A stretch of 64,000 nt of DNA from IMG/VR virus record IMGVR_UViG_3300017917_002466, positions 186,001 through 250,000 of that record, one strand, 5' to 3'. Under the pieces are notes generated by a model. That model was not told the origin of the DNA. It saw only the letters and a program-made list of their open reading frames with translations, and made no database searches. The stretch comes from a virus. Positions 1 to 64,000 of the stretch are shown one piece after another (the first letter of the stretch is position 1; each line of letters starts with the position of its first letter). The position numbers and the translations under genes were made by a program.

Positions 1-127
1 GTTTTTTAGTTTTAGCACAAAGAGTACTAACTAATGCAGAGTCAACCCCACCACTAATACCAATAACAAAACCATTGTAACTCTGTAGCCAATTAACAAT
101 TTGTTTTTCAACTTTAATGCAGTCCAT
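1..127 (-). CDS. nadE: NAD synthetase, N-terminal fragment
   Basis: Only the first 42 codons are inside the window; the gene runs off the left edge. Translation from the ATG at 125-127 gives MDCIKVEKQIVNWL and then a GISGGVDSAL segment. SGGVDS is the ATP-pyrophosphatase (PP-loop) motif of NH3- or glutamine-dependent NAD synthetase, which amidates nicotinate adenine dinucleotide to NAD. It lies just downstream of a nicotinamidase gene on the same strand, which supports an NAD salvage role. Other PP-loop amidotransferases share this motif, but the N-terminal helix plus FVIGISGGVDSA pattern fits NadE best. Confidence 0.75.
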   Translation of the reverse strand, partial: MDCIKVEKQIVNWLQSYNGFVIGISGGVDSALVSTLCAKTKK

Positions 128-144
128 AACACTTTATTTTCGTA

Positions 145-675
145 TTAAAGTTTTGCTACTGCAAAGTGCGCTCCAGCAGCGCGCATTTCTTTGATTGCTA
201 CTTCGGTAGTTTCTGGAGCAACCCCAGCAATTGCATTCTCAAAGACGTAAGTCTTAATCCCAAGTTTACAAAGACCAAGAACAGCCGCCTTCACACAGTA
301 GTCAGTGGCAACTCCAGCGATCCAAGCATCAGTAATCTTATTCTTTTTCAACCAATCTACAATCTCCTTGCTTCCAAGTTCTGGATGAAAAACATCATAA
401 GTCTTTTTATTAAAAACCACTGCTTTATTAGCGGCACATTCTATTATACTAGCTTGTCCGCTGGTTTCTGTTATACAATGAGGTGGAAAAATCTTAAACT
501 CTGGATCGTTGACATCGTGACAGTCCATTGTCTTGATAAGAAGAATATTGTCTTCTTTAACCATTTCTGTAATTTTGGCAAGAACTGGCCTAATTTTATC
601 GGTATTCGGAACAGCCAGTGTTCCACCAAAAAAGAAATCATTTTGACAATCAACTAGAACAATTACCTTTTTCAT
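145..675 (-). CDS. pncA: Nicotinamidase / isochorismatase-family hydrolase
   Basis: A 176-residue protein of the cysteine hydrolase fold. It begins KVIVLVDCQNDFF (catalytic Asp near residue 9), has the metal-binding DCHD region near 51-54, a Lys in the middle (FNKKTYDVF, near 90), and the C-terminal GVATDYCVKAA with the nucleophilic Cys near 126. These are the Asp-Lys-Cys triad and metal site of PncA, which deamidates nicotinamide to nicotinate in NAD salvage. Length is normal for the family. Start ATG follows an AAGGAG site. A sigma70-like promoter lies 30-60 bases upstream, and nadE follows. Confidence 0.88.
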   Translation of the reverse strand: MKKVIVLVDCQNDFFFGGTLAVPNTDKIRPVLAKITEMVKEDNILLIKTMDCHDVNDPEFKIFPPHCITETSGQASIIECAANKAVVFNKKTYDVFHPELGSKEIVDWLKKNKITDAWIAGVATDYCVKAAVLGLCKLGIKTYVFENAIAGVAPETTEVAIKEMRAAGAHFAVAKL

Positions 676-704
676 ACTATATACTCCTTTGTTGAGTTCA
701 CAAT

Positions 705-733
705 AATATAATATCTTGTAACAAGTTTGTCAA
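705..733 (-). promoter_or_regulatory. sigma70-type early promoter for pncA-nadE
   Basis: On the minus strand TTGACA (728-733), a 17-base spacer and TATATT (705-710) lie just upstream of the nicotinamidase start. The same box pair recurs at several other minus-strand gene starts here, which supports it as the early promoter class. Confidence 0.7.
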
Positions 734-741
734 GGACAATC

Positions 742-749
742 TATAAATA
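742..749 (+). promoter_or_regulatory. T4-type late promoter box TATAAATA
   Basis: TATAAATAC on the plus strand directly precedes the structured leader at 756-816. T4 late promoters consist essentially of this octamer, read by gp55. It would transcribe rightward, against the flanking genes. Confidence 0.65.
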
Positions 750-755
750 CCTTTA

Positions 756-816
756 GAAGTTGGGAGACAAGGGCCGTACACCTTTTTCTTGCCAATCCAA
801 GAATTACCTCAACTTC
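756..816 (+). ncRNA. Structured leader RNA, copy A (orphan)
   Basis: Three stems can be drawn: P1 GAAGTTG 756-762 with CAACTTC 810-816; P2 AAGG 769-772 with CCTT 781-784; P3 CTT 788-790 with AAG 799-801. The unpaired GAGACA after P1 is shared with the copies at 1567 and 3316. Sequences differ while pairing is kept, so selection on structure is likely. Here the downstream endonuclease gene is almost entirely lost. Confidence 0.6.
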
Positions 817-855
817 CTTACTTATACCTGATTGGAGAGCTATTGTCATAAAGAT

Positions 856-912
856 ATTCATAAAAGATTTAGTAAATTTACAACAGAAGAATACTTAATT
901 CTGTTTATCTAG
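856..912 (+). pseudogene. Remnant of a homing endonuclease N-terminus
   Basis: After the orphan leader, one frame reads HKRFSKFTTEEYLI and then a stop. FTTEEYL resembles the TTEEFIQKA start of the decayed endonuclease at 8889 and the KDEFIQKA start at 1657. No ATG is in frame. It runs into the 3' end of the minus-strand gene 895-1176, as the other units do. The match is short and therefore uncertain. Confidence 0.35.
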
Positions 913-1176
913 TTTATTAGATTCGTCAAAATATTGTTTGATTATTTTCAAAACTTGAACCCAGAACACCTTTATTGAAAGTTCTTTGGATTCTCTCATA
1001 TTGTTATCCACGTATCTTATCCCTTTTTCAAAATCCAGAGTATCGTGCAAAAAACCTATAAGAATATAATCAAGTTTATTATTCATCTTATTTGGAACCA
1101 TAGACTGAAGTTCAGCTAATTCCTTTATCATCTTGATAACTAAATCTTTCTTAGTCTGATTTTTTCTTACGTTCAT
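895..1176 (-). CDS. Hypothetical protein
   Basis: 93 residues, lysine-rich and mostly helical, with no family recognised. Its ATG overlaps the TGA of the truncated macro-domain remnant (ATGA overlap at 1173-1176), so the two were probably co-translated. No N-terminal capsid tag is present. Confidence 0.55.
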   Translation of the reverse strand: MNVRKNQTKKDLVIKMIKELAELQSMVPNKMNNKLDYILIGFLHDTLDFEKGIRYVDNNMRESKELSIKVFWVQVLKIIKQYFDESNKLDKQN

Positions 1177-1280
1177 AGAATGTAGACCTTGACTGTTGTT
1201 TCACCAAAACATTCGTTAATCATCTTCTCAACGATTGACCACTCACCATTGGTCAACCCACAACCAATCTTTATACTTAA
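1173..1280 (-). pseudogene. C-terminal remnant of a macro-domain (ADP-ribose-binding) protein
   Basis: Minus-strand translation gives IKIGCGLTNGEWSIVEKM and ends VKVYIL. This matches the macro-domain C-terminus pattern (P-K-I-G-C-G-L-x-G-G-x-W-x-x-V, then V-x-V-Y). There is no start codon, and an in-frame stop at 1281-1283 closes it upstream, so the N-terminal part has been lost. Macro domains bind or hydrolyse ADP-ribose and occur in T4-like phages. The stop overlaps the next gene's ATG in the usual coupled manner, so this was once an operon member. Confidence 0.55.
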
Positions 1281-1283
1281 TCA

Positions 1284-1520
1284 TTAAAACAACACTCCCT
1301 CGTCCATAAGACGAATCTTTTTTTCTTTTTCACATTTTTCAATACATTCATCACATAGGGCTACTTGATAGACATTTCCATCAAAAAGACTTCCGTATGG
1401 CATTTGAAGAAGAAAAGTCACCCCACCGTTTACATTGTTGAATGATTTGTTAAGGATACTCTCAAGCTTCTTTCCGCAAATCATACAGACTGGCTTCTTA
1501 AATTTCTTCTTGTTGTTCAT
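1284..1520 (-). CDS. Small zinc-finger-like protein
   Basis: I use the ATG at 1518-1520 (MNNKKKFKKPVC) because GGAGGAAG lies just before it; a longer frame reaching 1610 has no such site. The 78-residue protein carries two CxxC pairs, CMIC near residue 12 and CDEC near 60, a likely zinc-binding treble-clef or rubredoxin-type knuckle. Function unknown. The upstream region also holds the plus-strand late promoter of the endonuclease unit. Confidence 0.55.
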   Translation of the reverse strand: MNNKKKFKKPVCMICGKKLESILNKSFNNVNGGVTFLLQMPYGSLFDGNVYQVALCDECIEKCEKEKKIRLMDEGVLF

Positions 1521-1552
1521 TTCTTCCTCCGTTAAATATTTATCATTAAAAA

Positions 1553-1560
1553 TATAAATA
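1553..1560 (+). promoter_or_regulatory. T4-type late promoter box TATAAATA
   Basis: TATAAATAC precedes the structured leader at 1567-1626 and the endonuclease gene at 1657. It has the same position relative to the leader as at 742 and 3303. Confidence 0.65.
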
Positions 1561-1566
1561 CAAGTA

Positions 1567-1626
1567 GAAGTTAAAAGACAGCGTAGGCATACGTTTCTTT
1601 GCTCACTCAAAGATTATTTTAACTTC
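1567..1626 (+). ncRNA. Structured leader RNA, copy C
   Basis: P1 pairs GAAGTTAAAA (1567-1576) with TTTTAACTTC (1617-1626), ten base pairs. P2 pairs CGTA 1582-1585 with TACG 1590-1593. P3 pairs TTT 1598-1600 with AAA 1609-1611. Compared with the copy at 3316, the ninth P1 pair changes from G-C to A-T with pairing kept. The ribosome-binding region lies outside the fold. It is the 5' leader of the endonuclease mRNA. Confidence 0.65.
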
Positions 1627-1656
1627 ACTAACATAAACCTAGTGAGAGGTATATCT

Positions 1657-2406
1657 ATGCGTCCTAAAATTATCAAAGATGAATTTATCCAGAAAGCTAA
1701 TTTTATTCATAATAATAAATTTAATTATGATTTAGTTGTTTTTAACAACGCAAATGATAAAATAACTATCAAATGTAATGATTGTCAAAATATATTTATT
1801 CAAAGATTAAGTTCACACATAGAAAAAAATCACCCTAAAGGATGCCCAAATTGTGCAATAAAACAACAATCCAATGTTCGTTTATATAAAGCATCAAACA
1901 AATTTCATAAAACTATTCAAATTAAACAACCAGATATTGATTTTTCAAAAGATACTTATAGTGGTTGGAATAAGCCTTATAAATGTATTTGTAAAAAATG
2001 TAATCATGTTTGGTTATCTACTCCCAATAATTTAATGAATGGTAAAGGTTGTCCAAAATGTAAATCTTCTAAAGGCGAAAAACAAATTGAACAATGGCTT
2101 AAAGAACATAGTATAAAGTTTATTCCACAAATGAAGTTTGATAAATGTAAAAATAAAAGAAAACTTCCTTTTGACTTTTATTTACCAGAACTTAATACTT
2201 GTATTGAATATGACGGTGAACAACATTTTAAACCTTTTGGTTTTGGTGAAAATCCACAAGAGAAATTTCAAAGAACTAAAATAAATGATGAAATTAAAAA
2301 TCAATTTTGCAAACAAAAAAGAATTAATTTATTAAGGATTAAATTTAATGAGAATATTAATTCTCGTCTAAATCATTATTTAAAACTTCTTTTTAAAATC
2401 TTCTAA
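1657..2406 (+). CDS. Homing endonuclease, zinc-ribbon plus Vsr-like nuclease
   Basis: About 249 residues from the ATG at 1657 (SD GAGAGG). An in-frame GTG at 1642 is less likely. The N-terminus has two zinc-ribbon modules of the DUF723 type (CNDC...CPNC, then CKKC...CPKC). The C-terminus has a Vsr/EDxHD-like nuclease pattern: GEKQIEQWLKEHSI, then PFDFYLPELN, then CIEYDGEQHF with acidic and His residues. It is a free-standing homing endonuclease, opposite in strand to its neighbours, with its 3' end overlapping gene 2380-2937 by 27 bases. It closely resembles the gene at 19837. Confidence 0.85.
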   Translation: MRPKIIKDEFIQKANFIHNNKFNYDLVVFNNANDKITIKCNDCQNIFIQRLSSHIEKNHPKGCPNCAIKQQSNVRLYKASNKFHKTIQIKQPDIDFSKDTYSGWNKPYKCICKKCNHVWLSTPNNLMNGKGCPKCKSSKGEKQIEQWLKEHSIKFIPQMKFDKCKNKRKLPFDFYLPELNTCIEYDGEQHFKPFGFGENPQEKFQRTKINDEIKNQFCKQKRINLLRIKFNENINSRLNHYLKLLFKIF

Positions 2407-2937
2407 ACTGATTGTATTCTTTTTAATTTCTTCTTCGCTCATATTCTTTATTTCTTCAACCCTCTGCTTGAGATCATCCATCTTATCCTGTATTTCTTCT
2501 TCTTCGTATCCAATGAATGTCATTTCGTATAAAATATGTGCCACGATGTCAGCTCTACTAAGTTCTATATTATTTGATGTTTCCGTATCAATTTCCATAC
2601 CCAAAAATTCGCACCATTTATTAAACTCAAGAGCCCAATTGACTTCAGAATTTAAAAACTCTTCATCGGCATTAGGAAACAGTTCAGCATCCTCAGTATC
2701 TTTGTGGAGCTTCCCATTCCTTCCGTGAACAGTCCAATATCCATTTTCATTGAATTCATCAGGCGGAACCCACTCAACACAAATTCTCATATCACTTTCT
2801 TTTGAATTCATTGTAGTAAGATTCTGAACAACACTCATATAATCTTCAAGATTATGTGGAGTGACTTCATAAAGCTTAATAAGAGATTCTTTAATTTCGC
2901 TCCAAGTTACGTCTTCCAAAAGTTCTTTGAACTTCAT
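2380..2937 (-). CDS. Hypothetical acidic protein with capsid-tag-like N-terminus
   Basis: 185 residues, rich in Asp and Glu. The first residues MKFKELLEDV resemble the tag seen on many other proteins here (aromatic, three residues, hydrophobic pair, acidic). No enzymatic motif is recognised. Its last codons lie inside the 3' end of the converging homing endonuclease gene. Upstream it abuts the thioredoxin-like gene with a 4-base overlap, so the two are probably co-transcribed. Confidence 0.6.
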   Translation of the reverse strand: MKFKELLEDVTWSEIKESLIKLYEVTPHNLEDYMSVVQNLTTMNSKESDMRICVEWVPPDEFNENGYWTVHGRNGKLHKDTEDAELFPNADEEFLNSEVNWALEFNKWCEFLGMEIDTETSNNIELSRADIVAHILYEMTFIGYEEEEIQDKMDDLKQRVEEIKNMSEEEIKKNTISLEDFKKKF

Positions 2938-3260
2938 TGGCTAAATCCTTCGCGAATCATATCCGCTATTTGAAATTCAGAATACCAGTGTCCATCCCAT
3001 CGTTTCTTTTCAACACCATCCACATAAACAACAGCAAAAGGCATTGCACGAATAGAAAGGACTTCTTTTATTTCGCTTGTCAACTGAAGAAGAAAATACA
3101 AACCACTCATAGGAGGATTCGCATTTTCTATTATTCCAATTGCGTTGTTAGTTGTATTGACAAACTTCTTACAAGGAGCCCGAAAGCCGTTGATAATGAC
3201 AACAACGACTTTGCCAGTTGTCGGAACCTTGCTTATACTATCAATCTCTGTAAGTGCCAT
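2934..3260 (-). CDS. Thioredoxin-fold protein with a single active-site Cys
   Basis: 108 residues. The pattern VVVVIINGFRAPCKKF corresponds to the beta strand plus WCGPC active site of thioredoxins, with only the second Cys retained (RAPC). AMPFAVVYVDGV matches the cis-Pro strand. Loss of the first Cys suggests a monothiol or non-redox role, such as binding a partner as T7 polymerase does with host thioredoxin. A near-perfect sigma70 promoter precedes it. Confidence 0.65.
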   Translation of the reverse strand: MALTEIDSISKVPTTGKVVVVIINGFRAPCKKFVNTTNNAIGIIENANPPMSGLYFLLQLTSEIKEVLSIRAMPFAVVYVDGVEKKRWDGHWYSEFQIADMIREGFSQ

Positions 3261-3266
3261 ATAACT

Positions 3267-3294
3267 ATTATAACATTTACCACCAAAATGTCAA
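3267..3294 (-). promoter_or_regulatory. sigma70-type early promoter
   Basis: TTGACA (3289-3294), 16-base spacer, TATAAT (3267-3272) on the minus strand, immediately upstream of the thioredoxin-like gene. Both boxes match the bacterial consensus exactly. The plus-strand late promoter of the next unit starts only 9 bases further out. Confidence 0.75.
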
Positions 3295-3302
3295 GATAAA
3301 TA

Positions 3303-3310
3303 TATAAATA
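3303..3310 (+). promoter_or_regulatory. T4-type late promoter box TATAAATA
   Basis: TATAAATAC drives the leader at 3316-3376 and the HNH endonuclease gene at 3404. It lies back to back with the early promoter of the neighbouring minus-strand gene. Confidence 0.65.
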
Positions 3311-3315
3311 CTTTG

Positions 3316-3376
3316 GAAGTTAAGAGACAGGGAGTAATTAACCTTTCTTTACTTACTTAAAGATTATCTTAACTTC
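3316..3376 (+). ncRNA. Structured leader RNA, copy B
   Basis: P1 pairs GAAGTTAAGA (3316-3325) with TCTTAACTTC (3367-3376), a perfect ten-pair stem. P2 pairs AGG 3329-3331 with CCT 3342-3344. P3 pairs TTT 3348-3350 with AAA 3359-3361. GAGACA and GATTA flank the stems as in the other copies. The SD (AAGGAG) of the HNH gene lies outside the structure. Confidence 0.65.
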
Positions 3377-3403
3377 ACCACACATTCTCAGTAAGGAGAA
3401 ATT

Positions 3404-4084
3404 ATGATTATTTCCAAAACAGTTCTAGTTAATATTAATTCATCAAATATTTATTACTTTGAGTCTAAAGGTTATTCTATTCCAAAACAAATTGATAAAC
3501 ATAAAAGAATCGTTGTCAAAAGAGGAAATAAAATAGAAGTCAAAGTTTCTGATTTGCCAAAAGGAAGTCATATTAAAGTTCTTTGTAAATGTGATGTTTG
3601 TAAAAAAGAGAAACTAATAATTTTCAAATCTTTAACTAATATATTTAAATATCTTTGTCATAGTTGTTCTCATAAAAAATTAATAGGAGATAAACGATTG
3701 AAGTTTTGGGAAAACAAAAATTTTTCACTAAGTCATAAAAATAAACTTTGTTCTAATAATTGGAATGCCAAACATACTGGTAAAAATAGTCCTCTTTGGA
3801 ACTTCAAATTATCTGATAAAGAAAGAGGAAAACAACATCAAATTTCTGGAATTAATCAATGGAAAAGAAAAGTTAAAGAAAGAGATAATCATACTTGTCA
3901 AAAATGTGGTTCAAAAGAATTTCTACAAGTCCACCATATAAATAACTTTAAAGATTTTGAAGAACAAAGAACTGATATTAATAACGGAATTACTTTGTGT
4001 CAAGAATGTCATAAAGCTATTCATAAACAGTTTGGTTTAAAAACTAAACTAAGTAATCTTTTAGAATTCTTAAATCATACTTAA
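3404..4084 (+). CDS. HNH homing endonuclease
   Basis: 226 residues, ATG after AAGGAG. An N-terminal region with CKCDVC and CHSC pairs suggests a zinc-binding DNA-contact module. The C-terminal HNH core has RDNHTCQKCG, then LQVHHINNF, then NGITLCQECHKAIH: a zinc-ribbon HNH with the catalytic HH pair. It is encoded against the flanking genes and its 3' end overlaps the end of ligA by 15 bases. Its nuclease family differs from the genes at 1657 and 19837, yet it has the same leader and placement. Confidence 0.85.
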   Translation: MIISKTVLVNINSSNIYYFESKGYSIPKQIDKHKRIVVKRGNKIEVKVSDLPKGSHIKVLCKCDVCKKEKLIIFKSLTNIFKYLCHSCSHKKLIGDKRLKFWENKNFSLSHKNKLCSNNWNAKHTGKNSPLWNFKLSDKERGKQHQISGINQWKRKVKERDNHTCQKCGSKEFLQVHHINNFKDFEEQRTDINNGITLCQECHKAIHKQFGLKTKLSNLLEFLNHT

Positions 4085-5989
4085 AAATTCTTTTTCGTTG
4101 ATTACTTTAACTCCTATTTTAGATGCTTTTTCATTCTTAGCACTTCCAGAATCATTATCGTTAGTTACCAAATAATCAAGTCCTTTAGAAATAGTTGATT
4201 TATAAACTCCTCCGTTATCTTCAACCATTTTGATAAAATCATCTCTCTTTCCTAAAGATAAAGCACCAGTTACACAAAAAGACTTTCCATCAAGATTACT
4301 TCTTTTATTTGACTTTTTTTCCTTCTTCATAATTGTTATTCCAACCTCCATCAGTTCATTTATAACCTTCTGCTTCTTCTTCAATCCATCTATGATTGCC
4401 TCGGCTGTAACTCTTCCAATTCCCTTGATACCAGCCAAGTCTTCAACTCCCTGCGAAAGAATCTTGGTAACAGAATCCAAACCATTCTTTTCAAGAAGCT
4501 CTGCCGTCTTGTCACTGAAGTTCGGGATATTCAAACCTCCGACGAACTCCCCAAAAGACAGTTCTTTCTTTGCGTTCAAAGTATCCACAATCTTGTTTGC
4601 GGAACTAGAACCGAATCCTTCAAGCTCGCAAATCATATTCGGCTTCAATTTGTAAAGATCAGCAGGAGTCTTGACAAGACCCGCTTCATACAACTTCTCA
4701 AGTGTAGCAGAAGCAATCCCTTTCAGATCAAGCTTCTTCACCCACTTATTCAGATTGCCAATTTCTCCACCAGAGCATCCTTCATTTTCGCAAGTAAGGA
4801 AAATTCCACCAACAGAAACCTTCTCTCCACAAATAGGACAGTTCTTCGGAACGATAAGCTTATCTCCGCGTTTTGCTCCCGGATGATTACTCAAGTTCTC
4901 GCATATCTGTGGTATAACATCGTTTGCGCGCTCAACAAGAACTGTATCTCCCTTGTGGAAATTAAACTCATTGAACATTCCAAGATTGTGAACAGAAGCC
5001 CTTGATACCTTGACTCCTGCAAGTTCAACAGTCTCCATCACAAGAACTGGAGTGATTCTTCCCGAATTGCCCAACTGCCACTCAACCCCAAGAACCTTTG
5101 TCTGCTTCTTCATACTTGTAAACTTCCAAGCAATCATTCCACGATAGTTCTCACCCTTGAATCCAAGAGTCATAAGAACATCAATATCATTTGGCTCAAT
5201 CACAAGACCATCAATTTCGTGGTCAAGGCTTGCTCTCGTACTTTGTTCGTATTCATTGTAAACAAGTTTGGCTGTTTCAATATTGCCACAAAAATGCTTA
5301 CAAGTCCTCAGACCAAGCTTCTTCTCAATGAAGTCATACATTTCCTTCTTGGTCTTGAAATCTCCACTCGCAAAGTAATATTCAACATAAAGATACTCGG
5401 TATATTTTCCGTCATATCCCTTTGCGATACCAGAAGCTCCGTTCCTTACATTCTGATAAGGTCTTTCTCCGCGGATATTGCAGACCTGATTGACAGCCGA
5501 AAAATCGCCAGTCTTCATCATAATCTCACCACGAAGACTGCCGGTATAAGAATTAGGAACATTAGCTTTGACATTCTGCATCCGAAGAACATTCTGAGTA
5601 ATCACTTCACCAGTGATACCATCGCCCCTTGTGATTGCTTTTGTCAGCTTTCCATTGGTATATTCAATTTCAAGGGAGATACCATCAAGCTTCTCTGAAA
5701 CAATCATTTCCTCACCAGCAAGCCCATTATCCTTTGCCCAAGCAACGAACTCTTCAACAACGTTGACCTTGTTGCAACTGTGCATCGGAATCTTGTGCTT
5801 TGCCTTATCCCATTCAGAAGCTTCAGGAACAGGGGCACCAATCGTCTTCAAGAAGGGATCATTCGGATAAAGCCTTGTGAACTCATCTTTGAGTGCATCA
5901 AAATCCTTATCAGAAATTGTAGAAAATGACTTGTTGTAATAAGAGTCACAGGCTTCAACTAATTTTCTTTTCATTTCCTCATATTTCAT
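4070..5989 (-). CDS. ligA: NAD-dependent DNA ligase
   Basis: About 639 residues from the ATG at 5987-5989. Adenylation domain with the catalytic motif EKLDGIS near residue 100 and RGDGITGE. The OB fold follows, then a four-Cys zinc finger (CPIC near 390, then CENEGC), helix-hairpin-helix repeats (GIKGIGRVTAEAI) and a C-terminal BRCT domain (KSFCVTGALSLGKR). This is the full bacterial LigA layout. T4 itself uses an ATP ligase, so an NAD ligase beside NAD-salvage genes is a notable pairing. The 3' end is overlapped by the HNH gene. Confidence 0.95.
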   Translation of the reverse strand: MKYEEMKRKLVEACDSYYNKSFSTISDKDFDALKDEFTRLYPNDPFLKTIGAPVPEASEWDKAKHKIPMHSCNKVNVVEEFVAWAKDNGLAGEEMIVSEKLDGISLEIEYTNGKLTKAITRGDGITGEVITQNVLRMQNVKANVPNSYTGSLRGEIMMKTGDFSAVNQVCNIRGERPYQNVRNGASGIAKGYDGKYTEYLYVEYYFASGDFKTKKEMYDFIEKKLGLRTCKHFCGNIETAKLVYNEYEQSTRASLDHEIDGLVIEPNDIDVLMTLGFKGENYRGMIAWKFTSMKKQTKVLGVEWQLGNSGRITPVLVMETVELAGVKVSRASVHNLGMFNEFNFHKGDTVLVERANDVIPQICENLSNHPGAKRGDKLIVPKNCPICGEKVSVGGIFLTCENEGCSGGEIGNLNKWVKKLDLKGIASATLEKLYEAGLVKTPADLYKLKPNMICELEGFGSSSANKIVDTLNAKKELSFGEFVGGLNIPNFSDKTAELLEKNGLDSVTKILSQGVEDLAGIKGIGRVTAEAIIDGLKKKQKVINELMEVGITIMKKEKKSNKRSNLDGKSFCVTGALSLGKRDDFIKMVEDNGGVYKSTISKGLDYLVTNDNDSGSAKNEKASKIGVKVINEKEFLSMI

Positions 5990-5991
5990 AA

Positions 5992-6405
5992 TCAATCTTT
6001 TCCTTCTTCATCGTCTATATCTATTTCTTCTTCAATAAAAGTTCCAAATAAAAATTCAACATTTTCAGAATAAATAGTAAATTCTTTATTATTCATTAGT
6101 CCAAATTCTATTAATTGAAGTTCCATCTCTTTTTTGTGTTCGATTAATGATTTATTTTCATCAAGCAAAGTAATATCTTTTCCAAATAAAATAACCCCAT
6201 CAGGCCAACTAATAATATTATTCGAACTAACCCAACAAAAATTATCTTTAAGGTTATTTAATTCTTTTTCATTAAGTTTATCAATCCATTTTATAAAACA
6301 ACAATTGCAGATAACAATACCTAAAATAGAAATATCAGAAATACCTTTACAATTTCCTCTAACTTTTTCTTTAATAGTTATCATAAATTTATTTGTTCCT
6401 TTCAT
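5992..6405 (-). CDS. Hypothetical protein
   Basis: 137 residues, unknown family. A CNCC cluster near residue 35 and an acidic tail are visible. It begins MKGTNKFMITIKEK, so translation may instead start at the internal Met (MITIK), which matches the start of the next upstream gene. It lies directly before ligA and is probably co-transcribed with it. Confidence 0.5.
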   Translation of the reverse strand: MKGTNKFMITIKEKVRGNCKGISDISILGIVICNCCFIKWIDKLNEKELNNLKDNFCWVSSNNIISWPDGVILFGKDITLLDENKSLIEHKKEMELQLIEFGLMNNKEFTIYSENVEFLFGTFIEEEIDIDDEEGKD

Positions 6406-6640
6406 TAAAGTTGTGTTTTTCCACCCAATAAAATTTAGATTTAACAGTTTGATATGATTGATTTTTAAAATATTTATGAGTTATTTTTTCATTCATTTCA
6501 TTTGCTAAAAGAATTATATCTCTATATGCAAAACAAGCTACTATTCTATGATCATTATTACCAAAATAAATATCTTTTCCTTCTAGTCTTTTTTCACGAA
6601 TATTATTACAAAGCTCTTTCCATTGTTTTATAGTAATCAT
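6389..6640 (-). CDS. Hypothetical protein
   Basis: 83 residues, starts MITIKQWKELCNN. It overlaps the next gene by 17 bases. The shared MITIK start and a similar FYWV / FCWV segment hint at distant relation to the 137-residue neighbour. No function is recognised. Confidence 0.5.
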   Translation of the reverse strand: MITIKQWKELCNNIREKRLEGKDIYFGNNDHRIVACFAYRDIILLANEMNEKITHKYFKNQSYQTVKSKFYWVEKHNFNERNK

Positions 6641-6642
6641 AA

Positions 6643-6948
6643 TTAGTCTTTAATTTTTTGAAAAATTTTATATATAATATCGTATGTTTCATTAAAAGTA
6701 GTATGATCTATAGGTTCACCCTTAATTTCCAAAGGTAAACCAGTAGAGAAAACTTGACTATGGAATTCATTAAACTTTTTACAGGCTTCAATAGCAAGGT
6801 CTATAACTTCAATCTTACGAAGATGATGGTCTCTAAAATACCTACGGAATTCATTTACAGAACAGTCAATAGTAACACGAACACGATTATCGGTTTGATT
6901 GACTCCTCTATCTTCCGATCTGTATGTGATAAAATTGGTTACTTTCAT
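6643..6948 (-). CDS. Hypothetical protein
   Basis: 101 residues, no recognised family. It starts under a clear sigma70-like promoter, so it is probably the first gene of the early ligA operon (6948 down to 4070). Confidence 0.55.
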   Translation of the reverse strand: MKVTNFITYRSEDRGVNQTDNRVRVTIDCSVNEFRRYFRDHHLRKIEVIDLAIEACKKFNEFHSQVFSTGLPLEIKGEPIDHTTFNETYDIIYKIFQKIKD

Positions 6949-6954
6949 ACAAAC

Positions 6955-6983
6955 AATATACTATATTGTATATATTTTGTCAA
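6955..6983 (-). promoter_or_regulatory. sigma70-type early promoter
   Basis: TTGACA (6978-6983), 17-base spacer, TATATT (6955-6960), just upstream of the gene starting at 6948. Confidence 0.7.
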
Positions 6984-6986
6984 GTC

Positions 6987-7202
6987 CTAAAATGCGTTAT
7001 TTTGACACAGCAATTCTTCTGTGATTTTTCGAATTCTCATTTGAGACTGCATATCAGCCATAACTCTATCACCCTTAACATTACCAAGAAATCGTTTGTA
7101 GGCTTTCTTGGCTTTGGCAAGAGTGGGTTCTTTATGAGAACCATACCATTGCCCATTACGATGATTCTCTAATTCAATCACGTAATAAGTCACCTTTTTC
7201 AT
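6987..7202 (-). CDS. Small basic hypothetical protein
   Basis: About 71 residues from the second ATG (7200-7202). That ATG sits 6 bases after AAAGGAG, whereas the first ATG touches the SD. It is basic, with aromatic residues early (VTYYVIELENHRNGQWYG) and a lysine/alanine helix. Function unknown. The promoter lies inside an inverted repeat just upstream. Confidence 0.5.
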   Translation of the reverse strand: MKKVTYYVIELENHRNGQWYGSHKEPTLAKAKKAYKRFLGNVKGDRVMADMQSQMRIRKITEELLCQNNAF

Positions 7203-7226
7203 AAACATCTCCTTTCAAATAAAAAA

Positions 7227-7270
7227 TCCCTCGCAGAATATCAATATAACACTCTGCAAGGGATTTGTCA
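7227..7270 (-). terminator. Inverted repeat: terminator overlapping an early promoter
   Basis: Minus-strand arms AAATCCCTTGCAGA and TCTGCGAGGGATTT flank a 15-base loop and are followed by a T-rich run, so this should terminate transcription of gene 7308-8747. The same bases hold TTGACA (7266-7271), 17 bases and TATATT (7243-7248), a promoter for gene 6987-7202 whose -10 box lies in the loop. The repeat may also be a protein operator. Confidence 0.65.
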
Positions 7271-7307
7271 ATAGTTATCTTTAAAATTTATTTAGAACTC
7301 TGCATCC

Positions 7308-8747
7308 TTAAACCGCATCAAAAGGATTTGGTTTCTTTACCTCTGGGGATTTGGCCTCTTTCTTCTTTTGCAAGAACTTCTTGAAACCTTGCTTAAGCTG
7401 ATCGGCTTTGGACTTTGCAGTATCACCAACTTCCTCAGCTCCCTTCTTAATTACTTCTCCAGCCTTCTCTACACCAGATTTGACCTTGGTTTCTATATCA
7501 CCTTTTTCGATTGCTTCTTTAGCTTTCTCTATACCAGCCTTTGTTTTAGCTTCTATTCCTTTACCAACTTCCTCAGCTCCCTTTTCAATTTCCTTACTAA
7601 CTTTTTTAGTACCTTTTTCAATTTCTTTACCAACTTTTTCGGCTCCTTGTGTTACTTTTTCTCCGGCCTTTGCTCCCTGTTCTTTTACAATCTCAACAAT
7701 CTTTTCAGCATTCTTCTGTGCCTTTTTAAAAGCTTCTTCACCAGTATCACTCTTAGCAAAGACGTGTTGGCCTGAACCCATAATCATTAATATAAGAGCG
7801 GCAGCAGTTAGAACTTTAGGACTCTTCTTAGCAACAAGGTCAAGAATGTTCTCCTTCAAAATTTCTCCACTAAGAATTTCTTCCTCAAAAGTCAACTGCT
7901 TCTTATCCATCATATGTCTTGCAATATCCATTGCGTGAACGAAATCTTCCTTATTATCATTTAGCCACTGTATCATTTCGTCCTTTGAAAGACCCATGAC
8001 TTCTCCACAAACACCCTTGATCTTTTCCTGAATCCTCTTGAATGCGGCTCTTGCGGCTCCTTTCAAAGCGTCTATTCCTTTTCCTTCTTCAAGAACTCCA
8101 AGCTTCTTTGCCTTGAACTCGGAGAAAGATTCGGTCTTGGTATCATAAGCCTTATCACCCTTTTCCAACTTATCTGTCTTACTTGTACCTGACATATGAG
8201 CTTTATTTGGCTTAATATCCTTTGGTAATTCATAATCAGGTTTAAACTTATCAGAAACAATTGCTTCTCTATCTTCTGTATCAACTACTTCTTGTGGAAC
8301 CATTTTAGTCCAAGTTATCTTACCAATTTCATTTCCTTTAATAACTTCTTTAGTTTCCTCATCCTTCCTATCAGCAGTATCATCTATTAAATTATATTTT
8401 TTAATTTTCTTTTTCATAGCTTCTAAAATAGACTTAATGGGTTGTATAGATGAACCATATGTAAAAAAACTAAAAGGATTTTTTTCTTTAATAAAATTAT
8501 TAACGGCTTCAGCAAAACTAGAAGCAATTTTAGAATTTGAATCGTTTATACTAATTCTATGAGAAATACTGTTTTCAAATTCCAGTATCCAAGTATTAAA
8601 ATCTTCTGAACCATTTCCACCAACAGAATTGCATAATAATGCGTATTCTACTCCATCAACAACAAATCTATTTTCCCATTTTCCAGCCATTCCATTATAA
8701 ATTTGTTGACTTTCTAGTTTTTCTATTAAAATATTTTTAAAAGACAT
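7308..8747 (-). CDS. Tagged virion-type protein with hydrophobic segment and amphipathic repeats
   Basis: 479 residues beginning MSFKNILIEKLE, a capsid-tag-like start. Around residue 310 there is a hydrophobic stretch (VLTAAALILMIMG), long enough for a membrane segment. The last 130 residues are repeats of the type E-K-x-x-E-E-x-x-K-G, apolipoprotein-like amphipathic helices. Together these suggest an internal head protein that may interact with membrane during DNA entry; that is inference. Driven by a late promoter at 8778 and followed by a hairpin terminator. Confidence 0.6.
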   Translation of the reverse strand: MSFKNILIEKLESQQIYNGMAGKWENRFVVDGVEYALLCNSVGGNGSEDFNTWILEFENSISHRISINDSNSKIASSFAEAVNNFIKEKNPFSFFTYGSSIQPIKSILEAMKKKIKKYNLIDDTADRKDEETKEVIKGNEIGKITWTKMVPQEVVDTEDREAIVSDKFKPDYELPKDIKPNKAHMSGTSKTDKLEKGDKAYDTKTESFSEFKAKKLGVLEEGKGIDALKGAARAAFKRIQEKIKGVCGEVMGLSKDEMIQWLNDNKEDFVHAMDIARHMMDKKQLTFEEEILSGEILKENILDLVAKKSPKVLTAAALILMIMGSGQHVFAKSDTGEEAFKKAQKNAEKIVEIVKEQGAKAGEKVTQGAEKVGKEIEKGTKKVSKEIEKGAEEVGKGIEAKTKAGIEKAKEAIEKGDIETKVKSGVEKAGEVIKKGAEEVGDTAKSKADQLKQGFKKFLQKKKEAKSPEVKKPNPFDAV

Positions 8748-8777
8748 TTTTAATCCTCCTTTGATAATCTTTAATAG

Positions 8778-8785
8778 TATTTATA
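8778..8785 (-). promoter_or_regulatory. T4-type late promoter (minus strand)
   Basis: TATAAATA on the minus strand, 31 bases upstream of the 479-residue gene. It shares two bases with a plus-strand copy in a palindrome (8777-8792), so late transcription should diverge from this point. Confidence 0.65.
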
Positions 8786-8791
8786 TAAATA
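8784..8791 (+). promoter_or_regulatory. T4-type late promoter (plus strand)
   Basis: TATAAATAC facing right toward the folded leader at 8795-8867 and the broken endonuclease gene. Confidence 0.6.
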
Positions 8792-8794
8792 CTA

Positions 8795-8867
8795 TTAAGA
8801 GATTAGACTTAATATTCGTTGTATTAAGTCAACAAGATGAGGTTTCATATCTTGCTGTTCCTCTTAA
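8795..8867 (+). ncRNA. Structured leader RNA, divergent copy D
   Basis: P1 pairs TTAAGAG 8795-8801 with CTCTTAA 8861-8867. P2 pairs GACTTAATA 8806-8814 with TATTAAGTC 8822-8830. P3 pairs CAAGAT 8833-8838 with ATCTTG 8849-8854. The sequence is unlike the leaders at 756, 1567 and 3316, but the three-stem layout and position (after a late promoter, before an endonuclease gene) are the same. Confidence 0.5.
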
Positions 8868-8888
8868 CAATATTTATAAAGGTTTCAA

Positions 8889-9162
8889 ATGAAAAAATCA
8901 CTACAGAAGAATTTATTCAAAAAGCTAAATAAGTCCGCGGTGATAAGTTCAATTACTCTAAAGTTAAATATATTAGTACTCATCAATTTGTATTGAATAT
9001 AACGGCAAACAACACGTTGATAAAGAAAGTAAATTTTATTCTGATGAAAATGTTAAAAACGAATATTGTCAGAAAAACAATATTCGCTTAATCAGAATTC
9101 CATATTGGGAAACTTCTAATATAGAAAAAATTCTTAAAAATTTAATTATACTAATATTTTAA
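8889..9162 (+). pseudogene. Decayed homing endonuclease (Vsr-like family)
   Basis: From ATG 8889 a run of six A gives the wrong frame; one more A would give MKKITTEEFIQKAK, as in the intact relatives. An in-frame TAA follows (8930-8932), then GDKFNYSKVKY, then a large internal deletion. It resumes in another frame at 8989 with CIEYNGKQHV and runs to a stop at 9160-9162. It therefore carries a frameshift, a nonsense codon and a deletion. Its end overlaps the minus-strand gene at 9146 by 17 bases. Confidence 0.8.
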
Positions 9163-9394
9163 GCATCTGCTGAATTAATCTAATATCAATTCCTTCTTGA
9201 ATAAGGAAAGAGGTAAATTGAGCTACTTCGCTAACAGTTTTCATCATTTTTTTAAAATCATCTATACTTCCTTGAAAATAAGTATTATATGCTTCATCTA
9301 AAGCGTCTTGAGTCATTCCCTTTGAAACTGTTTTTGTGTACTCCGCTACTTCATCATTGCCTAAAAATCTATTAAAATAAGTGTTATTTTTCAT
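9146..9394 (-). CDS. Small tagged protein, possible internal head protein
   Basis: 82 residues from the ATG at 9392-9394, which follows AGGAG. The upstream in-frame ATG at 9433 lies inside the preceding gene. N-terminus NTYFNRFLGND fits the tag pattern (F-x-x-F-L-x-N/D). Helical, with a C-terminal hydrophobic stretch. No known family. Part of a late run of four small genes. Confidence 0.5.
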   Translation of the reverse strand: MKNNTYFNRFLGNDEVAEYTKTVSKGMTQDALDEAYNTYFQGSIDDFKKMMKTVSEVAQFTSFLIQEGIDIRLIQQMLKILV

Positions 9395-9398
9395 TTTA

Positions 9399-9734
9399 TT
9401 ACTCCTGTTTCTTTTTAGATTTATATGATTCATCGGCTAAATCTTGCATTCTAACTATTGCTTTCCTGAGTGAAACTTCAGCTTCAAATGCAGTTGTATT
9501 ACCTTCATCAGTTGTAAGTGTATCAATAAATTCAGCTGCTTTTTTAACATTATCAATATGCTTTAAAATTTCACCAACAGCACTACCAGATGATTTTTCT
9601 TCATTTTCTTCATCATCAACTACTTTAGATGCAATTTTCTTAATAGTTGGACTATTTTCTTTTTCATCCTCAATATCTTCAATATCTTCAATATCTCTTT
9701 CTACTAATTTTTCAAGATCGTTTAAAATACTCAT
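9399..9734 (-). CDS. Acidic helical tagged protein
   Basis: 111 residues. Starts MSILNDLEKLVERD, in which LVE would be a gp21-type (L/I-x-E) cleavage site, followed by repeated IED units (IEDIEDIED). The remainder is helical and charged. Likely a virion-internal or prohead-core protein by context; no homologue recognised. Late promoter at 9784. Confidence 0.5.
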   Translation of the reverse strand: MSILNDLEKLVERDIEDIEDIEDEKENSPTIKKIASKVVDDEENEEKSSGSAVGEILKHIDNVKKAAEFIDTLTTDEGNTTAFEAEVSLRKAIVRMQDLADESYKSKKKQE

Positions 9735-9783
9735 ATATTATAATCCCCTTATGTTTTAATTTTATAACAAAATATTTCAGAAG

Positions 9784-9791
9784 TATTTATA
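9784..9791 (-). promoter_or_regulatory. T4-type late promoter
   Basis: Minus-strand TATAAATAC, 50 bases upstream of the gene starting at 9734 and touching the stop of the gene at 9792. Confidence 0.6.
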
Positions 9792-10112
9792 TTAATCAGT
9801 AGATTTTTTAGAAACTTCAATACTTGGATATTCTTTCTTAACAGCCCTTGCTACAGCCATCTTAAGTCCTTTAAGTGTTCCTTTATACCAAGATGGAACT
9901 TTATCAAATTGATTGGCTCTTGCCAAAGCATTTCTTGCCTGAGCAGCACTTCCAAGTGGAAAATGGTCTTTATCATCCTTAACACTTTTACTCTTAGCAT
10001 CAAAAACAGGATTTGGACGATTTCTAACCTTTGCCTTTTCACTTTTTTCTTTAGCTTCATTAACAACTATACCATCAATGTTCTCAAAAAGTTCTTCAAG
10101 CATTGTTGTCAT
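9792..10112 (-). CDS. Small basic virion-type protein
   Basis: 106 residues, start after AAGGAG. MTTMLEELFENID has LFE as a possible cleavage site. The C-terminal half (DHFPLGSAAQARNALARANQ, then WYKGTLKGL and RAVKKEYPSI) matches a pattern that recurs in phage structural and head-associated proteins (DUF6582-like). Function not established. Confidence 0.5.
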   Translation of the reverse strand: MTTMLEELFENIDGIVVNEAKEKSEKAKVRNRPNPVFDAKSKSVKDDKDHFPLGSAAQARNALARANQFDKVPSWYKGTLKGLKMAVARAVKKEYPSIEVSKKSTD

Positions 10113-10113
10113 A

Positions 10114-10533
10114 TTATCTCCTTGCTAAGAAAAGCTCATCATCATAGGTTTGAACTTCTCTATTTTCTATAAGACTATGTATTTCTTCTAAAGCTTCATT
10201 TTGATTTTTGAAAGTTCCATATTTAAGAACCAAGTTCTCATCAAATATTCCAAAAATATTATCTCTCTCAAACACAAATAGACGATTTCCTTTAGAGTGT
10301 GGTTTTCCATCTAAATCCAAATTATTTAAACTATCTTCGTATTCTGTAAAAAATACGCTACCGTCATTAGACAAAGGGTAATTACCTTGTCCATCAGTCA
10401 CAGTATATAGAGTGTATGGACCTTTTTCAAAATTCCAAGACCACATATCCAATTCAATTACTTGTCTTGGAGATTCTTCTTCCATCTTTTCAAGAAGAAA
10501 ATTGGCTTTGTTCATATAAAAGTCTGATTTCAT
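10114..10533 (-). CDS. Hypothetical protein
   Basis: 139 residues, start ATG after AAGGAAT. NFLLEKMEEES near the N-terminus could be a variant tag (LLE). Conserved aromatic-rich strands (DMWSWNFEKGPYTLYTV) and a GIFDENLVLKYG strand suggest a small beta-rich domain. No family recognised. Late promoter at 10579. Confidence 0.45.
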   Translation of the reverse strand: MKSDFYMNKANFLLEKMEEESPRQVIELDMWSWNFEKGPYTLYTVTDGQGNYPLSNDGSVFFTEYEDSLNNLDLDGKPHSKGNRLFVFERDNIFGIFDENLVLKYGTFKNQNEALEEIHSLIENREVQTYDDELFLARR

Positions 10534-10578
10534 TGATTGATTCCTTTAATATTTTGTAATCTTTTCTTTATTATTAAG

Positions 10579-10586
10579 TATTTATA
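10579..10586 (-). promoter_or_regulatory. T4-type late promoter
   Basis: Minus-strand TATAAATAC, 46 bases upstream of the gene starting at 10533. Confidence 0.6.
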
Positions 10587-10644
10587 GTTTAACCAATCTT
10601 TCTAAACGGAAATAAGCACATAACAAAAGAAATGTTCGATAAAT

Positions 10645-12069
10645 TTATTTCCAGTCTTTTATAAACTTTTCAATTGATTTCATATCATTTATATCAATTT
10701 CATTATTAAGTACATAATCTATTGTGTCTTTAATAATTTTACCAAATTGAATTCCTTGTTTAATATCTGGTCTTAATTTCATTATTAAAGCACCATTAAT
10801 AACTTTTTTAACAGGATCAACAATATCTTTACCTTTAACCATATTTCTGACTTTTTCTATTTTTTCTTGAATATCATCCCATTCTTTTTGGTCAAATAAA
10901 CTACCTCTGCTTTTATTATCACAATATGCCGTCTTTTCTAATAAATCAAAATATGGCGATTTAACTAAAGTAGCAACAGTACTATTATTCATTTTTAAAA
11001 TATCAAAAAATTTCATATGATTTTCGGCTACCCATTTTATAGCAGAAATTGTATCATTATCCATCTTCATTCTTTTACCAATTTCTTCTATCATCTTACC
11101 AGATTGTTCAGCATGGCCATGATAAGAATGGGTTCCTTTATCTGTTAATGCATATGTTTTATTTTTACCCAAATCATGCATTAATAAACACCAATTTAAT
11201 AAAGCATTAGGTTCTTTATTTACTTTAAGAACTTCCATGACATGACCGAAAACATTTGGAGATTCTGGATGGTGGTCTGGTGAATGTAACATTGACTCTT
11301 GTTCCACCAATTCAGGAAGAACATATTTCAATATTCCAATATCCTTTAACATAATAATAGCATCTGCAAACTTTGATCCGGATTGTTTTGCCATAGATGT
11401 AAGTTCTTTTAGTATTCTTTCTTGTGCGACCTTCTTTATCTCTGGTGCGTGTGACTTCATTGCTTCTAATGTTTCTTTGTCAATATCAAATCCAAGACGA
11501 GAAGCAAAACGAATTCCACGAAGAACTCTTACTTCATCTTCCTTAAAGCGTAAATTAGGATCACCAACGGCAGCAACCACTTTCTTTTCAATATGGTCTA
11601 ATCCACCATGATGGTCTATAATATTACCATCTTTATCAATACCAAGTTGATTGATTGTAAAATCTCTACGAGAAGCATCATCCTTAAATGATGTTGTAAG
11701 TTCTACTTTGTCAGCTCCTTTACCACCTTCACCAGAATACAAATCTTTTCTATAGGTAGCAATTTCTACGTTTTGACCTTTGTATGGAATAACAGTAACG
11801 CCCATAGCCTTATTCTTTCCAATGTCAATAGTTCTTCCAAATATCTTTTCTATTTCATCTGGAGTAGCATTAGTAGTAATATCAACATCATTTGGATTAT
11901 TACCTAATACCAAATCTCTAACAACACCACCAACCATGAGGGCTTCAAAACCAGCAGCATTGATCTTATCTAAAATCTCAATAGCGTTTCTGATTTCGGG
12001 ATTGCTTTGTTTAATGGAATCCCAGTTATTTAATTTAGTTTCTTGAAAGTAATACTTTTCAAATCTCAT
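10645..12069 (-). CDS. cca: Tagged CCA-adding enzyme / poly(A) polymerase family with HD domain
   Basis: 474 residues. After the tag-like MRFEKYYFQET comes a class II nucleotidyltransferase head: LMVGGVVRDLVLG and DVDITTNATPDE (the G-G-x-V-R-D and D-x-D metal motifs near 44-65), then RRDFTINQL near 134. The C-terminal half has an HD domain (LMHDLGKNKT near 297, HGHAEQSG). This is the tRNA nucleotidyltransferase-HD layout of bacterial Cca, which builds or repairs tRNA CCA ends. The N-terminal tag suggests packaging in the virion. The two following genes overlap in a tight operon. Confidence 0.88.
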   Translation of the reverse strand: MRFEKYYFQETKLNNWDSIKQSNPEIRNAIEILDKINAAGFEALMVGGVVRDLVLGNNPNDVDITTNATPDEIEKIFGRTIDIGKNKAMGVTVIPYKGQNVEIATYRKDLYSGEGGKGADKVELTTSFKDDASRRDFTINQLGIDKDGNIIDHHGGLDHIEKKVVAAVGDPNLRFKEDEVRVLRGIRFASRLGFDIDKETLEAMKSHAPEIKKVAQERILKELTSMAKQSGSKFADAIIMLKDIGILKYVLPELVEQESMLHSPDHHPESPNVFGHVMEVLKVNKEPNALLNWCLLMHDLGKNKTYALTDKGTHSYHGHAEQSGKMIEEIGKRMKMDNDTISAIKWVAENHMKFFDILKMNNSTVATLVKSPYFDLLEKTAYCDNKSRGSLFDQKEWDDIQEKIEKVRNMVKGKDIVDPVKKVINGALIMKLRPDIKQGIQFGKIIKDTIDYVLNNEIDINDMKSIEKFIKDWK

Positions 12070-12620
12070 TTTAATTTTTCCACGTTTAATATTTTAATTA
12101 AAGAATCAGAATAAGCTACATAAATTTTTCCTCTTCCTTGTATATCATCAGCAATAGACCCATAAACATTTAAATCATAAAGAAATTCAGAAGCTTTTTT
12201 ATCACTTTTAAAAGTATCTCTTAATATTCCATAAGTTTGATCTAAATTATAAGTTTCTCTATAACTTTCTAATTCTTCTTTCATATTATTAGCATCTTCA
12301 TCATAACCATTTTCTTCGAGTTTATTAGCTATATCTAAATATATATTTTCAGGAATAAGTTGATCCCATTCATAAAAATTTTCTAATCCATTAATTTTAA
12401 CTTCATATAAAAACATTCCCTGATGTTTTTTACCTAAAAAATTTTCACGAGCATAATATTCAGCCAATTCTATATTATCGGCAAAATATAATCCAAATCC
12501 ATATTTATTTAATCCATCGCCAGTTCCAACTTTATTCAAATCAAATTTATTAAAAGAATAAGCTGATCCATGATAAAGGACTTTAGATTCTTCTGTTAAA
12601 TAATATTCATCGAATTTCAT
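12066..12620 (-). CDS. Tagged ADP-ribosyltransferase-like protein
   Basis: 184 residues. Tag MKFDEYYLTEES, then KVLYHGSAYSFNKFD, GTGDGLNKYGFGLYFADN and a distal VYGSIADDIQGRG. The Y-H-G-S ... Y-G-x-G-L-Y-F pattern is that of ADP-ribosyltransferases found in polyvalent phage proteins (ART-PolyVal type). T4 packages Alt, an ADP-ribosyltransferase that modifies host RNA polymerase and also carries this kind of targeting sequence. The catalytic Glu was not placed with certainty. Confidence 0.72.
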   Translation of the reverse strand: MKFDEYYLTEESKVLYHGSAYSFNKFDLNKVGTGDGLNKYGFGLYFADNIELAEYYARENFLGKKHQGMFLYEVKINGLENFYEWDQLIPENIYLDIANKLEENGYDEDANNMKEELESYRETYNLDQTYGILRDTFKSDKKASEFLYDLNVYGSIADDIQGRGKIYVAYSDSLIKILNVEKLK

Positions 12621-13141
12621 GATACATACCTTGAAAATCTAGAAGCAGCTAATTTAGCATCTTCTAATGTTTTAATATCTTTACTTCCGTGTTTAATGAA
12701 TGGAGTTTTATCATCATTACTAAAATATTCATCAAATAACTTATCTCCAATTTTAAATCCACAAATTGCACGATGACTCCACCCATACCATTTTTTACTA
12801 GTAGGTGAATAACCAATACTACAAACAGAATGTTTAGGACTTACTTTTTCAAATTGTTTTATTTTAAATTTATCTGATAAATGTTTAGCTGTTTTAGAAT
12901 CACCAATCCAATCACCATTTTCATTGTATGCATTTAGCATTTCAAGTTTACCATTTCCACCATATTCACTATCATCTATTAATTCTTTTTTAATAATATA
13001 ACTACCATGATTTCTAGTAAAAATAATTTCTTTTATTTTGAATGGACTCGCTTCTAATAATATATTTTTAAAAGCTGGTTCTAATAATGATAAAAAATAT
13101 TCAGTTGAGTCTTCATTAAAATATAATTCGTCAAATCTCAT
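12617..13141 (-). CDS. Tagged hypothetical protein with WYGWSHRA motif
   Basis: 174 residues beginning MRFDELYFNEDS (tag). The core has SIGYSPTSKKWYGWSHRAICGF, a pattern I have seen in phage and bacterial proteins of unknown function. Stop and start overlap with the next gene by 4 bases. No catalytic assignment is possible. Confidence 0.6.
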   Translation of the reverse strand: MRFDELYFNEDSTEYFLSLLEPAFKNILLEASPFKIKEIIFTRNHGSYIIKKELIDDSEYGGNGKLEMLNAYNENGDWIGDSKTAKHLSDKFKIKQFEKVSPKHSVCSIGYSPTSKKWYGWSHRAICGFKIGDKLFDEYFSNDDKTPFIKHGSKDIKTLEDAKLAASRFSRYVS

Positions 13142-13143
13142 TT

Positions 13144-13752
13144 TTAATATCCTCTCATTTTTTTTAGTCTTTCTGGGCTATTATTTACAACATTTTTACC
13201 ACTATTTGAAATACCCCCATTAGCTTTTATCAATCCTTTTTGTAATAATGACTGATGTATTTCTTCTGGTACTCTTGGTCTAGCCGATGAAATTAAACTT
13301 TGTTTATAATAAAGATGTTTGAACTCTTCATCGGAAACTTCAGTTGATATATCTGGTAAAAATTTAGAAGCATCAGAAGCGGTATAAATTTCTAATCTTG
13401 GAGGATATGTACCAACTACAGCCATAACAAAACCACTTGGAATTTCGGTTTCTCCGCCAATTTCTTTTCCAGTAATTGCTCCATCTCCTTCCATACCGCT
13501 TCTTGTAAAAGAAAAAGGTACTTCAATAGCTTTATTATTAGAAACCAATTTAAACATTTGATAATATTCTCTATCAGCTTCATGCCAAGGTATATCTACT
13601 TTTATAGTTCCTTTTTGAATTAATCTAATATGAGAATTAATTTTTTTATAAAGTTTTTCATCAGCCCATTTCAAAATTTCAATTGGAACTTGTTTTCTAT
13701 CTAAATTTACATTTTCTATTAAATATTTTTCTAGTTCTGATAAGAAACTCAT
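13144..13752 (-). CDS. Tagged hypothetical protein
   Basis: 202 residues from the second ATG (13750-13752), placed 7 bases after AGGAG. Starts MSFLSELEKYLIENV, giving L-x-x-Y-L-I-E. The body is beta-rich (WHEADREYYQMF, VAVVGTYPPRLEIY). No family recognised. Confidence 0.55.
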   Translation of the reverse strand: MSFLSELEKYLIENVNLDRKQVPIEILKWADEKLYKKINSHIRLIQKGTIKVDIPWHEADREYYQMFKLVSNNKAIEVPFSFTRSGMEGDGAITGKEIGGETEIPSGFVMAVVGTYPPRLEIYTASDASKFLPDISTEVSDEEFKHLYYKQSLISSARPRVPEEIHQSLLQKGLIKANGGISNSGKNVVNNSPERLKKMRGY

Positions 13753-13833
13753 AACCATTCTCCTATTAGTTCATATAATCTGGAAACTTCGCATTTGGAA
13801 ATAAATTTAATAAAATTGGTTTAATTTTTTTAA

Positions 13834-14313
13834 TTAATTTTTTTCTTCTTTTGGATATTCATTTATTTCCAAAACTTCATCTTCTTTAATATTTATATCT
13901 TCTTTAACCATAGTTACTTGTCCTTTCATTCTATTTTCTTCTTTAAATCCTTTTGCTAACAAAATCTTTTCCATTGTTGGATTAACAACATATGCTCTTA
14001 TTATAGGTTCATCAAAAGCTTCTTTGTCTTGATTATATGTATCAATTGCAATATCAACCAATCTCTTTCCAACTCCCTTACCTTGAAAATCATCACGAAC
14101 TACAACATCAAAAGAGAATTCTCCACTTAACCAAGTTGTCCAAAGTGCACCAACTACTTCATTATTTAAAATAGCAACTGTATGAATTTCTTTATCTGAT
14201 AGGACTCCAATATCATATTTCTTGGCCATTTTATAGGCATCATCTATATGCTTTGAGTCTAGCTCATCTGCATAAACATATGCAACATTTTCATAAAATT
14301 CTACAAAGTTCAT
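13834..14313 (-). CDS. Tagged GNAT acetyltransferase
   Basis: 159 residues. Tag MNFVEFYENV, then the GNAT core: VGALWTTWLSGEFSFDVVVRDDFQGKGVGKRLVD contains the acetyl-CoA pyrophosphate loop (Q-G-K-G-V-G-K, motif A). Acceptor unknown; could be a host protein or a small molecule. After the stop the same frame stays open for 20 more codons (LLNLFPNAKFPDYMN, ending at 13766), which suggests the C-terminus was shortened by a recent nonsense change. Confidence 0.75.
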   Translation of the reverse strand: MNFVEFYENVAYVYADELDSKHIDDAYKMAKKYDIGVLSDKEIHTVAILNNEVVGALWTTWLSGEFSFDVVVRDDFQGKGVGKRLVDIAIDTYNQDKEAFDEPIIRAYVVNPTMEKILLAKGFKEENRMKGQVTMVKEDINIKEDEVLEINEYPKEEKN

Positions 14314-14693
14314 GTTATATCTTTAAGTACCTTTTGGAAAACTTTCTTGCCCAAAGGAGTAAAACCGCCCGTCTTCTTCCTATGTTCTGGGTATTTTTCC
14401 CAAAACTCTTTAGCAAGCAAAGTTCCTATTCCCTGTTTTTGAAATTCTTGAACCACCGATAAATCAGTTTCATCACCACCAAGTTTAAGAATAAATCCGA
14501 CTTCTTGAATACCAATTTTTGCTATGATTCCTTCCCCATTATCATATAGCTTTACTTTTCCAACCATCTTATAAGGCTTCAATCCATCTGTCATACCTTC
14601 CATATCTCCGATATGCAGAACTGGTCTTGAAGAATTCGGAATATCTTTTCCGTAATCTTCTATATTTTCTTTATAAAAGCTTATAAAGTTCAT
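14310..14693 (-). CDS. Tagged small GNAT-like acetyltransferase
   Basis: 127 residues. Tag MNFISFYKEN. The pattern DLSVVQEFQKQGIGTLLAKEFW matches the GNAT motif A (Q-K-Q-G-I-G-T) on a short core. Its start overlaps the next gene's stop by 4 bases. Two adjacent tagged acetyltransferases suggest modification of host proteins early in infection, by inference. Confidence 0.65.
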   Translation of the reverse strand: MNFISFYKENIEDYGKDIPNSSRPVLHIGDMEGMTDGLKPYKMVGKVKLYDNGEGIIAKIGIQEVGFILKLGGDETDLSVVQEFQKQGIGTLLAKEFWEKYPEHRKKTGGFTPLGKKVFQKVLKDIT

Positions 14694-15322
14694 TTTGTTT
14701 CCTTCACCTTTCCTGGAATAAAAACTTCAAGATGATCTCTACTTATAAATCCACCCTTACCTCTTTTGTAAGGGTCTGCTATTGGTCTTGGCTTTCCTTT
14801 CTCTTGACCTAACCACTTATCACCTTTAAGTGACTTAATATCTCTTGATACAACTTTATTTAAAAGTAATGGTAAATCTTTAGTATCTACTTTAACCCAA
14901 GAACCTTTATATTCTTTACCAACTCCAAATTCTTTTGCCTCTTGAACAAAATGACACCAAATATCTCCGTGATGCTGAAACTTCTTAATAGGTGGAAATC
15001 TATACTCTGGTTCTCCATACTCGTCCGTTCCAATCTTAACCATCATTTCCTTATTCCACGCTGCAAGAAAAGGCTCAATATAAGGCCAGATATATGCATA
15101 GATTCCTCTATGCTCTGGTGCGTGATGGAATCCAACAATCGGACTTCCGAGTTCTTCACTTTTAGAAAACGCCTTTTCCTTTCTCTTATCTTGCTTGGGG
15201 TTCATATGACCCCAACGAGCAAACATAATTTTAGGAGCCTTCTCAGATTTTTCTCTTGCCTTTACTCTGATAGGCTCCTCGTCTTCATCGTCATAATAAT
15301 AGGCTTCAAATTGATTAATCAT
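14690..15322 (-). CDS. Tagged hypothetical protein
   Basis: 210 residues, begins MINQFEAYYYDDEDEE (aromatic run followed by acids, a variant tag). The middle has GFHHAPEHRGIYAYIWPYIEPF and FQHHGDIWCHF, histidine- and aromatic-rich motifs that look like a conserved active site, but I do not recognise the family. Confidence 0.55.
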   Translation of the reverse strand: MINQFEAYYYDDEDEEPIRVKAREKSEKAPKIMFARWGHMNPKQDKRKEKAFSKSEELGSPIVGFHHAPEHRGIYAYIWPYIEPFLAAWNKEMMVKIGTDEYGEPEYRFPPIKKFQHHGDIWCHFVQEAKEFGVGKEYKGSWVKVDTKDLPLLLNKVVSRDIKSLKGDKWLGQEKGKPRPIADPYKRGKGGFISRDHLEVFIPGKVKETK

Positions 15323-15686
15323 AAAAATCTATTACGTCTGCCTCATTAAAAGCTATTTCCATATTATATTCATTTATTTGAACATCGCTTATATCTTTAT
15401 TTTGTAACAACTCGTTTTTTATCTTAACAATAGTTTCTGGTGGAACTCTACCATTATATGCTTTGCTCGTAATAGGAAATGAGATATATGCATCAAATTT
15501 ATGGATTCCAGTAGGAACATCTTTCTTTTTGATTTCTCCATCAATTTCAATTCCATATTGACTCAAGTATTCTTTTAATTCATTAACGCGAATGTCTGCT
15601 ATCATAAACATATCTTCATCAGCACCTACAGTAACAAAAGAAGATTTGGATTCAAGCGCCTCTTTTAAATATTCATTAAAACTCAT
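15315..15686 (-). CDS. Tagged hypothetical protein
   Basis: 123 residues from the ATG at 15684-15686, 6 bases after AAGGAG; a longer frame to 15701 lacks a proper SD. Starts MSFNEYLKEALES, one of the closest matches here to the T4 tag MKTYQEFIAEA. The rest is an alpha/beta small domain, function unknown. Confidence 0.6.
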   Translation of the reverse strand: MSFNEYLKEALESKSSFVTVGADEDMFMIADIRVNELKEYLSQYGIEIDGEIKKKDVPTGIHKFDAYISFPITSKAYNGRVPPETIVKIKNELLQNKDISDVQINEYNMEIAFNEADVIDFYD

Positions 15687-15687
15687 A

Positions 15688-16293
15688 TTATGCTCCTTCA
15701 CTCTTTTCTTCCGGGTCTGAAAGGTGGAAATCTATTTGATCTTTGAACTTAAAGAAGTCTACAAGGTAAACATCGTTATCAGTCCAATTGATAAGCTCAA
15801 ACTTTTTCTCATCATCCATATCTTTAGGAAACGAAACCCATTCACTATTCTCATAATCCCAATACTTTTTGAAAGCATCTATTGGAACCATATGAGCAAC
15901 TGCTACAGAATGTCCCTGCTTTTCAATATCCATTGCCTTTGCGGAATCGTCTGTAACCATAACAAGCTTACCTTCTGTAAACTTATCATAAGAACCTTCT
16001 GGTCTATCCGCTGAATAGTAAACTATAAAAGTTCTCTTTGGTTTTTGTGTTACTTGTGGTTCAGATGGTGGTGTATTGAAATCTGTATTGCTTCTATCTC
16101 CACCAAGCTTCTGTTGTCTCTTGATTTTGACTTCCAATGGAGCATACTTCCACTGATCTTCTTTAGGAAGACTCTTTACCTTAATCTTATTACGCTGGCC
16201 GGATTTAGTCCTATGCCAAACATATCTTTGGCGCCAGTCGTCGTTAGGATTTCTTTCTTCTGTTAGTAAACAGAAAAATTGAAAATCATTCAT
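15688..16293 (-). CDS. Tagged hypothetical protein
   Basis: 201 residues. MNDFQFFCLLTEERN has LLTE as a likely cleavage site. A basic N-terminal third (WRQRYVWHRTKSGQRNKIKVK) may bind nucleic acid. The C-terminal part is acidic. No family recognised. It abuts the GP88-like gene. Confidence 0.55.
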   Translation of the reverse strand: MNDFQFFCLLTEERNPNDDWRQRYVWHRTKSGQRNKIKVKSLPKEDQWKYAPLEVKIKRQQKLGGDRSNTDFNTPPSEPQVTQKPKRTFIVYYSADRPEGSYDKFTEGKLVMVTDDSAKAMDIEKQGHSVAVAHMVPIDAFKKYWDYENSEWVSFPKDMDDEKKFELINWTDNDVYLVDFFKFKDQIDFHLSDPEEKSEGA

Positions 16294-17819
16294 TATTTAC
16301 CTAACTCCTTTTGAAGTCTTCCAAAAACTCCTGCGTGTTGCTTTGCAAGGGCTCCAGTAATCTTTGGCTGTTCACCCCTCTGAGCCTGCTCAATAGCATT
16401 ATTTAGAGCTTTGATTAATGAACCCCATTTCTTCTGTGCAGGTGCTTGGCCTTGTGCAATTGCTTGTTCTATTGCTTGCTCAAACTTTCCGGTAAGAGCA
16501 TCAACACTCTTTGCCAATCCTTCTGCACTTGCTTCCTGTGAAATAGGTACCTCAACATTTCCATCCTTTGGTCTGGAAACATATGCCTCAATTGCTTTCA
16601 TCAACACCTCTCTATTTCCTTGACTCTTTATAATCTTGGTAAAAAGGTCAGCTCTATCTTGACGAATTGGAACAAGTCTGGTAAACTTCTTTTTCATTTC
16701 CTCTGGAACCAATGCAAGGGCTTGTTCTCCTTTTTCGGCTGGCTTACCCTCCGCTGCATAAAGAGCAGCGAACTCGGGAGTTCCAACAACTGAAGTTAAT
16801 ATGTTTTCTAACTCTATCTGATAAGGAGTTCCTGAACCGTGAATAGGAAGGAAGATATGCTTCTTCTCTTTCTTCTTGCAATAGGAACACTTTCTACAGT
16901 CTCCCATACAATGAACCCCACGGGACACTGGTTCACCATTAAATTCCTTAAGCTCCTTCTTTTCAATCAAATCCATCACTCTGTTGAACTCTTCAAGCTC
17001 AAGAGGAACAAAGTTATTATCAAGCATAAATCCTGAACCATTTATACAAACATTGTCTCCCAAGTCTCCAATCTCTAAATCACTTCTATGTGTATATGTG
17101 TAAAGTGTAAGTGGGGCGCCCAATTTCTTAAGCTCATCACCAACTTGTTGTAACTTCTCAACATCGTTTACTTCAGCAAGCTTTGCTTTTCTTTCTTCTG
17201 GAACCCTTGCCAAAAGTTCTGGATTGGATGGAAGGTTTCTTATTTCTCCTGCTTCATTGATTCTGATGAACCTGATAGAAGGCATTACTTCGGCAATCTG
17301 TGCAATTCCCTGTGCAATTCCTCTTGCTGTCAAACAAGCCCACTGTTCTTCGTGTCTTAGGTTCTTTGCCAAAGCATCTTTCCATTGCTTCTCAAATCTA
17401 AGTGCATAACACTGACCATTCGGACCAAGCTTACAAGTTCCAAGGATTGCAGACATACAGTTACCGGCTGTTGACATATTAAGAAGAACTGTATCTCCAC
17501 CAATCTTTGCATTACCGGCGGCAACCTCAAAGTCTCTTTCAACTCCAGTCTCTGGGTCTTTCACCTTAGTTCTAAGCTTATTTGGCTTCTCTATCTTTTC
17601 TTCTTCGGAAAGATTATCAAAGTGTTCATAGGCTTCTTTAAGGCTCTTGAATATCTTGCCATCTCTTGACAATCTGATAACATCGTGTTCTATAAGCTCT
17701 GGAAGATACTTCAAAGGAATACCAATCTCAAGTTCACCCGTCTCGTTGATAGAGCAAAGGTCTAAATCAATGGGCATATAGAAAGTGTTATCTTTAAAGT
17801 AATGGTCTAAAAATCTCAT
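16293..17819 (-). CDS. Tagged GP88-like cysteine-rich protein
   Basis: 508 residues, tag MRFLDHYFKDNT. The segment LNMSTAGNCMSAILGTCKLG with QCYALRFEKQ, and later HCMGDCRKCSYCKKKEKK, gives Cys clusters near residues 120-140 and 310-325. This resembles the mobile-element family GP88 (C-x-x-x-C-Y-A pattern), which has radical-SAM-like spacing but unknown chemistry. The C-terminus is Ala/Gln-rich helix. A bound metal or Fe-S cluster is plausible but unproven. Confidence 0.55.
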   Translation of the reverse strand: MRFLDHYFKDNTFYMPIDLDLCSINETGELEIGIPLKYLPELIEHDVIRLSRDGKIFKSLKEAYEHFDNLSEEEKIEKPNKLRTKVKDPETGVERDFEVAAGNAKIGGDTVLLNMSTAGNCMSAILGTCKLGPNGQCYALRFEKQWKDALAKNLRHEEQWACLTARGIAQGIAQIAEVMPSIRFIRINEAGEIRNLPSNPELLARVPEERKAKLAEVNDVEKLQQVGDELKKLGAPLTLYTYTHRSDLEIGDLGDNVCINGSGFMLDNNFVPLELEEFNRVMDLIEKKELKEFNGEPVSRGVHCMGDCRKCSYCKKKEKKHIFLPIHGSGTPYQIELENILTSVVGTPEFAALYAAEGKPAEKGEQALALVPEEMKKKFTRLVPIRQDRADLFTKIIKSQGNREVLMKAIEAYVSRPKDGNVEVPISQEASAEGLAKSVDALTGKFEQAIEQAIAQGQAPAQKKWGSLIKALNNAIEQAQRGEQPKITGALAKQHAGVFGRLQKELGK

Positions 17820-17822
17820 AAT

Positions 17823-18011
17823 TCATTCCTTTTGTATTGATGAAACTTCTGCTTTGGTTACTTGTTTCTTTTTCTTTCTTGCTTTATTTTCTGCTTCCTT
17901 TGCATTCTTGGCTTGTAAAAATCCAACTTTTGGTTTTCCTTTTTCAACGTAAGAAACTTTATATGTTAAATCTTTCTGAAAAGATTCTAAAAAATATTCT
18001 AAAAATGACAT
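17823..18011 (-). CDS. Short tagged basic peptide
   Basis: 62 residues. Nearly all tag plus a basic helix: MSFLEYFLESFQKD, then a short KVGFLQAKNAKEAENKARKK segment. After cleavage a lysine-rich peptide of about 50 residues would remain, like T4 internal peptides and proteins that bind packaged DNA. It is the first gene behind the late promoter at 18062. Confidence 0.55.
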   Translation of the reverse strand: MSFLEYFLESFQKDLTYKVSYVEKGKPKVGFLQAKNAKEAENKARKKKKQVTKAEVSSIQKE

Positions 18012-18027
18012 TAGCTAACTATTCCAT

Positions 18028-19212
18028 TTAAGTTTTTAAATTATAATCAGTCTTATTATAGTATTTATAAATATTTCCTTCATAATTTTTGAGCAAAATA
18101 CTTTCATTTTCATAACCAACCACATAATCAGGATTGATTGGGATTTTACCTCCACCACCGGGAGCATCAATAACAAATTGAGGAATTGCGTATCCTGTAG
18201 TATAGCCCCTTAAACTTTTAATAATTTCAACTCCTTGAGATATAGGTACTTTAAAATGAAATCCTCCTTTTATTAAATCCATAGAATAAATATAATATGG
18301 TTTAATTCTTATTTTAAGTAAGTCTTTCATTAAGTTTCCCATTGTTTCAACATTATCGTTTATATCTTTTAAAAGAACTGTTTGACTGCCCAAAGGAATT
18401 CCAATATTAGCCAATTTATTACAAGCGATTGAAACTTCTTTAGTTAATTCATCCGGGTGAGTGAAATGAATACTCATATATAATGGATGATATTTTTTTA
18501 ATACTTTTAATAAACCTGAAGTTATTCTTTGTGGCAGAACTACTGGTACTTTAGTTCCAATTCTTATAATCTCAACGTGTTTTATTTTTCTAATTTTATT
18601 TAAAAGATTATCTATAATTTCATCTGAAAAAGTTAAAAAATCTCCTCCACTAAGTAAAACATCACGAACTTCTTTATGTCTTTGAATATATTCAATTGCT
18701 AAATCCCAATCTTTAATATTAGGAATTTCATCAAAATCATTACAATTAATCATTCTTGATCGAGTGCAATATCTACATCTTGCGGCACAAAAATGAGTAG
18801 TTAAAAATAAAACTCTATCTGGATATTTATGAACTAATCCCGGAATAACCATATCCGAGTCTTCGTCTAACGGATCGTCTAACTCTTCCGGTCTATTTTC
18901 CATTTCTTCAATTACAGGAATAACAGTCTTCCTAAGAGGATAATCAATTCCTTTATTATAAATCAGATTTAAAACATAAGGAGTAATTGAAATATTTGCT
19001 CCTTTTTTAAAGGCTTGAATTTCTTTTTCAGAAAGTTGAATAAATTTTTGAATTTGACTATAAGAAATAATCCTATTTCTTATTTGCCATTTCCAATCAT
19101 TCCATTCTTTTTTTGAAGCATTCAATTTTTTGATAAAATAATTTTTATAATTACTACCCGAAGGCTCTTCTTTGTCTGAGGAATATTCTTCCAATTTTTT
19201 ATTCTCTGGCAT
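18028..19212 (-). CDS. kamA: Lysine 2,3-aminomutase-family radical SAM enzyme
   Basis: 394 residues. Radical SAM cluster THFCAARCRYCTRSR near 133-147 (C-x-x-x-C-x-x-C), LLSGGDFL, and the PLP/substrate region FVIDAPGGGGKIP near 350-362, where the Lys binds PLP. The segment YSMDLIKGGFHF holds the substrate Asp, where typical KamA has C-D-L. KamA converts L-lysine to beta-lysine, and close relatives act on glutamate. It is longer than EpmB, which acts on EF-P. No N-terminal tag. Presence in a phage is unusual. Confidence 0.88.
   Translation of the reverse strand: MPENKKLEEYSSDKEEPSGSNYKNYFIKKLNASKKEWNDWKWQIRNRIISYSQIQKFIQLSEKEIQAFKKGANISITPYVLNLIYNKGIDYPLRKTVIPVIEEMENRPEELDDPLDEDSDMVIPGLVHKYPDRVLFLTTHFCAARCRYCTRSRMINCNDFDEIPNIKDWDLAIEYIQRHKEVRDVLLSGGDFLTFSDEIIDNLLNKIRKIKHVEIIRIGTKVPVVLPQRITSGLLKVLKKYHPLYMSIHFTHPDELTKEVSIACNKLANIGIPLGSQTVLLKDINDNVETMGNLMKDLLKIRIKPYYIYSMDLIKGGFHFKVPISQGVEIIKSLRGYTTGYAIPQFVIDAPGGGGKIPINPDYVVGYENESILLKNYEGNIYKYYNKTDYNLKT
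18062..18069 (-). promoter_or_regulatory. T4-type late promoter
   Basis: Minus-strand TATAAATAC inside the 3' end of the aminomutase gene, 51 bases before the tagged peptide gene at 18011. It could serve the whole tagged operon down to about 10.6 kb. Confidence 0.55.
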
Positions 19213-19280
19213 TTAAATAATTCTCTTTCTCCTATTTTATTATTTGAAATAGTGATCTAAAAATCTTAACTTAATTAATT

Positions 19281-19508
19281 TTATTTCTTATTATATTCAT
19301 GTAATTGTCTAAGAGCAATTTCTGCGTTTGAAAAGCTTGTGTGCCAATTAGTAGTTAAACCACATGGACACGAATATCTATAATTTTGACCATACTTATC
19401 TTTTTCTTTTTTAATTTCTGGTTTAGCTTTATTATGGCATGAACTATATACAACACTTGGAATAGATTCTTTATTAATTTTTTCTTTTAAATATTCTTGA
19501 AAACTCAT
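19281..19508 (-). CDS. Tagged small zinc-ribbon-like protein
   Basis: 75 residues. Tag MSFQEYLKEKINKE, then VYSSCHNKAKPE and YRYSCPCGLTTNWH: Cys/His residues that could form a zinc knuckle. Late promoter box at 19534 just upstream. Function unknown. Confidence 0.55.
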   Translation of the reverse strand: MSFQEYLKEKINKESIPSVVYSSCHNKAKPEIKKEKDKYGQNYRYSCPCGLTTNWHTSFSNAEIALRQLHEYNKK

Positions 19509-19723
19509 TTAATTTTTCCTTGATTAAAATTTTTATTTATATGTTTATTTATTCTTTGTGCTATTGCGTGAAAGTCAATTCCCCAATCATCTTGTTTTCT
19601 ACCAATGAAAGTCTTTTCTTTCTTAGTTCCAGTAGTATCATCAACTTCAAAATAGTAATTATGGAAGTCTGGCGTATAGTGAAGCTTCTCGGTAGATGAG
19701 TTCTGAATCTTATCTTTCTTCAT
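19505..19723 (-). CDS. Hypothetical protein
   Basis: 72 residues, polar, start MKKDKIQNSS, no tag and no recognised family. Stop overlaps the start of the next gene by 4 bases. Confidence 0.45.
   Translation of the reverse strand: MKKDKIQNSSTEKLHYTPDFHNYYFEVDDTTGTKKEKTFIGRKQDDWGIDFHAIAQRINKHINKNFNQGKIK
19534..19541 (-). promoter_or_regulatory. T4-type late promoter
   Basis: Minus-strand TATAAATA inside the 3' end of the preceding gene, 26 bases upstream of the tagged protein starting at 19508. Confidence 0.5.
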
Positions 19724-19783
19724 TCTATAACCTCAAATCCTTCATCTTTATGTAAGATTCCTATGATTTTTTCATTCTTTTTA

Positions 19784-19791
19784 TATAAATA
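19784..19791 (+). promoter_or_regulatory. T4-type late promoter (plus strand)
   Basis: TATAAATAC upstream of the endonuclease gene at 19837. The 45-base leader after it is AT-rich and does not show the GAAGTT...AACTTC fold of the other copies. A minus-strand copy of the box lies at 19817-19824. Confidence 0.6.
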
Positions 19792-19816
19792 CTTATAACC
19801 AATAAACCTTTATACT

Positions 19817-19824
19817 TATTTATA
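19817..19824 (-). promoter_or_regulatory. T4-type late promoter (minus strand)
   Basis: Minus-strand TATAAATA, 94 bases upstream of the gene starting at 19723, inside the leader of the converse endonuclease gene. The distance is long, so function is less certain. Confidence 0.4.
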
Positions 19825-19836
19825 GGAATATAAAAT

Positions 19837-20757
19837 ATGAAAAAACTTACTCAAAAAGAAGTCATTAAAAAATTTCAAAATATTCATAATACAAAGTATG
19901 ATTATAGTCTTGTTGATTATTCAAATGCTCATACTAAAATCTGTATTATTTGTCCGGAACACGGTGAATTTTGGCAAGAGCCAAATAGTCACTGGACTGG
20001 TTGTGGTTGCCCCAAATGTAAATCCGAAAAATTATCCTTAACATTTATTTCTAATCAAACGGATTTCGTTAATAAAGCCCTTAAAGTTCATAAAAAGTTT
20101 ATTTATGATAAAGTTCAGTATATCAATAGTCAAACTAAAGTTTGTATTATTTGTCCAGAACACGGTGAATTTTGGCAAACTCCATCCAAACATCTTTTCG
20201 GACAAGGATGTTCTAAATGTTCTAATATTATTAATTCAAACCAATTAAAATCCAATAAAGAAGAATTTATTAAAAAAGCTCAAAATAAACATAAACATCT
20301 TTATGAATACGATGTTGTTAAATATATTAATGCTTTGACTAAAGTCTGTATTATTTGTCCAGAACACGGTGAATTTTGGCAAACTCCAGCAAACCATTTA
20401 AGTGGTCAAGGATGTCCATTTTGTAAAAAATCTAAAGGCGAAAAACAAATTGAACAATGGCTTAAAGAAAATAGTATAGATTTTATACCACAAAAAAGAT
20501 TTGAAGATTGTAAAAATATTTACCGACTATCGTTTGATTTTTATATTCCTAGTCTCAATTTTTGTATTGAATACGATGGTCAACAACATTTTAAACCAAC
20601 CGGATTTGGTGGAAATCCCCAAGAAAAATTTCAAAGAACTATTGAAAACGATAGAATTAAAAATAATTACTGTCAACACAAAAATATTAAATTACTAAGA
20701 ATTTCTTATAAAGAACTTAAAAAGATAAAAGAAATTTTAAAAACCAAATTGCTTTAA
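19837..20757 (+). CDS. Homing endonuclease with three zinc-ribbon modules and Vsr-like nuclease
   Basis: 306 residues. Three tandem DUF723-type modules of about 65 residues, each with H-x-x-K-Y-x-Y-x-x-V, I-I-C-P-E-H-G-E-F-W-Q and G-C-x-x-C. They are followed by the same nuclease core as the gene at 1657: GEKQIEQWLKENSI, SFDFYIPSLN, CIEYDGQQHF. The DNA copies of the second and third modules are nearly identical over IICPEHGEFWQTP, so the modules were recently duplicated. Plus strand in a minus-strand block; the 3' end overlaps the HAD gene by 21 bases. Confidence 0.87.
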   Translation: MKKLTQKEVIKKFQNIHNTKYDYSLVDYSNAHTKICIICPEHGEFWQEPNSHWTGCGCPKCKSEKLSLTFISNQTDFVNKALKVHKKFIYDKVQYINSQTKVCIICPEHGEFWQTPSKHLFGQGCSKCSNIINSNQLKSNKEEFIKKAQNKHKHLYEYDVVKYINALTKVCIICPEHGEFWQTPANHLSGQGCPFCKKSKGEKQIEQWLKENSIDFIPQKRFEDCKNIYRLSFDFYIPSLNFCIEYDGQQHFKPTGFGGNPQEKFQRTIENDRIKNNYCQHKNIKLLRISYKELKKIKEILKTKLL

Positions 20758-21267
20758 CTGTTTAATTGTATTTTCAGCATTCTGGTGGTGTATGCCAATA
20801 CCGTCTCCGCGATTTATCCAGTCCATTATTTTCTTTTCGTAATCATCTATTAAAATACTATTCGTATCTGCATACTTGAACTTATCTTTCTCAAAAATAA
20901 AAGGAACTTTCGGTCCTAGTTCTCTTTTAATCCAAATCTCTTTTCCAGTTTTACTTGCTTTACTTTTTGCAGGGGTTGTAAGGATAGTTGGATTGTGCTT
21001 CTTTACATAATTCCAAAGCTTTCTACCATCATCCATCCAAGGCATTTCACTCCAAAATTCAACTCCACCACTATTAATAAGTTTCCAAAGAGCCTCGGTA
21101 CCATACTTATCTTCAAATTTCTTAGGAGAAAGACCTTTAGTCTGTTCCTTTCCGAAACTACTAAAAGCCTTTTCAAAGTCATTAATAGTTCCATCCATAT
21201 CAACATAGATTTTAAACTCTTTGCCTTTGTTACTTTCAAATAAACCAATCTGTTCTAGAATACCCAT
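20737..21267 (-). CDS. Tagged HAD-superfamily phosphatase (5'-nucleotidase-like)
   Basis: 176 residues. N-terminus MGILEQIGLFES (LFE possible cleavage), then FKIYVDMDGTINDF with the nucleophile D-x-D-G-T, ILTTPAKSKAS (motif II) and SILIDDYEKKI (motif IV). Size and cap resemble small 5'(3')-deoxyribonucleotidases. The substrate, nucleotide or other phosphomonoester, is not determined. Confidence 0.72.
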   Translation of the reverse strand: MGILEQIGLFESNKGKEFKIYVDMDGTINDFEKAFSSFGKEQTKGLSPKKFEDKYGTEALWKLINSGGVEFWSEMPWMDDGRKLWNYVKKHNPTILTTPAKSKASKTGKEIWIKRELGPKVPFIFEKDKFKYADTNSILIDDYEKKIMDWINRGDGIGIHHQNAENTIKQLKQFGF

Positions 21268-21656
21268 TATGTGTTTCCTTTTGCAAAATAAGCTGATAAC
21301 TGAGACAAATCCATTGGCTCACATTCATCTGGTGGTTCTTTTGAAATAGATGAATCTGGCTTATATCCATTCGGGAAATTCTTTTTCATTATGTAATCAA
21401 GGTAGTCGGGAAATCTTGCTTCAAGTTTCTTTATGATTTCTTCTTCGTTCTTTGCAGTAAAAGTATTCCTTGCGTTTGGAACATTTTGGGGAATAGTAAA
21501 CATAAAAGTAATCTCTTGCCAACCATTTAGGATAAGCCCAAAACGATCTGCAAGCCTTTGACCAAATAAAACACAAGATTTATCTTTTTGTGTATCAATT
21601 GGCTCTCTAAGACTAATTGACTTTTCTGATAAGTAGAAATCCGAAAATAAAATCAT
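21267..21656 (-). CDS. Tagged hypothetical protein
   Basis: 129 residues. Tag MILFSDFYLSEKS (YLSE). The body contains CVLFGQRLADRFGLILNGWQEITFMF and an acidic Pro-rich C-terminus. No family recognised. Its stop overlaps the HAD gene start (ATG at 21267). Confidence 0.55.
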   Translation of the reverse strand: MILFSDFYLSEKSISLREPIDTQKDKSCVLFGQRLADRFGLILNGWQEITFMFTIPQNVPNARNTFTAKNEEEIIKKLEARFPDYLDYIMKKNFPNGYKPDSSISKEPPDECEPMDLSQLSAYFAKGNT

Positions 21657-21699
21657 TATAATATTCCTCTTTTAGTCAAACGCAGTATACTCTAAATTT

Positions 21700-22062
21700 T
21701 TATTCTACTTCTGATCCTCTTATTTTTGCAAATCCAATAGTAGGACTATCAGATTTAATAGCACTAACACTTCCATATCCCAATTCATCTCTTATAGAAT
21801 CTCTATTAACAAATTGAAATTTACCAAGATTTTCTTTTACTTTTGGGTAAATATCTCTTAAAAACTTTCCTTTCATTATAAAAATACCAGTATTACTGGC
21901 TTCAACCCATTCAACTTCACCATTTCTAGCATAATTAATATTAAGAAATTTACGTGAATTTCCTTCCTTTTCACGATCCATACTAACAACAGCTATATAA
22001 GAAGCTAAATCGGCTACTTGTGCTCTTGTCAACATTTCTTTAAGAATCTCCAAAAATGCCAT
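21700..22062 (-). CDS. Tagged hypothetical protein
   Basis: 120 residues from the ATG at 22060-22062, 8 bases after GGGAGGA; a longer frame to 22077 starts inside the SD. Starts MAFLEILKEMLTR, a good tag match (F-x-x-x-L-K-E). A small beta-rich domain follows. It is the first gene behind the late promoter at 22115. Confidence 0.55.
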   Translation of the reverse strand: MAFLEILKEMLTRAQVADLASYIAVVSMDREKEGNSRKFLNINYARNGEVEWVEASNTGIFIMKGKFLRDIYPKVKENLGKFQFVNRDSIRDELGYGSVSAIKSDSPTIGFAKIRGSEVE

Positions 22063-22114
22063 AATATATCCTCCCATTGAAGTTATAGTTCATTATTAAC
22101 TATTATAATATAAT

Positions 22115-22122
22115 TATTTATA
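22115..22122 (-). promoter_or_regulatory. T4-type late promoter
   Basis: Minus-strand TATAAATAA, 53 bases upstream of the ATG at 22062. An ATAGTT / AACTAT hairpin and a GGGAGGA SD lie between. Confidence 0.6.
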
Positions 22123-22160
22123 GTTATCAATAGAAGATATTGTGAAGATTATCAAAAAAG

Positions 22161-23810
22161 TTAGGCTTTAAACTTAAGCATATAATTTGGAAAGTTTTCT
22201 AACATTTGATGGTTGCGGCAATATATTATATCAAAGAAGTCGTCCCAAAGCGGTTGTGTCTTTTTCCAGCTAAAGTTTTCTTCTACAAACCATCTATTTC
22301 TAATACCAACATCCCTTCTAAGAATTGGATTTTTGAAAAGAATATTAAGCTTTTCATTAGCTTGTTTAACCACTTCTTTCTCTGGGTTAGCATCAACTAT
22401 CCATTCTTTATCAAGTAACATACTCAAACATCCAACATTTGTAGCAACAACTGGTAATCCCATTGCCATTGCTTCTAAAACTACTCTTGGAATGCATTCT
22501 GTTATACTCAATAAAATAAGAACGTCAATAGATTGATAAAAATTCTTCATATGATCTTGGGTTTGCTGTACCCAAAACTTTTGGCCCCAATCACTTTTCT
22601 GTATTACTGGAAAATTAAGCTTATCAAATAAATAAGTTCTTTTAAGTGGGATTGGACTTCCTGCATATCCTACGTTGAATCTATTTGAATTAAAAGAAGA
22701 ATTTGATTTAAAGTAATCAGTATCAACTGATTCAGGAAGAAAGATTGTTGGACAGTCATATTTTTCTTTTGCATAATTATATGTCTCTGGGGAGATTGTA
22801 GCAATAACATCTGCATACTGATAGGTTGCACTCACAAGTCCACCATAACCTCCAATAACTGGAATACCTTTATCTTTACATTTTTGAATTAATTCATCAT
22901 TAATGCTTCTTGGAGCCATATCAGGGCCGTGGAAATATATTACATCAACATCATCAAGACTCATATTAAATTCAGTATACTTTTGTAATATAATATTATG
23001 CCTTGTAAATTTTTGTTGCTCTTTTCCAAGATAATAATAAGCCCATCCCCATTGGTCAATAACTTTAACAACATTAAGCTTCTTATCATCATTCATAAAA
23101 GTCTCCATCCTTATCAATTCTTTCTTCTTACCAAGAGTATAATCCTTTTCTTTATGTTCTATTTCTTCTTTAATTATACTTGTATAGGCTCCCAATAAAG
23201 CATAAAGGTTATTTTTGGTAGGATTCTTTTTCAGAATATTCCAAAGCTTAAGAGGAACTCTTTCTAACCAATTATACTTAAACTCTTTGTATTTCTCCAT
23301 CAAATTATAGTATCTTTCAAAAATAGTTTCATCAGTCCAATTTGGACTATGATCGCCAACAATTTTTTGCTTAGTAATAAAAGTATATCCATCTCTTTTC
23401 ATTCTATCAGTCTGTTCAACTTCACAGGATAAACAAGATAGATTATATGGATACTTCTTAAATATATCGTGCTTGTAAATTTTAACTCCACAGATAGGAA
23501 AATTCAAATGAACATCTTTAAGCATAAAAGCTACCATTGAAATCTCTTTTCTTGACTTAATAATCGCATTATACATATCTTCAATGGCATTTGGATAAAG
23601 AATCATATCATCATCAACTTGCACATAGTAAGGAGTCTGACATTGATTAATCATTTGCTGGAATGCTTTTGACATTGGATGATAGTTGCTAATAGCAAAA
23701 AGTTTAAATCCAACTGACTGATTCTTTAAAGCCTCGATACAGTCTTCGTAGTTTATACTTTTATCCGTCGTAATAACAAACACTGTCAAATCATTAATAA
23801 ACTTTTTCAT
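22161..23810 (-). CDS. Bifunctional-looking glycosyltransferase (GT-A plus GT-B domains)
   Basis: About 549 residues; I use the ATG at 23808-23810, preceded by GGAAAAAG. The N-terminal third is GT2-like (FVITTDKS..., VQVDDDMILYP with the D-x-D metal site near 75). The C-terminal half is GT4-like with LLSITECIPRVVLEAMAMGLPVVATNVGC, the E-x7-E nucleotide-sugar motif. It could add two sugars or use one domain for binding. Last gene of the glycan island; overlaps the upstream gene's end. Confidence 0.78.
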   Translation of the reverse strand: MKKFINDLTVFVITTDKSINYEDCIEALKNQSVGFKLFAISNYHPMSKAFQQMINQCQTPYYVQVDDDMILYPNAIEDMYNAIIKSRKEISMVAFMLKDVHLNFPICGVKIYKHDIFKKYPYNLSCLSCEVEQTDRMKRDGYTFITKQKIVGDHSPNWTDETIFERYYNLMEKYKEFKYNWLERVPLKLWNILKKNPTKNNLYALLGAYTSIIKEEIEHKEKDYTLGKKKELIRMETFMNDDKKLNVVKVIDQWGWAYYYLGKEQQKFTRHNIILQKYTEFNMSLDDVDVIYFHGPDMAPRSINDELIQKCKDKGIPVIGGYGGLVSATYQYADVIATISPETYNYAKEKYDCPTIFLPESVDTDYFKSNSSFNSNRFNVGYAGSPIPLKRTYLFDKLNFPVIQKSDWGQKFWVQQTQDHMKNFYQSIDVLILLSITECIPRVVLEAMAMGLPVVATNVGCLSMLLDKEWIVDANPEKEVVKQANEKLNILFKNPILRRDVGIRNRWFVEENFSWKKTQPLWDDFFDIIYCRNHQMLENFPNYMLKFKA

Positions 23811-23812
23811 AC

Positions 23813-24664
23813 TTACTTTTTCCATTTTCTAAACTTATTATGAATTATCATTGCAATATCATTATAGTCCGTACATTTAAGAATTGAGGATTCCCAATAA
23901 TCTTCAATTGGGTTTCTAAGTATAGAAAGCAATTCTTGCTTATTTGAGAAGACTGGAATGTTTAATCTATCAATCATACATTTTGGAAGAAAATTAGGCG
24001 GAGTACAAATCCTCGTTCCCCTACACGCCATATCAATTACTCCATAAGCATAACTTTCTTTATGAGTAATGATATAGGTTTCAATAAATTCGGTATTCTT
24101 CAAATAAGTTTCATAGTCTGAATAAAAGATAGGATTCTCAAAAAGCTTAATATTATTTTCTTCCCCTTTGAAACGAATCATTCTATAGAACTTATATCCT
24201 TCATCCAACAATTCTTCTACAGCGATTTCAATTTGATATGTCCAATCATCAAAAGTATTAAGATATTTTTCCCAGTAATGATCTATAAGGATAGTCTTCT
24301 TATCTTTTTCTGTTGGGAATAAAACTTTCTTATCAGCTGGTAATGGAATAACAGTATAATTTTCAGAAGATTCATCGCCATTAAAAAGAAAAGAATGGTC
24401 TAGAAAAGGAAATATGCACTCCATCAAAGAACAAACTTTAAGACATTGAGTCTTATGTTTAATAATTTGGCTTTTAATATCAACTTCATCACTGAAATAA
24501 CTAACTATCAAAACAAAATCAACTTTAGGTAAATCTTGAAAATTAGTAAAAGGCGAATTAAAAACTTTAACATTCAGATTTTCAAAAGCCTTTCTAATGT
24601 TCCTTGTAATCATTTGAACACTATCATTAGCTCCTTCATCACCCATTATCAAAAGTTTGTACAT
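23813..24664 (-). CDS. Glycosyltransferase-like protein
   Basis: 283 residues, starts MYKLLIMGDEGANDSVQ. The Rossmann-like strands, YAYGVIDMACRGTRICTPPNFLP near residues 205-230 and a late acidic region look like a GT-B nucleotide-binding half. Not assignable to a family with confidence; position between a glycosyltransferase and an acyltransferase supports the role. Confidence 0.5.
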   Translation of the reverse strand: MYKLLIMGDEGANDSVQMITRNIRKAFENLNVKVFNSPFTNFQDLPKVDFVLIVSYFSDEVDIKSQIIKHKTQCLKVCSLMECIFPFLDHSFLFNGDESSENYTVIPLPADKKVLFPTEKDKKTILIDHYWEKYLNTFDDWTYQIEIAVEELLDEGYKFYRMIRFKGEENNIKLFENPIFYSDYETYLKNTEFIETYIITHKESYAYGVIDMACRGTRICTPPNFLPKCMIDRLNIPVFSNKQELLSILRNPIEDYWESSILKCTDYNDIAMIIHNKFRKWKK

Positions 24665-24666
24665 AC

Positions 24667-25104
24667 TTATAGCCCTATAAATTGTTTCATATGGTTAACG
24701 AATAATTCGTGTCTTTCTATGTCTCTGGGTAGTTCGTTCAACTTCCTAACAACTTTTGCAGGATTGCCTACCACCAATGAATTATCGGGGATTGGATGAG
24801 CCTTGGTAACAACAGTTCTCGCTCCAATCACGCAATTATTACCAATGACTGCACCGGGACAAATGAAAGCACCATATCCAATATAACAATTATCCCCAAT
24901 AGTTACTGGAAGCCAATCTAATGGGTAGCCGTGACATAACACAACAGCTTCAGATGCTATCATAGTACAAGTACCAATTGTTATAAGTTCAGGTCTTGTT
25001 CCCGGCCCAATATCTAATCTTCCAAATATCAAAGTACCTGTTCCAATCTTTGAACCCTCTGCTCTTGCATTATCCGCATTTATTATTGCTTGACTTTTAC
25101 TCAT
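24667..25104 (-). CDS. Left-handed beta-helix (hexapeptide) acyltransferase
   Basis: 145 residues with the hexapeptide periodicity IGDNCYIGYGAFICPGAVIGNNCVIGARTVV and the C-terminal VVGNPAKVVRKL signature of WbbJ/maltose-O-acetyltransferase-type enzymes. Likely O- or N-acetylates a sugar in the glycan made by this island. Confidence 0.85.
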   Translation of the reverse strand: MSKSQAIINADNARAEGSKIGTGTLIFGRLDIGPGTRPELITIGTCTMIASEAVVLCHGYPLDWLPVTIGDNCYIGYGAFICPGAVIGNNCVIGARTVVTKAHPIPDNSLVVGNPAKVVRKLNELPRDIERHELFVNHMKQFIGL

Positions 25105-25107
25105 TTA

Positions 25108-25674
25108 TTAACTCCTGTATGCTAAAGCAATTCCCACTAAATGTCCATCACCTTCTATATATCTTGTCGGAAAATTCAAAATGTTCCAACCGTCTTCTTT
25201 GAATTTCTTAAAATAGAATGATTCAGCTAAACTAGAATCGTGGAACATAATCAGATTGGAAAAGTTTTTACAGTTATTATAATCAGCAATAATAGCTTCA
25301 TCTGAATGATCTCCGTCAATAAATATCAAATCCACCTTTCCTATCTTTTCAAAGAGCTTTGGAATCTCTACTTTAGAATCTCCTTGTATCATATTAATGT
25401 ACCAATCAAATCCAGCCTTTTGAAAATTGGATTGTGCTACTACTTTCATATCAGCCTGAATCCAACTATCTACTGAATAGATTTTTGGAATCTTCTTATT
25501 ATCAAGAATGGCTTGACAAAAGGTAATTGAGGAGCCTCCCTTATGAGTTCCTATCTCTACAACCTTTTCAACTTGGAAAGTCCTTGCAATAGTGTACATC
25601 ACATCATAACACTGATTGGAACTTCCAAGGTTTCTATCCCTATTGATTTCATCTAATACTGCATTGATTTTCAT
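25108..25674 (-). CDS. Class I SAM methyltransferase (Methyltransf_24-like)
   Basis: 188 residues. VEIGTHKGGSSITF is the SAM-binding motif I and LIFIDGDHSDEAI the acidic metal-dependent motif of the cephalosporin-hydroxylase/Methyltransf_24 type. Probably an O-methyltransferase on a sugar. A similar domain is fused to a glycosyltransferase at 36260. Confidence 0.75.
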   Translation of the reverse strand: MKINAVLDEINRDRNLGSSNQCYDVMYTIARTFQVEKVVEIGTHKGGSSITFCQAILDNKKIPKIYSVDSWIQADMKVVAQSNFQKAGFDWYINMIQGDSKVEIPKLFEKIGKVDLIFIDGDHSDEAIIADYNNCKNFSNLIMFHDSSLAESFYFKKFKEDGWNILNFPTRYIEGDGHLVGIALAYRS

Positions 25675-26357
25675 TATCTACTTCTCCCTAAAAGGTCTTG
25701 ATGCTTTTGTTTCAAATATTCTCTTATCTTTTGAAGCTTAATATCTTTATCATTATGAACTTGTGAGAACTGAGAATCTCCCCTTCTATACAACAAATAA
25801 GTTGTATCACACTTTTTAAACTTAAATCCTTTCTCATATGCCATCATCCAGAAGTCATAATCTTCCCAACCATCAACCATTGATTCGTCGTATCCACCAA
25901 CCACTTCCCAAACTTCCTTTCTGAACATTGATGCACAATGGATAAAAGGACTCTGTAACATTCTACCTATTTCAAAAGGTGGCCAGTTATAAAGCTTATC
26001 AGATGATCCAAAGCATTGAGAATTGGAATAAGAAATATCTACTTTATTATATATGAGATTGTCATAGTTCGCTTGTATATAGTTATCTGGAATCTTATCG
26101 TCTGCATCCAAACAAATGATAAAATCTCCATTACAACTTTCAATAGCTTTATTTCTTGTTGTAGGTAACTTCAGATTCTTTTCATTTCTTATAACTTGAC
26201 AACCAAGGAGTTGAGCTTCATTATAGGAATCATCTGAACTATAATCATCAACTACAATAATCTCATACTTCAAACTAGTTATATTTAAAGTAATAGAGCC
26301 AATACAATCTTTCAGGTACTGGCTCTTATTAAAGCAAGGGATGATTATTGAGATCAT
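25674..26357 (-). CDS. GT2-family glycosyltransferase
   Basis: About 227 residues from the ATG at 26355-26357 (MISIIIPCFNKSQYL). A longer frame reaches 26390 but adds a leader atypical for the family. GT-A core: VVDDYSSDDS, ICLDADDKIP with the D-x-D, and the C-terminal GWEDYDFWMM (E-D acceptor motif). Inverting transferase on a nucleotide sugar. Confidence 0.85.
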   Translation of the reverse strand: MISIIIPCFNKSQYLKDCIGSITLNITSLKYEIIVVDDYSSDDSYNEAQLLGCQVIRNEKNLKLPTTRNKAIESCNGDFIICLDADDKIPDNYIQANYDNLIYNKVDISYSNSQCFGSSDKLYNWPPFEIGRMLQSPFIHCASMFRKEVWEVVGGYDESMVDGWEDYDFWMMAYEKGFKFKKCDTTYLLYRRGDSQFSQVHNDKDIKLQKIREYLKQKHQDLLGRSR

Positions 26358-26444
26358 AACAAATTTCCGAAACAATACAAACATCAACACATGCTATGGG
26401 CTTGTATTAAAGTAAGAAGTTATATTCTCTTTGTGGTATTAATT

Positions 26445-27206
26445 CTATAAACATATCCAACCTTCTCTATAAATATCTTGATAGTCCTTTGGCCCTGTTT
26501 CTCCAAACCAATTCTTTGGAGCAATTACTTTTTCTTTATCTTTTCCAAGGTATGCTCCCCACCAAGAAAAGCTACTATTACAAATAACCAAAGAATCACA
26601 TTGAGAAAGTAAGTATAAATCTTCTATTTCATTAGTAAAAGGTGAATTAATCGCATTAGTAAACTTCATTTCCTTTTGAACAGAAGCCCAATCATCTGTA
26701 CAAATAATAGCTTGACTTTTGCCAAGTACTTTTGAGGCTTCTATATAGTAGTCTGATTTCTGTACTTTATGATAGTTTGAAAGTCTTATATAGTCTCCCC
26801 TTCGAATATGAATACCAACTATGGGATGGTTTAAGTTCTTTATAAATTGGTCTACTTTAAGTTTACATTCTTTTGAAAAAGTAAACAATTCTTTAACTTC
26901 ATTTGAATAGTCCCCAAAGTATTTTTCAGACTGAAAGAATCCATCTAATAAGATATTATCAATGGCCGGTATTGGATCAAAGTTAAATCTTGGTTCATTA
27001 TAAATTGATGGTGGTTGAAAATCTATTGATGGAATCTTTTGATAGAAGTTATCTTTATACTTATGTGCGGTATTACCTTGATTCGGACAAAAACTAAAGT
27101 TGTAATTGATTCCCCAATTAAAACTATTTCTCTTAGCAAATGCAAAAGCATTAGCTATTTGAAACATTTGATTTCCTAAACCGCCTTTTAATATTGGAAC
27201 TATCAT
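26445..27206 (-). CDS. Alpha-1,2-fucosyltransferase-like (GT11)
   Basis: 253 residues. GGLGNQMFQIANAFAFAKR at the N-terminus, VGIHIRRGDYI (H-x-R-R-x-D GDP-fucose motif) near 118-128, and SSFSWWGAYLG near 212 are the GT11 signatures. Family enzymes transfer fucose from GDP-fucose. A second, more divergent GT11-like gene lies at 37801. Confidence 0.88.
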   Translation of the reverse strand: MIVPILKGGLGNQMFQIANAFAFAKRNSFNWGINYNFSFCPNQGNTAHKYKDNFYQKIPSIDFQPPSIYNEPRFNFDPIPAIDNILLDGFFQSEKYFGDYSNEVKELFTFSKECKLKVDQFIKNLNHPIVGIHIRRGDYIRLSNYHKVQKSDYYIEASKVLGKSQAIICTDDWASVQKEMKFTNAINSPFTNEIEDLYLLSQCDSLVICNSSFSWWGAYLGKDKEKVIAPKNWFGETGPKDYQDIYREGWICL

Positions 27207-28148
27207 TTAAGCTCCTAATATTTCAATCAATATTTTAGCTCTATTAATATAAGTATGATTCTCTTTAACATATAACATCATTCTTTTCATATTTTCTTTT
27301 GATAGGGAAGCATAAGATTGTTCAGTAGTATAAAAAAGAGTATATGGGTTATTATCATAGGCTATATATCCTTTAAGAATATTACCAATATGTGGTGAAT
27401 TAGTTCCTGTAAACTTACCATAGCTAATATTTTTCCATATCCTACAAGGTATATAACCGCATTGTTGGTGCCAATTTCCACGAATATCTACTGAAATATA
27501 AGAGTTCTGAATTAGCTTTTTATTTTCTTCAAAGCTAATATTTCCTTGTCCAACTTTTATATTTTTCCCATTCTGTTGACAACATTGAGCAAACATTTGA
27601 AACTTAGGTAAAATATTATCGTGATTAGTACTTCCTATATAATAAACTGTTGGAATATTGGGATTGAATCTTATAGGATTTTCAACGTCTATTTCATGTG
27701 GAAGTAAATCGGTTGCCCAAGGTTGATAAATCGCATTATTCTTTTTATCCCAAAAACAAAAATCCCTTATTTTTTCAACTGTTGGCGTATTAGCAGTTTT
27801 AACTAAAAGATTATTAGGATCATTATAATTCATACTAATTCCACGTTCACAAGGCTCAACATAATTACAAAGATTGATTTGTTTACAACCAATGGCAACA
27901 TATTTGTCTGGATTACAATGATGAGTTATATATTTTATATTCTTAAAAAGAGGAACTTGTTGGTCTACTTGACCTTCTGTAAAAATAACAGTATCATTAA
28001 AATCAAAGTCTTTTACTTTTTCAACATCGCTATTATCAAACCAATAAGGTGTATATCCAAGATATTCAAATGCACGAAAGTATCCATAATAAACATAGCT
28101 ATTAGTATGCGTATGTAACTTATGACCCCATATCATAAACTTTTTCAT
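27207..28148 (-). CDS. Putative GT-B glycosyltransferase
   Basis: 313 residues starting MKKFMIWGHKLHTHTNSYVYYG. A late segment, ISVDIRGNWHQQCGYIPCRIWKNISYGKFTGTN, resembles the donor-binding part of GT-B enzymes in which the sugar-nucleotide site is followed by a conserved K/R and Gly. Similar GHKLHTHT starts occur in glycan clusters of aquatic microbes, from memory. Acceptor unknown. Confidence 0.55.
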   Translation of the reverse strand: MKKFMIWGHKLHTHTNSYVYYGYFRAFEYLGYTPYWFDNSDVEKVKDFDFNDTVIFTEGQVDQQVPLFKNIKYITHHCNPDKYVAIGCKQINLCNYVEPCERGISMNYNDPNNLLVKTANTPTVEKIRDFCFWDKKNNAIYQPWATDLLPHEIDVENPIRFNPNIPTVYYIGSTNHDNILPKFQMFAQCCQQNGKNIKVGQGNISFEENKKLIQNSYISVDIRGNWHQQCGYIPCRIWKNISYGKFTGTNSPHIGNILKGYIAYDNNPYTLFYTTEQSYASLSKENMKRMMLYVKENHTYINRAKILIEILGA

Positions 28149-29107
28149 ATTAACTCTCCAACTCTGTTTTTAATTTTATTATACAAACAATCTTTAATAT
28201 CTATGTCACCAAAATACTTAATAAACTCGCTATTTGAAAAAACGTAATGACCACAAACTTTAATTAGCTTTAATTTATTTTCAAACGGATTAAAGGTATT
28301 GTCGCCTTTAAGCCACTTAACCCACATATTAGAATTATAACATATTTCAAAAAATTTATCAAAGCTTTTTTCATCCATTTTATCTAAATAACATTCAGTT
28401 TCCATTCTACCAATTTCTGGAGCAATATTAATAGCATCTAATCCTTTTTGAAATTTAGACTGAATTAACGAACTATCTAAGTAATCTCCGTTATGTTCTT
28501 TACTCAAAATATTATAAAGTTTACAAATTTCAATCATTTCTCTAAGTTTATTTTCTTCATACTTACCAGTATTCATATCAAGTTTTAAATTTGTTCCAGA
28601 TTGTATAACAGCATATTTAATTTGATTAAAGCATTTAACATTCTTTTTCATAAAAGTAAGCATATACATTAATTGATCTGGTTTAAAACTTCTTATAGAT
28701 TCTTCAGTTCCAATTTCAAACATTATTTTTGAATTTTTTTTATTACAAAAATTTATGAAATTCGCTGTTATTTCAAAACATTTCATAAAATCTTCATCAA
28801 GCTTCCAAGGGTCAATATGAATCAAATCCATATATTCACAATCAGTAATTAAAGAAGCAATACCAAAGTCTTCTTGAATTCCTTGTTTTGGTCCTCCATG
28901 ATCTCTGCATATAACAATATCTTTATTTCTTTCTTTAACATATTGTACAAATTCTTCAGTAGTCCAATTATTAACATAACCACCATTAAAATCTATTTGT
29001 CTTCTTGAGGGAATCAAACCAATATTCAAACCAAAATTATTTAAGTTAATAATTACATCAACTATATTCTTACTCATTGGACCTAAAAACAACTTGGGAA
29101 AATTCAT
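28145..29107 (-). CDS. TIM-barrel aldolase-like protein (KbaZ/GatZ-like)
   Basis: 320 residues. LIPSRRQIDFNGGYVNNWTTEEF and VICRDHGGPKQG near residues 32-75, and LIHIDPWKL near 110, look like the TIM-barrel of tagatose-bisphosphate aldolase non-catalytic subunits. The following gene is an HAD phosphatase, a pairing common in sugar-precursor synthesis. True reaction unknown. Confidence 0.55.
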   Translation of the reverse strand: MNFPKLFLGPMSKNIVDVIINLNNFGLNIGLIPSRRQIDFNGGYVNNWTTEEFVQYVKERNKDIVICRDHGGPKQGIQEDFGIASLITDCEYMDLIHIDPWKLDEDFMKCFEITANFINFCNKKNSKIMFEIGTEESIRSFKPDQLMYMLTFMKKNVKCFNQIKYAVIQSGTNLKLDMNTGKYEENKLREMIEICKLYNILSKEHNGDYLDSSLIQSKFQKGLDAINIAPEIGRMETECYLDKMDEKSFDKFFEICYNSNMWVKWLKGDNTFNPFENKLKLIKVCGHYVFSNSEFIKYFGDIDIKDCLYNKIKNRVGELI

Positions 29108-29124
29108 ATTGGATTCCTTTAAGT

Positions 29125-29484
29125 CTAAATATTAACGTCTTTAATTCCATGATTTCTAGGAACGGTAATAGAAACTGATGTATTTTCTCCATCAAGTTTA
29201 CAATCATTAATAACAACTCTGATTCCTCCCCCAATTCCCATAATAAGTTGGTCATATATTATACCCGATTCGGCTAATTGTTTTTCAGTTGCTTTTCTAG
29301 TTGACTCTCTCCTACCAGTTGTCAAAATAATGTTATAACCTTTAATATCCCACTCTAATAATTTTTCTTTTGTGCCTTCTAACAATTCTAATTTGAAACT
29401 TTCTGAAGTAGTCTCAGTAGGTGGATTATGTCTAACTAATGTACCATCTATATCACAAAAAATTGTTTTAGGTCTGGAATCCAT
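29125..29484 (-). CDS. HAD-family phosphatase of glycan synthesis
   Basis: 119 residues. TIFCDIDGTLVRH (D-x-D-G-T), NIILTTGRRES (motif II), and IMGIGGGIRVVINDCK (late acidic motif) define a small KdsC/phosphoheptose-type HAD hydrolase without a cap. Likely removes phosphate from a sugar intermediate made by neighbours. Confidence 0.78.
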   Translation of the reverse strand: MDSRPKTIFCDIDGTLVRHNPPTETTSESFKLELLEGTKEKLLEWDIKGYNIILTTGRRESTRKATEKQLAESGIIYDQLIMGIGGGIRVVINDCKLDGENTSVSITVPRNHGIKDVNI

Positions 29485-29497
29485 ATAAACTCCTTTT

Positions 29498-30661
29498 TCA
29501 TTCCCATATTATTATACTTTCATTTTGTTTTTTCAAATTATTTACAATTTCTTCTTTATAAGCTCCAACTTTTAATATTATAGCCGAGTCGTTTTTAATT
29601 TCAATCTGATTAGGTGTTCTGATCTTTAAATTATAGCCGTATAATCTTGTATTATTTTTCATTTCAGAATTGTCAAGTATTAACTTAATCCTACTTTTAT
29701 TCAGTCCCAAGTTTAATAAAAATTGAGAAAATATATGGGCTCCAAATAAGTAAACATCTCCTTCAAACTTCTCTAATTTTTGATTGATTTCTGCCACAAA
29801 GTCTTGATAATATTTGATGCAAGACAGATACATTTCTTTATACTCATTATATTTATTAATGACAATACTATTGATTTTTTCATTGGTTTTTCTAGTCACA
29901 TATATTATGCTATGATTCGTATAATAAGTTTTATAAAGTATCTTAAAACTATTTTGGGCTAATAAAAAATCAGTAATTTCTTCAGTCAAAAATATTGTGT
30001 GCTCAAAATTAATAGTATTAATGAACTTATTTTTCAAAAAATCATAAAGATTTGGAATAGAGAATATATGTAAGCCTTCATCATTTAAAGACTGATTAAT
30101 CAAAGATAGAAAAGAGTTAATATCATAAGTATGCTCTAAAGTGTGCGAGTGCACTATTATATCCTTTTTTGATACTTTTAAGTCTTCAAAAAAAGAATCA
30201 ATGTATTTAATTTTGATATTTAAGTCTTTGGGCTTAAAAATATTTGGCTCAATAATTGTCCAATTTTTAATTTGTGGATTACTGCTCAAAACCATTGAAG
30301 CCAATTTTCCATTAGACCCACCAATTTCTAAAATATCAGGTTCTAATACTTTTTCTTTTTGAAGTATTTCATTGATTACATCTACAAAACAATTCCTATG
30401 TTTTTCCCACACTTCTCCAATTGATTCGGAATGATACTTAGAATAGATTAAATCTGGCTTTAAAACATTTCTTAGTTGAATGATTCCAGTATCTTTGCAA
30501 ATATCCCATATCATATCACAGAACAAATCTTTCTCAAAAGGCTCTTTAGTATGACCAATAAAAACCGGAAATTCTTTAATCGTAATTAAATGTTCTAAGC
30601 TGTCCAAACCCGTAACTATACTTTTAGTTCGGGTTTGATGTATGTAATTTTTATCCATCAT
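29498..30661 (-). CDS. Sugar C-methyltransferase-like protein
   Basis: About 387 residues; start taken at MMDKNYI, since a longer frame to 30676 overlaps the previous gene. DILEIGGSNGKLASMV is the SAM motif. HSHTLEHTYD is the conserved region after it. The C-terminal domain (VYLFGAHIFSQFLL ... LILDNSEMKNN) matches the Methyltransf_14 extension of NDP-sugar C-methyltransferases. The N-terminal zinc module of that family is degenerate here. Confidence 0.7.
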   Translation of the reverse strand: MMDKNYIHQTRTKSIVTGLDSLEHLITIKEFPVFIGHTKEPFEKDLFCDMIWDICKDTGIIQLRNVLKPDLIYSKYHSESIGEVWEKHRNCFVDVINEILQKEKVLEPDILEIGGSNGKLASMVLSSNPQIKNWTIIEPNIFKPKDLNIKIKYIDSFFEDLKVSKKDIIVHSHTLEHTYDINSFLSLINQSLNDEGLHIFSIPNLYDFLKNKFINTINFEHTIFLTEEITDFLLAQNSFKILYKTYYTNHSIIYVTRKTNEKINSIVINKYNEYKEMYLSCIKYYQDFVAEINQKLEKFEGDVYLFGAHIFSQFLLNLGLNKSRIKLILDNSEMKNNTRLYGYNLKIRTPNQIEIKNDSAIILKVGAYKEEIVNNLKKQNESIIIWE

Positions 30662-32231
30662 ATTTGATTCTCGCATTAATTTCTTTCAATTTCCTATTTA
30701 AGTTAAATTTTCCAAAATTGAATAAAAATGTACTCAAAGGTTTTTCATGCAAAGGAGCCATATTAATCCAAATTATACTTGTCAATATTTCAACTTTATT
30801 GAAATCATAATGATTTTTAAGTATAAAATTATGAAGTACTTCTTTACAATTAATCAAATTTTTACTGCATAACAAATCACAGTATATTTTGTTATCTTGT
30901 TTTTCAATAGTGTATAATTTTCTATTGATTATGTCGTGATTGAAAATTAAGTTATGATTAAGCTTAGCCAAGTCATAATAAATATCTCCATTAATCAAAT
31001 CACCGGCAAAATCTTGTCGCCAGTCTAATAAAACAAAATCCTCTTTACTTCGACAAATTATATTATCTAAGATGTAATCACCATGATATTGGTATGGTTG
31101 TTCTGAGCATAACCAGTCCCTATCTATTGATTCTATTAATACTTTGGCGCTTGGTACTAAAACTTCATTGATAATATTAGGTTTATCTGTATCGTTTTCT
31201 TGTTCCAAGTATTTTTTAATTCTTTGAAGAGTCTTATCAAAATAAAAACTCTCGCATAGTTTTTTGAACTGATTATTTTTGGGCTTAACAATCCAAAGAT
31301 TGTTCTTACTCCAATTCAGAAAAGTTAAAAAAAAATCATCATTAACTACTTTGGATAATAACTCCCCTTCTGAATACTCATACTTATAAAAATTATTACG
31401 ATAGTCGATCAATTTCGGAGTAAGTGGTTCTAATTGTTTACATCTTTGAACTCTATTTAAGCACATTTTTTCGTCAAAAAAGAACTTTATAACAAAACCA
31501 TCAAAGATAAAAATGGACTCATCTACTTTATCTAATATTTCAAACTTATCGCTTATATGACTTCTAGCAAATTTTAACTCAGAAGAAGTACCAACATCAA
31601 ACCATGTCTTAAATTCCAGTATTTTAAAATCTTTATTCATATTGTTTATCCCATCACAGTCAGACAATTCTTGACAAGATGGGTTCTTGTTATAACAATT
31701 CTCCAATGCTTTCCAAAAAACATCATAATCCTTAATACCACACAATCCAATATAACAAAAAGTTGAATCGTGCAACTGACCTTTATCAAAGATTTTGAAC
31801 TTTCCTTGACTATTAATCATCCTATATTGTGAAGTATTGTTTTTATTACAACCAACCACATAGTTGTATTTTGGTTTAGGTATGGATTCAACAACAATGG
31901 TATCTGCGGCATGGAAGATAAATGGACATTGTAATCTATCCTTTGCTTTCAACATTGAATATCCTAAACTACTACCTTCACCTGAAAACTTATCAACTTC
32001 TACAAACTCAAAATGTCTATCATTATAAGCTAAAGTTAAAAAATCACGAACCTGATTCCCAAAATGTCCTAAGGTTATTACAAACTTAGTATCTTTAGGA
32101 TAGTTTTCTATGATATAAGATATGGATGGCTTCTTTCCAATTCTAACCAAGGATTTATTTGTATACTTAGTTAAATCACCAAGTCTACTTCCCAATCCAC
32201 CAGTAGTTATTAATACTTTAAACTCTTCCAT
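30651..32231 (-). CDS. Nucleotidyltransferase-kinase fusion
   Basis: 526 residues. The N-terminal 230 have TTGGLGSRLGDLTKYTNKSLVRIG, the NTP-transferase signature (G-G-x-G-x-R-L, then K). The C-terminal half is a choline/aminoglycoside kinase fold with YQYHGDYILDNI (catalytic Asp, near 400) and FVLLDWRQDFAGD (Mg Asp). It could phosphorylate and then activate the same small molecule or sugar as a CDP or NDP form, as in the LicA plus LicC pathway. Substrate not known. Confidence 0.8.
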   Translation of the reverse strand: MEEFKVLITTGGLGSRLGDLTKYTNKSLVRIGKKPSISYIIENYPKDTKFVITLGHFGNQVRDFLTLAYNDRHFEFVEVDKFSGEGSSLGYSMLKAKDRLQCPFIFHAADTIVVESIPKPKYNYVVGCNKNNTSQYRMINSQGKFKIFDKGQLHDSTFCYIGLCGIKDYDVFWKALENCYNKNPSCQELSDCDGINNMNKDFKILEFKTWFDVGTSSELKFARSHISDKFEILDKVDESIFIFDGFVIKFFFDEKMCLNRVQRCKQLEPLTPKLIDYRNNFYKYEYSEGELLSKVVNDDFFLTFLNWSKNNLWIVKPKNNQFKKLCESFYFDKTLQRIKKYLEQENDTDKPNIINEVLVPSAKVLIESIDRDWLCSEQPYQYHGDYILDNIICRSKEDFVLLDWRQDFAGDLINGDIYYDLAKLNHNLIFNHDIINRKLYTIEKQDNKIYCDLLCSKNLINCKEVLHNFILKNHYDFNKVEILTSIIWINMAPLHEKPLSTFLFNFGKFNLNRKLKEINARIKYDG

Positions 32232-32568
32232 AACTATCCTCCAACCTAATTACATCATCCAAGAAGTTTGTAGAGCTTTCTAAATAAAGACTATCAACCA
32301 ATGCTTCCATTCTATGAATTACTAAAGGCTCTATTGTATAGAAGTCTTTTTTGTTCAGCAATATCTCTGATAGATTTTCTTTGCTATCTCCGACATAAAA
32401 CTTTAAACACCCCTCTATAACATAAAAAGATTCATGCTTCTTTTTATGGTATTGTAAACTACAACGATGACCAGCTTTCATAAACAGTTCTTTAACAACA
32501 TAACCTTTATTAACTTCAATCCACTTTTCCCAACCCCAAGGTTTTTCCTTCAGTATAATATTTTTCAT
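32218..32568 (-). CDS. Cupin, mannose-6-phosphate isomerase type II-like
   Basis: 116 residues. KPWGWEKWIEV ... SLQYHKKKHESFYVIEGCLKFYVG carries the two cupin metal-binding regions (H-x-H-x3-E and the later H, in YTIEPLVIHRM). Resembles the isomerase domain of bifunctional AlgA/ManC, which makes mannose-6-P for GDP-mannose and GDP-fucose. That fits the two GT11 genes. Confidence 0.75.
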   Translation of the reverse strand: MKNIILKEKPWGWEKWIEVNKGYVVKELFMKAGHRCSLQYHKKKHESFYVIEGCLKFYVGDSKENLSEILLNKKDFYTIEPLVIHRMEALVDSLYLESSTNFLDDVIRLEDSYGRV

Positions 32569-34074
32569 TTATTCCTTTCCTATTCTCATTAGCTTTTCAA
32601 ACATCATTTGACCTTCTTCATTATTTTTCTCAGCTATTTTAATATCTAAGTAATATGATTCTGGCAATGTCACATAAAGCACAAAAGTTTTCTCTAAGCC
32701 ATATATTTCATCTTTATTCATAGTAGGCATGTTTAGTATGCTTCTATCAAAAAACGAAATTGGAATATCTTCTTCTCCTGTTATATATCCTTTCTCAATT
32801 GAAAGATTTCTTAATTGAGTACCAGAAAACGGAATGAATGTAAATACATTCAAATGACATTTTCCTTTAAGGATTTCAAAGGCTTTTTTAGTTAATCCTA
32901 TTGTTTCAAAAACTTCTTCTCTTGTTTCATCCGGCAGCCCAATCATACAGTTGATAACTGGAATAATATCATACTTAGCCAATTCTTTAAAAGCCGATAT
33001 AATTTGGATATTTGATAAACGCTTATCTAATAATTCTTTCCTTATTCTTTCTGAACCATGTTCCAAACCAACTGCAATAGATTTACAACCCATTTCGGCC
33101 AATAATTTAGTCTTTTCTTCAGTAAGAGTATCTAATCTACTTTGACAAAAGAATGGTAAGCCAACTTCTTTTTTGTAGCGAATAGCAAAATCTTTAAAAT
33201 CTTTCCTTGATAAAGCTGTAAAAGTTTCAGAAAAAAATGACAAATAGTCAATATCAAATTCCTTAACTAAGTATTTGATTTCATCGAAAATCTTATCGTA
33301 CTTTTTAACTCTATAATATCGACCAATATTTTCAGCCTTACATAAATTTTTGATAGCGGGTGCGGCACAATATGTACACCACCACGGACAACCCCTATCA
33401 GTATCAATGGGCATTACCCTAACAACCTTTCCAGAAAAAGGTCTATAAAACCTATAATTCTCATATATTGAAAAATCAGGCATAGGAGTTTTGTTTATAT
33501 CAACCAATGCCCTTAATGGATTTTTAACTATCCCACCATCTTTAATTGTGTAGATATTCTTAATTTTTGAGCAGTCTTTATTTTCCATGATATTAGTGGC
33601 TAATTCAACTATTGTTTCTTCACCTTCACCAATACAAACATAATCAACTAACCCACTTTTTAGAATCCTTTCATATGCAAAAGTTGCTCCTACACCTCCA
33701 AAAACTACTGGTATTTTCTTATCTTTAATCAGCTTTAAAAAATCTAATGAAAAGAAAATCGTACTATCAATAACCGATATTCCGATTAAGTCTGGTTGAT
33801 AATCGTTGATAGTTTTTACAAAATCCTCATAAATATTTTCAGTTTTACCTTTAAAGTAATTCTCAATATTTGTTTTCTTAACGTGTCCTAATTTGGTTCG
33901 CACATCATCATTAGTTTCAGTTTTAGACTTATAAATGCTACAATCAAATAACTTAGTTATAAATCCGGCTTGTTTTAAACAAGCCGATAATATAGCTAAA
34001 TGAGTGGGAGCAATTCCTAATAATGATTGATTAGGATAGAATAATAAGACTTTAAAATCTTTTTTAGTATCCAT
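32569..34074 (-). CDS. B12-binding-type radical SAM protein
   Basis: 501 residues. An N-terminal B12-binding-like Rossmann domain (APTHLAILSACLKQAGF, VFGGVGATFAYE), then radical SAM cluster DRGCPWWCTYCAAPA near residues 225-236 and a TIM-barrel core. Class B-like enzymes methylate unreactive carbon or phosphorus or rearrange carbon skeletons. The D-x-H-x-x-G cobalamin His motif is not evident, so B12 binding may be vestigial. A paralogue lies at 34749. Confidence 0.8.
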   Translation of the reverse strand: MDTKKDFKVLLFYPNQSLLGIAPTHLAILSACLKQAGFITKLFDCSIYKSKTETNDDVRTKLGHVKKTNIENYFKGKTENIYEDFVKTINDYQPDLIGISVIDSTIFFSLDFLKLIKDKKIPVVFGGVGATFAYERILKSGLVDYVCIGEGEETIVELATNIMENKDCSKIKNIYTIKDGGIVKNPLRALVDINKTPMPDFSIYENYRFYRPFSGKVVRVMPIDTDRGCPWWCTYCAAPAIKNLCKAENIGRYYRVKKYDKIFDEIKYLVKEFDIDYLSFFSETFTALSRKDFKDFAIRYKKEVGLPFFCQSRLDTLTEEKTKLLAEMGCKSIAVGLEHGSERIRKELLDKRLSNIQIISAFKELAKYDIIPVINCMIGLPDETREEVFETIGLTKKAFEILKGKCHLNVFTFIPFSGTQLRNLSIEKGYITGEEDIPISFFDRSILNMPTMNKDEIYGLEKTFVLYVTLPESYYLDIKIAEKNNEEGQMMFEKLMRIGKE

Positions 34075-34076
34075 TA

Positions 34077-34748
34077 TTATTGTCTTCCCAAAAATATTTT
34101 TTGAAAATATTCTAATTGATTATTTACAACTTGAGGGACTTTAGCTAAATAATCACCTTCAACTGAATACTTATGAAGGTCGACTTCTTCTTGTGATAAG
34201 CAAATTCCAACTATTCTTTCTTTCATTTGTGATTCAAATTTATCATTAGGAAGTAAAGCTTTATGTAAACCCTTTTCAAAAAACTTTTTCATAATATCTT
34301 GCTTATAAATTCCAGCAGCAGCAAATACTCCAATATGTCCAGTATTTGGAATAGAATTGTATTTGGTCATTGATAATACTTTAGTTGCATAATTTAATTC
34401 TCTTGATAAAAAAGGCCCCTCATTAAAATACATAAGGTTCCAAGTTTTATCATCATATAAGAATTTATCAAATGATTTCTTTAAAAGCATACTATCTTGC
34501 ATCAAGAAATAAAAATGTTCATTGGGATATTCTTCATATGCTTTCCATAATGATCCTGCTCCACGATGAGGATTTATATAATCTGAAACTATTACGTTTG
34601 GATACTTTTTTACTTTTTCTATATAGGTTTTATCATCCGAATTTGAATCATATATTATCGTTCGTTCGTTTGGATGAAATTGAAATATAGCATCTAAACA
34701 TATAAAAATTGGACTTCTTTCTGTATATTTGGATGGTATAATAAACAT
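34077..34748 (-). CDS. Putative GT-A glycosyltransferase
   Basis: 223 residues. RTIIYDSNSDDKTYIEKV and HFYFLMQDSMLLKK resemble the nucleotide-binding strand and the D-x-D-like turn of GT-A enzymes. TGHIGVFAAAGIYK follows. It sits between the two paralogous radical SAM genes, so the three may have duplicated or work together. Confidence 0.5.
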   Translation of the reverse strand: MFIIPSKYTERSPIFICLDAIFQFHPNERTIIYDSNSDDKTYIEKVKKYPNVIVSDYINPHRGAGSLWKAYEEYPNEHFYFLMQDSMLLKKSFDKFLYDDKTWNLMYFNEGPFLSRELNYATKVLSMTKYNSIPNTGHIGVFAAAGIYKQDIMKKFFEKGLHKALLPNDKFESQMKERIVGICLSQEEVDLHKYSVEGDYLAKVPQVVNNQLEYFQKIFLGRQ

Positions 34749-36257
34749 TTATCCTCCCATAATTTTTTTAAGTTTTTCAAACATCCTTTGACCTTCTTCA
34801 TCATTTTTTTCGGCTATTTTAATATCTTTCCAATATTTCTTATCTAACTTAATATATAAATGTACTGTTTTCTCTAACCCTAATATTTCTTCTTTACTTA
34901 AATTTGGCATATTAAGTATACTTTCTTTATACCAAGAAAAATTAATTTCATCTTCTGGTGAAATATATCCTCTATCTAAAGCTATTTGTCTTAGTTTAGT
35001 TCCAGAAAAAGGTATAAAAGTAAATACATTGATATTGTGATTACCCTTTAATATCTTGGATATTTTTCTATTCATTTTAATTGTTTCAAATATTAGTTCT
35101 CTATTTTCATCTGGTAATCCAATCATGCTATTAATTGTTGGCTTAATACCATATTTTGCCAACAATCTAAATCCTTTAAGTACTGATTTATTAGTTAGCT
35201 TTTTATTAAGTATTTTAGTTCTAAATTCTTCATCTCCATGTTCTAATCCAACTGAAATAGCTACACAACCAATTTCTTTAAGAAGTTTAGTTTTTCCATC
35301 TGTAAAACTATCCAATCTTGTTTGACACCAGAATGGAAGATTAATTTCTTTCTTATATCTTTCAGCAAAAATTCTAAATTTTTCAAAAGGTAAAGCTAAC
35401 AAAGTTTCTGAACTTATATAAAGAAAGTTAATATTATATTTTTCTATAATCTCTTTAGAATCAGAAAAAAATTTGTCTAAACTCTTAACTCTATAATATC
35501 GGCCTGACTTTTCTGTTTTAAAGAAAGATTTTAAACCTTCAGCAGCACAATATGAACAAGAAAATGGACACCCTCTATCAATATCAAATTGAGCCATTCT
35601 AACAATATTACCGTCAAATGGACGATAAAACCTTTCATTATCATAAATTGAAAAATCTGGAGTTGGAAGATCATCTAAGTTAGATAATTTTCTAGATGGA
35701 TTTTTAATTATCTTATCATTTTCAATATAACACATATTCATAACTGTTTTAGGATTTTCTTGATTCTTAATTCTATTACACAATTCTGGTAAAGCTTCTT
35801 CTCCTTCTCCAAGACAAACAAAATCAACATAACCGGACTTAAGTATTTTTTCATATGAAAATAAAGCTCCAACACCACCAACAACTACTGGTATTTTTTT
35901 ATCTTTGATTTTTTCTATGAAAGAATAAGATATTTGTATCGTACTATCAACTAAAGTTATAGCTAAAAGATTTGGTTTATAAGAATTAACTAAGTCTATA
36001 AAATCATTATAGATATTTGAAGTTTTTAATGGCGCGATTTCATCTATATTAGTTTTCTTTACATGACCTAATTTTTCTCTTATATCATCTTGCTTTTCGT
36101 TAATAGATTGATAAGTTGAACAATCAAATAACTTAATATCATATCCGGCTTTTTTCAGACAAGCGGCCAACATAGCAATGTTACTTGGAACAACTCCAAC
36201 ACGAGGATCATTTGGAAATAGAAATAATACTTTAAATTTTTCAATTGGTTTTTTCAT
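34749..36257 (-). CDS. B12-binding-type radical SAM protein (paralogue)
   Basis: 502 residues, co-linear with the protein at 32569: VPSNIAMLAACLKKAGY, VVVGGVGALFSYE, the CxxxCxxC cluster DRGCPFSCSYCAAEG, SVGLEHGDEEFRTKIL, TINSMIGLPDENRE and the ending EEGQRMFEKL. Clear tandem paralogues with one gene between, diverged enough to suggest different substrates. Confidence 0.8.
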   Translation of the reverse strand: MKKPIEKFKVLFLFPNDPRVGVVPSNIAMLAACLKKAGYDIKLFDCSTYQSINEKQDDIREKLGHVKKTNIDEIAPLKTSNIYNDFIDLVNSYKPNLLAITLVDSTIQISYSFIEKIKDKKIPVVVGGVGALFSYEKILKSGYVDFVCLGEGEEALPELCNRIKNQENPKTVMNMCYIENDKIIKNPSRKLSNLDDLPTPDFSIYDNERFYRPFDGNIVRMAQFDIDRGCPFSCSYCAAEGLKSFFKTEKSGRYYRVKSLDKFFSDSKEIIEKYNINFLYISSETLLALPFEKFRIFAERYKKEINLPFWCQTRLDSFTDGKTKLLKEIGCVAISVGLEHGDEEFRTKILNKKLTNKSVLKGFRLLAKYGIKPTINSMIGLPDENRELIFETIKMNRKISKILKGNHNINVFTFIPFSGTKLRQIALDRGYISPEDEINFSWYKESILNMPNLSKEEILGLEKTVHLYIKLDKKYWKDIKIAEKNDEEGQRMFEKLKKIMGG

Positions 36258-36259
36258 TT

Positions 36260-37675
36260 TTAGTCCAATTTAATAGCTGACCAACTAGTATCTTTAAATA
36301 CTAAGATTTTACTTATACCTTTTTCTCTAAAAAATTCGTTAACAGCTTTTTTAACTCCTTCTTGATTATAATCGTGACCAGCTAAAATTCCACCCTTTTT
36401 AACTTTACTATACCAAGATTCTAAATCAGCTTTAACATATTCATATGAATGGTTGCCATCAATATATATCATATCAATAGAATCATTCTTAACTTGTTCA
36501 CAATATTTTTCTCCATATTCTTTAATCAATTCAACATGAGGATATTTTAAAAGTCTTTCTCTTGCTTTTTGTTCAATAATTGGCCAATAATTTCTTGGAT
36601 TTTCACCACCTTCATAAGATAAATCCATCCCCCATAAATCAATTGAAAAAACTTTTTTACAAAAAATAGCAAAAAGTTCAGTTGAAATTCCTAAATAACA
36701 TCCAATTTCTATTACTGTTTTTCCTTCCAACTTATAATGATTAATCAAATCTAATAATCCACCAGTAGTATTTTCTGGTGATCTGACATTAGAATTTGGC
36801 CCCATCCTAGGTTCTTTAATAATAGCTTCAATTCTTCTAGATGGTTTATTTTCATCATTACATAAAAGATGTTCGTACTTTATTAGATTACTTAAAATAT
36901 ACTTTGAACAATTTCTTTCGTCTAAAATTATTTTAGAAGGATTCCAACCAGGTCTTGAAATAACATCTTCCAAATTAGATATTTTTCTATCCATTGAATT
37001 TTTATAAAAGTCATTATTATATTCTACGTGTCCAAAAGATTTTAATTTAAGTTTAGCTTTTTCTGCACCACCTAACCAAGTATAATGCCAACCTGTTACT
37101 TTTCCATATTTTTCTTTGTTCACATAAAGAATTTCATCTGTATGATTTTTCCAATAATTCCCACTATAACTTCTAAAAGAATCAAAAGAATATTGTTTAA
37201 AATAACTATAATTACAAAGTCTTGTTCCACGCCAAGGTTGATTTACTATCGCATCTATGAAATAAGAATAAAGATCAACATTAAAAACAAATAATTTATT
37301 AGCTTGAAAATCATTCTTTAATAATTCTCTAAGTACTTCTGGATTTGGAATTTCATCCAAATCTGACATAAGAATAATATCATCATCTTTACAATTAACA
37401 AGAGATTGGGCTATACTATTTTTATGGTTTACATCTCTATCCCAATGATTCCATTTATTACCCATGTCATCTATAAACTTATTATGAATAATTTTATCTT
37501 CAAACTTTTTAAACCTATCTTTATTTTCTAAATAATAAAATGGTTTATCGTTTCCTTGAAAAGTTTTGTTACATTCCCCAATAACAAAATAATCAACATA
37601 AGGATCAAGCATTTCCATCCTAATTTCAAGTAAATCTAATTCATTTAGAAAAGGGAAGACATCATAAACTTTCAT
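36260..37675 (-). CDS. GT17-like glycosyltransferase fused to methyltransferase
   Basis: 471 residues. The N-terminal 270 look like GT17 (VYDVFPFLNELDLLEIRMEML ... ILMSDLDEIPNPEVL with D-x-D). The C-terminal 190 are a Methyltransf_24 domain (VIEIGCYLGISTELFAIF, MIYIDGNHSYEYVKADL, ILAGHDYNQEG). A single polypeptide could add a sugar (GT17 members transfer GlcNAc) and methylate it. Confidence 0.78.
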   Translation of the reverse strand: MKVYDVFPFLNELDLLEIRMEMLDPYVDYFVIGECNKTFQGNDKPFYYLENKDRFKKFEDKIIHNKFIDDMGNKWNHWDRDVNHKNSIAQSLVNCKDDDIILMSDLDEIPNPEVLRELLKNDFQANKLFVFNVDLYSYFIDAIVNQPWRGTRLCNYSYFKQYSFDSFRSYSGNYWKNHTDEILYVNKEKYGKVTGWHYTWLGGAEKAKLKLKSFGHVEYNNDFYKNSMDRKISNLEDVISRPGWNPSKIILDERNCSKYILSNLIKYEHLLCNDENKPSRRIEAIIKEPRMGPNSNVRSPENTTGGLLDLINHYKLEGKTVIEIGCYLGISTELFAIFCKKVFSIDLWGMDLSYEGGENPRNYWPIIEQKARERLLKYPHVELIKEYGEKYCEQVKNDSIDMIYIDGNHSYEYVKADLESWYSKVKKGGILAGHDYNQEGVKKAVNEFFREKGISKILVFKDTSWSAIKLD

Positions 37676-37800
37676 TTTTTAACTCCTCTTATTAAAATTA
37701 AATCCACCGAAAACAAATTACTTTTATAATACCATTTATTCATTAATTTATTATATTCAATTTATTGTTCATCGCAAAATATTTTTATATTCTTAAATTT

Positions 37801-38676
37801 TTATTTGTAGCACTCAAAATTATACAAATAAGCATATTTACTTTCTTTAACTTCTTTTATAACTTCATCATAAGATTCTAATTTTTCTTTCCTACTTAAA
37901 TACATCCAACCCTTTGTAAAAATATTACTATTAGCCCAATAACCATCCGAAACATTATATCTTGCCCAATACTTAGGAGCAATAGTTAATTTTGACCTTT
38001 CATTTAACCAAGCTGGAAAATAAGCAAAAGATGAATTAGAAAGAATTAAATAATTAGCCTGATAAATCATAAAAAAATCAGTATTAATTCCAGTATGATA
38101 ACATTTCAAAGGAAATTCAGGAAACAAAGTTCTTGCATATGAAACATCATCAGTAATCACAGTAAACTTCACATCTGGATTTATTTTTCTTATTTGAGTA
38201 ATTGCATTATCCCAATATGATTTAGGGAGAAGTACTTCTCTAATTCCTTTATACTCTCCTCCACGAACATTAATAATACACTCATTATCATCAGTTCTCA
38301 TATTTTTATATGAATCTATATTTTTAATTTGAATCCATTGTCTAACTTTCTCTTTATCCAAATATTGTTCAGTCTGCCAACATCCTATTAATTTTGAATT
38401 ATCTTGAAGATCATCAAAATTATGATATAAATGTATATTCACCTCATCAACATGATGAATTTGAACTACTTTCTCTTTATATTCTCGTTCTATTTCAACA
38501 ACATCTTTACCATAATCCAAATCAAGAAAATCTATCTGTGATTGTCCACCGTAATAATCTCCATAAATTTTTTTAGTAAATCCCCATTCAAATCCTTTTC
38601 TTTCGGCTATTGAACGTAAAACAACATACTGCCAAATATGATTACCAAAATTACCTGTAAAATCAGTTGTTATCAT
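37801..38676 (-). CDS. GT11-like fucosyltransferase, divergent
   Basis: 291 residues. TGNFGNHIWQYVVLRSIAERKG replaces the G-G-L-G-N-Q-M motif. INVRGGEYKG stands in place of H-I-R-R-G-D. LILSNSSFAYFPAWLNERS is the late conserved region. A GT11/GT-B fold is likely but the donor is less certain than for the gene at 26445. Confidence 0.7.
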   Translation of the reverse strand: MITTDFTGNFGNHIWQYVVLRSIAERKGFEWGFTKKIYGDYYGGQSQIDFLDLDYGKDVVEIEREYKEKVVQIHHVDEVNIHLYHNFDDLQDNSKLIGCWQTEQYLDKEKVRQWIQIKNIDSYKNMRTDDNECIINVRGGEYKGIREVLLPKSYWDNAITQIRKINPDVKFTVITDDVSYARTLFPEFPLKCYHTGINTDFFMIYQANYLILSNSSFAYFPAWLNERSKLTIAPKYWARYNVSDGYWANSNIFTKGWMYLSRKEKLESYDEVIKEVKESKYAYLYNFECYK

Positions 38677-39320
38677 ACTTTTCCCAATACAAAAACGTGA
38701 TTTCCTTTTCCGTAGGCAAAATCTTGCCAGTTATCTTTTAATCCTTGAACATGATTACAATGTTTAATAACTTTCCATTTATTCAATTCAAAATTCTTTA
38801 TCCACCAATCTTCATTTTCTGCAATTAAATGTGAAATTTCTAAATGATATTCATCAATCCTATATTTTCCATTATCTCCCATTGGAATAACACACATAAT
38901 TTTCGAACATACTTTAGAAATATTATCTAACATATCTATAAGCTGTTCTTTTGTTAAATGTTCCAAAACATCTTTCATAATAACATGAGTATAACCAGTA
39001 TTAGAATGTTTATCCCAAGAACTTTTATCTGAACAATTCCAACAACCTTCTGGGGCAAATGATAAAGCATAATCACTTATATCGCATCCATCTGCTTTAA
39101 TTTCTAATTGTCTAAAAGCTTTTACAATAAATCCTTTAGCACATCCAACATCAAGAACATAACTATTAGAATCTAAACCAAAATAATCAATAAAAGATAA
39201 AGCTTCTTTACAACTACGAATTGGCATCCATCTATAGTTAGTTAACCAACCTTTTCCTGATTGTCTTCCTCTTTCGTAATAATCAGCGTCATAAAAATCT
39301 CCTGTATATTTTTCAAACAA
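38673..39320 (-). CDS. Class I SAM methyltransferase
   Basis: 215 residues. YVLDVGCAKGFIVKAF (motif I), ADGCDISDYAL, and VIMKDVLEHLTKEQLIDML (motif II with D-V-L-E-H) are typical of Methyltransf_11/23. Likely acts on a sugar. Overlaps the next gene by 8 bases. Confidence 0.8.
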   Translation of the reverse strand: MFEKYTGDFYDADYYERGRQSGKGWLTNYRWMPIRSCKEALSFIDYFGLDSNSYVLDVGCAKGFIVKAFRQLEIKADGCDISDYALSFAPEGCWNCSDKSSWDKHSNTGYTHVIMKDVLEHLTKEQLIDMLDNISKVCSKIMCVIPMGDNGKYRIDEYHLEISHLIAENEDWWIKNFELNKWKVIKHCNHVQGLKDNWQDFAYGKGNHVFVLGKV

Positions 39321-40245
39321 AATCTATATCCTCCATTTTTTGTAATAAATTATGTATGTATTCATTTTCATCTTTACCACAATTACAGAAAGTGCATCTA
39401 TATCCCAAATCATACACAGGATTATTTTCTAACCAGTTTTCTAAATCTTTAATTTTACAAAGTGCAAAATCTTCTGGTAATTTTCCTGGTGATTCAAAAG
39501 AAAGTTCCATAGATGGGCATGGTAGAAAATTACCTTTCCAATCAATTGCTGCTCTCAACCAAACCATATAACATCCCGAAGGTGTTCCAAATTCTTTACG
39601 AAAGAATATTAAAGGATTTCCATATTTACTTACTTCATTTACAACTTCATCTTCCCAAGATTTTTCACAAGGTCTATTTGGTGCAACTCTAACTATAGTA
39701 TTATTTTCTTTTGCAAAATTATATATGTTTTTAATTTCTTCAAGACTTTTCTGGTTATATACTATAAATGACATACTTCTTTTAACATTTGATGGAATAT
39801 GATTTAAGTTTATTTTCTTTGCATAGCTTGCAGATTGTACGCTGACTCTTATCCAACTAAAATTACTAAATAATTCTGGCTTATATTTCTCTAAATCTAA
39901 ACCATTAGTAACTAATGACAATTTTAAATTCTTACTATGTGCATATTCAATAGCAGATTCAAAATGTGTCCATAAAAGCGGATCACCACCACCACTAAAT
40001 TCAAGAGCTTTTAATCCTTTCTTTGTAAGAACATCAACTACTAGTTTAAAATCTTCAATTGATAATTCAGACGAATCTTTATTTTCATTTTTAAAACAAC
40101 AATACTTACATTTTAATTGACATCTTATATTTGGAAAAACTGAAATATGAATCGGTGAAACAATTTCTCTTTTCTCTAACTTTGCAAGATGTTCTTGGTG
40201 ATGAATTAATTTATGTACTCCAGGTGAAAAACTTTTTAAGCTCAT
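39313..40245 (-). CDS. Radical SAM protein with SPASM-like C-terminal cysteines
   Basis: 310 residues. FPNIRCQLKCKYCCFKNEN holds C-x-x-x-C-x-x-C near 38-45. LEFSGGGDPLLW is the SAM-binding strand. The C-terminal CTFCNCGKDEN adds auxiliary cysteines, and a CPSMELSFE Cys lies before it. SPASM-like enzymes modify peptides or oxidise alcohols and amines, including sugar dehydrogenation. Substrate unknown. Confidence 0.75.
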   Translation of the reverse strand: MSLKSFSPGVHKLIHHQEHLAKLEKREIVSPIHISVFPNIRCQLKCKYCCFKNENKDSSELSIEDFKLVVDVLTKKGLKALEFSGGGDPLLWTHFESAIEYAHSKNLKLSLVTNGLDLEKYKPELFSNFSWIRVSVQSASYAKKINLNHIPSNVKRSMSFIVYNQKSLEEIKNIYNFAKENNTIVRVAPNRPCEKSWEDEVVNEVSKYGNPLIFFRKEFGTPSGCYMVWLRAAIDWKGNFLPCPSMELSFESPGKLPEDFALCKIKDLENWLENNPVYDLGYRCTFCNCGKDENEYIHNLLQKMEDIDFV

Positions 40246-40901
40246 TTTAATTCCTCCACAGCTTGAAGTTCACCTTTTAGAATCATCCATAAAGCCCTTT
40301 CTATAATATGACCTTCTGTTGGATTTTTAGCAACAAGATGATCTTTTAAATTCTGCCAAAAAGAAATAGAATAAAATAAAGCCTGTCTTTTTTCAATTAA
40401 GTATTGTGAACCTGGACAAAATCTTATCCAATCGACATGATTGTAGTTAGCAAAAATTGTATTCATAAACTCATCAAACGAACTATATTTACATCCTTGA
40501 CTATAAGTTTTATTACATTCTGGTATATACCAGGAATTATTTATTTCCATATATCCACCATCTTCAGCTTTTTTATGGCATCCTTCTGCTTTAACATGAC
40601 TATAATCTTCTAATGAAGTAAATTCATTATTTAAAATAAGTTTATCGAAAGTTTCTTTTTTACAATGGTCAAAAGGAAAAGCTTGAACAAATGCCATTAA
40701 ATTTGGTAAGTTATCATAATTACTTATTATAAAATCAAAAATATCTCTTTGATTTCCACCAAGATTTTCTACATTCAAAATATGATTATTATTTTCTATT
40801 ACTTCTCCTTTATTGTAAACAACATAATTATCAGTATATTCTTCAACCCAAGAATAATCTTCTTTAAATCTACTTATAATTATTTTAGCTTTAATTTCCA
40901 T
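40242..40901 (-). CDS. DUF3431-like protein, probable GT-A fold
   Basis: 219 residues from the ATG at 40899-40901 (after GGAGAA). VVYNKGE..., NLGGNQRDIFDFIISNYDNL and MAFVQAFPFDHC follow the DUF3431 pattern seen in proteins near glycosyltransferases. Biochemical role unproven. Confidence 0.65.
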   Translation of the reverse strand: MEIKAKIIISRFKEDYSWVEEYTDNYVVYNKGEVIENNNHILNVENLGGNQRDIFDFIISNYDNLPNLMAFVQAFPFDHCKKETFDKLILNNEFTSLEDYSHVKAEGCHKKAEDGGYMEINNSWYIPECNKTYSQGCKYSSFDEFMNTIFANYNHVDWIRFCPGSQYLIEKRQALFYSISFWQNLKDHLVAKNPTEGHIIERALWMILKGELQAVEELK

Positions 40902-41097
40902 TTTTATTTTCTCCAATAACTATATATATTTTATCAATTTCATACTTCACAAATTTTTGTTCTCGTCTTGGTTGTTTCGTGGCTCAATTAAACATTTCAT
41001 AAACTACTTTCTCAATATCAGTTTTATCTTTCAAATATCAAGTAAGTATCTTGAAAAGTTATTTTTATTAAATCAGCAACACCAGTAATAAATATAT
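40902..41097 (-). pseudogene. Probable decayed gene in the glycan island
   Basis: The stretch lacks an intact gene. The minus strand starts ATG at 41097 with MNIFITGVADLIKI, reminiscent of the nucleotide-binding start of sugar epimerases (F-I-T-G-V-A-G-F-I). The frame breaks after 25 codons. A second frame then reads DKTDIEKVVYEMFN, a stop, and TKQPRREQKFVKYEID. It looks like a shrunken remnant, but the similarity is weak. Confidence 0.3.
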
Positions 41098-41760
41098 TCA
41101 TTGAACAACTTCTCTAAAATGTGAACCATATTCATTCCATCCATGAAAACCAAAAGGTGTAATGCCTTGAATCTCTGGTACATTTTTTTCATGTGAAAAA
41201 TACTTAGCAACTTCTATTGGGGCATATTTAATACCAGCTTTAAGAAAAGCTTCTCTATTATACACACAAACATTTCCATCTTCATTATAAAAACCTCTTT
41301 CGTGAGTAAATCCAATATTGTATTTTTTAGGAGCTTCAAGAAGCTTTTTACTTCTTAAAGTAAAACCTCCATTTCCAACTCTAACATGCTCTCCTTGTGG
41401 AGAAATATATGAATCTTCTGAATAAGGCCATATAGCGCCAATATAATCATACTGTAAAAATTCTTCTCTCCATAAATGAGGATTCGTAATAAACCCATCA
41501 TATTGAACCAATATACAAAAATCAGTATCAATATAGTCTACTAAATCTTCAAATACAAAACGATTATACTTAATATAAGTATCCATTGGATAACATTCAC
41601 AAAATTGAATATTAGATGGTAAATTTTTAGGCCAAATATGACTTACAAATTTAACAGTACCAAAGTTAATTCCTTGCATACTATACAACATTGCTTTAAT
41701 AGTATCTTCAATATGAGAACCTGTTGGAGCTACTAAAGTAATATTAGATAAATTCAACAT
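41098..41760 (-). CDS. DUF5672-like glycosyltransferase
   Basis: 220 residues. NRFVFEDLVDYIDTDFCILVQYDGFITNP (metal-binding-like acidic turn), YDYIGAIWPY and VGNGGFTLRSKKL are the DUF5672 pattern of GT-A-like proteins. ATG after AGGAG. Confidence 0.75.
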   Translation of the reverse strand: MLNLSNITLVAPTGSHIEDTIKAMLYSMQGINFGTVKFVSHIWPKNLPSNIQFCECYPMDTYIKYNRFVFEDLVDYIDTDFCILVQYDGFITNPHLWREEFLQYDYIGAIWPYSEDSYISPQGEHVRVGNGGFTLRSKKLLEAPKKYNIGFTHERGFYNEDGNVCVYNREAFLKAGIKYAPIEVAKYFSHEKNVPEIQGITPFGFHGWNEYGSHFREVVQ

Positions 41761-41765
41761 AATTA

Positions 41766-42467
41766 TTAACTCCTATTTTTATATTTTAACAATATATATT
41801 GTGTTTCTCTATTGACTAATTCTTTATTTATTATTGAATTTGTAACACTTCCACTCCAAGTTCTATTGACTATTGTTATTTCATTGAGAATTAACGGCAA
41901 CCCATACTTTTCTTTAATTCTTTTATAAAATTCACAATCCATAAACCATATCAAATTTTCATCAAAAAATATTGAACCTTCATTTATAAAACTTAAACAA
42001 CTATGAGTTCCTATAGTATTATGAAAATGAATATTATCATTCCATTCTGGAATGTGTTCTCTATAATAATTGATTCCATCGTTAGAATGTATATACTTTG
42101 AAACCAACCATTTTGCATTAGGATTTTTATTTAGGATTTCATAAGTATTTAACAAAGATTCTGTATTAAAAAGAAAATCGTCTTGACAAAGAACTTTAAT
42201 AAACTTACCTTGACTTTTTCTTATACAATTATTAACATTTGCCGATGAATTCCCTCTTTTTTCTTCAAACTTAAAATACTTAATATCTAAACATTTGCTC
42301 CAAGATGCACACAATCCTTTTATTGATTCATCAACTGAATGATCTGAAACAATAACTTCAAAATCTTTAAAAGTTTGTTTTTCTAATATAGCAAGCGATT
42401 GGTTTAAAAAATTCAAACCAAATCCGTGCATCTCATAACAAGGTATTACAACACTTATTAATATCAT
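41766..42467 (-). CDS. GT2-family glycosyltransferase
   Basis: 233 residues. SVVIPCYEMHGFG start, FEVIVSDHSVDES, and VLCQDDFLFN in the D-x-D position. Short, single GT-A domain. Overlaps the neighbouring GT2 gene by 4 bases. Confidence 0.82.
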   Translation of the reverse strand: MILISVVIPCYEMHGFGLNFLNQSLAILEKQTFKDFEVIVSDHSVDESIKGLCASWSKCLDIKYFKFEEKRGNSSANVNNCIRKSQGKFIKVLCQDDFLFNTESLLNTYEILNKNPNAKWLVSKYIHSNDGINYYREHIPEWNDNIHFHNTIGTHSCLSFINEGSIFFDENLIWFMDCEFYKRIKEKYGLPLILNEITIVNRTWSGSVTNSIINKELVNRETQYILLKYKNRS

Positions 42468-43195
42468 AATTTCTCATATGGTTTTTTGTTTTTAATTTCA
42501 TTAGCAGAATTCAACTGTTGCATTACATTTTTTCTAAAGTCATTGATTGGATTATTGTCGTTATAAACATACAACGTCTTTTCTATAAATCGGATTCTTT
42601 CAGCCCCACTCATTTCAAGCAAAGGATACATTATAGCCATATCCCACGCCATTGCATAATATCTTCCAAACGCATCTCTCAAATCCTTATCTTCTATCTT
42701 TTTCCATAGCCAATATTTGAATGTTCTTAAGTGTGAAGTTACCCAGGAGTCTTTTCTATAATTTTGAATACTTGGAATTGGTTTACAAAAGCCATTATGC
42801 ATACCAGATTCGCTTACAAAAGAGCCATAAGTCATCCAATTTTTCTCTTTAGTATAAACTTCATCTAAATAGCTTAAAACGTATTGGTCATAAAGCCAAT
42901 CATCACCATCTAATAAAACTATTACTTCTTCATCATCTTTACAAATACTTTGAATTCCATAAACTATATTTTCCATTGCTCCAATATTTAAACTTCTTTT
43001 CATTACCTTAAAAAATTCTTTTAAGTTATGACTTTTAATAGTTTCCTTAATAGATTCAATCGTTTTATCCGTTGAGTTATCATCTATTATAATTGCTTTC
43101 CAATTCTTATATTCTTGGTTTATTAGTGATTCAATACACTTAGAAATCCATTTCTCTGAATTATAAACTGGTATTATTATTCTAAAGCTTATCAT
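42464..43195 (-). CDS. GT2-family glycosyltransferase
   Basis: 243 residues. FRIIIPVYNSEKWISKCIESL, AIIIDDNSTDKTIE and VIVLLDGDDWLYD (D-G-D-D metal site) mark a canonical GT-A core. Overlaps both neighbours by 4 bases, so the three are co-translated. Confidence 0.87.
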   Translation of the reverse strand: MISFRIIIPVYNSEKWISKCIESLINQEYKNWKAIIIDDNSTDKTIESIKETIKSHNLKEFFKVMKRSLNIGAMENIVYGIQSICKDDEEVIVLLDGDDWLYDQYVLSYLDEVYTKEKNWMTYGSFVSESGMHNGFCKPIPSIQNYRKDSWVTSHLRTFKYWLWKKIEDKDLRDAFGRYYAMAWDMAIMYPLLEMSGAERIRFIEKTLYVYNDNNPINDFRKNVMQQLNSANEIKNKKPYEKL

Positions 43196-43998
43196 ATTCT
43201 AAGTTCCTTTATCCATTTTTCAACAATTTTTTGCTTATCAAATTCATACTCAATATTCAAATAGTTTTTTCCTTCAATAACATGAAGCTTTTTATCTGCC
43301 ATTCTAGCCTCACCAGGAACATAAGGAGCACATTCTCTAATAGAAGAAAAGTAAAGATCAGTAAAGGAATCATACATCTTTTGCTTGTTTTCTTCGTATC
43401 CTTTATAAACTACTTTATTTCCATCCACTAATTTTGAAACTTCGGTCTGCCAATACCAAGGGTCTGTTATTGCTCCATATATATAAATCTTTTCACAACC
43501 ATCTTCTAATGCTCTCTTGATAGAAAGATGGACTTGTTTATTCTTATCTACAGAACCAACTATTCCTCCAATTTTTCCTTGAAGATTAGAATTGGGCTTT
43601 AAATCTTCAAGAATATTGGGAAGTATGAAGTATGGATGATCTAGTCCATGATAATTCCTCTGGTGTTCGCTAACATAATGAATCTTGTCAAATATCTCAT
43701 ACTTTATATTTACGAGTGGAAATATGTCTTGTTCGTGGCAGGAAAGGAAAAAACCTTTGATTGGTGGTCTTTCAATGAAGTTACTTCTAAAATGGACTAC
43801 TAAAGTATCTTCTTTATTAACTTTAAGTCTACTATTTGGAGTATACTGTTCTGCTTTGCACTTATTCAAATGCCATGAGTGGGGCCCCATGAATACTGTT
43901 TCATAGCCGGACTCGTTCAAAGCATTAGTCAAATTTATGAAAGAAACAGTTGATCCACCTTGAGCACTCCACCCACTGAGTATAATTATTTTTCCCAT
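43192..43998 (-). CDS. GT-B-type glycosyltransferase
   Basis: 268 residues. GWSAQGGSTVSFINLTNALNESGY is a GT4/GT1-like N-terminal glycine loop. GGIVGSVDKNKQVHLSIKRALEDG is the start of the donor half. The usual E-x7-E motif is represented by a shorter version, YFSSIRECAPYVPGEA. First glycan-island gene after the SGG-family gene; TAATG overlap at 43998. Confidence 0.72.
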   Translation of the reverse strand: MGKIIILSGWSAQGGSTVSFINLTNALNESGYETVFMGPHSWHLNKCKAEQYTPNSRLKVNKEDTLVVHFRSNFIERPPIKGFFLSCHEQDIFPLVNIKYEIFDKIHYVSEHQRNYHGLDHPYFILPNILEDLKPNSNLQGKIGGIVGSVDKNKQVHLSIKRALEDGCEKIYIYGAITDPWYWQTEVSKLVDGNKVVYKGYEENKQKMYDSFTDLYFSSIRECAPYVPGEARMADKKLHVIEGKNYLNIEYEFDKQKIVEKWIKELRI

Positions 43999-44174
43999 TA
44001 AACACCCTCTAATATTTTAGAAGCTCTTGAACTCATAAACTTTAATAAAGTTTTATTCCATTTTTCTCCGTTAAACAATCTTGAAGCAATATTATTATTT
44101 TGAATAATATGTTGTATTTTTCCAATAATATCTTCCATGAAATAATTAGAATAGTCAAATGTACCACCGCTCAT
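43998..44174 (-). CDS. Small MSGGxFDY-family protein
   Basis: 58 residues, MSGGTFDYSNYFMEDIIGKI. This follows the S-G-G-x-F-D-Y-x-x-Y start of a widespread small protein of unknown role in bacteria and phages. SD AGGGG before the ATG at 44172-44174. Its TAA overlaps the ATG of the glycosyltransferase gene, so it may be translationally coupled to the glycan island. Confidence 0.7.
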   Translation of the reverse strand: MSGGTFDYSNYFMEDIIGKIQHIIQNNNIASRLFNGEKWNKTLLKFMSSRASKILEGV

Positions 44175-44199
44175 AAAAACCCCTAAAAATGAAAAGAAA

Positions 44200-44226
44200 G
44201 GAATAAAGTCATTACAACTTTATTCC
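44200..44226 (-). terminator. Hairpin between HTH gene and glycan island
   Basis: Perfect ten-pair stem GGAATAAAGT / ACTTTATTCC with a 7-base loop, followed on the minus strand by TTTCTTTTC. Looks like a partial terminator (attenuator) that would leave the HTH gene more expressed than the glycan genes. Confidence 0.55.
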
Positions 44227-44241
44227 CCTCTAATACGAAGA

Positions 44242-44394
44242 TCAGGCAGACTCTTGAATGATCTCATGAACTCTTGACTTACTCACTCCGGTGATCTCCG
44301 CAATCTGCCTAGTACTCTTACCCTTATCATGGTAAAGCTTACAAATCCTCTCGTCACGCTTCGCCCTCTGCTTCTCAGTCAACACCTTTGCCAT
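44242..44394 (-). CDS. Small helix-turn-helix DNA-binding protein
   Basis: 50 residues, ATG after TAGGAGG. Basic N-terminus (KVLTEKQRAKRDERI), then KSTRQIAEITGVSKSRVHEII, a resolvase/Fis-type HTH with the expected A-x3-G turn. Visibly richer in G and C than its AT-rich neighbours, so possibly acquired separately. Directly under the strongest sigma70-like promoter here; likely a transcription regulator of the early region. Confidence 0.75.
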   Translation of the reverse strand: MAKVLTEKQRAKRDERICKLYHDKGKSTRQIAEITGVSKSRVHEIIQESA

Positions 44395-44433
44395 ACAAAC
44401 CTCCTATCAAAAAAGTGAAAGTGATTAATAAAA

Positions 44434-44457
44434 TGGTTCAAACACTTCTATGAACCA
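44434..44457 (-). promoter_or_regulatory. 5'-leader hairpin of the HTH transcript
   Basis: TGGTTCA and TGAACCA (minus strand) form a 7-pair stem with a 10-base loop right where the transcript from the 44466 promoter should begin. A 5'-terminal stem can protect mRNA or serve as an operator in DNA. Confidence 0.45.
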
Positions 44458-44465
44458 ACAATATA

Positions 44466-44494
44466 ATGATAACATTTTCTTTTATATATGTCAA
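44466..44494 (-). promoter_or_regulatory. sigma70-type early promoter
   Basis: TTGACA (44489-44494), 17 bases, TATCAT (44466-44471), reading left into the HTH gene and possibly on into the glycan island. Confidence 0.7.
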
Positions 44495-44501
44495 TGGTTT
44501 T

Positions 44502-44882
44502 TTATGAAACAACAAATAATCTTACAAAAAATATTTCAGCCTTATTATAATCTTCAACCCAATCATAAATAATAGCTTCTGGATTTCCTTCTTCATCATC
44601 ATAAGTTACTTCTGTTGCCAACTCTTTTAAAGTTTTATCACAAAACTCTTTATATTGCTTAGTATCCATTTCATAAAGATAGACAAGTCCATTAAGAGCT
44701 TTAACATCTTTAAAAAAGTCATCATTTTTCAATTCCTCTAAAGAATTCCATTTAAATATTTTAGCAGCTAATGGTACATTATTAATTAGTGTTACCGGAG
44801 CAAAAGCTACTTCAACTTTTTCAACACCGAGTTCTTTCTGAATAAATTCTTTTGTTAGATAAAAAGTATTTACATATTTCAT
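44502..44882 (-). CDS. Hypothetical protein
   Basis: 126 residues, ATG after AGGAGG. Acidic, starting MKYVNTFYLTKEFIQKELGVEKVEV. No family recognised. Its start overlaps the stop of the 33-residue gene upstream (TAATG). Confidence 0.5.
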   Translation of the reverse strand: MKYVNTFYLTKEFIQKELGVEKVEVAFAPVTLINNVPLAAKIFKWNSLEELKNDDFFKDVKALNGLVYLYEMDTKQYKEFCDKTLKELATEVTYDDEEGNPEAIIYDWVEDYNKAEIFFVRLFVVS

Positions 44883-44983
44883 TATAAGCCTCCTATTTCG
44901 GGATTATATTTCCCCAAACAAAATATTGCTTCTTTAGAAACTTCGGATAAGCTATCTATAGTTTTATATTCAAAAAATTTCAT
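44882..44983 (-). CDS. Very small hypothetical protein
   Basis: 33 residues, MKFFEYKTIDSLSEV..., below usual ORF-calling length. Supported by a strong SD (GGAGGGA) and by overlaps at both ends (ATGA with the gene upstream, TAATG with the one downstream). Confidence 0.5.
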   Translation of the reverse strand: MKFFEYKTIDSLSEVSKEAIFCLGKYNPEIGGL

Positions 44984-45153
44984 ATTCCCTCCATATGTTT
45001 GATATGTTTTTCAAACCCTTCATAATTTTCTTTGGCTATCTTTCTAGTTTCTTCATCTGGAGCCATTTCTATTTGTTTCCCCATCATAGAAAGAATTGAT
45101 TTAGCATTCTCAATTTCCTTTTTCAGTTCTTCTTTTTGAGTTTCAGTTATCAT
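44980..45153 (-). CDS. Small coiled-coil-like hypothetical protein
   Basis: 57 residues, MITETQKEELKKEIENAKSI, highly charged and helical. ATG follows AAAGGAG. TGA overlaps the next ATG. No function recognised. Confidence 0.5.
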   Translation of the reverse strand: MITETQKEELKKEIENAKSILSMMGKQIEMAPDEETRKIAKENYEGFEKHIKHMEGI

Positions 45154-45201
45154 AATTTAAACTCCTTTGTAAAATTGTATCAATACTAACTATTGAAAAT
45201 A

Positions 45202-45747
45202 TTAAAAAATACGATCATTTAGTTTTATAAAAATATCATCAATCAAAATTGGTTTAAATCCTATCATTTCAACGGAACAATTAAACATATTACTTTTTAG
45301 TTTATCATTTGCTTCTTTATCATTATGAATATGCCCACACAATTCAATATCTTCATCAAAATCATAAATTGGTTCGTGACAAAGTAATATTGTTTTATCT
45401 TTATATTTAAGACTAATAGGACCATCATACGCATTAATTGTAGTATATTCGTTCAAATAAGTATCGTGATTTCCTAGAAGAAATTTTTTAATACCTGGTA
45501 AACTATCATAAAGTATTTGTGCGGTGGCATATTTGTTTGGATGACCAATTACCCAATCGCCCAAATGAAATATAATATCTTCTGGTGATACTGTTTCACA
45601 CCAATTCATATACATCAGTTCATTCATTTGTTCAATGCTTATAAATTGCTTTCTAAGCCCAAAATCAAATGCTAAACGACTATGAAACCAATGACAATCA
45701 CTAATAACATAAAAAGGTTTATCAAATTCTCCAATAAAATTAATCAA
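45202..45747 (-). CDS. Calcineurin-like metallophosphoesterase
   Basis: 181 residues. [12 protein letters not shown] (D-x-H), IIFHLGDWV (G-D), FLLGNHDTY (G-N-H-D), ILLCHEPI and CGHIHNDKE (G-H-x-H) give the full set of metal ligands. The small single domain resembles phage and YfcE-type phosphodiesterases. Substrate unknown. Overlaps the J-domain gene by 4 bases. Confidence 0.85.
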
Positions 45748-46259
45748 TGAAAACTCCTTTCAAGTTGTTCTTTATAAACTTGTAACTTCAAAAATTTCTC
45801 TGTACTTCCACCCTTATCTGGATGGTATTTCAAAACAAGTGATCTATAGCTTCTTACTAATTCTTCCTTTGTAAAGTTTGGTTTCAATCCCAAGAAAACT
45901 AAAGCTTCATTCTTTACTTCAGCAATATTAATCTTCGTTGTAGAGTATCTAAACTCTAAGTCTAGAAACTTCTTATTGATGATGAAGATATAATAGTTCA
46001 ATCCAATGTTTCTAATTCTACTGAATACAGATACCCAAATCAAATTACAGTTGGCATTCTTTACAGAATTATATATAGTATCCATATACTTCAAGGTTTT
46101 ATTAACGGCTTCAACAAAATTATGTGGACAACCTAAAATTATCTTACCGTTCTCATCAGAAATCTCATTGTAGAAATCTATCCACAACTGGTCTATGATA
46201 TAGGATGTTTGATCTGGGTGTGCGCGTAAGTAGTTAACCAACTCAACTACATTCAACAT
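45744..46259 (-). CDS. J-domain protein
   Basis: 171 residues from the ATG at 46257-46259 (SD GAGG); the frame also extends to a TTG at 46265. The C-terminal 60 residues are a DnaJ domain: [20 protein letters not shown], then KYHPDKGGS with the HPD motif that stimulates Hsp70 ATPase. The N-terminal 100 residues are unknown and may choose the client, for instance a phage assembly factor. The J domain at the C-terminus is an unusual order. Confidence 0.82.
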
Positions 46260-46275
46260 TATCAACCTCTTTCAA

Positions 46276-46860
46276 TTATCTTTTGAACGAATAATAGAAG
46301 TCTACTAAACTTCTATCCTTCTTTACTTTTTCAAATACTTCCTTGGAGTCTTTATTGGTTCTTATGATTTTGTAATCTTCTACGGGGTTTCTTTCGCCGG
46401 TTTCTGATCTTTGCTGGGATTGCTTGATTGCGACTTCTTCGGGAACATCTATGTGAATGAGCACTGTTGTAAATCCATTTGCCTTTGCAAGCTGAAGTTT
46501 CGCAATAGTTCCATTTAGATTTGCATTAGTACCAGTATGAATGAAGGATTCTTTTTTAGTAAAGGCTATTGGGAGTTCTTTTTTAAACTGAGAGGTAGCT
46601 TTACCGGCGAGTTCTCTTTTGTATTCTCCGCCGCCTATCTTAGAAGCTAAAATATCTACATCATAAACTGGTAAGTTACCAACTACTTTCTTTAGAACAT
46701 TATCAATGAAGTATGTCTTTCCTGAACCAATTCCACCACCAACGGAAATAAAGAGCTTATCTTCTAAATAGGTCTTCAAGTCGTCAATATTGTTTAACGA
46801 CCTACCATAAAAGGTATCGCTCTCGTAAAACTCAATAAAGTTATGGATTTGGTAGGTCAT
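46276..46860 (-). CDS. Tagged P-loop kinase / zeta-toxin-like protein
   Basis: 194 residues from the ATG at 46858-46860, after GAGGGGA. Start MTYQIHNFIEFYESD carries the tag pattern F-x-x-F-Y-E. Then LFISVGGGIGSGKTYFIDNVL (Walker A, G-x4-G-K-T), YDVDILASKIGG, and VLIHIDVPEEVAIKQSQQRSE with Arg residues typical of zeta-toxin and polynucleotide-kinase folds. Likely phosphorylates a nucleotide sugar, nucleic acid or small molecule. Confidence 0.72.
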   Translation of the reverse strand: MTYQIHNFIEFYESDTFYGRSLNNIDDLKTYLEDKLFISVGGGIGSGKTYFIDNVLKKVVGNLPVYDVDILASKIGGGEYKRELAGKATSQFKKELPIAFTKKESFIHTGTNANLNGTIAKLQLAKANGFTTVLIHIDVPEEVAIKQSQQRSETGERNPVEDYKIIRTNKDSKEVFEKVKKDRSLVDFYYSFKR

Positions 46861-47257
46861 AAGAAGAATCCCCTCGCATTGCATCATCTACGGCTAAAGG
46901 TTTATAACTCTGTGGTGGTTTTGGTTCTTCCTTTGGAAGTATCTTTACCTTCTCCACCTTATCTTGAATGTTTCGCAGAAATTTACTCTTTGCTTTATTA
47001 ATGATTTCGTGAATTCTCTGCTTGACCTTCTTTATATATGAGTTATCACCTTGCATATACTGTCGGATTTCGTTTCCAACAGCCACATCAAAATCGCCGT
47101 AGTTAGGGAATCTTCTTTCAAGATAGTTACAAAGTCTTGAAACAAATGCAGGATTTAAACCAACTGAAGCAGACTCTTCCTCTATCAGAAGTTTTACTTC
47201 ATTGGTGAAAGCTTTGGCTTCGCTTTCTTGAAAATAATGATCTTGAAATTTCTTCAT
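46841..47257 (-). CDS. Tagged hypothetical protein
   Basis: 138 residues. Tag MKKFQDHYFQESEA (YFQE), then a helical domain (FVSRLCNYLERRFPNYGDFDVA) and a basic segment. The C-terminus is Pro-rich. Unknown family. Its start codon overlaps the AAA gene's stop. Confidence 0.55.
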   Translation of the reverse strand: MKKFQDHYFQESEAKAFTNEVKLLIEEESASVGLNPAFVSRLCNYLERRFPNYGDFDVAVGNEIRQYMQGDNSYIKKVKQRIHEIINKAKSKFLRNIQDKVEKVKILPKEEPKPPQSYKPLAVDDAMRGDSSYDLPNP

Positions 47258-48204
47258 TATAGCATTGTCTTTTCTGAAAGGTATATAGTAGATTCTTTCA
47301 AATGACTTTCAAGATTACTTCTTAACCTCTTTATAACTTCGTCTTCATTCTGTTTCAAACAAAATGCCGATACAATGAATTCTCTTAGCTGTGCAAAGGT
47401 GAAATCCTTTGTCTTCTCAGCCAACTCCATAATCCTCTTTTCATCCTGATGTTCCTTTAGCTTTGCTTTTAAGTAGGCATATCTTCCAGTTGTTGGTGGA
47501 TTTCCAATCTCTATCTTCCTATCAAATCTGGAAGCTCTAAGAATTCTAGGAGGAAGTCTATCAATATAGTTAGTTGTTCCAAGAAACAATACATTGTTGG
47601 TCTGTGCATCACCATCAAAAAGCTCAAGGATAGCGTGTTCTCCATACTTTACAATCTCGTCAATGTCTTCCATAATGACAAGAATCTTTCTCTCTGGCTC
47701 AACTTCTCTTACAACTTTAAGTGCTTCAACAAGGTCGTGTGCTTCTCTAGTAATGAAAACTATGTTACCCTTACTTACCATATCTTCCATTGCTAACTTC
47801 AAAAGTGCACTCTTACCACTTCCCGGTTGACCATAAAGAAGAACTCCTCTCTTATGAGTGAATCCATACTTCTTAAAATCATCCTTCAATGTCCAGAAGT
47901 TATCAATCTCTTGAAGTATCTTAGTATAACGAGAATCTTCAAAGCGAAGAATATCATCAGTATTAATATCGTGAACTTCAAAGAAAACACCAGACATATT
48001 TCTCTGTATTCTGAAAACACCAGCGGGAATAGTCTTCTCGGTTACTACTTCACCAACAGGCTGAAAAGAATTACCTTGCACGATATACTTCTTGTAAATC
48101 TGCTTTCTCTTACTTGGTTGTGTTGAAAGAACCTTTGGACCAATATCAATTGGTTCAGCCTTTAAACAGGATTGATTTTCTTTGATAAATTCTCTAAAGC
48201 TCAT
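47257..48204 (-). CDS. Tagged AAA+ ATPase
   Basis: 315 residues. Tag MSFREFIKENQS. AAA core with GVLLYGQPGSGKSALLKL (Walker A near 127-134), ILVIMEDIDEIV (Walker B), LFLGTTNYIDRLPPRIL (sensor 1) and RASRFDRKIEIG (Arg finger region). Closest in type to BCS1/FtsH-like single-AAA remodelers. A packaged AAA ATPase could remodel a host protein at infection; that is inference. Confidence 0.85.
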   Translation of the reverse strand: MSFREFIKENQSCLKAEPIDIGPKVLSTQPSKRKQIYKKYIVQGNSFQPVGEVVTEKTIPAGVFRIQRNMSGVFFEVHDINTDDILRFEDSRYTKILQEIDNFWTLKDDFKKYGFTHKRGVLLYGQPGSGKSALLKLAMEDMVSKGNIVFITREAHDLVEALKVVREVEPERKILVIMEDIDEIVKYGEHAILELFDGDAQTNNVLFLGTTNYIDRLPPRILRASRFDRKIEIGNPPTTGRYAYLKAKLKEHQDEKRIMELAEKTKDFTFAQLREFIVSAFCLKQNEDEVIKRLRSNLESHLKESTIYLSEKTML

Positions 48205-48503
48205 ATTAAAACCCCCTTTCCTAAAATATCTTCAACCATCCATCTTGCTCTTGTTTGAATCTTTGCAATAAGCTCTTCTTTATCTTGAACTACTGCACCT
48301 TTCTTAATGGCTATTCCAATTGCTTCAGCAGCTTCTCTTGCCTTTATCATAGCGTTACTTAACTTTATAACATTTGAATTAAGCAACTTTTGATAGTCTT
48401 TTCCTTTTGGTTGTTGTGCCAAAGGGGATTCTATTGGCTCTTCACCAATGGCTTCACCTAGGTATCTTTCAGCTTCACCTAGGTATTTTTTGTAATCTTT
48501 CAT
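48201..48503 (-). CDS. Small protein with tandem tag-like units
   Basis: 100 residues. MKDYKKYLGEAERYLGEAIGEEP repeats Y-L-G-E twice, giving two possible gp21-type cut sites. The rest is a helical charged domain. Late promoter at 48522. Confidence 0.55.
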   Translation of the reverse strand: MKDYKKYLGEAERYLGEAIGEEPIESPLAQQPKGKDYQKLLNSNVIKLSNAMIKAREAAEAIGIAIKKGAVVQDKEELIAKIQTRARWMVEDILGKGVLI

Positions 48504-48521
48504 ATTACTTACCCCGTATAA

Positions 48522-48529
48522 TATTTATA
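48522..48529 (-). promoter_or_regulatory. T4-type late promoter
   Basis: Minus-strand TATAAATA, 19 bases upstream of the ATG at 48503. The AAA, kinase-like and following genes lie downstream in one overlapping run. Confidence 0.55.
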
Positions 48530-49937
48530 AATTCTTTAATCTTATAATATTAGCTATTTCTTCTTTTTCTTCGGTTGTTAAAATCTCTGGTGTCCATTTC
48601 ATTGATTTTAGATATTCCAAATTGTTTCTTATATTAGAAGCTGAAATTTTTTCATCCGATTCTTCGCCCACTCTACCGAATTCCATAATCCGTACTTTAG
48701 AGTATTTATCTTTATGTTTTACAAAATAATCATACTTCTTCGTATCGCCTTCTGTTCCTCCGATAAGAACCTGACTAACTTCGTTCTGGTGAGTATCCAC
48801 CCAATCGTATATATCTTTAACCGGTGTTATTTTACTTAACAATATTTCAACTGGTTTGTTGATATGCCTTATATAAACTTCCCATATCTTTTTAGATTGT
48901 TCGGCTGTGATAGTTTCTCCTTCTCTCAGCTTATGACCAATAAAAATGATTATCTTATCAGACTGTTTTGATAGTTGTTCAACTATACTAAAATGTCCTT
49001 TGTGTGGTGGTTTAAACCCACCGGCATACAATCCTATAATTCCAGCATCACTACTTTCCCAAAAGTAATGTTCAACAAAGTTGCCAGAGAAAGCCTGTTT
49101 GATTTTATTAATGGCTCCCAATTTCATTTTTTCTTTTGCTGTTCCAACTTCACCAGATTTAACTGATACTAAAGATTGAAAGGTACCAGGGATTCTTCTT
49201 CTTGATCTTGGCTGTTTAACTTGTTTATTAACTGAATCTAATAGTTCATCGAAGCTACTATATATGTTATAATTGTGAAACAGTTTTTCCACATCAGGCC
49301 AATTAGTTGTAGACCAAACATCTATATGTCCAACATCTCTACTATCTTTAACATCAACGACTCTTAAAGTTAACTTATTAGAGGAAAGATTAAATTCATA
49401 CTCTTGATCTTTTTCTAATGCGGGCACTTTTCTAATTCCTAATTTCTTAAAAACAGTATTGTAATCTTCTTCTAACAACAACACTTTAGCCAAAGCCACC
49501 AGTATGCCTTGTTTATCTGCCGGTAGATTTAGGAACTGTTCTTTGAAATCATATTCCTCTGTGGACAAAGCAATGATATTATCTATTTGAATATTACCTT
49601 CAGCCCCAACAATAGGATACAAAATCGTAATTATTTCACCTGAATTATAATACTTACGTCCTTTATATAGTGAAGATTGGAAAGGAACAATAACTCTATC
49701 TGGCATAGATGATACATAATCTATAATTGCTTTTTTGACTGCTTTCTTATCGTTTCCCTTAAAATGAACTACTATATCTAAATCACCATAATCATCTTTG
49801 GATTTTATTTTAGCACTACCTGTTAATTTGGCATTTTGAAAATCAGGAATATTTTGTAGTACTTTTCTCTGATAATCAGCAAAAGTTCTATCAACATTGC
49901 TTTTTAGTATTCTGGAACCACCAGCAACTCCACTCAT
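48525..49937 (-). CDS. Nucleotidyltransferase joined to NMNAT-like domain by an internal tag
   Basis: 470 residues. The N-terminal domain is polymerase-beta-like (LTGSAKIKSKDDYGDLDIVV, G-S then D-x-D, near 39-56). The C-terminal domain is a cytidylyltransferase-fold adenylyltransferase: GLYAGGFKPPHKGHF (H-x-G-H near 312-315) and KISASNIRNNL (I-S-x-S-x-I-R). Between them, at 286-294, lies NFVEHYFWE, the same tag motif found at other N-termini. Cleavage after Glu294 would free the NMNAT-like domain. Starts TAATG-coupled to the upstream gene. Confidence 0.75.
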   Translation of the reverse strand: MSGVAGGSRILKSNVDRTFADYQRKVLQNIPDFQNAKLTGSAKIKSKDDYGDLDIVVHFKGNDKKAVKKAIIDYVSSMPDRVIVPFQSSLYKGRKYYNSGEIITILYPIVGAEGNIQIDNIIALSTEEYDFKEQFLNLPADKQGILVALAKVLLLEEDYNTVFKKLGIRKVPALEKDQEYEFNLSSNKLTLRVVDVKDSRDVGHIDVWSTTNWPDVEKLFHNYNIYSSFDELLDSVNKQVKQPRSRRRIPGTFQSLVSVKSGEVGTAKEKMKLGAINKIKQAFSGNFVEHYFWESSDAGIIGLYAGGFKPPHKGHFSIVEQLSKQSDKIIIFIGHKLREGETITAEQSKKIWEVYIRHINKPVEILLSKITPVKDIYDWVDTHQNEVSQVLIGGTEGDTKKYDYFVKHKDKYSKVRIMEFGRVGEESDEKISASNIRNNLEYLKSMKWTPEILTTEEKEEIANIIRLKNL

Positions 49938-50890
49938 TATATTCTCCTATCTTCAAAATAAATATCTTCAAACTTTAGCGATTCGGTTTTATACTTTATA
50001 AGTTTAGAATTGTCTGGTAAAAACTTTCCTTTTAATCCAAGTCTATCTTGGTTTTTAATCCAGTATTCTTGAAGGTCTTCTGGTATATCTGCTCTTGTAC
50101 TATCTAATATCTTTAGGTAAGTATCGTACAATTTATTCAAATCTTCTTTAGATAGATTAGCTCTTACAAATTTTTGTAGCTTAAAATAGTCTTCCAGTAT
50201 ATTTTCGTTTATATCAAACTTATATATTTTGTTTAAAAGTTCAATAGCTTCTTTTGGATTGGAAGCTGCCATCTCTTGCGTTTCTTTATTCTTCACACCA
50301 TAATTATGCGAGAAGGTATATCCCTTGATTGCATAAAGGGCTAACATAAGTTGTGTTCTGTGCAATCCTTTTACATTACCGCTATATGTCGATGAATAAT
50401 ATGCGAAACTAAGCCAATCAATATTACCAACATTCAAATCTATTTGAACCCAATCTTTGAGTTTCTTTCCCGAAGAATCGAATTGTGGGAAAGCAAAAAA
50501 CAAAGAACCACCAATACTACCTTTAGTATCTAAATGAATATCCTTGACTTTTTCAAGAATTTTTTCTGATAGAGCCACTAAAATAGCTCTTTTCATAATT
50601 TGCTGGTCTGTGGAAGTTTTTGACCTTTTCTTAAAATTATTGAAAAGACTATTGATATGTTCTTGGTCTAAATTCCATTCTTTGATGTTCTTAAAAATAT
50701 CTTCGGATATAGCCAAGTCTATATCACCAGAAACATCCTTCTTTCCTACTGAACCCAGTGTTCTAATATCTTTAAAGTATTTCCGAGCTTTAGGAAAAAC
50801 AGTGGCCAACTCTTCATAGAACTTGGCAAGAGTTGGTTCAATGTTTTCCTTGCGAATCGAAGTTGTTAAATCAAAAACATTTCCACCCAT
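49937..50890 (-). CDS. Polymerase-beta-like nucleotidyltransferase with C-terminal tag motif
   Basis: 317 residues. TLGSVGKKDVSGDIDLAIS (G-S, D-x-D near 46-60) is the MNT fold signature. The protein ends SLKFEDIYFEDRRI, so the tag-like motif sits at the extreme C-terminus instead of the N-terminus. Together with the next gene, which has the motif internally, it suggests modular spread of the tag. Under a sigma70-like promoter at 50913. Confidence 0.7.
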   Translation of the reverse strand: MGGNVFDLTTSIRKENIEPTLAKFYEELATVFPKARKYFKDIRTLGSVGKKDVSGDIDLAISEDIFKNIKEWNLDQEHINSLFNNFKKRSKTSTDQQIMKRAILVALSEKILEKVKDIHLDTKGSIGGSLFFAFPQFDSSGKKLKDWVQIDLNVGNIDWLSFAYYSSTYSGNVKGLHRTQLMLALYAIKGYTFSHNYGVKNKETQEMAASNPKEAIELLNKIYKFDINENILEDYFKLQKFVRANLSKEDLNKLYDTYLKILDSTRADIPEDLQEYWIKNQDRLGLKGKFLPDNSKLIKYKTESLKFEDIYFEDRRI

Positions 50891-50912
50891 TATTAGTTCC
50901 TTTCTTTAATAG

Positions 50913-50941
50913 ATAATAACATTTTCTTTTTCAAAAATCAA
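50913..50941 (-). promoter_or_regulatory. sigma70-type promoter
   Basis: TTGATT (50936-50941), 17 bases, TATTAT (50913-50918), upstream of the nucleotidyltransferase gene and right after a terminator hairpin. Confidence 0.5.
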
Positions 50942-50975
50942 CAAGCCAACCAAATTATTAGTTTGATTGGCTTGT
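50940..50975 (-). terminator. Rho-independent terminator
   Basis: On the minus strand ACAAGCCAATCAAA pairs with TTTGGTTGGCTTGT around a short loop, followed by TGATTTTTG. It would end transcription of the large acidic protein gene at 51026. Confidence 0.7.
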
Positions 50976-51025
50976 CTTCAAATCAATTCCTCTCTTTTTG
51001 TTTATTTCAACTTGAAGCCATTTCC

Positions 51026-53074
51026 TTATCCCTTGAAACCACCTTTCTTATATTCTGGTGGCAAAGCTGGTGCACTAATCTTCTCTACTTTTTGACCAGT
51101 CTTACCCGGCTTAGCTGTAAAGCTTCCCTTTGGAGCAGCCTTGGAAGGAGCCTTTGGTGCACTACCAACCTTCTCAATCTTCTTTGGTGGTGCTTTTGGC
51201 TTTGCTGTCAATGCTGTTGATGGGCCTTTCTTAGCAGGAGAAGATGGTGCAGATGGAATCTTCTCAATCTTCTCACCTGGCTTGCTTGGCTTTGCTGTCA
51301 ACGCTGCTGTTGGGCCCTTGACAACTGGTGCCTTTGGAGCTGGCTTAATTGAAGCAATAGTCTGATTGATAACACCTGGCTTAGAAGTTAATCCACCACC
51401 TTGAGTAGTTGCCATCTTTGGAGGTGTCAATGCATCTTCGTCAAGATCAAAGTATTTATTAGCGGCAATCTTTACAAAGCTAAGAGACTCTTCCTGACTT
51501 CCAGAGGCTTCTTCATCATCGTCTTCTGATTCCTCTCCCTCTTTTTCATCATCCTCAGATTCCTTTGGTTTCTCTGCTTCTTCTTCAGCAGGAGCAGCTT
51601 CTTCCTCACCACCAAGTTCAGCAGAAGTCTTCTGAAGCAACCATTCAAACGGGTCGCCAGTTCTTGCCTTCATTGTTCCATATGGCATTTCATCTGCATA
51701 GTAATCCATCAATGCCTGATAAAGCTCATCTGATGGATCGTTCTGTGGGTCTGCTATCCAAGCCTTAAGCTCTTCAAACTGTTCAGGAGAAAGGGCTTTC
51801 TGAAGTCCAACTGATCCTAGCTCTTCCTCACCCTTATCACAAGGAACACATTCTTCTGCACCGGCTGGGCAAGACTTTTCCTCTGCTTTCTCAGAATCTT
51901 CTAATTTTTCTGTTTCTTCTTCAGCATTAGGTGAAACTGCACTCTTTGCTAGTTCACCAAGGGTCTGTTCCATTTCTTCAATCTGCTCAAGATCAAAATA
52001 GTTTTCTGTTCCTTCCTTATCAATACAAATAACTTCGTTATTCTCAGTAATAGAATTGACCTTATACCACTTGCTTTCAACCTTTACAAGAGTATTGATA
52101 AGCTTTTGAAGATCAAGACTCTCAAGTTCAGTAGAACCAATTACACGAACAGGAGCAACGATACATTCTTCTGCATCGCCTTCTTCCTCACCTTCACCGG
52201 CGGCAATATCTTCCCAATCAATTTCCCCAGCATCCTCAGGCTCTTCACCTGCATCCTCTGGTTCCTCGCCAGCATCCTCAGGCTCTTCACCTGCGTCTTC
52301 TGGCTCTTCACTAACATCCTCTGATTCATCACCAAACTCATCAGCTTCAGAAACAAGCTTCTTATTACTTGAAGTAGATTCTTCTTCAGTTCCAGAAATT
52401 TCTTCCTCGGATGCACCGGCTCCCTCTGATTCTCCCTCGGCCGGTTCTTCCTCGGACTCTCCCTTCTCAACCTTAAATCCCTTGAAAAGATTCTCAAGTG
52501 AATCTACAAATGCCTTTGCTTCTTCTTCGTCTTCAAAATCGTGTTCAGACTTTTCAAGACCAGTGTTTTCAGAAGGCTCAACCGTTACTTTGTTATCCAC
52601 AACGGAAACTTTTACTACCTTCTCATCTTCTCCTTCTCCACCAACCGATCCTCCCATTTCTGTTCCAAGTTCCTCAGTTGGCTCTACCTCGTCCATTTCT
52701 TCCTTGACTACATCCTTCTTACCTTTCTTACTTTCAGTTTCCATTCCAGTAACAGAAGTACGTGTTGAACCCTTCTGAACATCTCCTGTATTAATAATAA
52801 TTTTAACATCCCCTTCTTCTAAAGAGTTTATTTTTTCAATAATATAATTCAAATTTTCTTTAACAAAAATAGAATCTATATTTTTAGGAGAAATTTTTGG
52901 ATTTACAAACTCATTTTGAATTTTAAAGATAGCATTCTTTTTATCAATATATGGTTCGTCAAATGCTGCTTTAATTACTTCAATTACTTTATTCCATTTT
53001 TCAGAAATAATCTTCTCAGTAGAAGAAACATCTTCTTTATAATTTTCCTTTAAATAGCTTAAAAATTCCAACAT
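51026..53074 (-). CDS. Tagged large acidic protein, head-core-like
   Basis: About 682 residues from the ATG at 53072-53074, chosen because AAGGAG precedes it and the protein then begins MLEFLSYLKENY, the tag. The same frame is open to 53167. The middle is very acidic with four EEPEDAG repeats. A small beta-rich segment (LVKVESKWYKVNSITENNEV) follows. The C-terminal 150 residues are Pro/Ala/Lys repeats (T-A-K-P, K-I-E-K). It resembles prohead-core or internal head proteins in composition; no family was recognised. Terminator downstream at 50940. Confidence 0.6.
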   Translation of the reverse strand: MLEFLSYLKENYKEDVSSTEKIISEKWNKVIEVIKAAFDEPYIDKKNAIFKIQNEFVNPKISPKNIDSIFVKENLNYIIEKINSLEEGDVKIIINTGDVQKGSTRTSVTGMETESKKGKKDVVKEEMDEVEPTEELGTEMGGSVGGEGEDEKVVKVSVVDNKVTVEPSENTGLEKSEHDFEDEEEAKAFVDSLENLFKGFKVEKGESEEEPAEGESEGAGASEEEISGTEEESTSSNKKLVSEADEFGDESEDVSEEPEDAGEEPEDAGEEPEDAGEEPEDAGEIDWEDIAAGEGEEEGDAEECIVAPVRVIGSTELESLDLQKLINTLVKVESKWYKVNSITENNEVICIDKEGTENYFDLEQIEEMEQTLGELAKSAVSPNAEEETEKLEDSEKAEEKSCPAGAEECVPCDKGEEELGSVGLQKALSPEQFEELKAWIADPQNDPSDELYQALMDYYADEMPYGTMKARTGDPFEWLLQKTSAELGGEEEAAPAEEEAEKPKESEDDEKEGEESEDDDEEASGSQEESLSFVKIAANKYFDLDEDALTPPKMATTQGGGLTSKPGVINQTIASIKPAPKAPVVKGPTAALTAKPSKPGEKIEKIPSAPSSPAKKGPSTALTAKPKAPPKKIEKVGSAPKAPSKAAPKGSFTAKPGKTGQKVEKISAPALPPEYKKGGFKG
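52227..52310 (-). repeat. Four tandem 21-bp coding repeats (EEPEDAG)
   Basis: Four 21-base units with few differences encode repeated EPEDAGE in the acidic protein. Copy number is likely to vary between isolates by slippage. Confidence 0.8.
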
Positions 53075-53160
53075 ATCTTTTCTCCTTTTTGGTCGTTTTC
53101 TAAAGCTTTCAATTTTTTCTTTTTCTATTTTACAAATATTACAATTTTTTTTCATACAAT

Positions 53161-53238
53161 CCCCCAAGACAAGGAAATCTCCAAGACTTTTAGTATTTTA
53201 AAGGAAAAAGTAAAGTCTTGGTTCTACTTCTTGTCGGG
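53161..53238 (-). ncRNA. Structured leader of the acidic protein mRNA
   Basis: Inner ten-pair stem CCAAGACTTT (53181-53190) with AAAGTCTTGG (53212-53221), nested in an outer stem GACAAG (53168-53173) with CTTGTC (53230-53235). The fold lies between the stop of the 61-residue gene and the SD of the acidic protein and is not followed by a T run, so it looks more like a regulatory or processing element than a terminator. Confidence 0.5.
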
Positions 53239-53255
53239 AGCTACCCTATCCTTTT

Positions 53256-53441
53256 TTAACCATCAATTTCTTCAGTTCCTTCTCTGTCTAAAGAACAATC
53301 TCCAACTAATTTATTTTCAGTGTTGCTAAAGTCCAATTCACTTGGTTCTTCTTCAACTTTCTGTTCTAACCCATAAAACTCTTCAAAATCCTCAAAGTCT
53401 TCAAAGTCATTCTCATCACAATAGTATTTATCTTTAACCAT
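53256..53441 (-). CDS. Small acidic hypothetical protein
   Basis: 61 residues, mostly Asp/Glu/Phe (NDFEDFEDFEEFYG). ATG after AAGGAG; late promoter box at 53460 overlapping the end of regA. Function unknown. Composition resembles DNA-mimic or core proteins. Confidence 0.5.
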   Translation of the reverse strand: MVKDKYYCDENDFEDFEDFEEFYGLEQKVEEEPSELDFSNTENKLVGDCSLDREGTEEIDG

Positions 53442-53850
53442 TTGAAGACTCCTTACTTGTATTTATAGAATTTATACTTCTAAAATTGAACTTATGACTA
53501 ACTTTCCAATCTTGTTTCTGATTATAAGGAAGAACAAATACAAATTTATTATGTGGTTCTATTCTTTCATTCGCAACTTCTATTAAACCCCACGATTTTA
53601 AACAAAAAGCAATTGCATTTCTTCTAAGTATATCATCCTCACAAATAGCATTATAAGCAAAATCTCTTGTTAAAAGAAACATCTGTTTAAAATGAACTAA
53701 ATATTTTTTATTATCTTGGTCATAAAGATAACAAGAAGGATACAAAATCTTCTTTTTCTTATTAGCGATACCAATACGATTAAGTGTTTCTTTAATAACT
53801 TTATCGTCAACTAAAACTTTTATTTCCAATAAGTCCTTTTCAATTTCCAT
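53434..53850 (-). CDS. regA: RegA-like translational repressor
   Basis: 138 residues from the ATG at 53848-53850 (after GGAGG). Aligns by eye with T4 RegA: KVIKETLNRIGIANKKKKILYPSCY, YLVHFKQMF, EDDILRRNAIAFCLKSWGLIE and the ending KQDWKVSHKF. T4 RegA binds early mRNAs near their start codons and blocks translation. In T4 it sits among replication genes; here it lies between tail genes and a head-core-like gene, behind a late promoter. Confidence 0.88.
   Translation of the reverse strand: MEIEKDLLEIKVLVDDKVIKETLNRIGIANKKKKILYPSCYLYDQDNKKYLVHFKQMFLLTRDFAYNAICEDDILRRNAIAFCLKSWGLIEVANERIEPHNKFVFVLPYNQKQDWKVSHKFNFRSINSINTSKESSNG
53460..53467 (-). promoter_or_regulatory. T4-type late promoter
   Basis: Minus-strand TATAAATAC, 19 bases upstream of the ATG at 53441. 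Confidence 0.55.
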
Positions 53851-53888
53851 ATTTTCCTCCAATTTAAAAAATTCAAATATCTTCTAAT

Positions 53889-55589
53889 TTATTTATAAGA
53901 AACACCTTTCATTCTTTCAATAATAGGATTTAATGTTGTAGCAAAATAAAAACAATCGCCAAATATACCAAAACCAATAATATCACTATTTCTTTCAAGC
54001 AAAATACTATATCCATCAAAAGGATCAAAAGTATTAATATTTAATACGCTAATATATGTTCCATTAGAATAATAAGTATTAATAGGATATAATAATAACA
54101 AATTTTTATAATGTGTCATACTATAACACGAATAAAAATTAGAATTAAACTTTAAAACATCAACTGACCTTATAGATTCTACATTAAAGTTTTTAGTATC
54201 AATTCTATTAATAATACCATTATATACTTTCGTAAATGAATCGAAAATTTTATGATCAGAAGGACTCATATAAATATATCTACCATCAAAAGTAGCACCA
54301 TAACAAGGACTAAAAGAACTCACCGATGGACATTTAATAGCATCAATATAACTAAAATCTGAACATCTAATTCTCGGAATATATATAGCTGATAATGATT
54401 CTGGTTGAGGAAAGAAAATATTATCTGCTAATGGTATCATATAAACATATTTACCATCAGTAATAACATTACCAAATGATTTCATATCTGGATTTATAGA
54501 TTTTAAATCTAAAAATGTAGCTGATCCTGTAAAATTATTTTTATCAATTCTAGCAACTAATCCATTATCCATTTCAAATAAAGAATTATAATTTGGTGCT
54601 AAATAAATATATCTATTATCTTGTGTCATTGAATTATATCCAACTGCTGATATATTATCAGATTGAAGGTCTTTAACTACCATTGAAGCTGAATTTCCAA
54701 ACATAGTTAAATCTATTCTAGCAACTTTACCATATACTAATGGATTAATGTTATCAAATTGTATTAATACATAAAGATATTTACCATCACTTAACATATC
54801 AATAACATAAGTTAATGTTGGGTCTATATCAGTTAAACTCATTATAGTACAACCAGATATTGTAAAATTATTAGGGTCTATCCTAACAATAGAATTTTGT
54901 TCTCCTGTATTTAAAAAAGCATCATAATATATGTATCTTCCATCTGATGCCATCGCAATAGAAGCAAAAAATGTAGGTAATATTGCGCTTAAATTAAGTT
55001 CTACTGGTTTTCCAAAAGGTATTAATTCTTGTGGTATTGTTGATTTTTGACCTATATCTCCATTATAAGTATATCCAGTAATCTTAAATGGTTTAGAAAA
55101 GAAAGCCGTACTTCCGCCAAATATTAAAATACCAGTTTGATAATTAAATAGCCAATTACAAGGATCAGTGGGAAATATTTCATTATTATCAGCATCATAT
55201 AAATGAATAGTATAATCTAAACCATACTTATCACTTATCCAATTTTTAATTCTAGTTCCACCTTCAAAAGCAAAATAACATTGTTGGTTTGCAACAGAAG
55301 TATCTTCTGTTAATGCAAATAATACTCTTTGTGATGCTTTACCTGCGCTTACAGCAATATTAGAATTAGAATTAATACTATCTACCCAAACTTCATCTAA
55401 AGTTGTATTAATAGTAAAATCACCAAATTCTTCGTAAAACATTTTTGAAGATGTTGTTACTCTTTTATTAATTAATTCTTTAAAAGATAAATCTTCTTGA
55501 GTCCACATAATAGGGTCCGATAAAAGTGAAATACCTGAATTATTACCACCATTAGTATATAATGACGCATATATATTTATGTTATTCAT
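53889..55589 (-). CDS. Beta-propeller-like tail or fibre protein
   Basis: 566 residues. After an N-terminal domain of 200 residues come about six or seven repeats of 45-55 residues with D-G-R-Y-I-Y or D-G-K-Y-x-Y followed by an A-R-I-D-x-x-N-F-like strand. This is propeller-like and typical of surface-binding proteins. By position it should be a virion surface component, perhaps a receptor-binding part. Confidence 0.65.
   Translation of the reverse strand: MNNINIYASLYTNGGNNSGISLLSDPIMWTQEDLSFKELINKRVTTSSKMFYEEFGDFTINTTLDEVWVDSINSNSNIAVSAGKASQRVLFALTEDTSVANQQCYFAFEGGTRIKNWISDKYGLDYTIHLYDADNNEIFPTDPCNWLFNYQTGILIFGGSTAFFSKPFKITGYTYNGDIGQKSTIPQELIPFGKPVELNLSAILPTFFASIAMASDGRYIYYDAFLNTGEQNSIVRIDPNNFTISGCTIMSLTDIDPTLTYVIDMLSDGKYLYVLIQFDNINPLVYGKVARIDLTMFGNSASMVVKDLQSDNISAVGYNSMTQDNRYIYLAPNYNSLFEMDNGLVARIDKNNFTGSATFLDLKSINPDMKSFGNVITDGKYVYMIPLADNIFFPQPESLSAIYIPRIRCSDFSYIDAIKCPSVSSFSPCYGATFDGRYIYMSPSDHKIFDSFTKVYNGIINRIDTKNFNVESIRSVDVLKFNSNFYSCYSMTHYKNLLLLYPINTYYSNGTYISVLNINTFDPFDGYSILLERNSDIIGFGIFGDCFYFATTLNPIIERMKGVSYK
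53890..53897 (-). promoter_or_regulatory. T4-type late promoter
   Basis: Minus-strand TATAAATAA inside the 3' end of the propeller gene, 40 bases upstream of the regA ATG. Confidence 0.55.
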
Positions 55590-55591
55590 AT

Positions 55592-57676
55592 TTAGCTTGC
55601 ATTATTTAAACCAGTTAATTTAATTTTACCCATAGTAATATCAACTTGTGGTGCGAAATTAAATCTACTTCCTATTGTTTTAGGTTTCCATTCCAGATTA
55701 GAAGTAGTATTACCAATATCACCTGGTTTAAACGATGGTAATATCCATTTAGAATTATTTAAAGTTTCCCAAGTTATAATTTGACCAGGAGTTTTTGCTT
55801 GTAAATTTGCTATTTGATCTTGTGTTATAGAAATTTCTGAATTTGATCCTTCTAAAATAATTTTAGTATACTCAAAACCAAAAGGATTATAACCAAAATA
55901 ACCTTTTATTATATTTAAATTATTTTTAATTTTAAGATTATTCGGTTGTAAATTACTTAAAAATCCTAATGATGCATTACTTATTAAAGTATTTGATGTC
56001 ATATTAACTGTTAAACTTTTAATTGAAGCTAAATCTAATTCAGTCATTCCATAACCATTATTAATAGTAATTTTAACATAAGAATCTTTATTATCTTGTG
56101 ATTCAAAATATATATCGTATGGATAATAATTCATATTACTAACTGTCAATGATAAATTCTGATATGGAAAAGTATCTTCTATTGGTACATATGATAACAT
56201 TCTAATAGTTTGTAAATTTGGTGCATTTAAAGTAAAAATAGCATCGTTTCTATATGATCCAATAATAAAATCTTTATTTAAAATTCTTATTTCTGTTGCA
56301 CTTATATTTACTGTTAAATTTTCATTAGAAAGTATATTTATTGAATCAAAAGTTATAATATTTTCAGAAAATAAATCTATTGTTGAACTTATTGATGGAA
56401 GTGCTATTGTTGGATAATATTGTATTCCAACTCCTGATATATTTCCTAAAAATCTCCATTTAGTACCAGTTGCACTAATTTCATCTGGAATAATATTAAT
56501 TATATTAGATGTTGATTCACCTATATTTTTTGTTTTTGCCAATATTATTTCTGAAAAATCAAAAGTTATATTATTAGAAATATTATATGGTATTATATTA
56601 AATTGCAAAAATCCATAAAAATTAAAACCTGAATATGCTGAAATTATATATCCTGATTCTTTAGGATAAATTGAAAAAACTTTTTCTTCTCCAAAAATAC
56701 CTGAACTTGGGAATCCTTCTTTAATAATTAAAGATTTCATATTAACATTATTATTAATAGTACAATGACCAATACCATTTTCATTAAATTCAATATCATT
56801 TGTACTATCAGGAATAATACCCAAAGACCAATTTAAAGAATTATTCCATAAACCAGATGTATTTGCTATCCAATAATTTTTAGGTCCAAATTGAAGAGTT
56901 CCATTTACTGGATGTGTATATCCTTTTAATCCACCAAGATCAGCGCTTAATGTATAAATATTATAAACTTCTTCATCTGATAATACTCGATTATAAATTA
57001 TTATATTATAAGTATCAATAGATTGATTATTATTAGTAGTTTGGAAAAAATTTCCAATTGAAATATCTGATAAAATAGCGTCATTAAATGGTATTGTATT
57101 TATAGGAGTGGAATATATTGTTGATTTATTACTAATGCCATCAATATAAAATTTATATTCTCCAATAGAATTTCTTATAACTGTAATTGCGTGAATTCCT
57201 AATGGAATTCTGCCTTCCAATGTATAATCAATATATACGTTTTCTTGATATATTTCAAATGGTTCCCAATTTCCTACTAATATAATTAAATTAACATTTT
57301 TTTGACCTTGAGTAATTATAAATTGTAATGACCCAAAATCATAATTTCCAAATGGAAGAAAATTACCAGCATTTAAAATATAAAACTCAGCTGTATTAGT
57401 AATATTAACTATACTATGAATTGTAAAACCATCATTGCCCCAAATAATTTTACCATTTGTTTGTAAATATTTTGCTATAATTGTATCAGTTTGGGACGTT
57501 AAAAGAATACCATTATCATAAACTAAGTTATTAACCATCGTTCCACTTATATTAGCACTAGGACTATAAATTGGAAAAGTAGTTCCTGAAAATGGTGGTG
57601 GATTTTGACCATTCTTCAAACATTCCGGAAGAATAGCAAAATTACAACCAGAAGCATTCCAATTACCTATAAACAT
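55592..57676 (-). CDS. Large tail fibre/adhesin-like protein
   Basis: 694 residues, Asn/Ile/Ser-rich. A concanavalin/laminin-G-like region near 90-250 (YTLEGRIPLGIHAITVI, FYIDGISNKSTIY, YNIIIYNRVLSDEEVYNIY) matches LamG-type sugar-binding folds. The rest looks like beta-helix repeats. Two bases from the propeller gene. Likely binds host surface glycans. Confidence 0.65.
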   Translation of the reverse strand: MFIGNWNASGCNFAILPECLKNGQNPPPFSGTTFPIYSPSANISGTMVNNLVYDNGILLTSQTDTIIAKYLQTNGKIIWGNDGFTIHSIVNITNTAEFYILNAGNFLPFGNYDFGSLQFIITQGQKNVNLIILVGNWEPFEIYQENVYIDYTLEGRIPLGIHAITVIRNSIGEYKFYIDGISNKSTIYSTPINTIPFNDAILSDISIGNFFQTTNNNQSIDTYNIIIYNRVLSDEEVYNIYTLSADLGGLKGYTHPVNGTLQFGPKNYWIANTSGLWNNSLNWSLGIIPDSTNDIEFNENGIGHCTINNNVNMKSLIIKEGFPSSGIFGEEKVFSIYPKESGYIISAYSGFNFYGFLQFNIIPYNISNNITFDFSEIILAKTKNIGESTSNIINIIPDEISATGTKWRFLGNISGVGIQYYPTIALPSISSTIDLFSENIITFDSINILSNENLTVNISATEIRILNKDFIIGSYRNDAIFTLNAPNLQTIRMLSYVPIEDTFPYQNLSLTVSNMNYYPYDIYFESQDNKDSYVKITINNGYGMTELDLASIKSLTVNMTSNTLISNASLGFLSNLQPNNLKIKNNLNIIKGYFGYNPFGFEYTKIILEGSNSEISITQDQIANLQAKTPGQIITWETLNNSKWILPSFKPGDIGNTTSNLEWKPKTIGSRFNFAPQVDITMGKIKLTGLNNAS

Positions 57677-57689
57677 TTTTATCTCCTAA

Positions 57690-57935
57690 TCAAATTTCTA
57701 GTTTATTTAAAATATTCATTAATATTGGAATAAATGCTATAAAAGGTATTGGTAAAAATTTAAACAGAATTTTTTCATCACCAACTTTAGTTAATATTAT
57801 TATATTATTCGTTAAATCTAATTTATAATTTTCTTTATTAATTTTTCCTTTAAAAATTATTTCTGTATCACTTGAACTAACTATTTCATATTCTTTCTTT
57901 CTAAAAAATTCTATAATCATTGAAGAATTAATCAT
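57690..57935 (-). CDS. Small hypothetical protein with hydrophobic C-terminus
   Basis: 81 residues. A beta-rich N-terminal part, then FKFLPIPFIAFIPILMNIL, a likely membrane segment. Lies between fibre genes; could be a chaperone-like or membrane-associated factor. No family recognised. Confidence 0.45.
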   Translation of the reverse strand: MINSSMIIEFFRKKEYEIVSSSDTEIIFKGKINKENYKLDLTNNIIILTKVGDEKILFKFLPIPFIAFIPILMNILNKLEI

Positions 57936-57945
57936 AACCCCTCCT

Positions 57946-60339
57946 TTATAAACCTACTATTAACATTTGTGATGCTTTAGCTATACTATTATTTAATAAT
58001 GTTACTCTAATAAAAACTATTCCATTTGAATTTGAAGATGTAAATGTTCCAAATGAAAGGTTAAAAATATTTCCAGACGAAGAACCTAATTTACAACCAT
58101 TACCATCTCCAAATGATTTACCACAATCTAACCAACCAGATTCATTAGGTAATCTTATTTCTATATTTAAATTTCCTGTTCCAACAGGAGATACGTCTGA
58201 AACTGTAACACCTGTAAAAGTTATTCTCATACTAGAATGAGCCATTCCAATATTGGAAGCCCATACACCGACTTGATTTCCTGTAAATCCAGAATAATTA
58301 ACTGATTGTAATGGTAAATATCCACTAGAATAATTAATTGAAGGATAATCCCAAACGCTATTAAATAATACTAAATTTCCATTTGTTAATGGAAGATTAC
58401 TATTCCAGTTTCCTGTTATAGAAATAGGAATTATTGAAAAATCTGCTGATAATGGAAATCTATAATTTTCATCAAACATTGTAATATTTCCATTAGTACT
58501 ATTAAATGGTGAATATGTATTAACTAATCTATTTTCAGAAATAGATTGTGATGTTGCTGTTATTCCATTTGGTTTTTTTGCTGTAATTATAATTCTATCA
58601 TTAATTGAATATGCACTTAATACATTAAGAGCAACTGATAAATCATTTAAAGTATAAACTCCATTGTAAGCAAAAGAACTACCAGATATCGCTTTATTAA
58701 CATTATTTAAACCTTCCATAATATAAGAAATGGGATCAATTGGTCTAATTGCTCTATTTGCTATATTTGTTACTTGTGCACTAATATCAAATGTATCACC
58801 TAAATAATAATATCTAATACCAGAAAGGTATCTTGAACTTGATATTACATTTTGAACAATTGTTGCAATTGTAGAAAATGATGGAGTTGAATTAACATTA
58901 TCATATCTAACAGCAATATCTCCTGTTTGTAATATTGTAGCACCATCAATATATTTCATAGAATGCTTTTTAAATCCTTCTGTTGATTGAACCGCATTAA
59001 TACGTGCATTTGCTTTTTGCCATATAGAGTTATATGTTGTAAGGGATGTAATTTGAAGCTGACCTGTAACTCCTACTCCGGCTGAAATAGCTCTACTTTC
59101 ATTATTAATTCCATCTTCTATATGAATTAATGTTCCTCTTGCTGTTTCAAAAGCAGTACCAACCATAAAAGCAGAAGTTATATTTGGTGTTTCCATTATT
59201 GATGTATTAGAAACCATATAATCAGTTATTGTATTTCCGGCTATACTTCCATCAGCATACCAAGCTGAAGTTAATCCTGTTGGAAGAATAGCGCTATATT
59301 TTGTTCCTGTAAAATTAAGAGTTCCTCCGAACGCTAATGGTGCTGCCGGAGATATAGCATTTATAATAGTTTGAAGTTGACTTATTTCATTCTCTGTAAT
59401 TATATCTTGGGCGCTTAATGCTGATATTTCTGATTGAAGAAAATTATCCATAGCACTTAATGCGCTTAATTCAATATTAACAGCGCTTGAACTTCCACCA
59501 CTTATAACTATATTTTGAATAGCGGCACTTAATTGATTAATTTCATTTTGTAAATTTATATCATTAGCACTAACTTGAACAATTAAATTATCAACATATC
59601 TTTTATTAGCTGCATCAGTTGGATTAACTGGATTAGCTAAATTAATAATTCTAAAATTACCAATACTTAAATTAGCAATCATCGGAATGCTACCATCTGA
59701 TAAAATAGCATTTGATGTTCTATTAACAACTACGCCTGGAACTGTTACTACAGGTGATTCTCCACCAGTAGAACATTCATTATTTGTTGATAAAAGTTTA
59801 GATTCAAATAATATTTCTTCATAACTAAAATTACATAAAAATGTAATTTCATCACTAATACCTTGATTTAATGAAATAGGACCAAGACTTAAAAGAAAAG
59901 CTTCTGAAAATCTCCAAAAAGCTATTGGTCTTTTTTTATTATCAAGAATACTTAAATTAATAGATTTAATTGTATATTTACGAAAAAATTCTTCTTCTTT
60001 ATTAAAATTTTCTACTTTTCCATATTTTAAAGATTGCATCCAATTAAATAAATTGGAATAATTCTTCATATCTTCTGAAAGTTTAAATTCTATTGAAATT
60101 TGAGAAAGATCAGTATTTGCTTTAATACCACCAACAGGATGTCTGATACGAAATCCCATTGTATCAGAGTATATTTCATTCATTGTATATTCTGGAAAAC
60201 TAACACTTTTAACAAAATTATCATAAATTCTCATATCACGAATAGATTCTAATGTTGGTAAATTAGAAAAACTTACTTGCCAACGATCACTATGAAAAAG
60301 ATTCGGATAGACATTAGATGGTAAAACTATTTTATTCAT
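57946..60339 (-). CDS. Tail-tube-like domain fused to a fibre
   Basis: 797 residues. The N-terminal 190 residues resemble the tail-tube fold of T4 gp19-type proteins (FHSDRWQVSFSNLPTL, KSVSFPEYTM, ISIEFKLSEDMKNYSNLFNWMQ). It then becomes a fibre: PTDAANKRYVDNLI, coiled-coil N-L-Q-N-E-I-N-Q-L and repeated L-S-A segments, and a beta-rich end. This suggests a fibre anchored by a tube- or baseplate-type ring. Confidence 0.7.
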   Translation of the reverse strand: MNKIVLPSNVYPNLFHSDRWQVSFSNLPTLESIRDMRIYDNFVKSVSFPEYTMNEIYSDTMGFRIRHPVGGIKANTDLSQISIEFKLSEDMKNYSNLFNWMQSLKYGKVENFNKEEEFFRKYTIKSINLSILDNKKRPIAFWRFSEAFLLSLGPISLNQGISDEITFLCNFSYEEILFESKLLSTNNECSTGGESPVVTVPGVVVNRTSNAILSDGSIPMIANLSIGNFRIINLANPVNPTDAANKRYVDNLIVQVSANDINLQNEINQLSAAIQNIVISGGSSSAVNIELSALSAMDNFLQSEISALSAQDIITENEISQLQTIINAISPAAPLAFGGTLNFTGTKYSAILPTGLTSAWYADGSIAGNTITDYMVSNTSIMETPNITSAFMVGTAFETARGTLIHIEDGINNESRAISAGVGVTGQLQITSLTTYNSIWQKANARINAVQSTEGFKKHSMKYIDGATILQTGDIAVRYDNVNSTPSFSTIATIVQNVISSSRYLSGIRYYYLGDTFDISAQVTNIANRAIRPIDPISYIMEGLNNVNKAISGSSFAYNGVYTLNDLSVALNVLSAYSINDRIIITAKKPNGITATSQSISENRLVNTYSPFNSTNGNITMFDENYRFPLSADFSIIPISITGNWNSNLPLTNGNLVLFNSVWDYPSINYSSGYLPLQSVNYSGFTGNQVGVWASNIGMAHSSMRITFTGVTVSDVSPVGTGNLNIEIRLPNESGWLDCGKSFGDGNGCKLGSSSGNIFNLSFGTFTSSNSNGIVFIRVTLLNNSIAKASQMLIVGL

Positions 60340-60392
60340 TTAAACTCCAATCTAAAATACCATAGAATTTATGAAAAGCAATACTATATTCT

Positions 60393-60869
60393 TTAAAGTA
60401 TATTTTCAATTTCTTCATCTGTTTCTTTAACTAAAATACGAAGAATATCAAAATTAAAATCATTTGGAAGAGCCTCAAATTTACACTGTACAATATCTAC
60501 TTCGACTTCTTGTTCCAAAATTTCATTAAAAATATTAATTTCTTTAGAACGTTCTTCAAGAACATTCGCATATTCTTTTGCCAACTGATTAACTTCTTCT
60601 TGACACTTTTGTTTTTCTTCATCTGACTTAAATTCTCCGTTAATTATATAATTGTTTATAATTATTTGTTTTCTTTCTTCAAACTCCTTAAACTTTGGTA
60701 ATCCTGATTCTCTTGCTTTTAAAATATCAGAAGCAATTGGTTGAAGATATGTAAGAGTTCTACTAATAGCAAAATTAAATCTTTTATCAAACTTCTCTAA
60801 ATCAGGATATTTATTCCTTAAAAGATATACAATATTAAATATTTTTTCATTAGTTAACCGAGTTTTCAT
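60393..60869 (-). CDS. Helical hypothetical protein of the tail cluster
   Basis: 158 residues from the ATG at 60867-60869, which follows AAGGAGG; a longer frame lies inside the fibre gene. MKTRLTNEKIFNIVYLL with FNFAISRTLTYLQPI and YANVLEERSKEIN resembles DUF1617-type phage proteins of unknown role. Confidence 0.55.
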   Translation of the reverse strand: MKTRLTNEKIFNIVYLLRNKYPDLEKFDKRFNFAISRTLTYLQPIASDILKARESGLPKFKEFEERKQIIINNYIINGEFKSDEEKQKCQEEVNQLAKEYANVLEERSKEINIFNEILEQEVEVDIVQCKFEALPNDFNFDILRILVKETDEEIENIL

Positions 60870-60882
60870 AAACAAAACCTCC

Positions 60883-63825
60883 TTATTGTTCACACTCATA
60901 AATTATAGTATAATAAAAATTAGTTGGTAAATTATCTGATCCTTGTGCTATAAATGTAAATAAACTATTATCATTTTCAAAAATCATTATATCAATATTT
61001 GATAATGATTTGCGTGTATTAATTGAATTAAACTGTATTATTGAATAACAGTTAAAATTAAATAAAGGATTATCTTGATTAAAATAAAGTTGTTCTGGTA
61101 AATTAACTGTAATAGAATGTACTACTTCATTTGTTAATACCATTCCGTGAACAATTGCAGTTTTTCCTACTTTAGTATATTTAAAAGGAGCAATATTTGT
61201 ATTTCCAATTTGTAAAGATGGATTAAGAGTTAATTCTCTCAATGGACCACCAGTACCTCTAATATTACTGTTAGGAAAATTAATTTGAAAAGTAATAATA
61301 TCAACTTTAAAAGACCCTTCTATATATCCTCTAACTTTAACATAACCATTTTCTAAAGAAACTTCAAAATTTGATGGAAATTCTTCTCCGGTTCCATTTG
61401 ATGTTGGATTTTGTAATATATTATTAACTTCTGATTTAATATTTGATAATAAATTTTCAATAGTAGTATTACTATTAATACTTACTGAAATATTTGATTT
61501 ATTTAAAGATGTTATAGATGATCCGTGTGTAAGATATAAAATAAAAGAAAAAGTTAAATTACTTGTTGTAGTTCCTACTTGAGCATCTATATTACCTAAA
61601 AATAATTCAGAAAGAGTTCCATTACTATTAGTTTTATCTTGTATATAATTTTGGAGATCAGCAATTAAAAAAGTTTGAGTAGTATTATTTAATGATCCAT
61701 CCCATTCTCCAACTGCTACCGATCTCTTTCTCTCATAAAAACCTGAATTTGAAAATGTTGCCATAGTAGCATATATGTTATGATAACTACGAATATTTTC
61801 CATAGCTATAATTTCACTATCGCTAACAATATTATCAGTTGCACTAATATTTTCTGCTAGAATTCTTTTTGAAAAAAGATTATTCCAACGAATATTTTGA
61901 GTTCCTAAATCACATATTTCATTTGATATTGGCTGTATTGTTGAATCAACATAAATTTTCTTACTAATAAGAAATAATTTTGAATTATTATCTAATAAGT
62001 CTTGCATTGTTTCTATTGAATTAGCTTTTTCAATAATATCTGTAAATGCAATAACTTTTTTAAATCCTGCTCCAACAACTAAATTAAAGTCTCCTGCATA
62101 TCCAGAATCTTCTACTTTAGATATCAATAAAGCTGTATTATAAGTTGTTCCAATATTTCTTAACTCAACAGGACCAAATAATCCGATTTTTCCTTTCGAT
62201 CCAAGTATAAGCTCAGCAGAAGTTGAAAGATTAGTATTTTGGCTATTAAATAAACCAGGAGACTTCCTTTCAATTTCATAAACAATATTTTTATGAGTTG
62301 CTCCAGTTTGACCAGCTAATGAAGCATATGAAGCTGAAGTATCAAGACCAGCAAAAATGTAAATATTTTCTACATTATATTCTTTACCAAGATTTTTATA
62401 ATAAGTATTATATATAAGAAGATTTTGTTTTTCTCTCCATAAATCTCCTCCTTTAAAAGCACCGATCAAATAAGAAGATTGAATTTCGGAAAAATCAATT
62501 ATATCAATTCCTCTTAATTGTAAGGTAATTCCAAAAGGGTCTTTTTCTGGTGGAACCGAAGTTCCTCGAACTCCTCCTATTGTAATACTACCATAATTAA
62601 CACTAATAGCATGATTATACCAACTAATTACATTAAGTGGAATTATATTCGTTGTATCTTTTGATCCTGTATGTGATCCATTTTCAAGATATAATTCTCT
62701 AAAACGGTACTCATCTGTTCCAAGAGCAATTGATTGAGTTATTTTTGGACGAATAGATATAGCATCTCCACAATATGTATTCCAATTTGCAACATTAAGA
62801 ATAATATCTGCTCCAATTTTTCCATCAGTACTTTCAGTAACATCATATTGATTTGGACTAATATCAATACTATCAAATCTATTATTATCGTAATCCATTC
62901 TAAGAATTGGAATACCTGTATCCAAATCTTGTCTAGCATATCTAAGATGCATTGCTGCACTTATTTCACTAGTATTTCCATCAAATTGTCCAACTCCAAT
63001 TCTATTTGGAAAGTATAATCCACCCGGAGAATGTGACCAATAATCAGCAGAAGATGAGAAAAATATTTCTTCCCACGTTGCATCTACTCCACTAATATCT
63101 AATTGAATATCAAATTCAAATTGACTATATCCAGTTTCTGTTCTTGAAATTTGTGCTGGAAAAGCTGATAAATAAGCTTCTCCAAAAAAGACTGAGGTTC
63201 CTAATGATGGCGGAGCCTCTGAAGCAAATAAAGCTATCTTATTAAACTTAAAAGAACCTTTACTATTATCAATAATACATTTTATTGAACCTCTAAGTTG
63301 AGTTAAACTTGGTCCTTCATAAACTGGGTAATAATCACCAGCAGACCAATATTCTGAATATGTTGAAGGAGAATCTTCAAGAGGAGTAACTCCAGAAACA
63401 ACTTGAGCATTAGTAGCCGACCAATTAAATAATCCACCACCAACATTTATTGAAGTCCATTCTGAAGCACTAATTTGATCTGAAAGTGGTTGGTTATTTA
63501 AAAGGTTTACAGGAACAGTTGATTTTTGATAAGAATTATATAAAGTATTTGGACTCCATAGACCAGCACTTGTAATATAACTTTCAGTATTATCAATAGA
63601 ATATCCATTTTTTCTCCAAATTACTTCACCATATGGTACTAGTCTATGAATACCATCTTCAGCAACTTGTTGAACAGAAGACAAAGTACTTGATTCAGTT
63701 CTAATATATGGGTCTATTCTATCATCATAAACTGGTACAAAATACTTCAAGTAAATGAAGATACCTTCATCCTTTGCATACTTAACGAAATTCAATCCAC
63801 CCTGTGTTAGCATTACATTTGGCAT
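60883..63825 (-). CDS. Large tail fibre or baseplate-attached protein
   Basis: 980 residues. N-terminus MPNVMLTQGGLNFVKYAKDEG looks like an attachment domain of collar and fibre proteins. The middle has ICDLGTQNIRWNNLFSKRIL, a repeat type common in T4-like fibres. The rest is beta-rich with many Asn/Ser residues. Late promoter at 63864. It is the first complete gene of the fibre operon. Confidence 0.7.
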   Translation of the reverse strand: MPNVMLTQGGLNFVKYAKDEGIFIYLKYFVPVYDDRIDPYIRTESSTLSSVQQVAEDGIHRLVPYGEVIWRKNGYSIDNTESYITSAGLWSPNTLYNSYQKSTVPVNLLNNQPLSDQISASEWTSINVGGGLFNWSATNAQVVSGVTPLEDSPSTYSEYWSAGDYYPVYEGPSLTQLRGSIKCIIDNSKGSFKFNKIALFASEAPPSLGTSVFFGEAYLSAFPAQISRTETGYSQFEFDIQLDISGVDATWEEIFFSSSADYWSHSPGGLYFPNRIGVGQFDGNTSEISAAMHLRYARQDLDTGIPILRMDYDNNRFDSIDISPNQYDVTESTDGKIGADIILNVANWNTYCGDAISIRPKITQSIALGTDEYRFRELYLENGSHTGSKDTTNIIPLNVISWYNHAISVNYGSITIGGVRGTSVPPEKDPFGITLQLRGIDIIDFSEIQSSYLIGAFKGGDLWREKQNLLIYNTYYKNLGKEYNVENIYIFAGLDTSASYASLAGQTGATHKNIVYEIERKSPGLFNSQNTNLSTSAELILGSKGKIGLFGPVELRNIGTTYNTALLISKVEDSGYAGDFNLVVGAGFKKVIAFTDIIEKANSIETMQDLLDNNSKLFLISKKIYVDSTIQPISNEICDLGTQNIRWNNLFSKRILAENISATDNIVSDSEIIAMENIRSYHNIYATMATFSNSGFYERKRSVAVGEWDGSLNNTTQTFLIADLQNYIQDKTNSNGTLSELFLGNIDAQVGTTTSNLTFSFILYLTHGSSITSLNKSNISVSINSNTTIENLLSNIKSEVNNILQNPTSNGTGEEFPSNFEVSLENGYVKVRGYIEGSFKVDIITFQINFPNSNIRGTGGPLRELTLNPSLQIGNTNIAPFKYTKVGKTAIVHGMVLTNEVVHSITVNLPEQLYFNQDNPLFNFNCYSIIQFNSINTRKSLSNIDIMIFENDNSLFTFIAQGSDNLPTNFYYTIIYECEQ

Positions 63826-63863
63826 ATTTCTTTATACTCCTTAAAAACTCCTTATCTTTCAAT

Positions 63864-63871
63864 TATTTATA
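63864..63871 (-). promoter_or_regulatory. T4-type late promoter
   Basis: Minus-strand TATAAATAA, 39 bases upstream of the 980-residue fibre gene. Confidence 0.6.
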
Positions 63872-63893
63872 TTTCTTATAGAGTATCAACTAA

Positions 63894-64000
63894 TTATTCT
63901 GGATAAATATAACCATTCCAATCATTAGAGTATCCATTTGAATCAATTTTAATATAAACTGAAGACCTTACCCAACAAGCGACTTCAAGCTCGAAAACTC
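63894..64000 (-). CDS. C-terminal fragment of a tail-type protein
   Basis: The minus strand is open from the right edge to a TAA at 63894-63896, ending VYIKIDSNGYSNDWNGYIYPE. Only about 34 residues are in the window. Aromatic, Asn-rich and beta-like, consistent with another fibre protein. Confidence 0.5.
   Translation of the reverse strand, partial: VFELEVACWVRSSVYIKIDSNGYSNDWNGYIYPE

What the first reader, a model, noticed from the sequence alone, without database searches (positions are those of the whole stretch)
7308..53074. About 25 unrelated proteins share a T4-like capsid-targeting N-terminus
The first 8-15 residues of many proteins follow F-x-x-[YFL]-[LIYF]-x-E or F-x-x-x-Y-[FL]-x-E: MSFNEYLKEA, MSFREFIKEN, MSFQEYLKEK, MRFDELYFNE, MKFDEYYLTE, MRFEKYYFQE, MKKFQDHYFQE, MNFISFYKEN, MLEFLSYLKE and others. 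The T4 internal proteins and Alt use a tag of the form MKTYQEFIAEA, cut by gp21 after L/I-x-E. Here the tag is attached to a CCA enzyme, an ADP-ribosyltransferase, two acetyltransferases, an AAA ATPase, a kinase-like protein and an HAD phosphatase as well as unknowns. That implies a broad cargo injected with the DNA. The tag matches are seen; packaging is inferred.
Basis: partly seen in the sequence, partly recalled or inferred. Interest (0 to 1): 0.88.

Follow-up and report, generated by a model that had tools for sequence, protein, structure and literature searches.

The report
Phage tags many proteins for injection
A group of giant T4-like phages carries the short start-of-protein address label that T4 uses to load a few proteins into its head on about twenty unrelated proteins, including a predicted immune-signal blocker and an RNA-repair enzyme, so these phages probably inject a ready-made toolkit together with their DNA.

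Summary
The window is part of a 253,664-base T4-like phage record. A tag model trained on six relatives and tested on this phage finds 21 tagged N-termini at p<=0.002 (0.77 expected); 14 in the window pass p<=0.005. One more appears once a start is corrected, one tag sits in an inter-domain linker and one at a C-terminus; about 25 is reached only with weak cases. In seven related phages 89 tagged proteins fall into 64 unrelated clusters. Replication, sugar and small early-type regions have 0 of 282. The two halves of the tag match the T4 IPIII residues shown by mutation to target (4, 7) and to be processed (8, 10). An S77 (gp21-type) prohead protease is encoded, and capsid proteins of the clade have the same [LIF]-x-E motif at the predicted propeptide junction. 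Cargo includes a Tad6-family anti-Thoeris protein, an ADP-ribosyltransferase, a CCA-adding enzyme and an AAA ATPase. T4, RB69, KVP40 and P-SSM2 show 3-7 tags; RaK2 and phiN3 show chance levels. The mechanism is the T4 capsid-targeting sequence, greatly expanded and with a distinctive 8-residue form. Packaging, cleavage and injection remain inferred.

The parts
7308..8747 (-). 479-aa protein, MSFKNILIEK tag
   Evidence: PSSM p=0.00046; apolipoprotein-like helical C-terminus below cut-off
10114..10533 (-). 139-aa protein with second-type N-terminal tag MKSDFYMNKANFLLEK, resembling the last residues of the scaffold protein (YAEKANRYLDE)
10645..12069 (-). CCA tRNA nucleotidyltransferase with tag MRFEKYYFQE
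   Evidence: PHROG 6e-75, NCBIfam 9e-71, PSSM p=0.00003; phiN3 and Tunturi_5 homologues lack the tag
12066..12620 (-). ADP-ribosyltransferase (ART-PolyVal) with tag MKFDEYYLTE; domain starts at residue 13, after the predicted cut at E10
   Evidence: Pfam PF18760 E 2.8e-7, over cut-off; p=0.00003
12617..13141 (-). Tad6-family (type I Thoeris inhibitor) protein with tag MRFDELYFNE
   Evidence: Pfam PF25188 E 1.4e-36, residues 47-174; p=0.00049
13144..13752 (-). 202-aa unknown, MSFLSELEKYLIE
   Evidence: p=0.00157
13834..14313 (-). GNAT acetyltransferase, weak tag MNFVEFYEN
   Evidence: Pfam over cut-off; tag p=0.05
14310..14693 (-). GNAT-like protein, tag MNFISFYKE
   Evidence: Pfam 5e-4, below cut-off; p=0.00385
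14690..15322 (-). 210-aa unknown, weak tag MINQFEAYYYDD
   Evidence: p=0.095
15315..15686 (-). 123-aa protein, MSFNEYLKEA
   Evidence: p=0.00003
15688..16293 (-). 201-aa protein, degenerate tag here; the G002 homologue is tagged (MDFLEHYILTEE)
16293..17819 (-). 508-aa conserved protein, MRFLDHYFKD (D at the processing position)
   Evidence: p=0.00023; F3, H6, Y7 invariant in four phages
17823..18011 (-). 62-aa protein, MSFLEYFLE
   Evidence: p=0.00088
19281..19508 (-). 75-aa protein, MSFQEYLKEK
   Evidence: p=0.00003
20737..21267 (-). HAD/5'-nucleotidase-like protein; tag degenerate here, clear in G002 and G005 homologues (MKFEEYYLKEE, MKFKEHYLKEE)
21267..21656 (-). 129-aa protein, MILFSDFYLSE
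   Evidence: p=0.00085
21700..22062 (-). protein with corrected start MAFLEILKEM
   Evidence: p=0.009; ribosome site at corrected start
22161..43998 (-). sugar/glycosyltransferase module, untagged internal negative control
   Evidence: 0 of 25 genes tagged
46276..46860 (-). zeta-toxin-like / AAA_33 kinase, weak tag FIEFYES; G002 homologue MSFESYYSHTE
   Evidence: Pfam over cut-off; tag p=0.018
46841..47257 (-). 138-aa protein, MKKFQDHYFQE
   Evidence: p=0.00003
47257..48204 (-). AAA ATPase with tag MSFREFIKEN
   Evidence: PF00004 6e-16; p=0.00036
48201..48503 (-). 100-aa protein, MKDYKKYLGEA
   Evidence: p=0.00088
49056..49079 (-). internal tag FVEHYFWE at the joint of the 470-aa nucleotidyltransferase-adenylyltransferase fusion (gene 48525-49937)
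   Evidence: p=0.0001; 7-residue insertion relative to homologues; low-confidence linker 285-298 in the model
49949..49972 (-). C-terminal tag FEDIYFED of the 317-aa nucleotidyltransferase-like protein (gene 49937-50890)
   Evidence: C-terminal addition; homologues 59-62% identical stop before it; p=0.0036
51026..53074 (-). large acidic protein, tag MLEFLSYLKEN at corrected start
   Evidence: AAGGAG site; p=0.0001; G002 homologue MLEFANYLKES

Best explanation
The shared N-terminus is a capsid-targeting propeptide that works like the capsid-targeting sequence (CTS) of T4 internal proteins. Two aromatic residues three apart (F..Y/H) dock each protein on the scaffold core of the prohead; the following [LIF]-x-E is cut by the phage's own S77 (gp21-type) protease during head maturation; the freed enzymes are trapped with the DNA and ejected into the next host. 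In this clade the signal has become a general export tag, carried by about twenty unrelated proteins per genome and clustered in cargo islands. It can also sit in the linker of a two-enzyme fusion or at a C-terminus. Shown by sequence: the tag, its enrichment, location and modularity, the protease, the matching capsid-protein motif. Inferred: scaffold binding, cutting, injection and what the cargo does.
For: (1) Held-out test: 21 tagged N-termini against 0.77 expected; 89 tagged proteins in 64 unrelated clusters across seven phages. (2) Choosing genes only by F..[YFH][YFLI] gives 121 N-terminal cases against 15.5 expected, and [LIFY]-x-E follows in 86/121 against 95/385 internal cases, p=8.5e-20: a targeting half and a processing half that go together. 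(3) In T4 IPIII residues 4 and 7 target, 8 and 10 direct processing (PMC9026906); MKTYQEFIAEA read from T4 ipII/ipIII has Y4, F7, I8, E10. (4) S77 protease E 6e-24. (5) Predicted capsid-protein propeptide junctions of the clade read LTEAS, LGEAS, ISEAS, ITEAS, LFTEAS, IFMEAN, like T4 gp23 SFLTE65-A; F-x-E occurs there too, matching YYF-x-E tags. (6) 0 of 282 genes tagged in replication, small early-type and sugar regions against 19 of 45 in head-proximal and cargo regions. (7) Modularity: CCA homologues elsewhere lack the tag; the 317-aa tag is a C-terminal addition; the 470-aa tag is an insertion in a linker. (8) A Tad6-family anti-immune protein and an ADP-ribosyltransferase are among the cargo, in line with the known roles of T4 internal proteins (PMC12373910) and Alt (PMC9026906).
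Against: No virion proteomics is known to me for this clade; its capsid protein is only about 34% identical to cultured phages. Some tags end in D or lack a clear cut site. Two relatives (G005, G007) have few tags. Gene starts come from a simple caller of my own, the region grouping was made after seeing the hits, and some tagged cargo in this phage has tagged homologues in the training set.
Confidence: 0.82

Rival explanations
1. The tagged proteins are head-core or scaffold helper proteins that are packaged and processed but act in head assembly or stay in the head, rather than being effectors delivered into the host.
For: Several tagged genes lie next to the capsid, scaffold and protease genes (G 23252-25097); T4 IPIII mutants have head-assembly defects (PMC9026906); some tagged proteins are acidic or helical without a known domain.
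Against: Much of the cargo is enzymes or a predicted immune inhibitor with no assembly role known to me; cargo is variable between relatives, 64 clusters among 89 proteins.
Confidence: 0.25
2. The motif is an amphipathic docking helix for another phage assembly or compartment (for example a replication or translation hub), unrelated to the capsid.
For: A short aromatic helix could bind many partners; binding to the scaffold has not been shown.
Against: Exact match to the mapped T4 CTS residues; coupling to the [LIF]-x-E motif of the capsid protein junction; absence from replication genes.
Confidence: 0.07
3. Chance or N-terminal composition bias, or recent duplication of one 5' end.
For: Starts such as MSF, MKF and MNF recur among the gene starts of this genome.
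Against: Shuffled N-termini give 1.4-2.6 hits; internal null 0.77 against 21; codons of the tags differ from gene to gene.
Confidence: 0.01

Closest known systems
T4 capsid-targeting sequence (CTS) of internal proteins IPI-III
   Same: N-terminal propeptide of about 10 residues, [FY]xx[YF][IL]xE, on otherwise unrelated proteins, with an S77 prohead protease in the genome; T4 IPs are injected and inhibit type IV restriction enzymes (PMC12373910; PMC9026906).
   Different: About 20 clear tagged proteins instead of 3-7 (T4 3, RB69 7, KVP40 5, P-SSM2 5); a distinctive 8-residue form F..[YH]Y[FL].E; enzymes as well as small inhibitors; a linker and a C-terminal copy.
T4 Alt
   Same: Alt is a packaged ADP-ribosyltransferase cut by the prohead protease, the natural counterpart of the tagged ART here; Alt is cut at both ends (PMC9026906), a precedent for tags away from the N-terminus.
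   Different: The ART here matches ART-PolyVal (PF18760), with no match to an Alt family reported.
phiKZ/SPN3US head ejection proteins
   Same: Giant phages that package many proteins and cut head proteins after a glutamate (PMC5694885; PMC9026906).
   Different: There most propeptides are long and the protease is of family S80; here short T4-type tags and an S77 protease.
Tad6 type I Thoeris inhibitors
   Same: Pfam PF25188 match E 1.4e-36; a YerA41 homologue is annotated as a structural protein in a phage with 63 particle-associated proteins (PMC7354516).
   Different: Here it carries a capsid tag; the YerA41 homologue has none. Inhibition was not tested.

Membership tests
T4-type capsid-targeting sequence (CTS) | short N-terminal peptide shared by otherwise unrelated proteins | tested here: met
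   89 proteins, 64 clusters after the tag is removed
T4-type capsid-targeting sequence (CTS) | targeting residues: aromatics at positions i and i+3 (T4 residues 4 and 7) | tested here: met
   121 N-terminal F..[YFH][YFLI] against 15.5 expected; T4 mapping from PMC9026906
T4-type capsid-targeting sequence (CTS) | processing residues hydrophobic-x-E | tested here: met
   86/121 against 95/385, p=8.5e-20; E 59, D 7 at the processing position
T4-type capsid-targeting sequence (CTS) | S77 gp21-type protease in the same genome | tested here: met
   PF03420 E 6e-24
T4-type capsid-targeting sequence (CTS) | same cut motif in the major capsid protein propeptide | tested here: met
   [LIF]-x-E at the predicted junction in nearly all of the 14 capsid proteins read, LAEAS in L033
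T4-type capsid-targeting sequence (CTS) | incorporation into the prohead core and binding to the scaffold | not testable with these tools
   needs virion proteomics or fusions
T4-type capsid-targeting sequence (CTS) | ejection into the host | not testable with these tools
   needs an infection experiment
Tad6 (type I Thoeris inhibitor) | sequence match to PF25188 over its curated cut-off | tested here: met
   126 bits against a cut-off of 27
Tad6 (type I Thoeris inhibitor) | inhibition of Thoeris | not testable with these tools
   not assayed
T4 Alt | membership of the Alt ADP-ribosyltransferase family | tested here: not met
   best Pfam match is ART-PolyVal; no Alt family listed

The most novel reading that the evidence does not exclude
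A modular protein-delivery system: each virion of this phage clade carries about twenty different ready-made effectors (immune-signal inhibitor, ADP-ribosyltransferase, tRNA repair enzyme, kinases, nucleotidase, ATPase). They are addressed by the CTS-like tag and by a second tag that mimics the scaffold protein's own C-terminus. The tag can also act as a protease-cut joint inside fused enzymes, and a D at the processing position would mark cargo that is packaged but not cut.
Probability: 0.5. Interest if true: 0.9.

Novelty: new variant of a known kind. Interest (0 to 1): 0.78.

Why it matters
Which proteins a phage injects is usually unknown. Here a ten-residue rule predicts the injected set from sequence alone, in a clade with no close cultured relative, and it names an anti-immune protein and several enzymes that would act before any phage gene is expressed. 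The PMC9026906 authors suggested that the CTS may be a general way for T4-like phages to package varied proteins; this clade looks like that idea carried to about twenty proteins. It also offers natural tags, including linker and C-terminal versions, for loading proteins into phage heads.

Tried and rejected
AlphaFold model of the 508-aa cargo was too poor to use (mean pLDDT 51). A viral-contig scan with the Tad6 protein and one with the CCA enzyme found no relatives. A PF25188 search in eight related records was negative, but with no positive control anywhere. Chance and composition bias were rejected by shuffles, internal windows and phage controls. The YerA41 Tad6 homologue being called structural is only weak support, because that preparation also held polymerases and helicases and the GenBank label was not traced to the mass-spectrometry table.
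Full report
What was checked. The window is bases 186001-250000 of a 253,664-base virus record. The record was read in stretches and 386 genes were called with a simple coding-score and ribosome-site caller. It is a T4-like phage: its major capsid protein is about 34% identical to gp23 of cyanophages and phiN3, and it encodes an S77 prohead protease. No close cultured relative was found: 20 kb of the window has no nucleotide match in the phage collection.

The tag is real. The union pattern is on 24 N-termini against about 3 expected, and the 8-residue form F-x-x-[YFHELI]-[YF]-[FLIM]-x-E on 7 against 0.1. Relatives were fetched through the capsid protein and read in stretches. All have more tagged N-termini than expected. 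A weight matrix trained on six relatives and tested on this phage gives 21 N-termini at p<=0.002 against 0.77 expected. Over seven phages 89 tagged proteins form 64 clusters that do not match each other once the tag is removed. Thirteen tagged proteins of this phage have no clustered tagged homologue in the training phages.

The tag has two coupled halves. Choosing genes only by F..[YFH][YFLI] near the N-terminus, and ignoring what follows, gives 121 genes against 15.5 expected; [LIFY]-x-E then follows in 86 of 121, against 95 of 385 internal matches (p=8.5e-20). The T4 review PMC9026906 reports that in IPIII residues 4 and 7 govern targeting and residues 8 and 10 processing, and that D at 10 allows targeting but blocks processing. 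MKTYQEFIAEA, read from T4, has Y4, F7, I8 and E10, so the two halves fall on the same positions. Tags ending in D, such as MRFLDHYFKD of the 508-aa protein, are therefore predicted to be packaged but not cut.

The protease and its other substrate agree. Nearly all of 14 major capsid proteins of the clade have [LIF]-x-E at the predicted end of the propeptide (LTEAS, LGEAS, ISEAS, ITEAS, LFTEAS, IFMEAN, LLREAS), homologous in place to SFLTE65-A of T4 gp23. F-x-E occurs there too, which fits the YYF-x-E tags.

Location. Tagged genes lie beside the head genes (G 23-25 kb), at 44-47 kb, at 100 kb, in the cargo island 193.3-208.1 kb (11 of 23 genes) and at 230-239 kb. None of 282 genes in the replication, small early-type and sugar regions is tagged, including the 25-gene sugar module in the middle of the window. 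The grouping of regions was made after the hits were seen.

Modularity. CCA homologues of phiN3 and Tunturi_5 start at or near the enzyme domain without a tag. The 317-aa nucleotidyltransferase-like protein ends in KTESLKFEDIYFEDRRI, whereas homologues 59-62% identical stop just before the tag. The neighbouring 470-aa fusion has NFVEHYFWES between its two enzyme domains, where homologues 51-52% identical have a linker seven residues shorter that reads LSEAL or LAEAL, itself an [LI]-x-E-A site. In the model the tag lies in the low-confidence stretch 285-298. A G005 homologue of the 201-aa protein likewise has an internal FKGFYMNE after the shared domain. The tag therefore looks like a portable element, possibly a cut site between fused enzymes.

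Cargo. Assigned with Pfam, PHROGs or NCBIfam: CCA enzyme, ART-PolyVal ADP-ribosyltransferase, Tad6-family Thoeris inhibitor and GNAT domains, AAA ATPase and zeta-toxin-like kinase, a nucleotidase-like HAD protein in relatives, a cupin beside the capsid genes, and a cytidylyltransferase-like, nicotinamide-nucleotide-adenylyltransferase-like domain in the 470-aa fusion. Where a domain is known it starts after the predicted cut, as early as residue 13 in the ART. About half remain unknown.

How unusual it is. With a pattern matched to T4, tagged starts number 3 in T4, 7 in RB69, 5 in KVP40 and 5 in P-SSM2, and are at chance in RaK2 and phiN3, although all six have the S77 protease. The principle is known; the number, the enzyme cargo, the 8-residue form and the linker and C-terminal copies are what is new. 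Papers found with 'capsid targeting sequence' concern mostly T4, and P1, P22 and SPN3US; judged by title and abstract none describes such a set.

A possible second tag. [FY]..[KRQ]A[NS].[YFLI][LFIYM] occurs only 7 times in 344,092 positions of the seven phages. Three are the last residues of the scaffold proteins (YAEKANRYLDE and variants); four are N-termini of small proteins in tagged islands or beside tagged genes, one of them after moving the start to an ATG with an AAGGAG site. Cargo may thus imitate the scaffold's own tail. This is a lead, not a result.

Limits. Packaging, cutting and injection are inferred. Gene starts are my own calls. Relatives share some cargo families with this phage.

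Noticed in passing
window 10114-10533; G000 102138-102497, 102503-103006; G000 28683-29480 C-terminus; G005 69537: Second N-terminal motif (Y..KAN.LL) shared by four small proteins and by the last 11 residues of the scaffold protein; 7 occurrences in 344,092 positions.
   Followed up: partly
G000 143033-146723 (outside the window); G002 44012-47334: Runs of about ten small genes, mostly consecutive, whose proteins start M-x-[RK]-W and often share a later T-D-V-like motif; N-terminal [RK]W on 17 genes against 2.8 expected in G000 and 12 against 3.0 in G002, at chance in T4, KVP40, RaK2, P-SSM2 and RB69.
   Followed up: partly
G000 180.3-186.7 kb, window 145-675: An isochorismatase-domain protein, perhaps a nicotinamidase (PF00857), next to proteins that by eye look like NadD, NadE and nicotinate phosphoribosyltransferase: a possible NAD salvage set near the anti-Thoeris cargo.
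   Followed up: no
window 18028-19212: Lysine 2,3-aminomutase-like radical SAM protein (KamA family, over that model's cut-off), untagged, inside the cargo island.
   Followed up: no
window 22161-43998: Long untagged sugar module with several glycosyltransferase-like proteins, a nucleotidyltransferase, methyltransferases and two similar B12-type radical SAM proteins (by eye).
   Followed up: no
L178-L257 (HAD homologues), L258-L260: In other phages the HAD protein often has a different N-terminal extension of the form LxxLLxE (for example MGKLIDLLLTEED, MKFLKDLLNEG), and L258-L260 also carry MKKxxLRELIREI-like starts: perhaps other clades' own packaging tags.
   Followed up: partly
G004 79341-87206: Six tandem tagged paralogues of about 380-465 aa (MNFREHYFIEKFG...), unknown function.
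   Followed up: no
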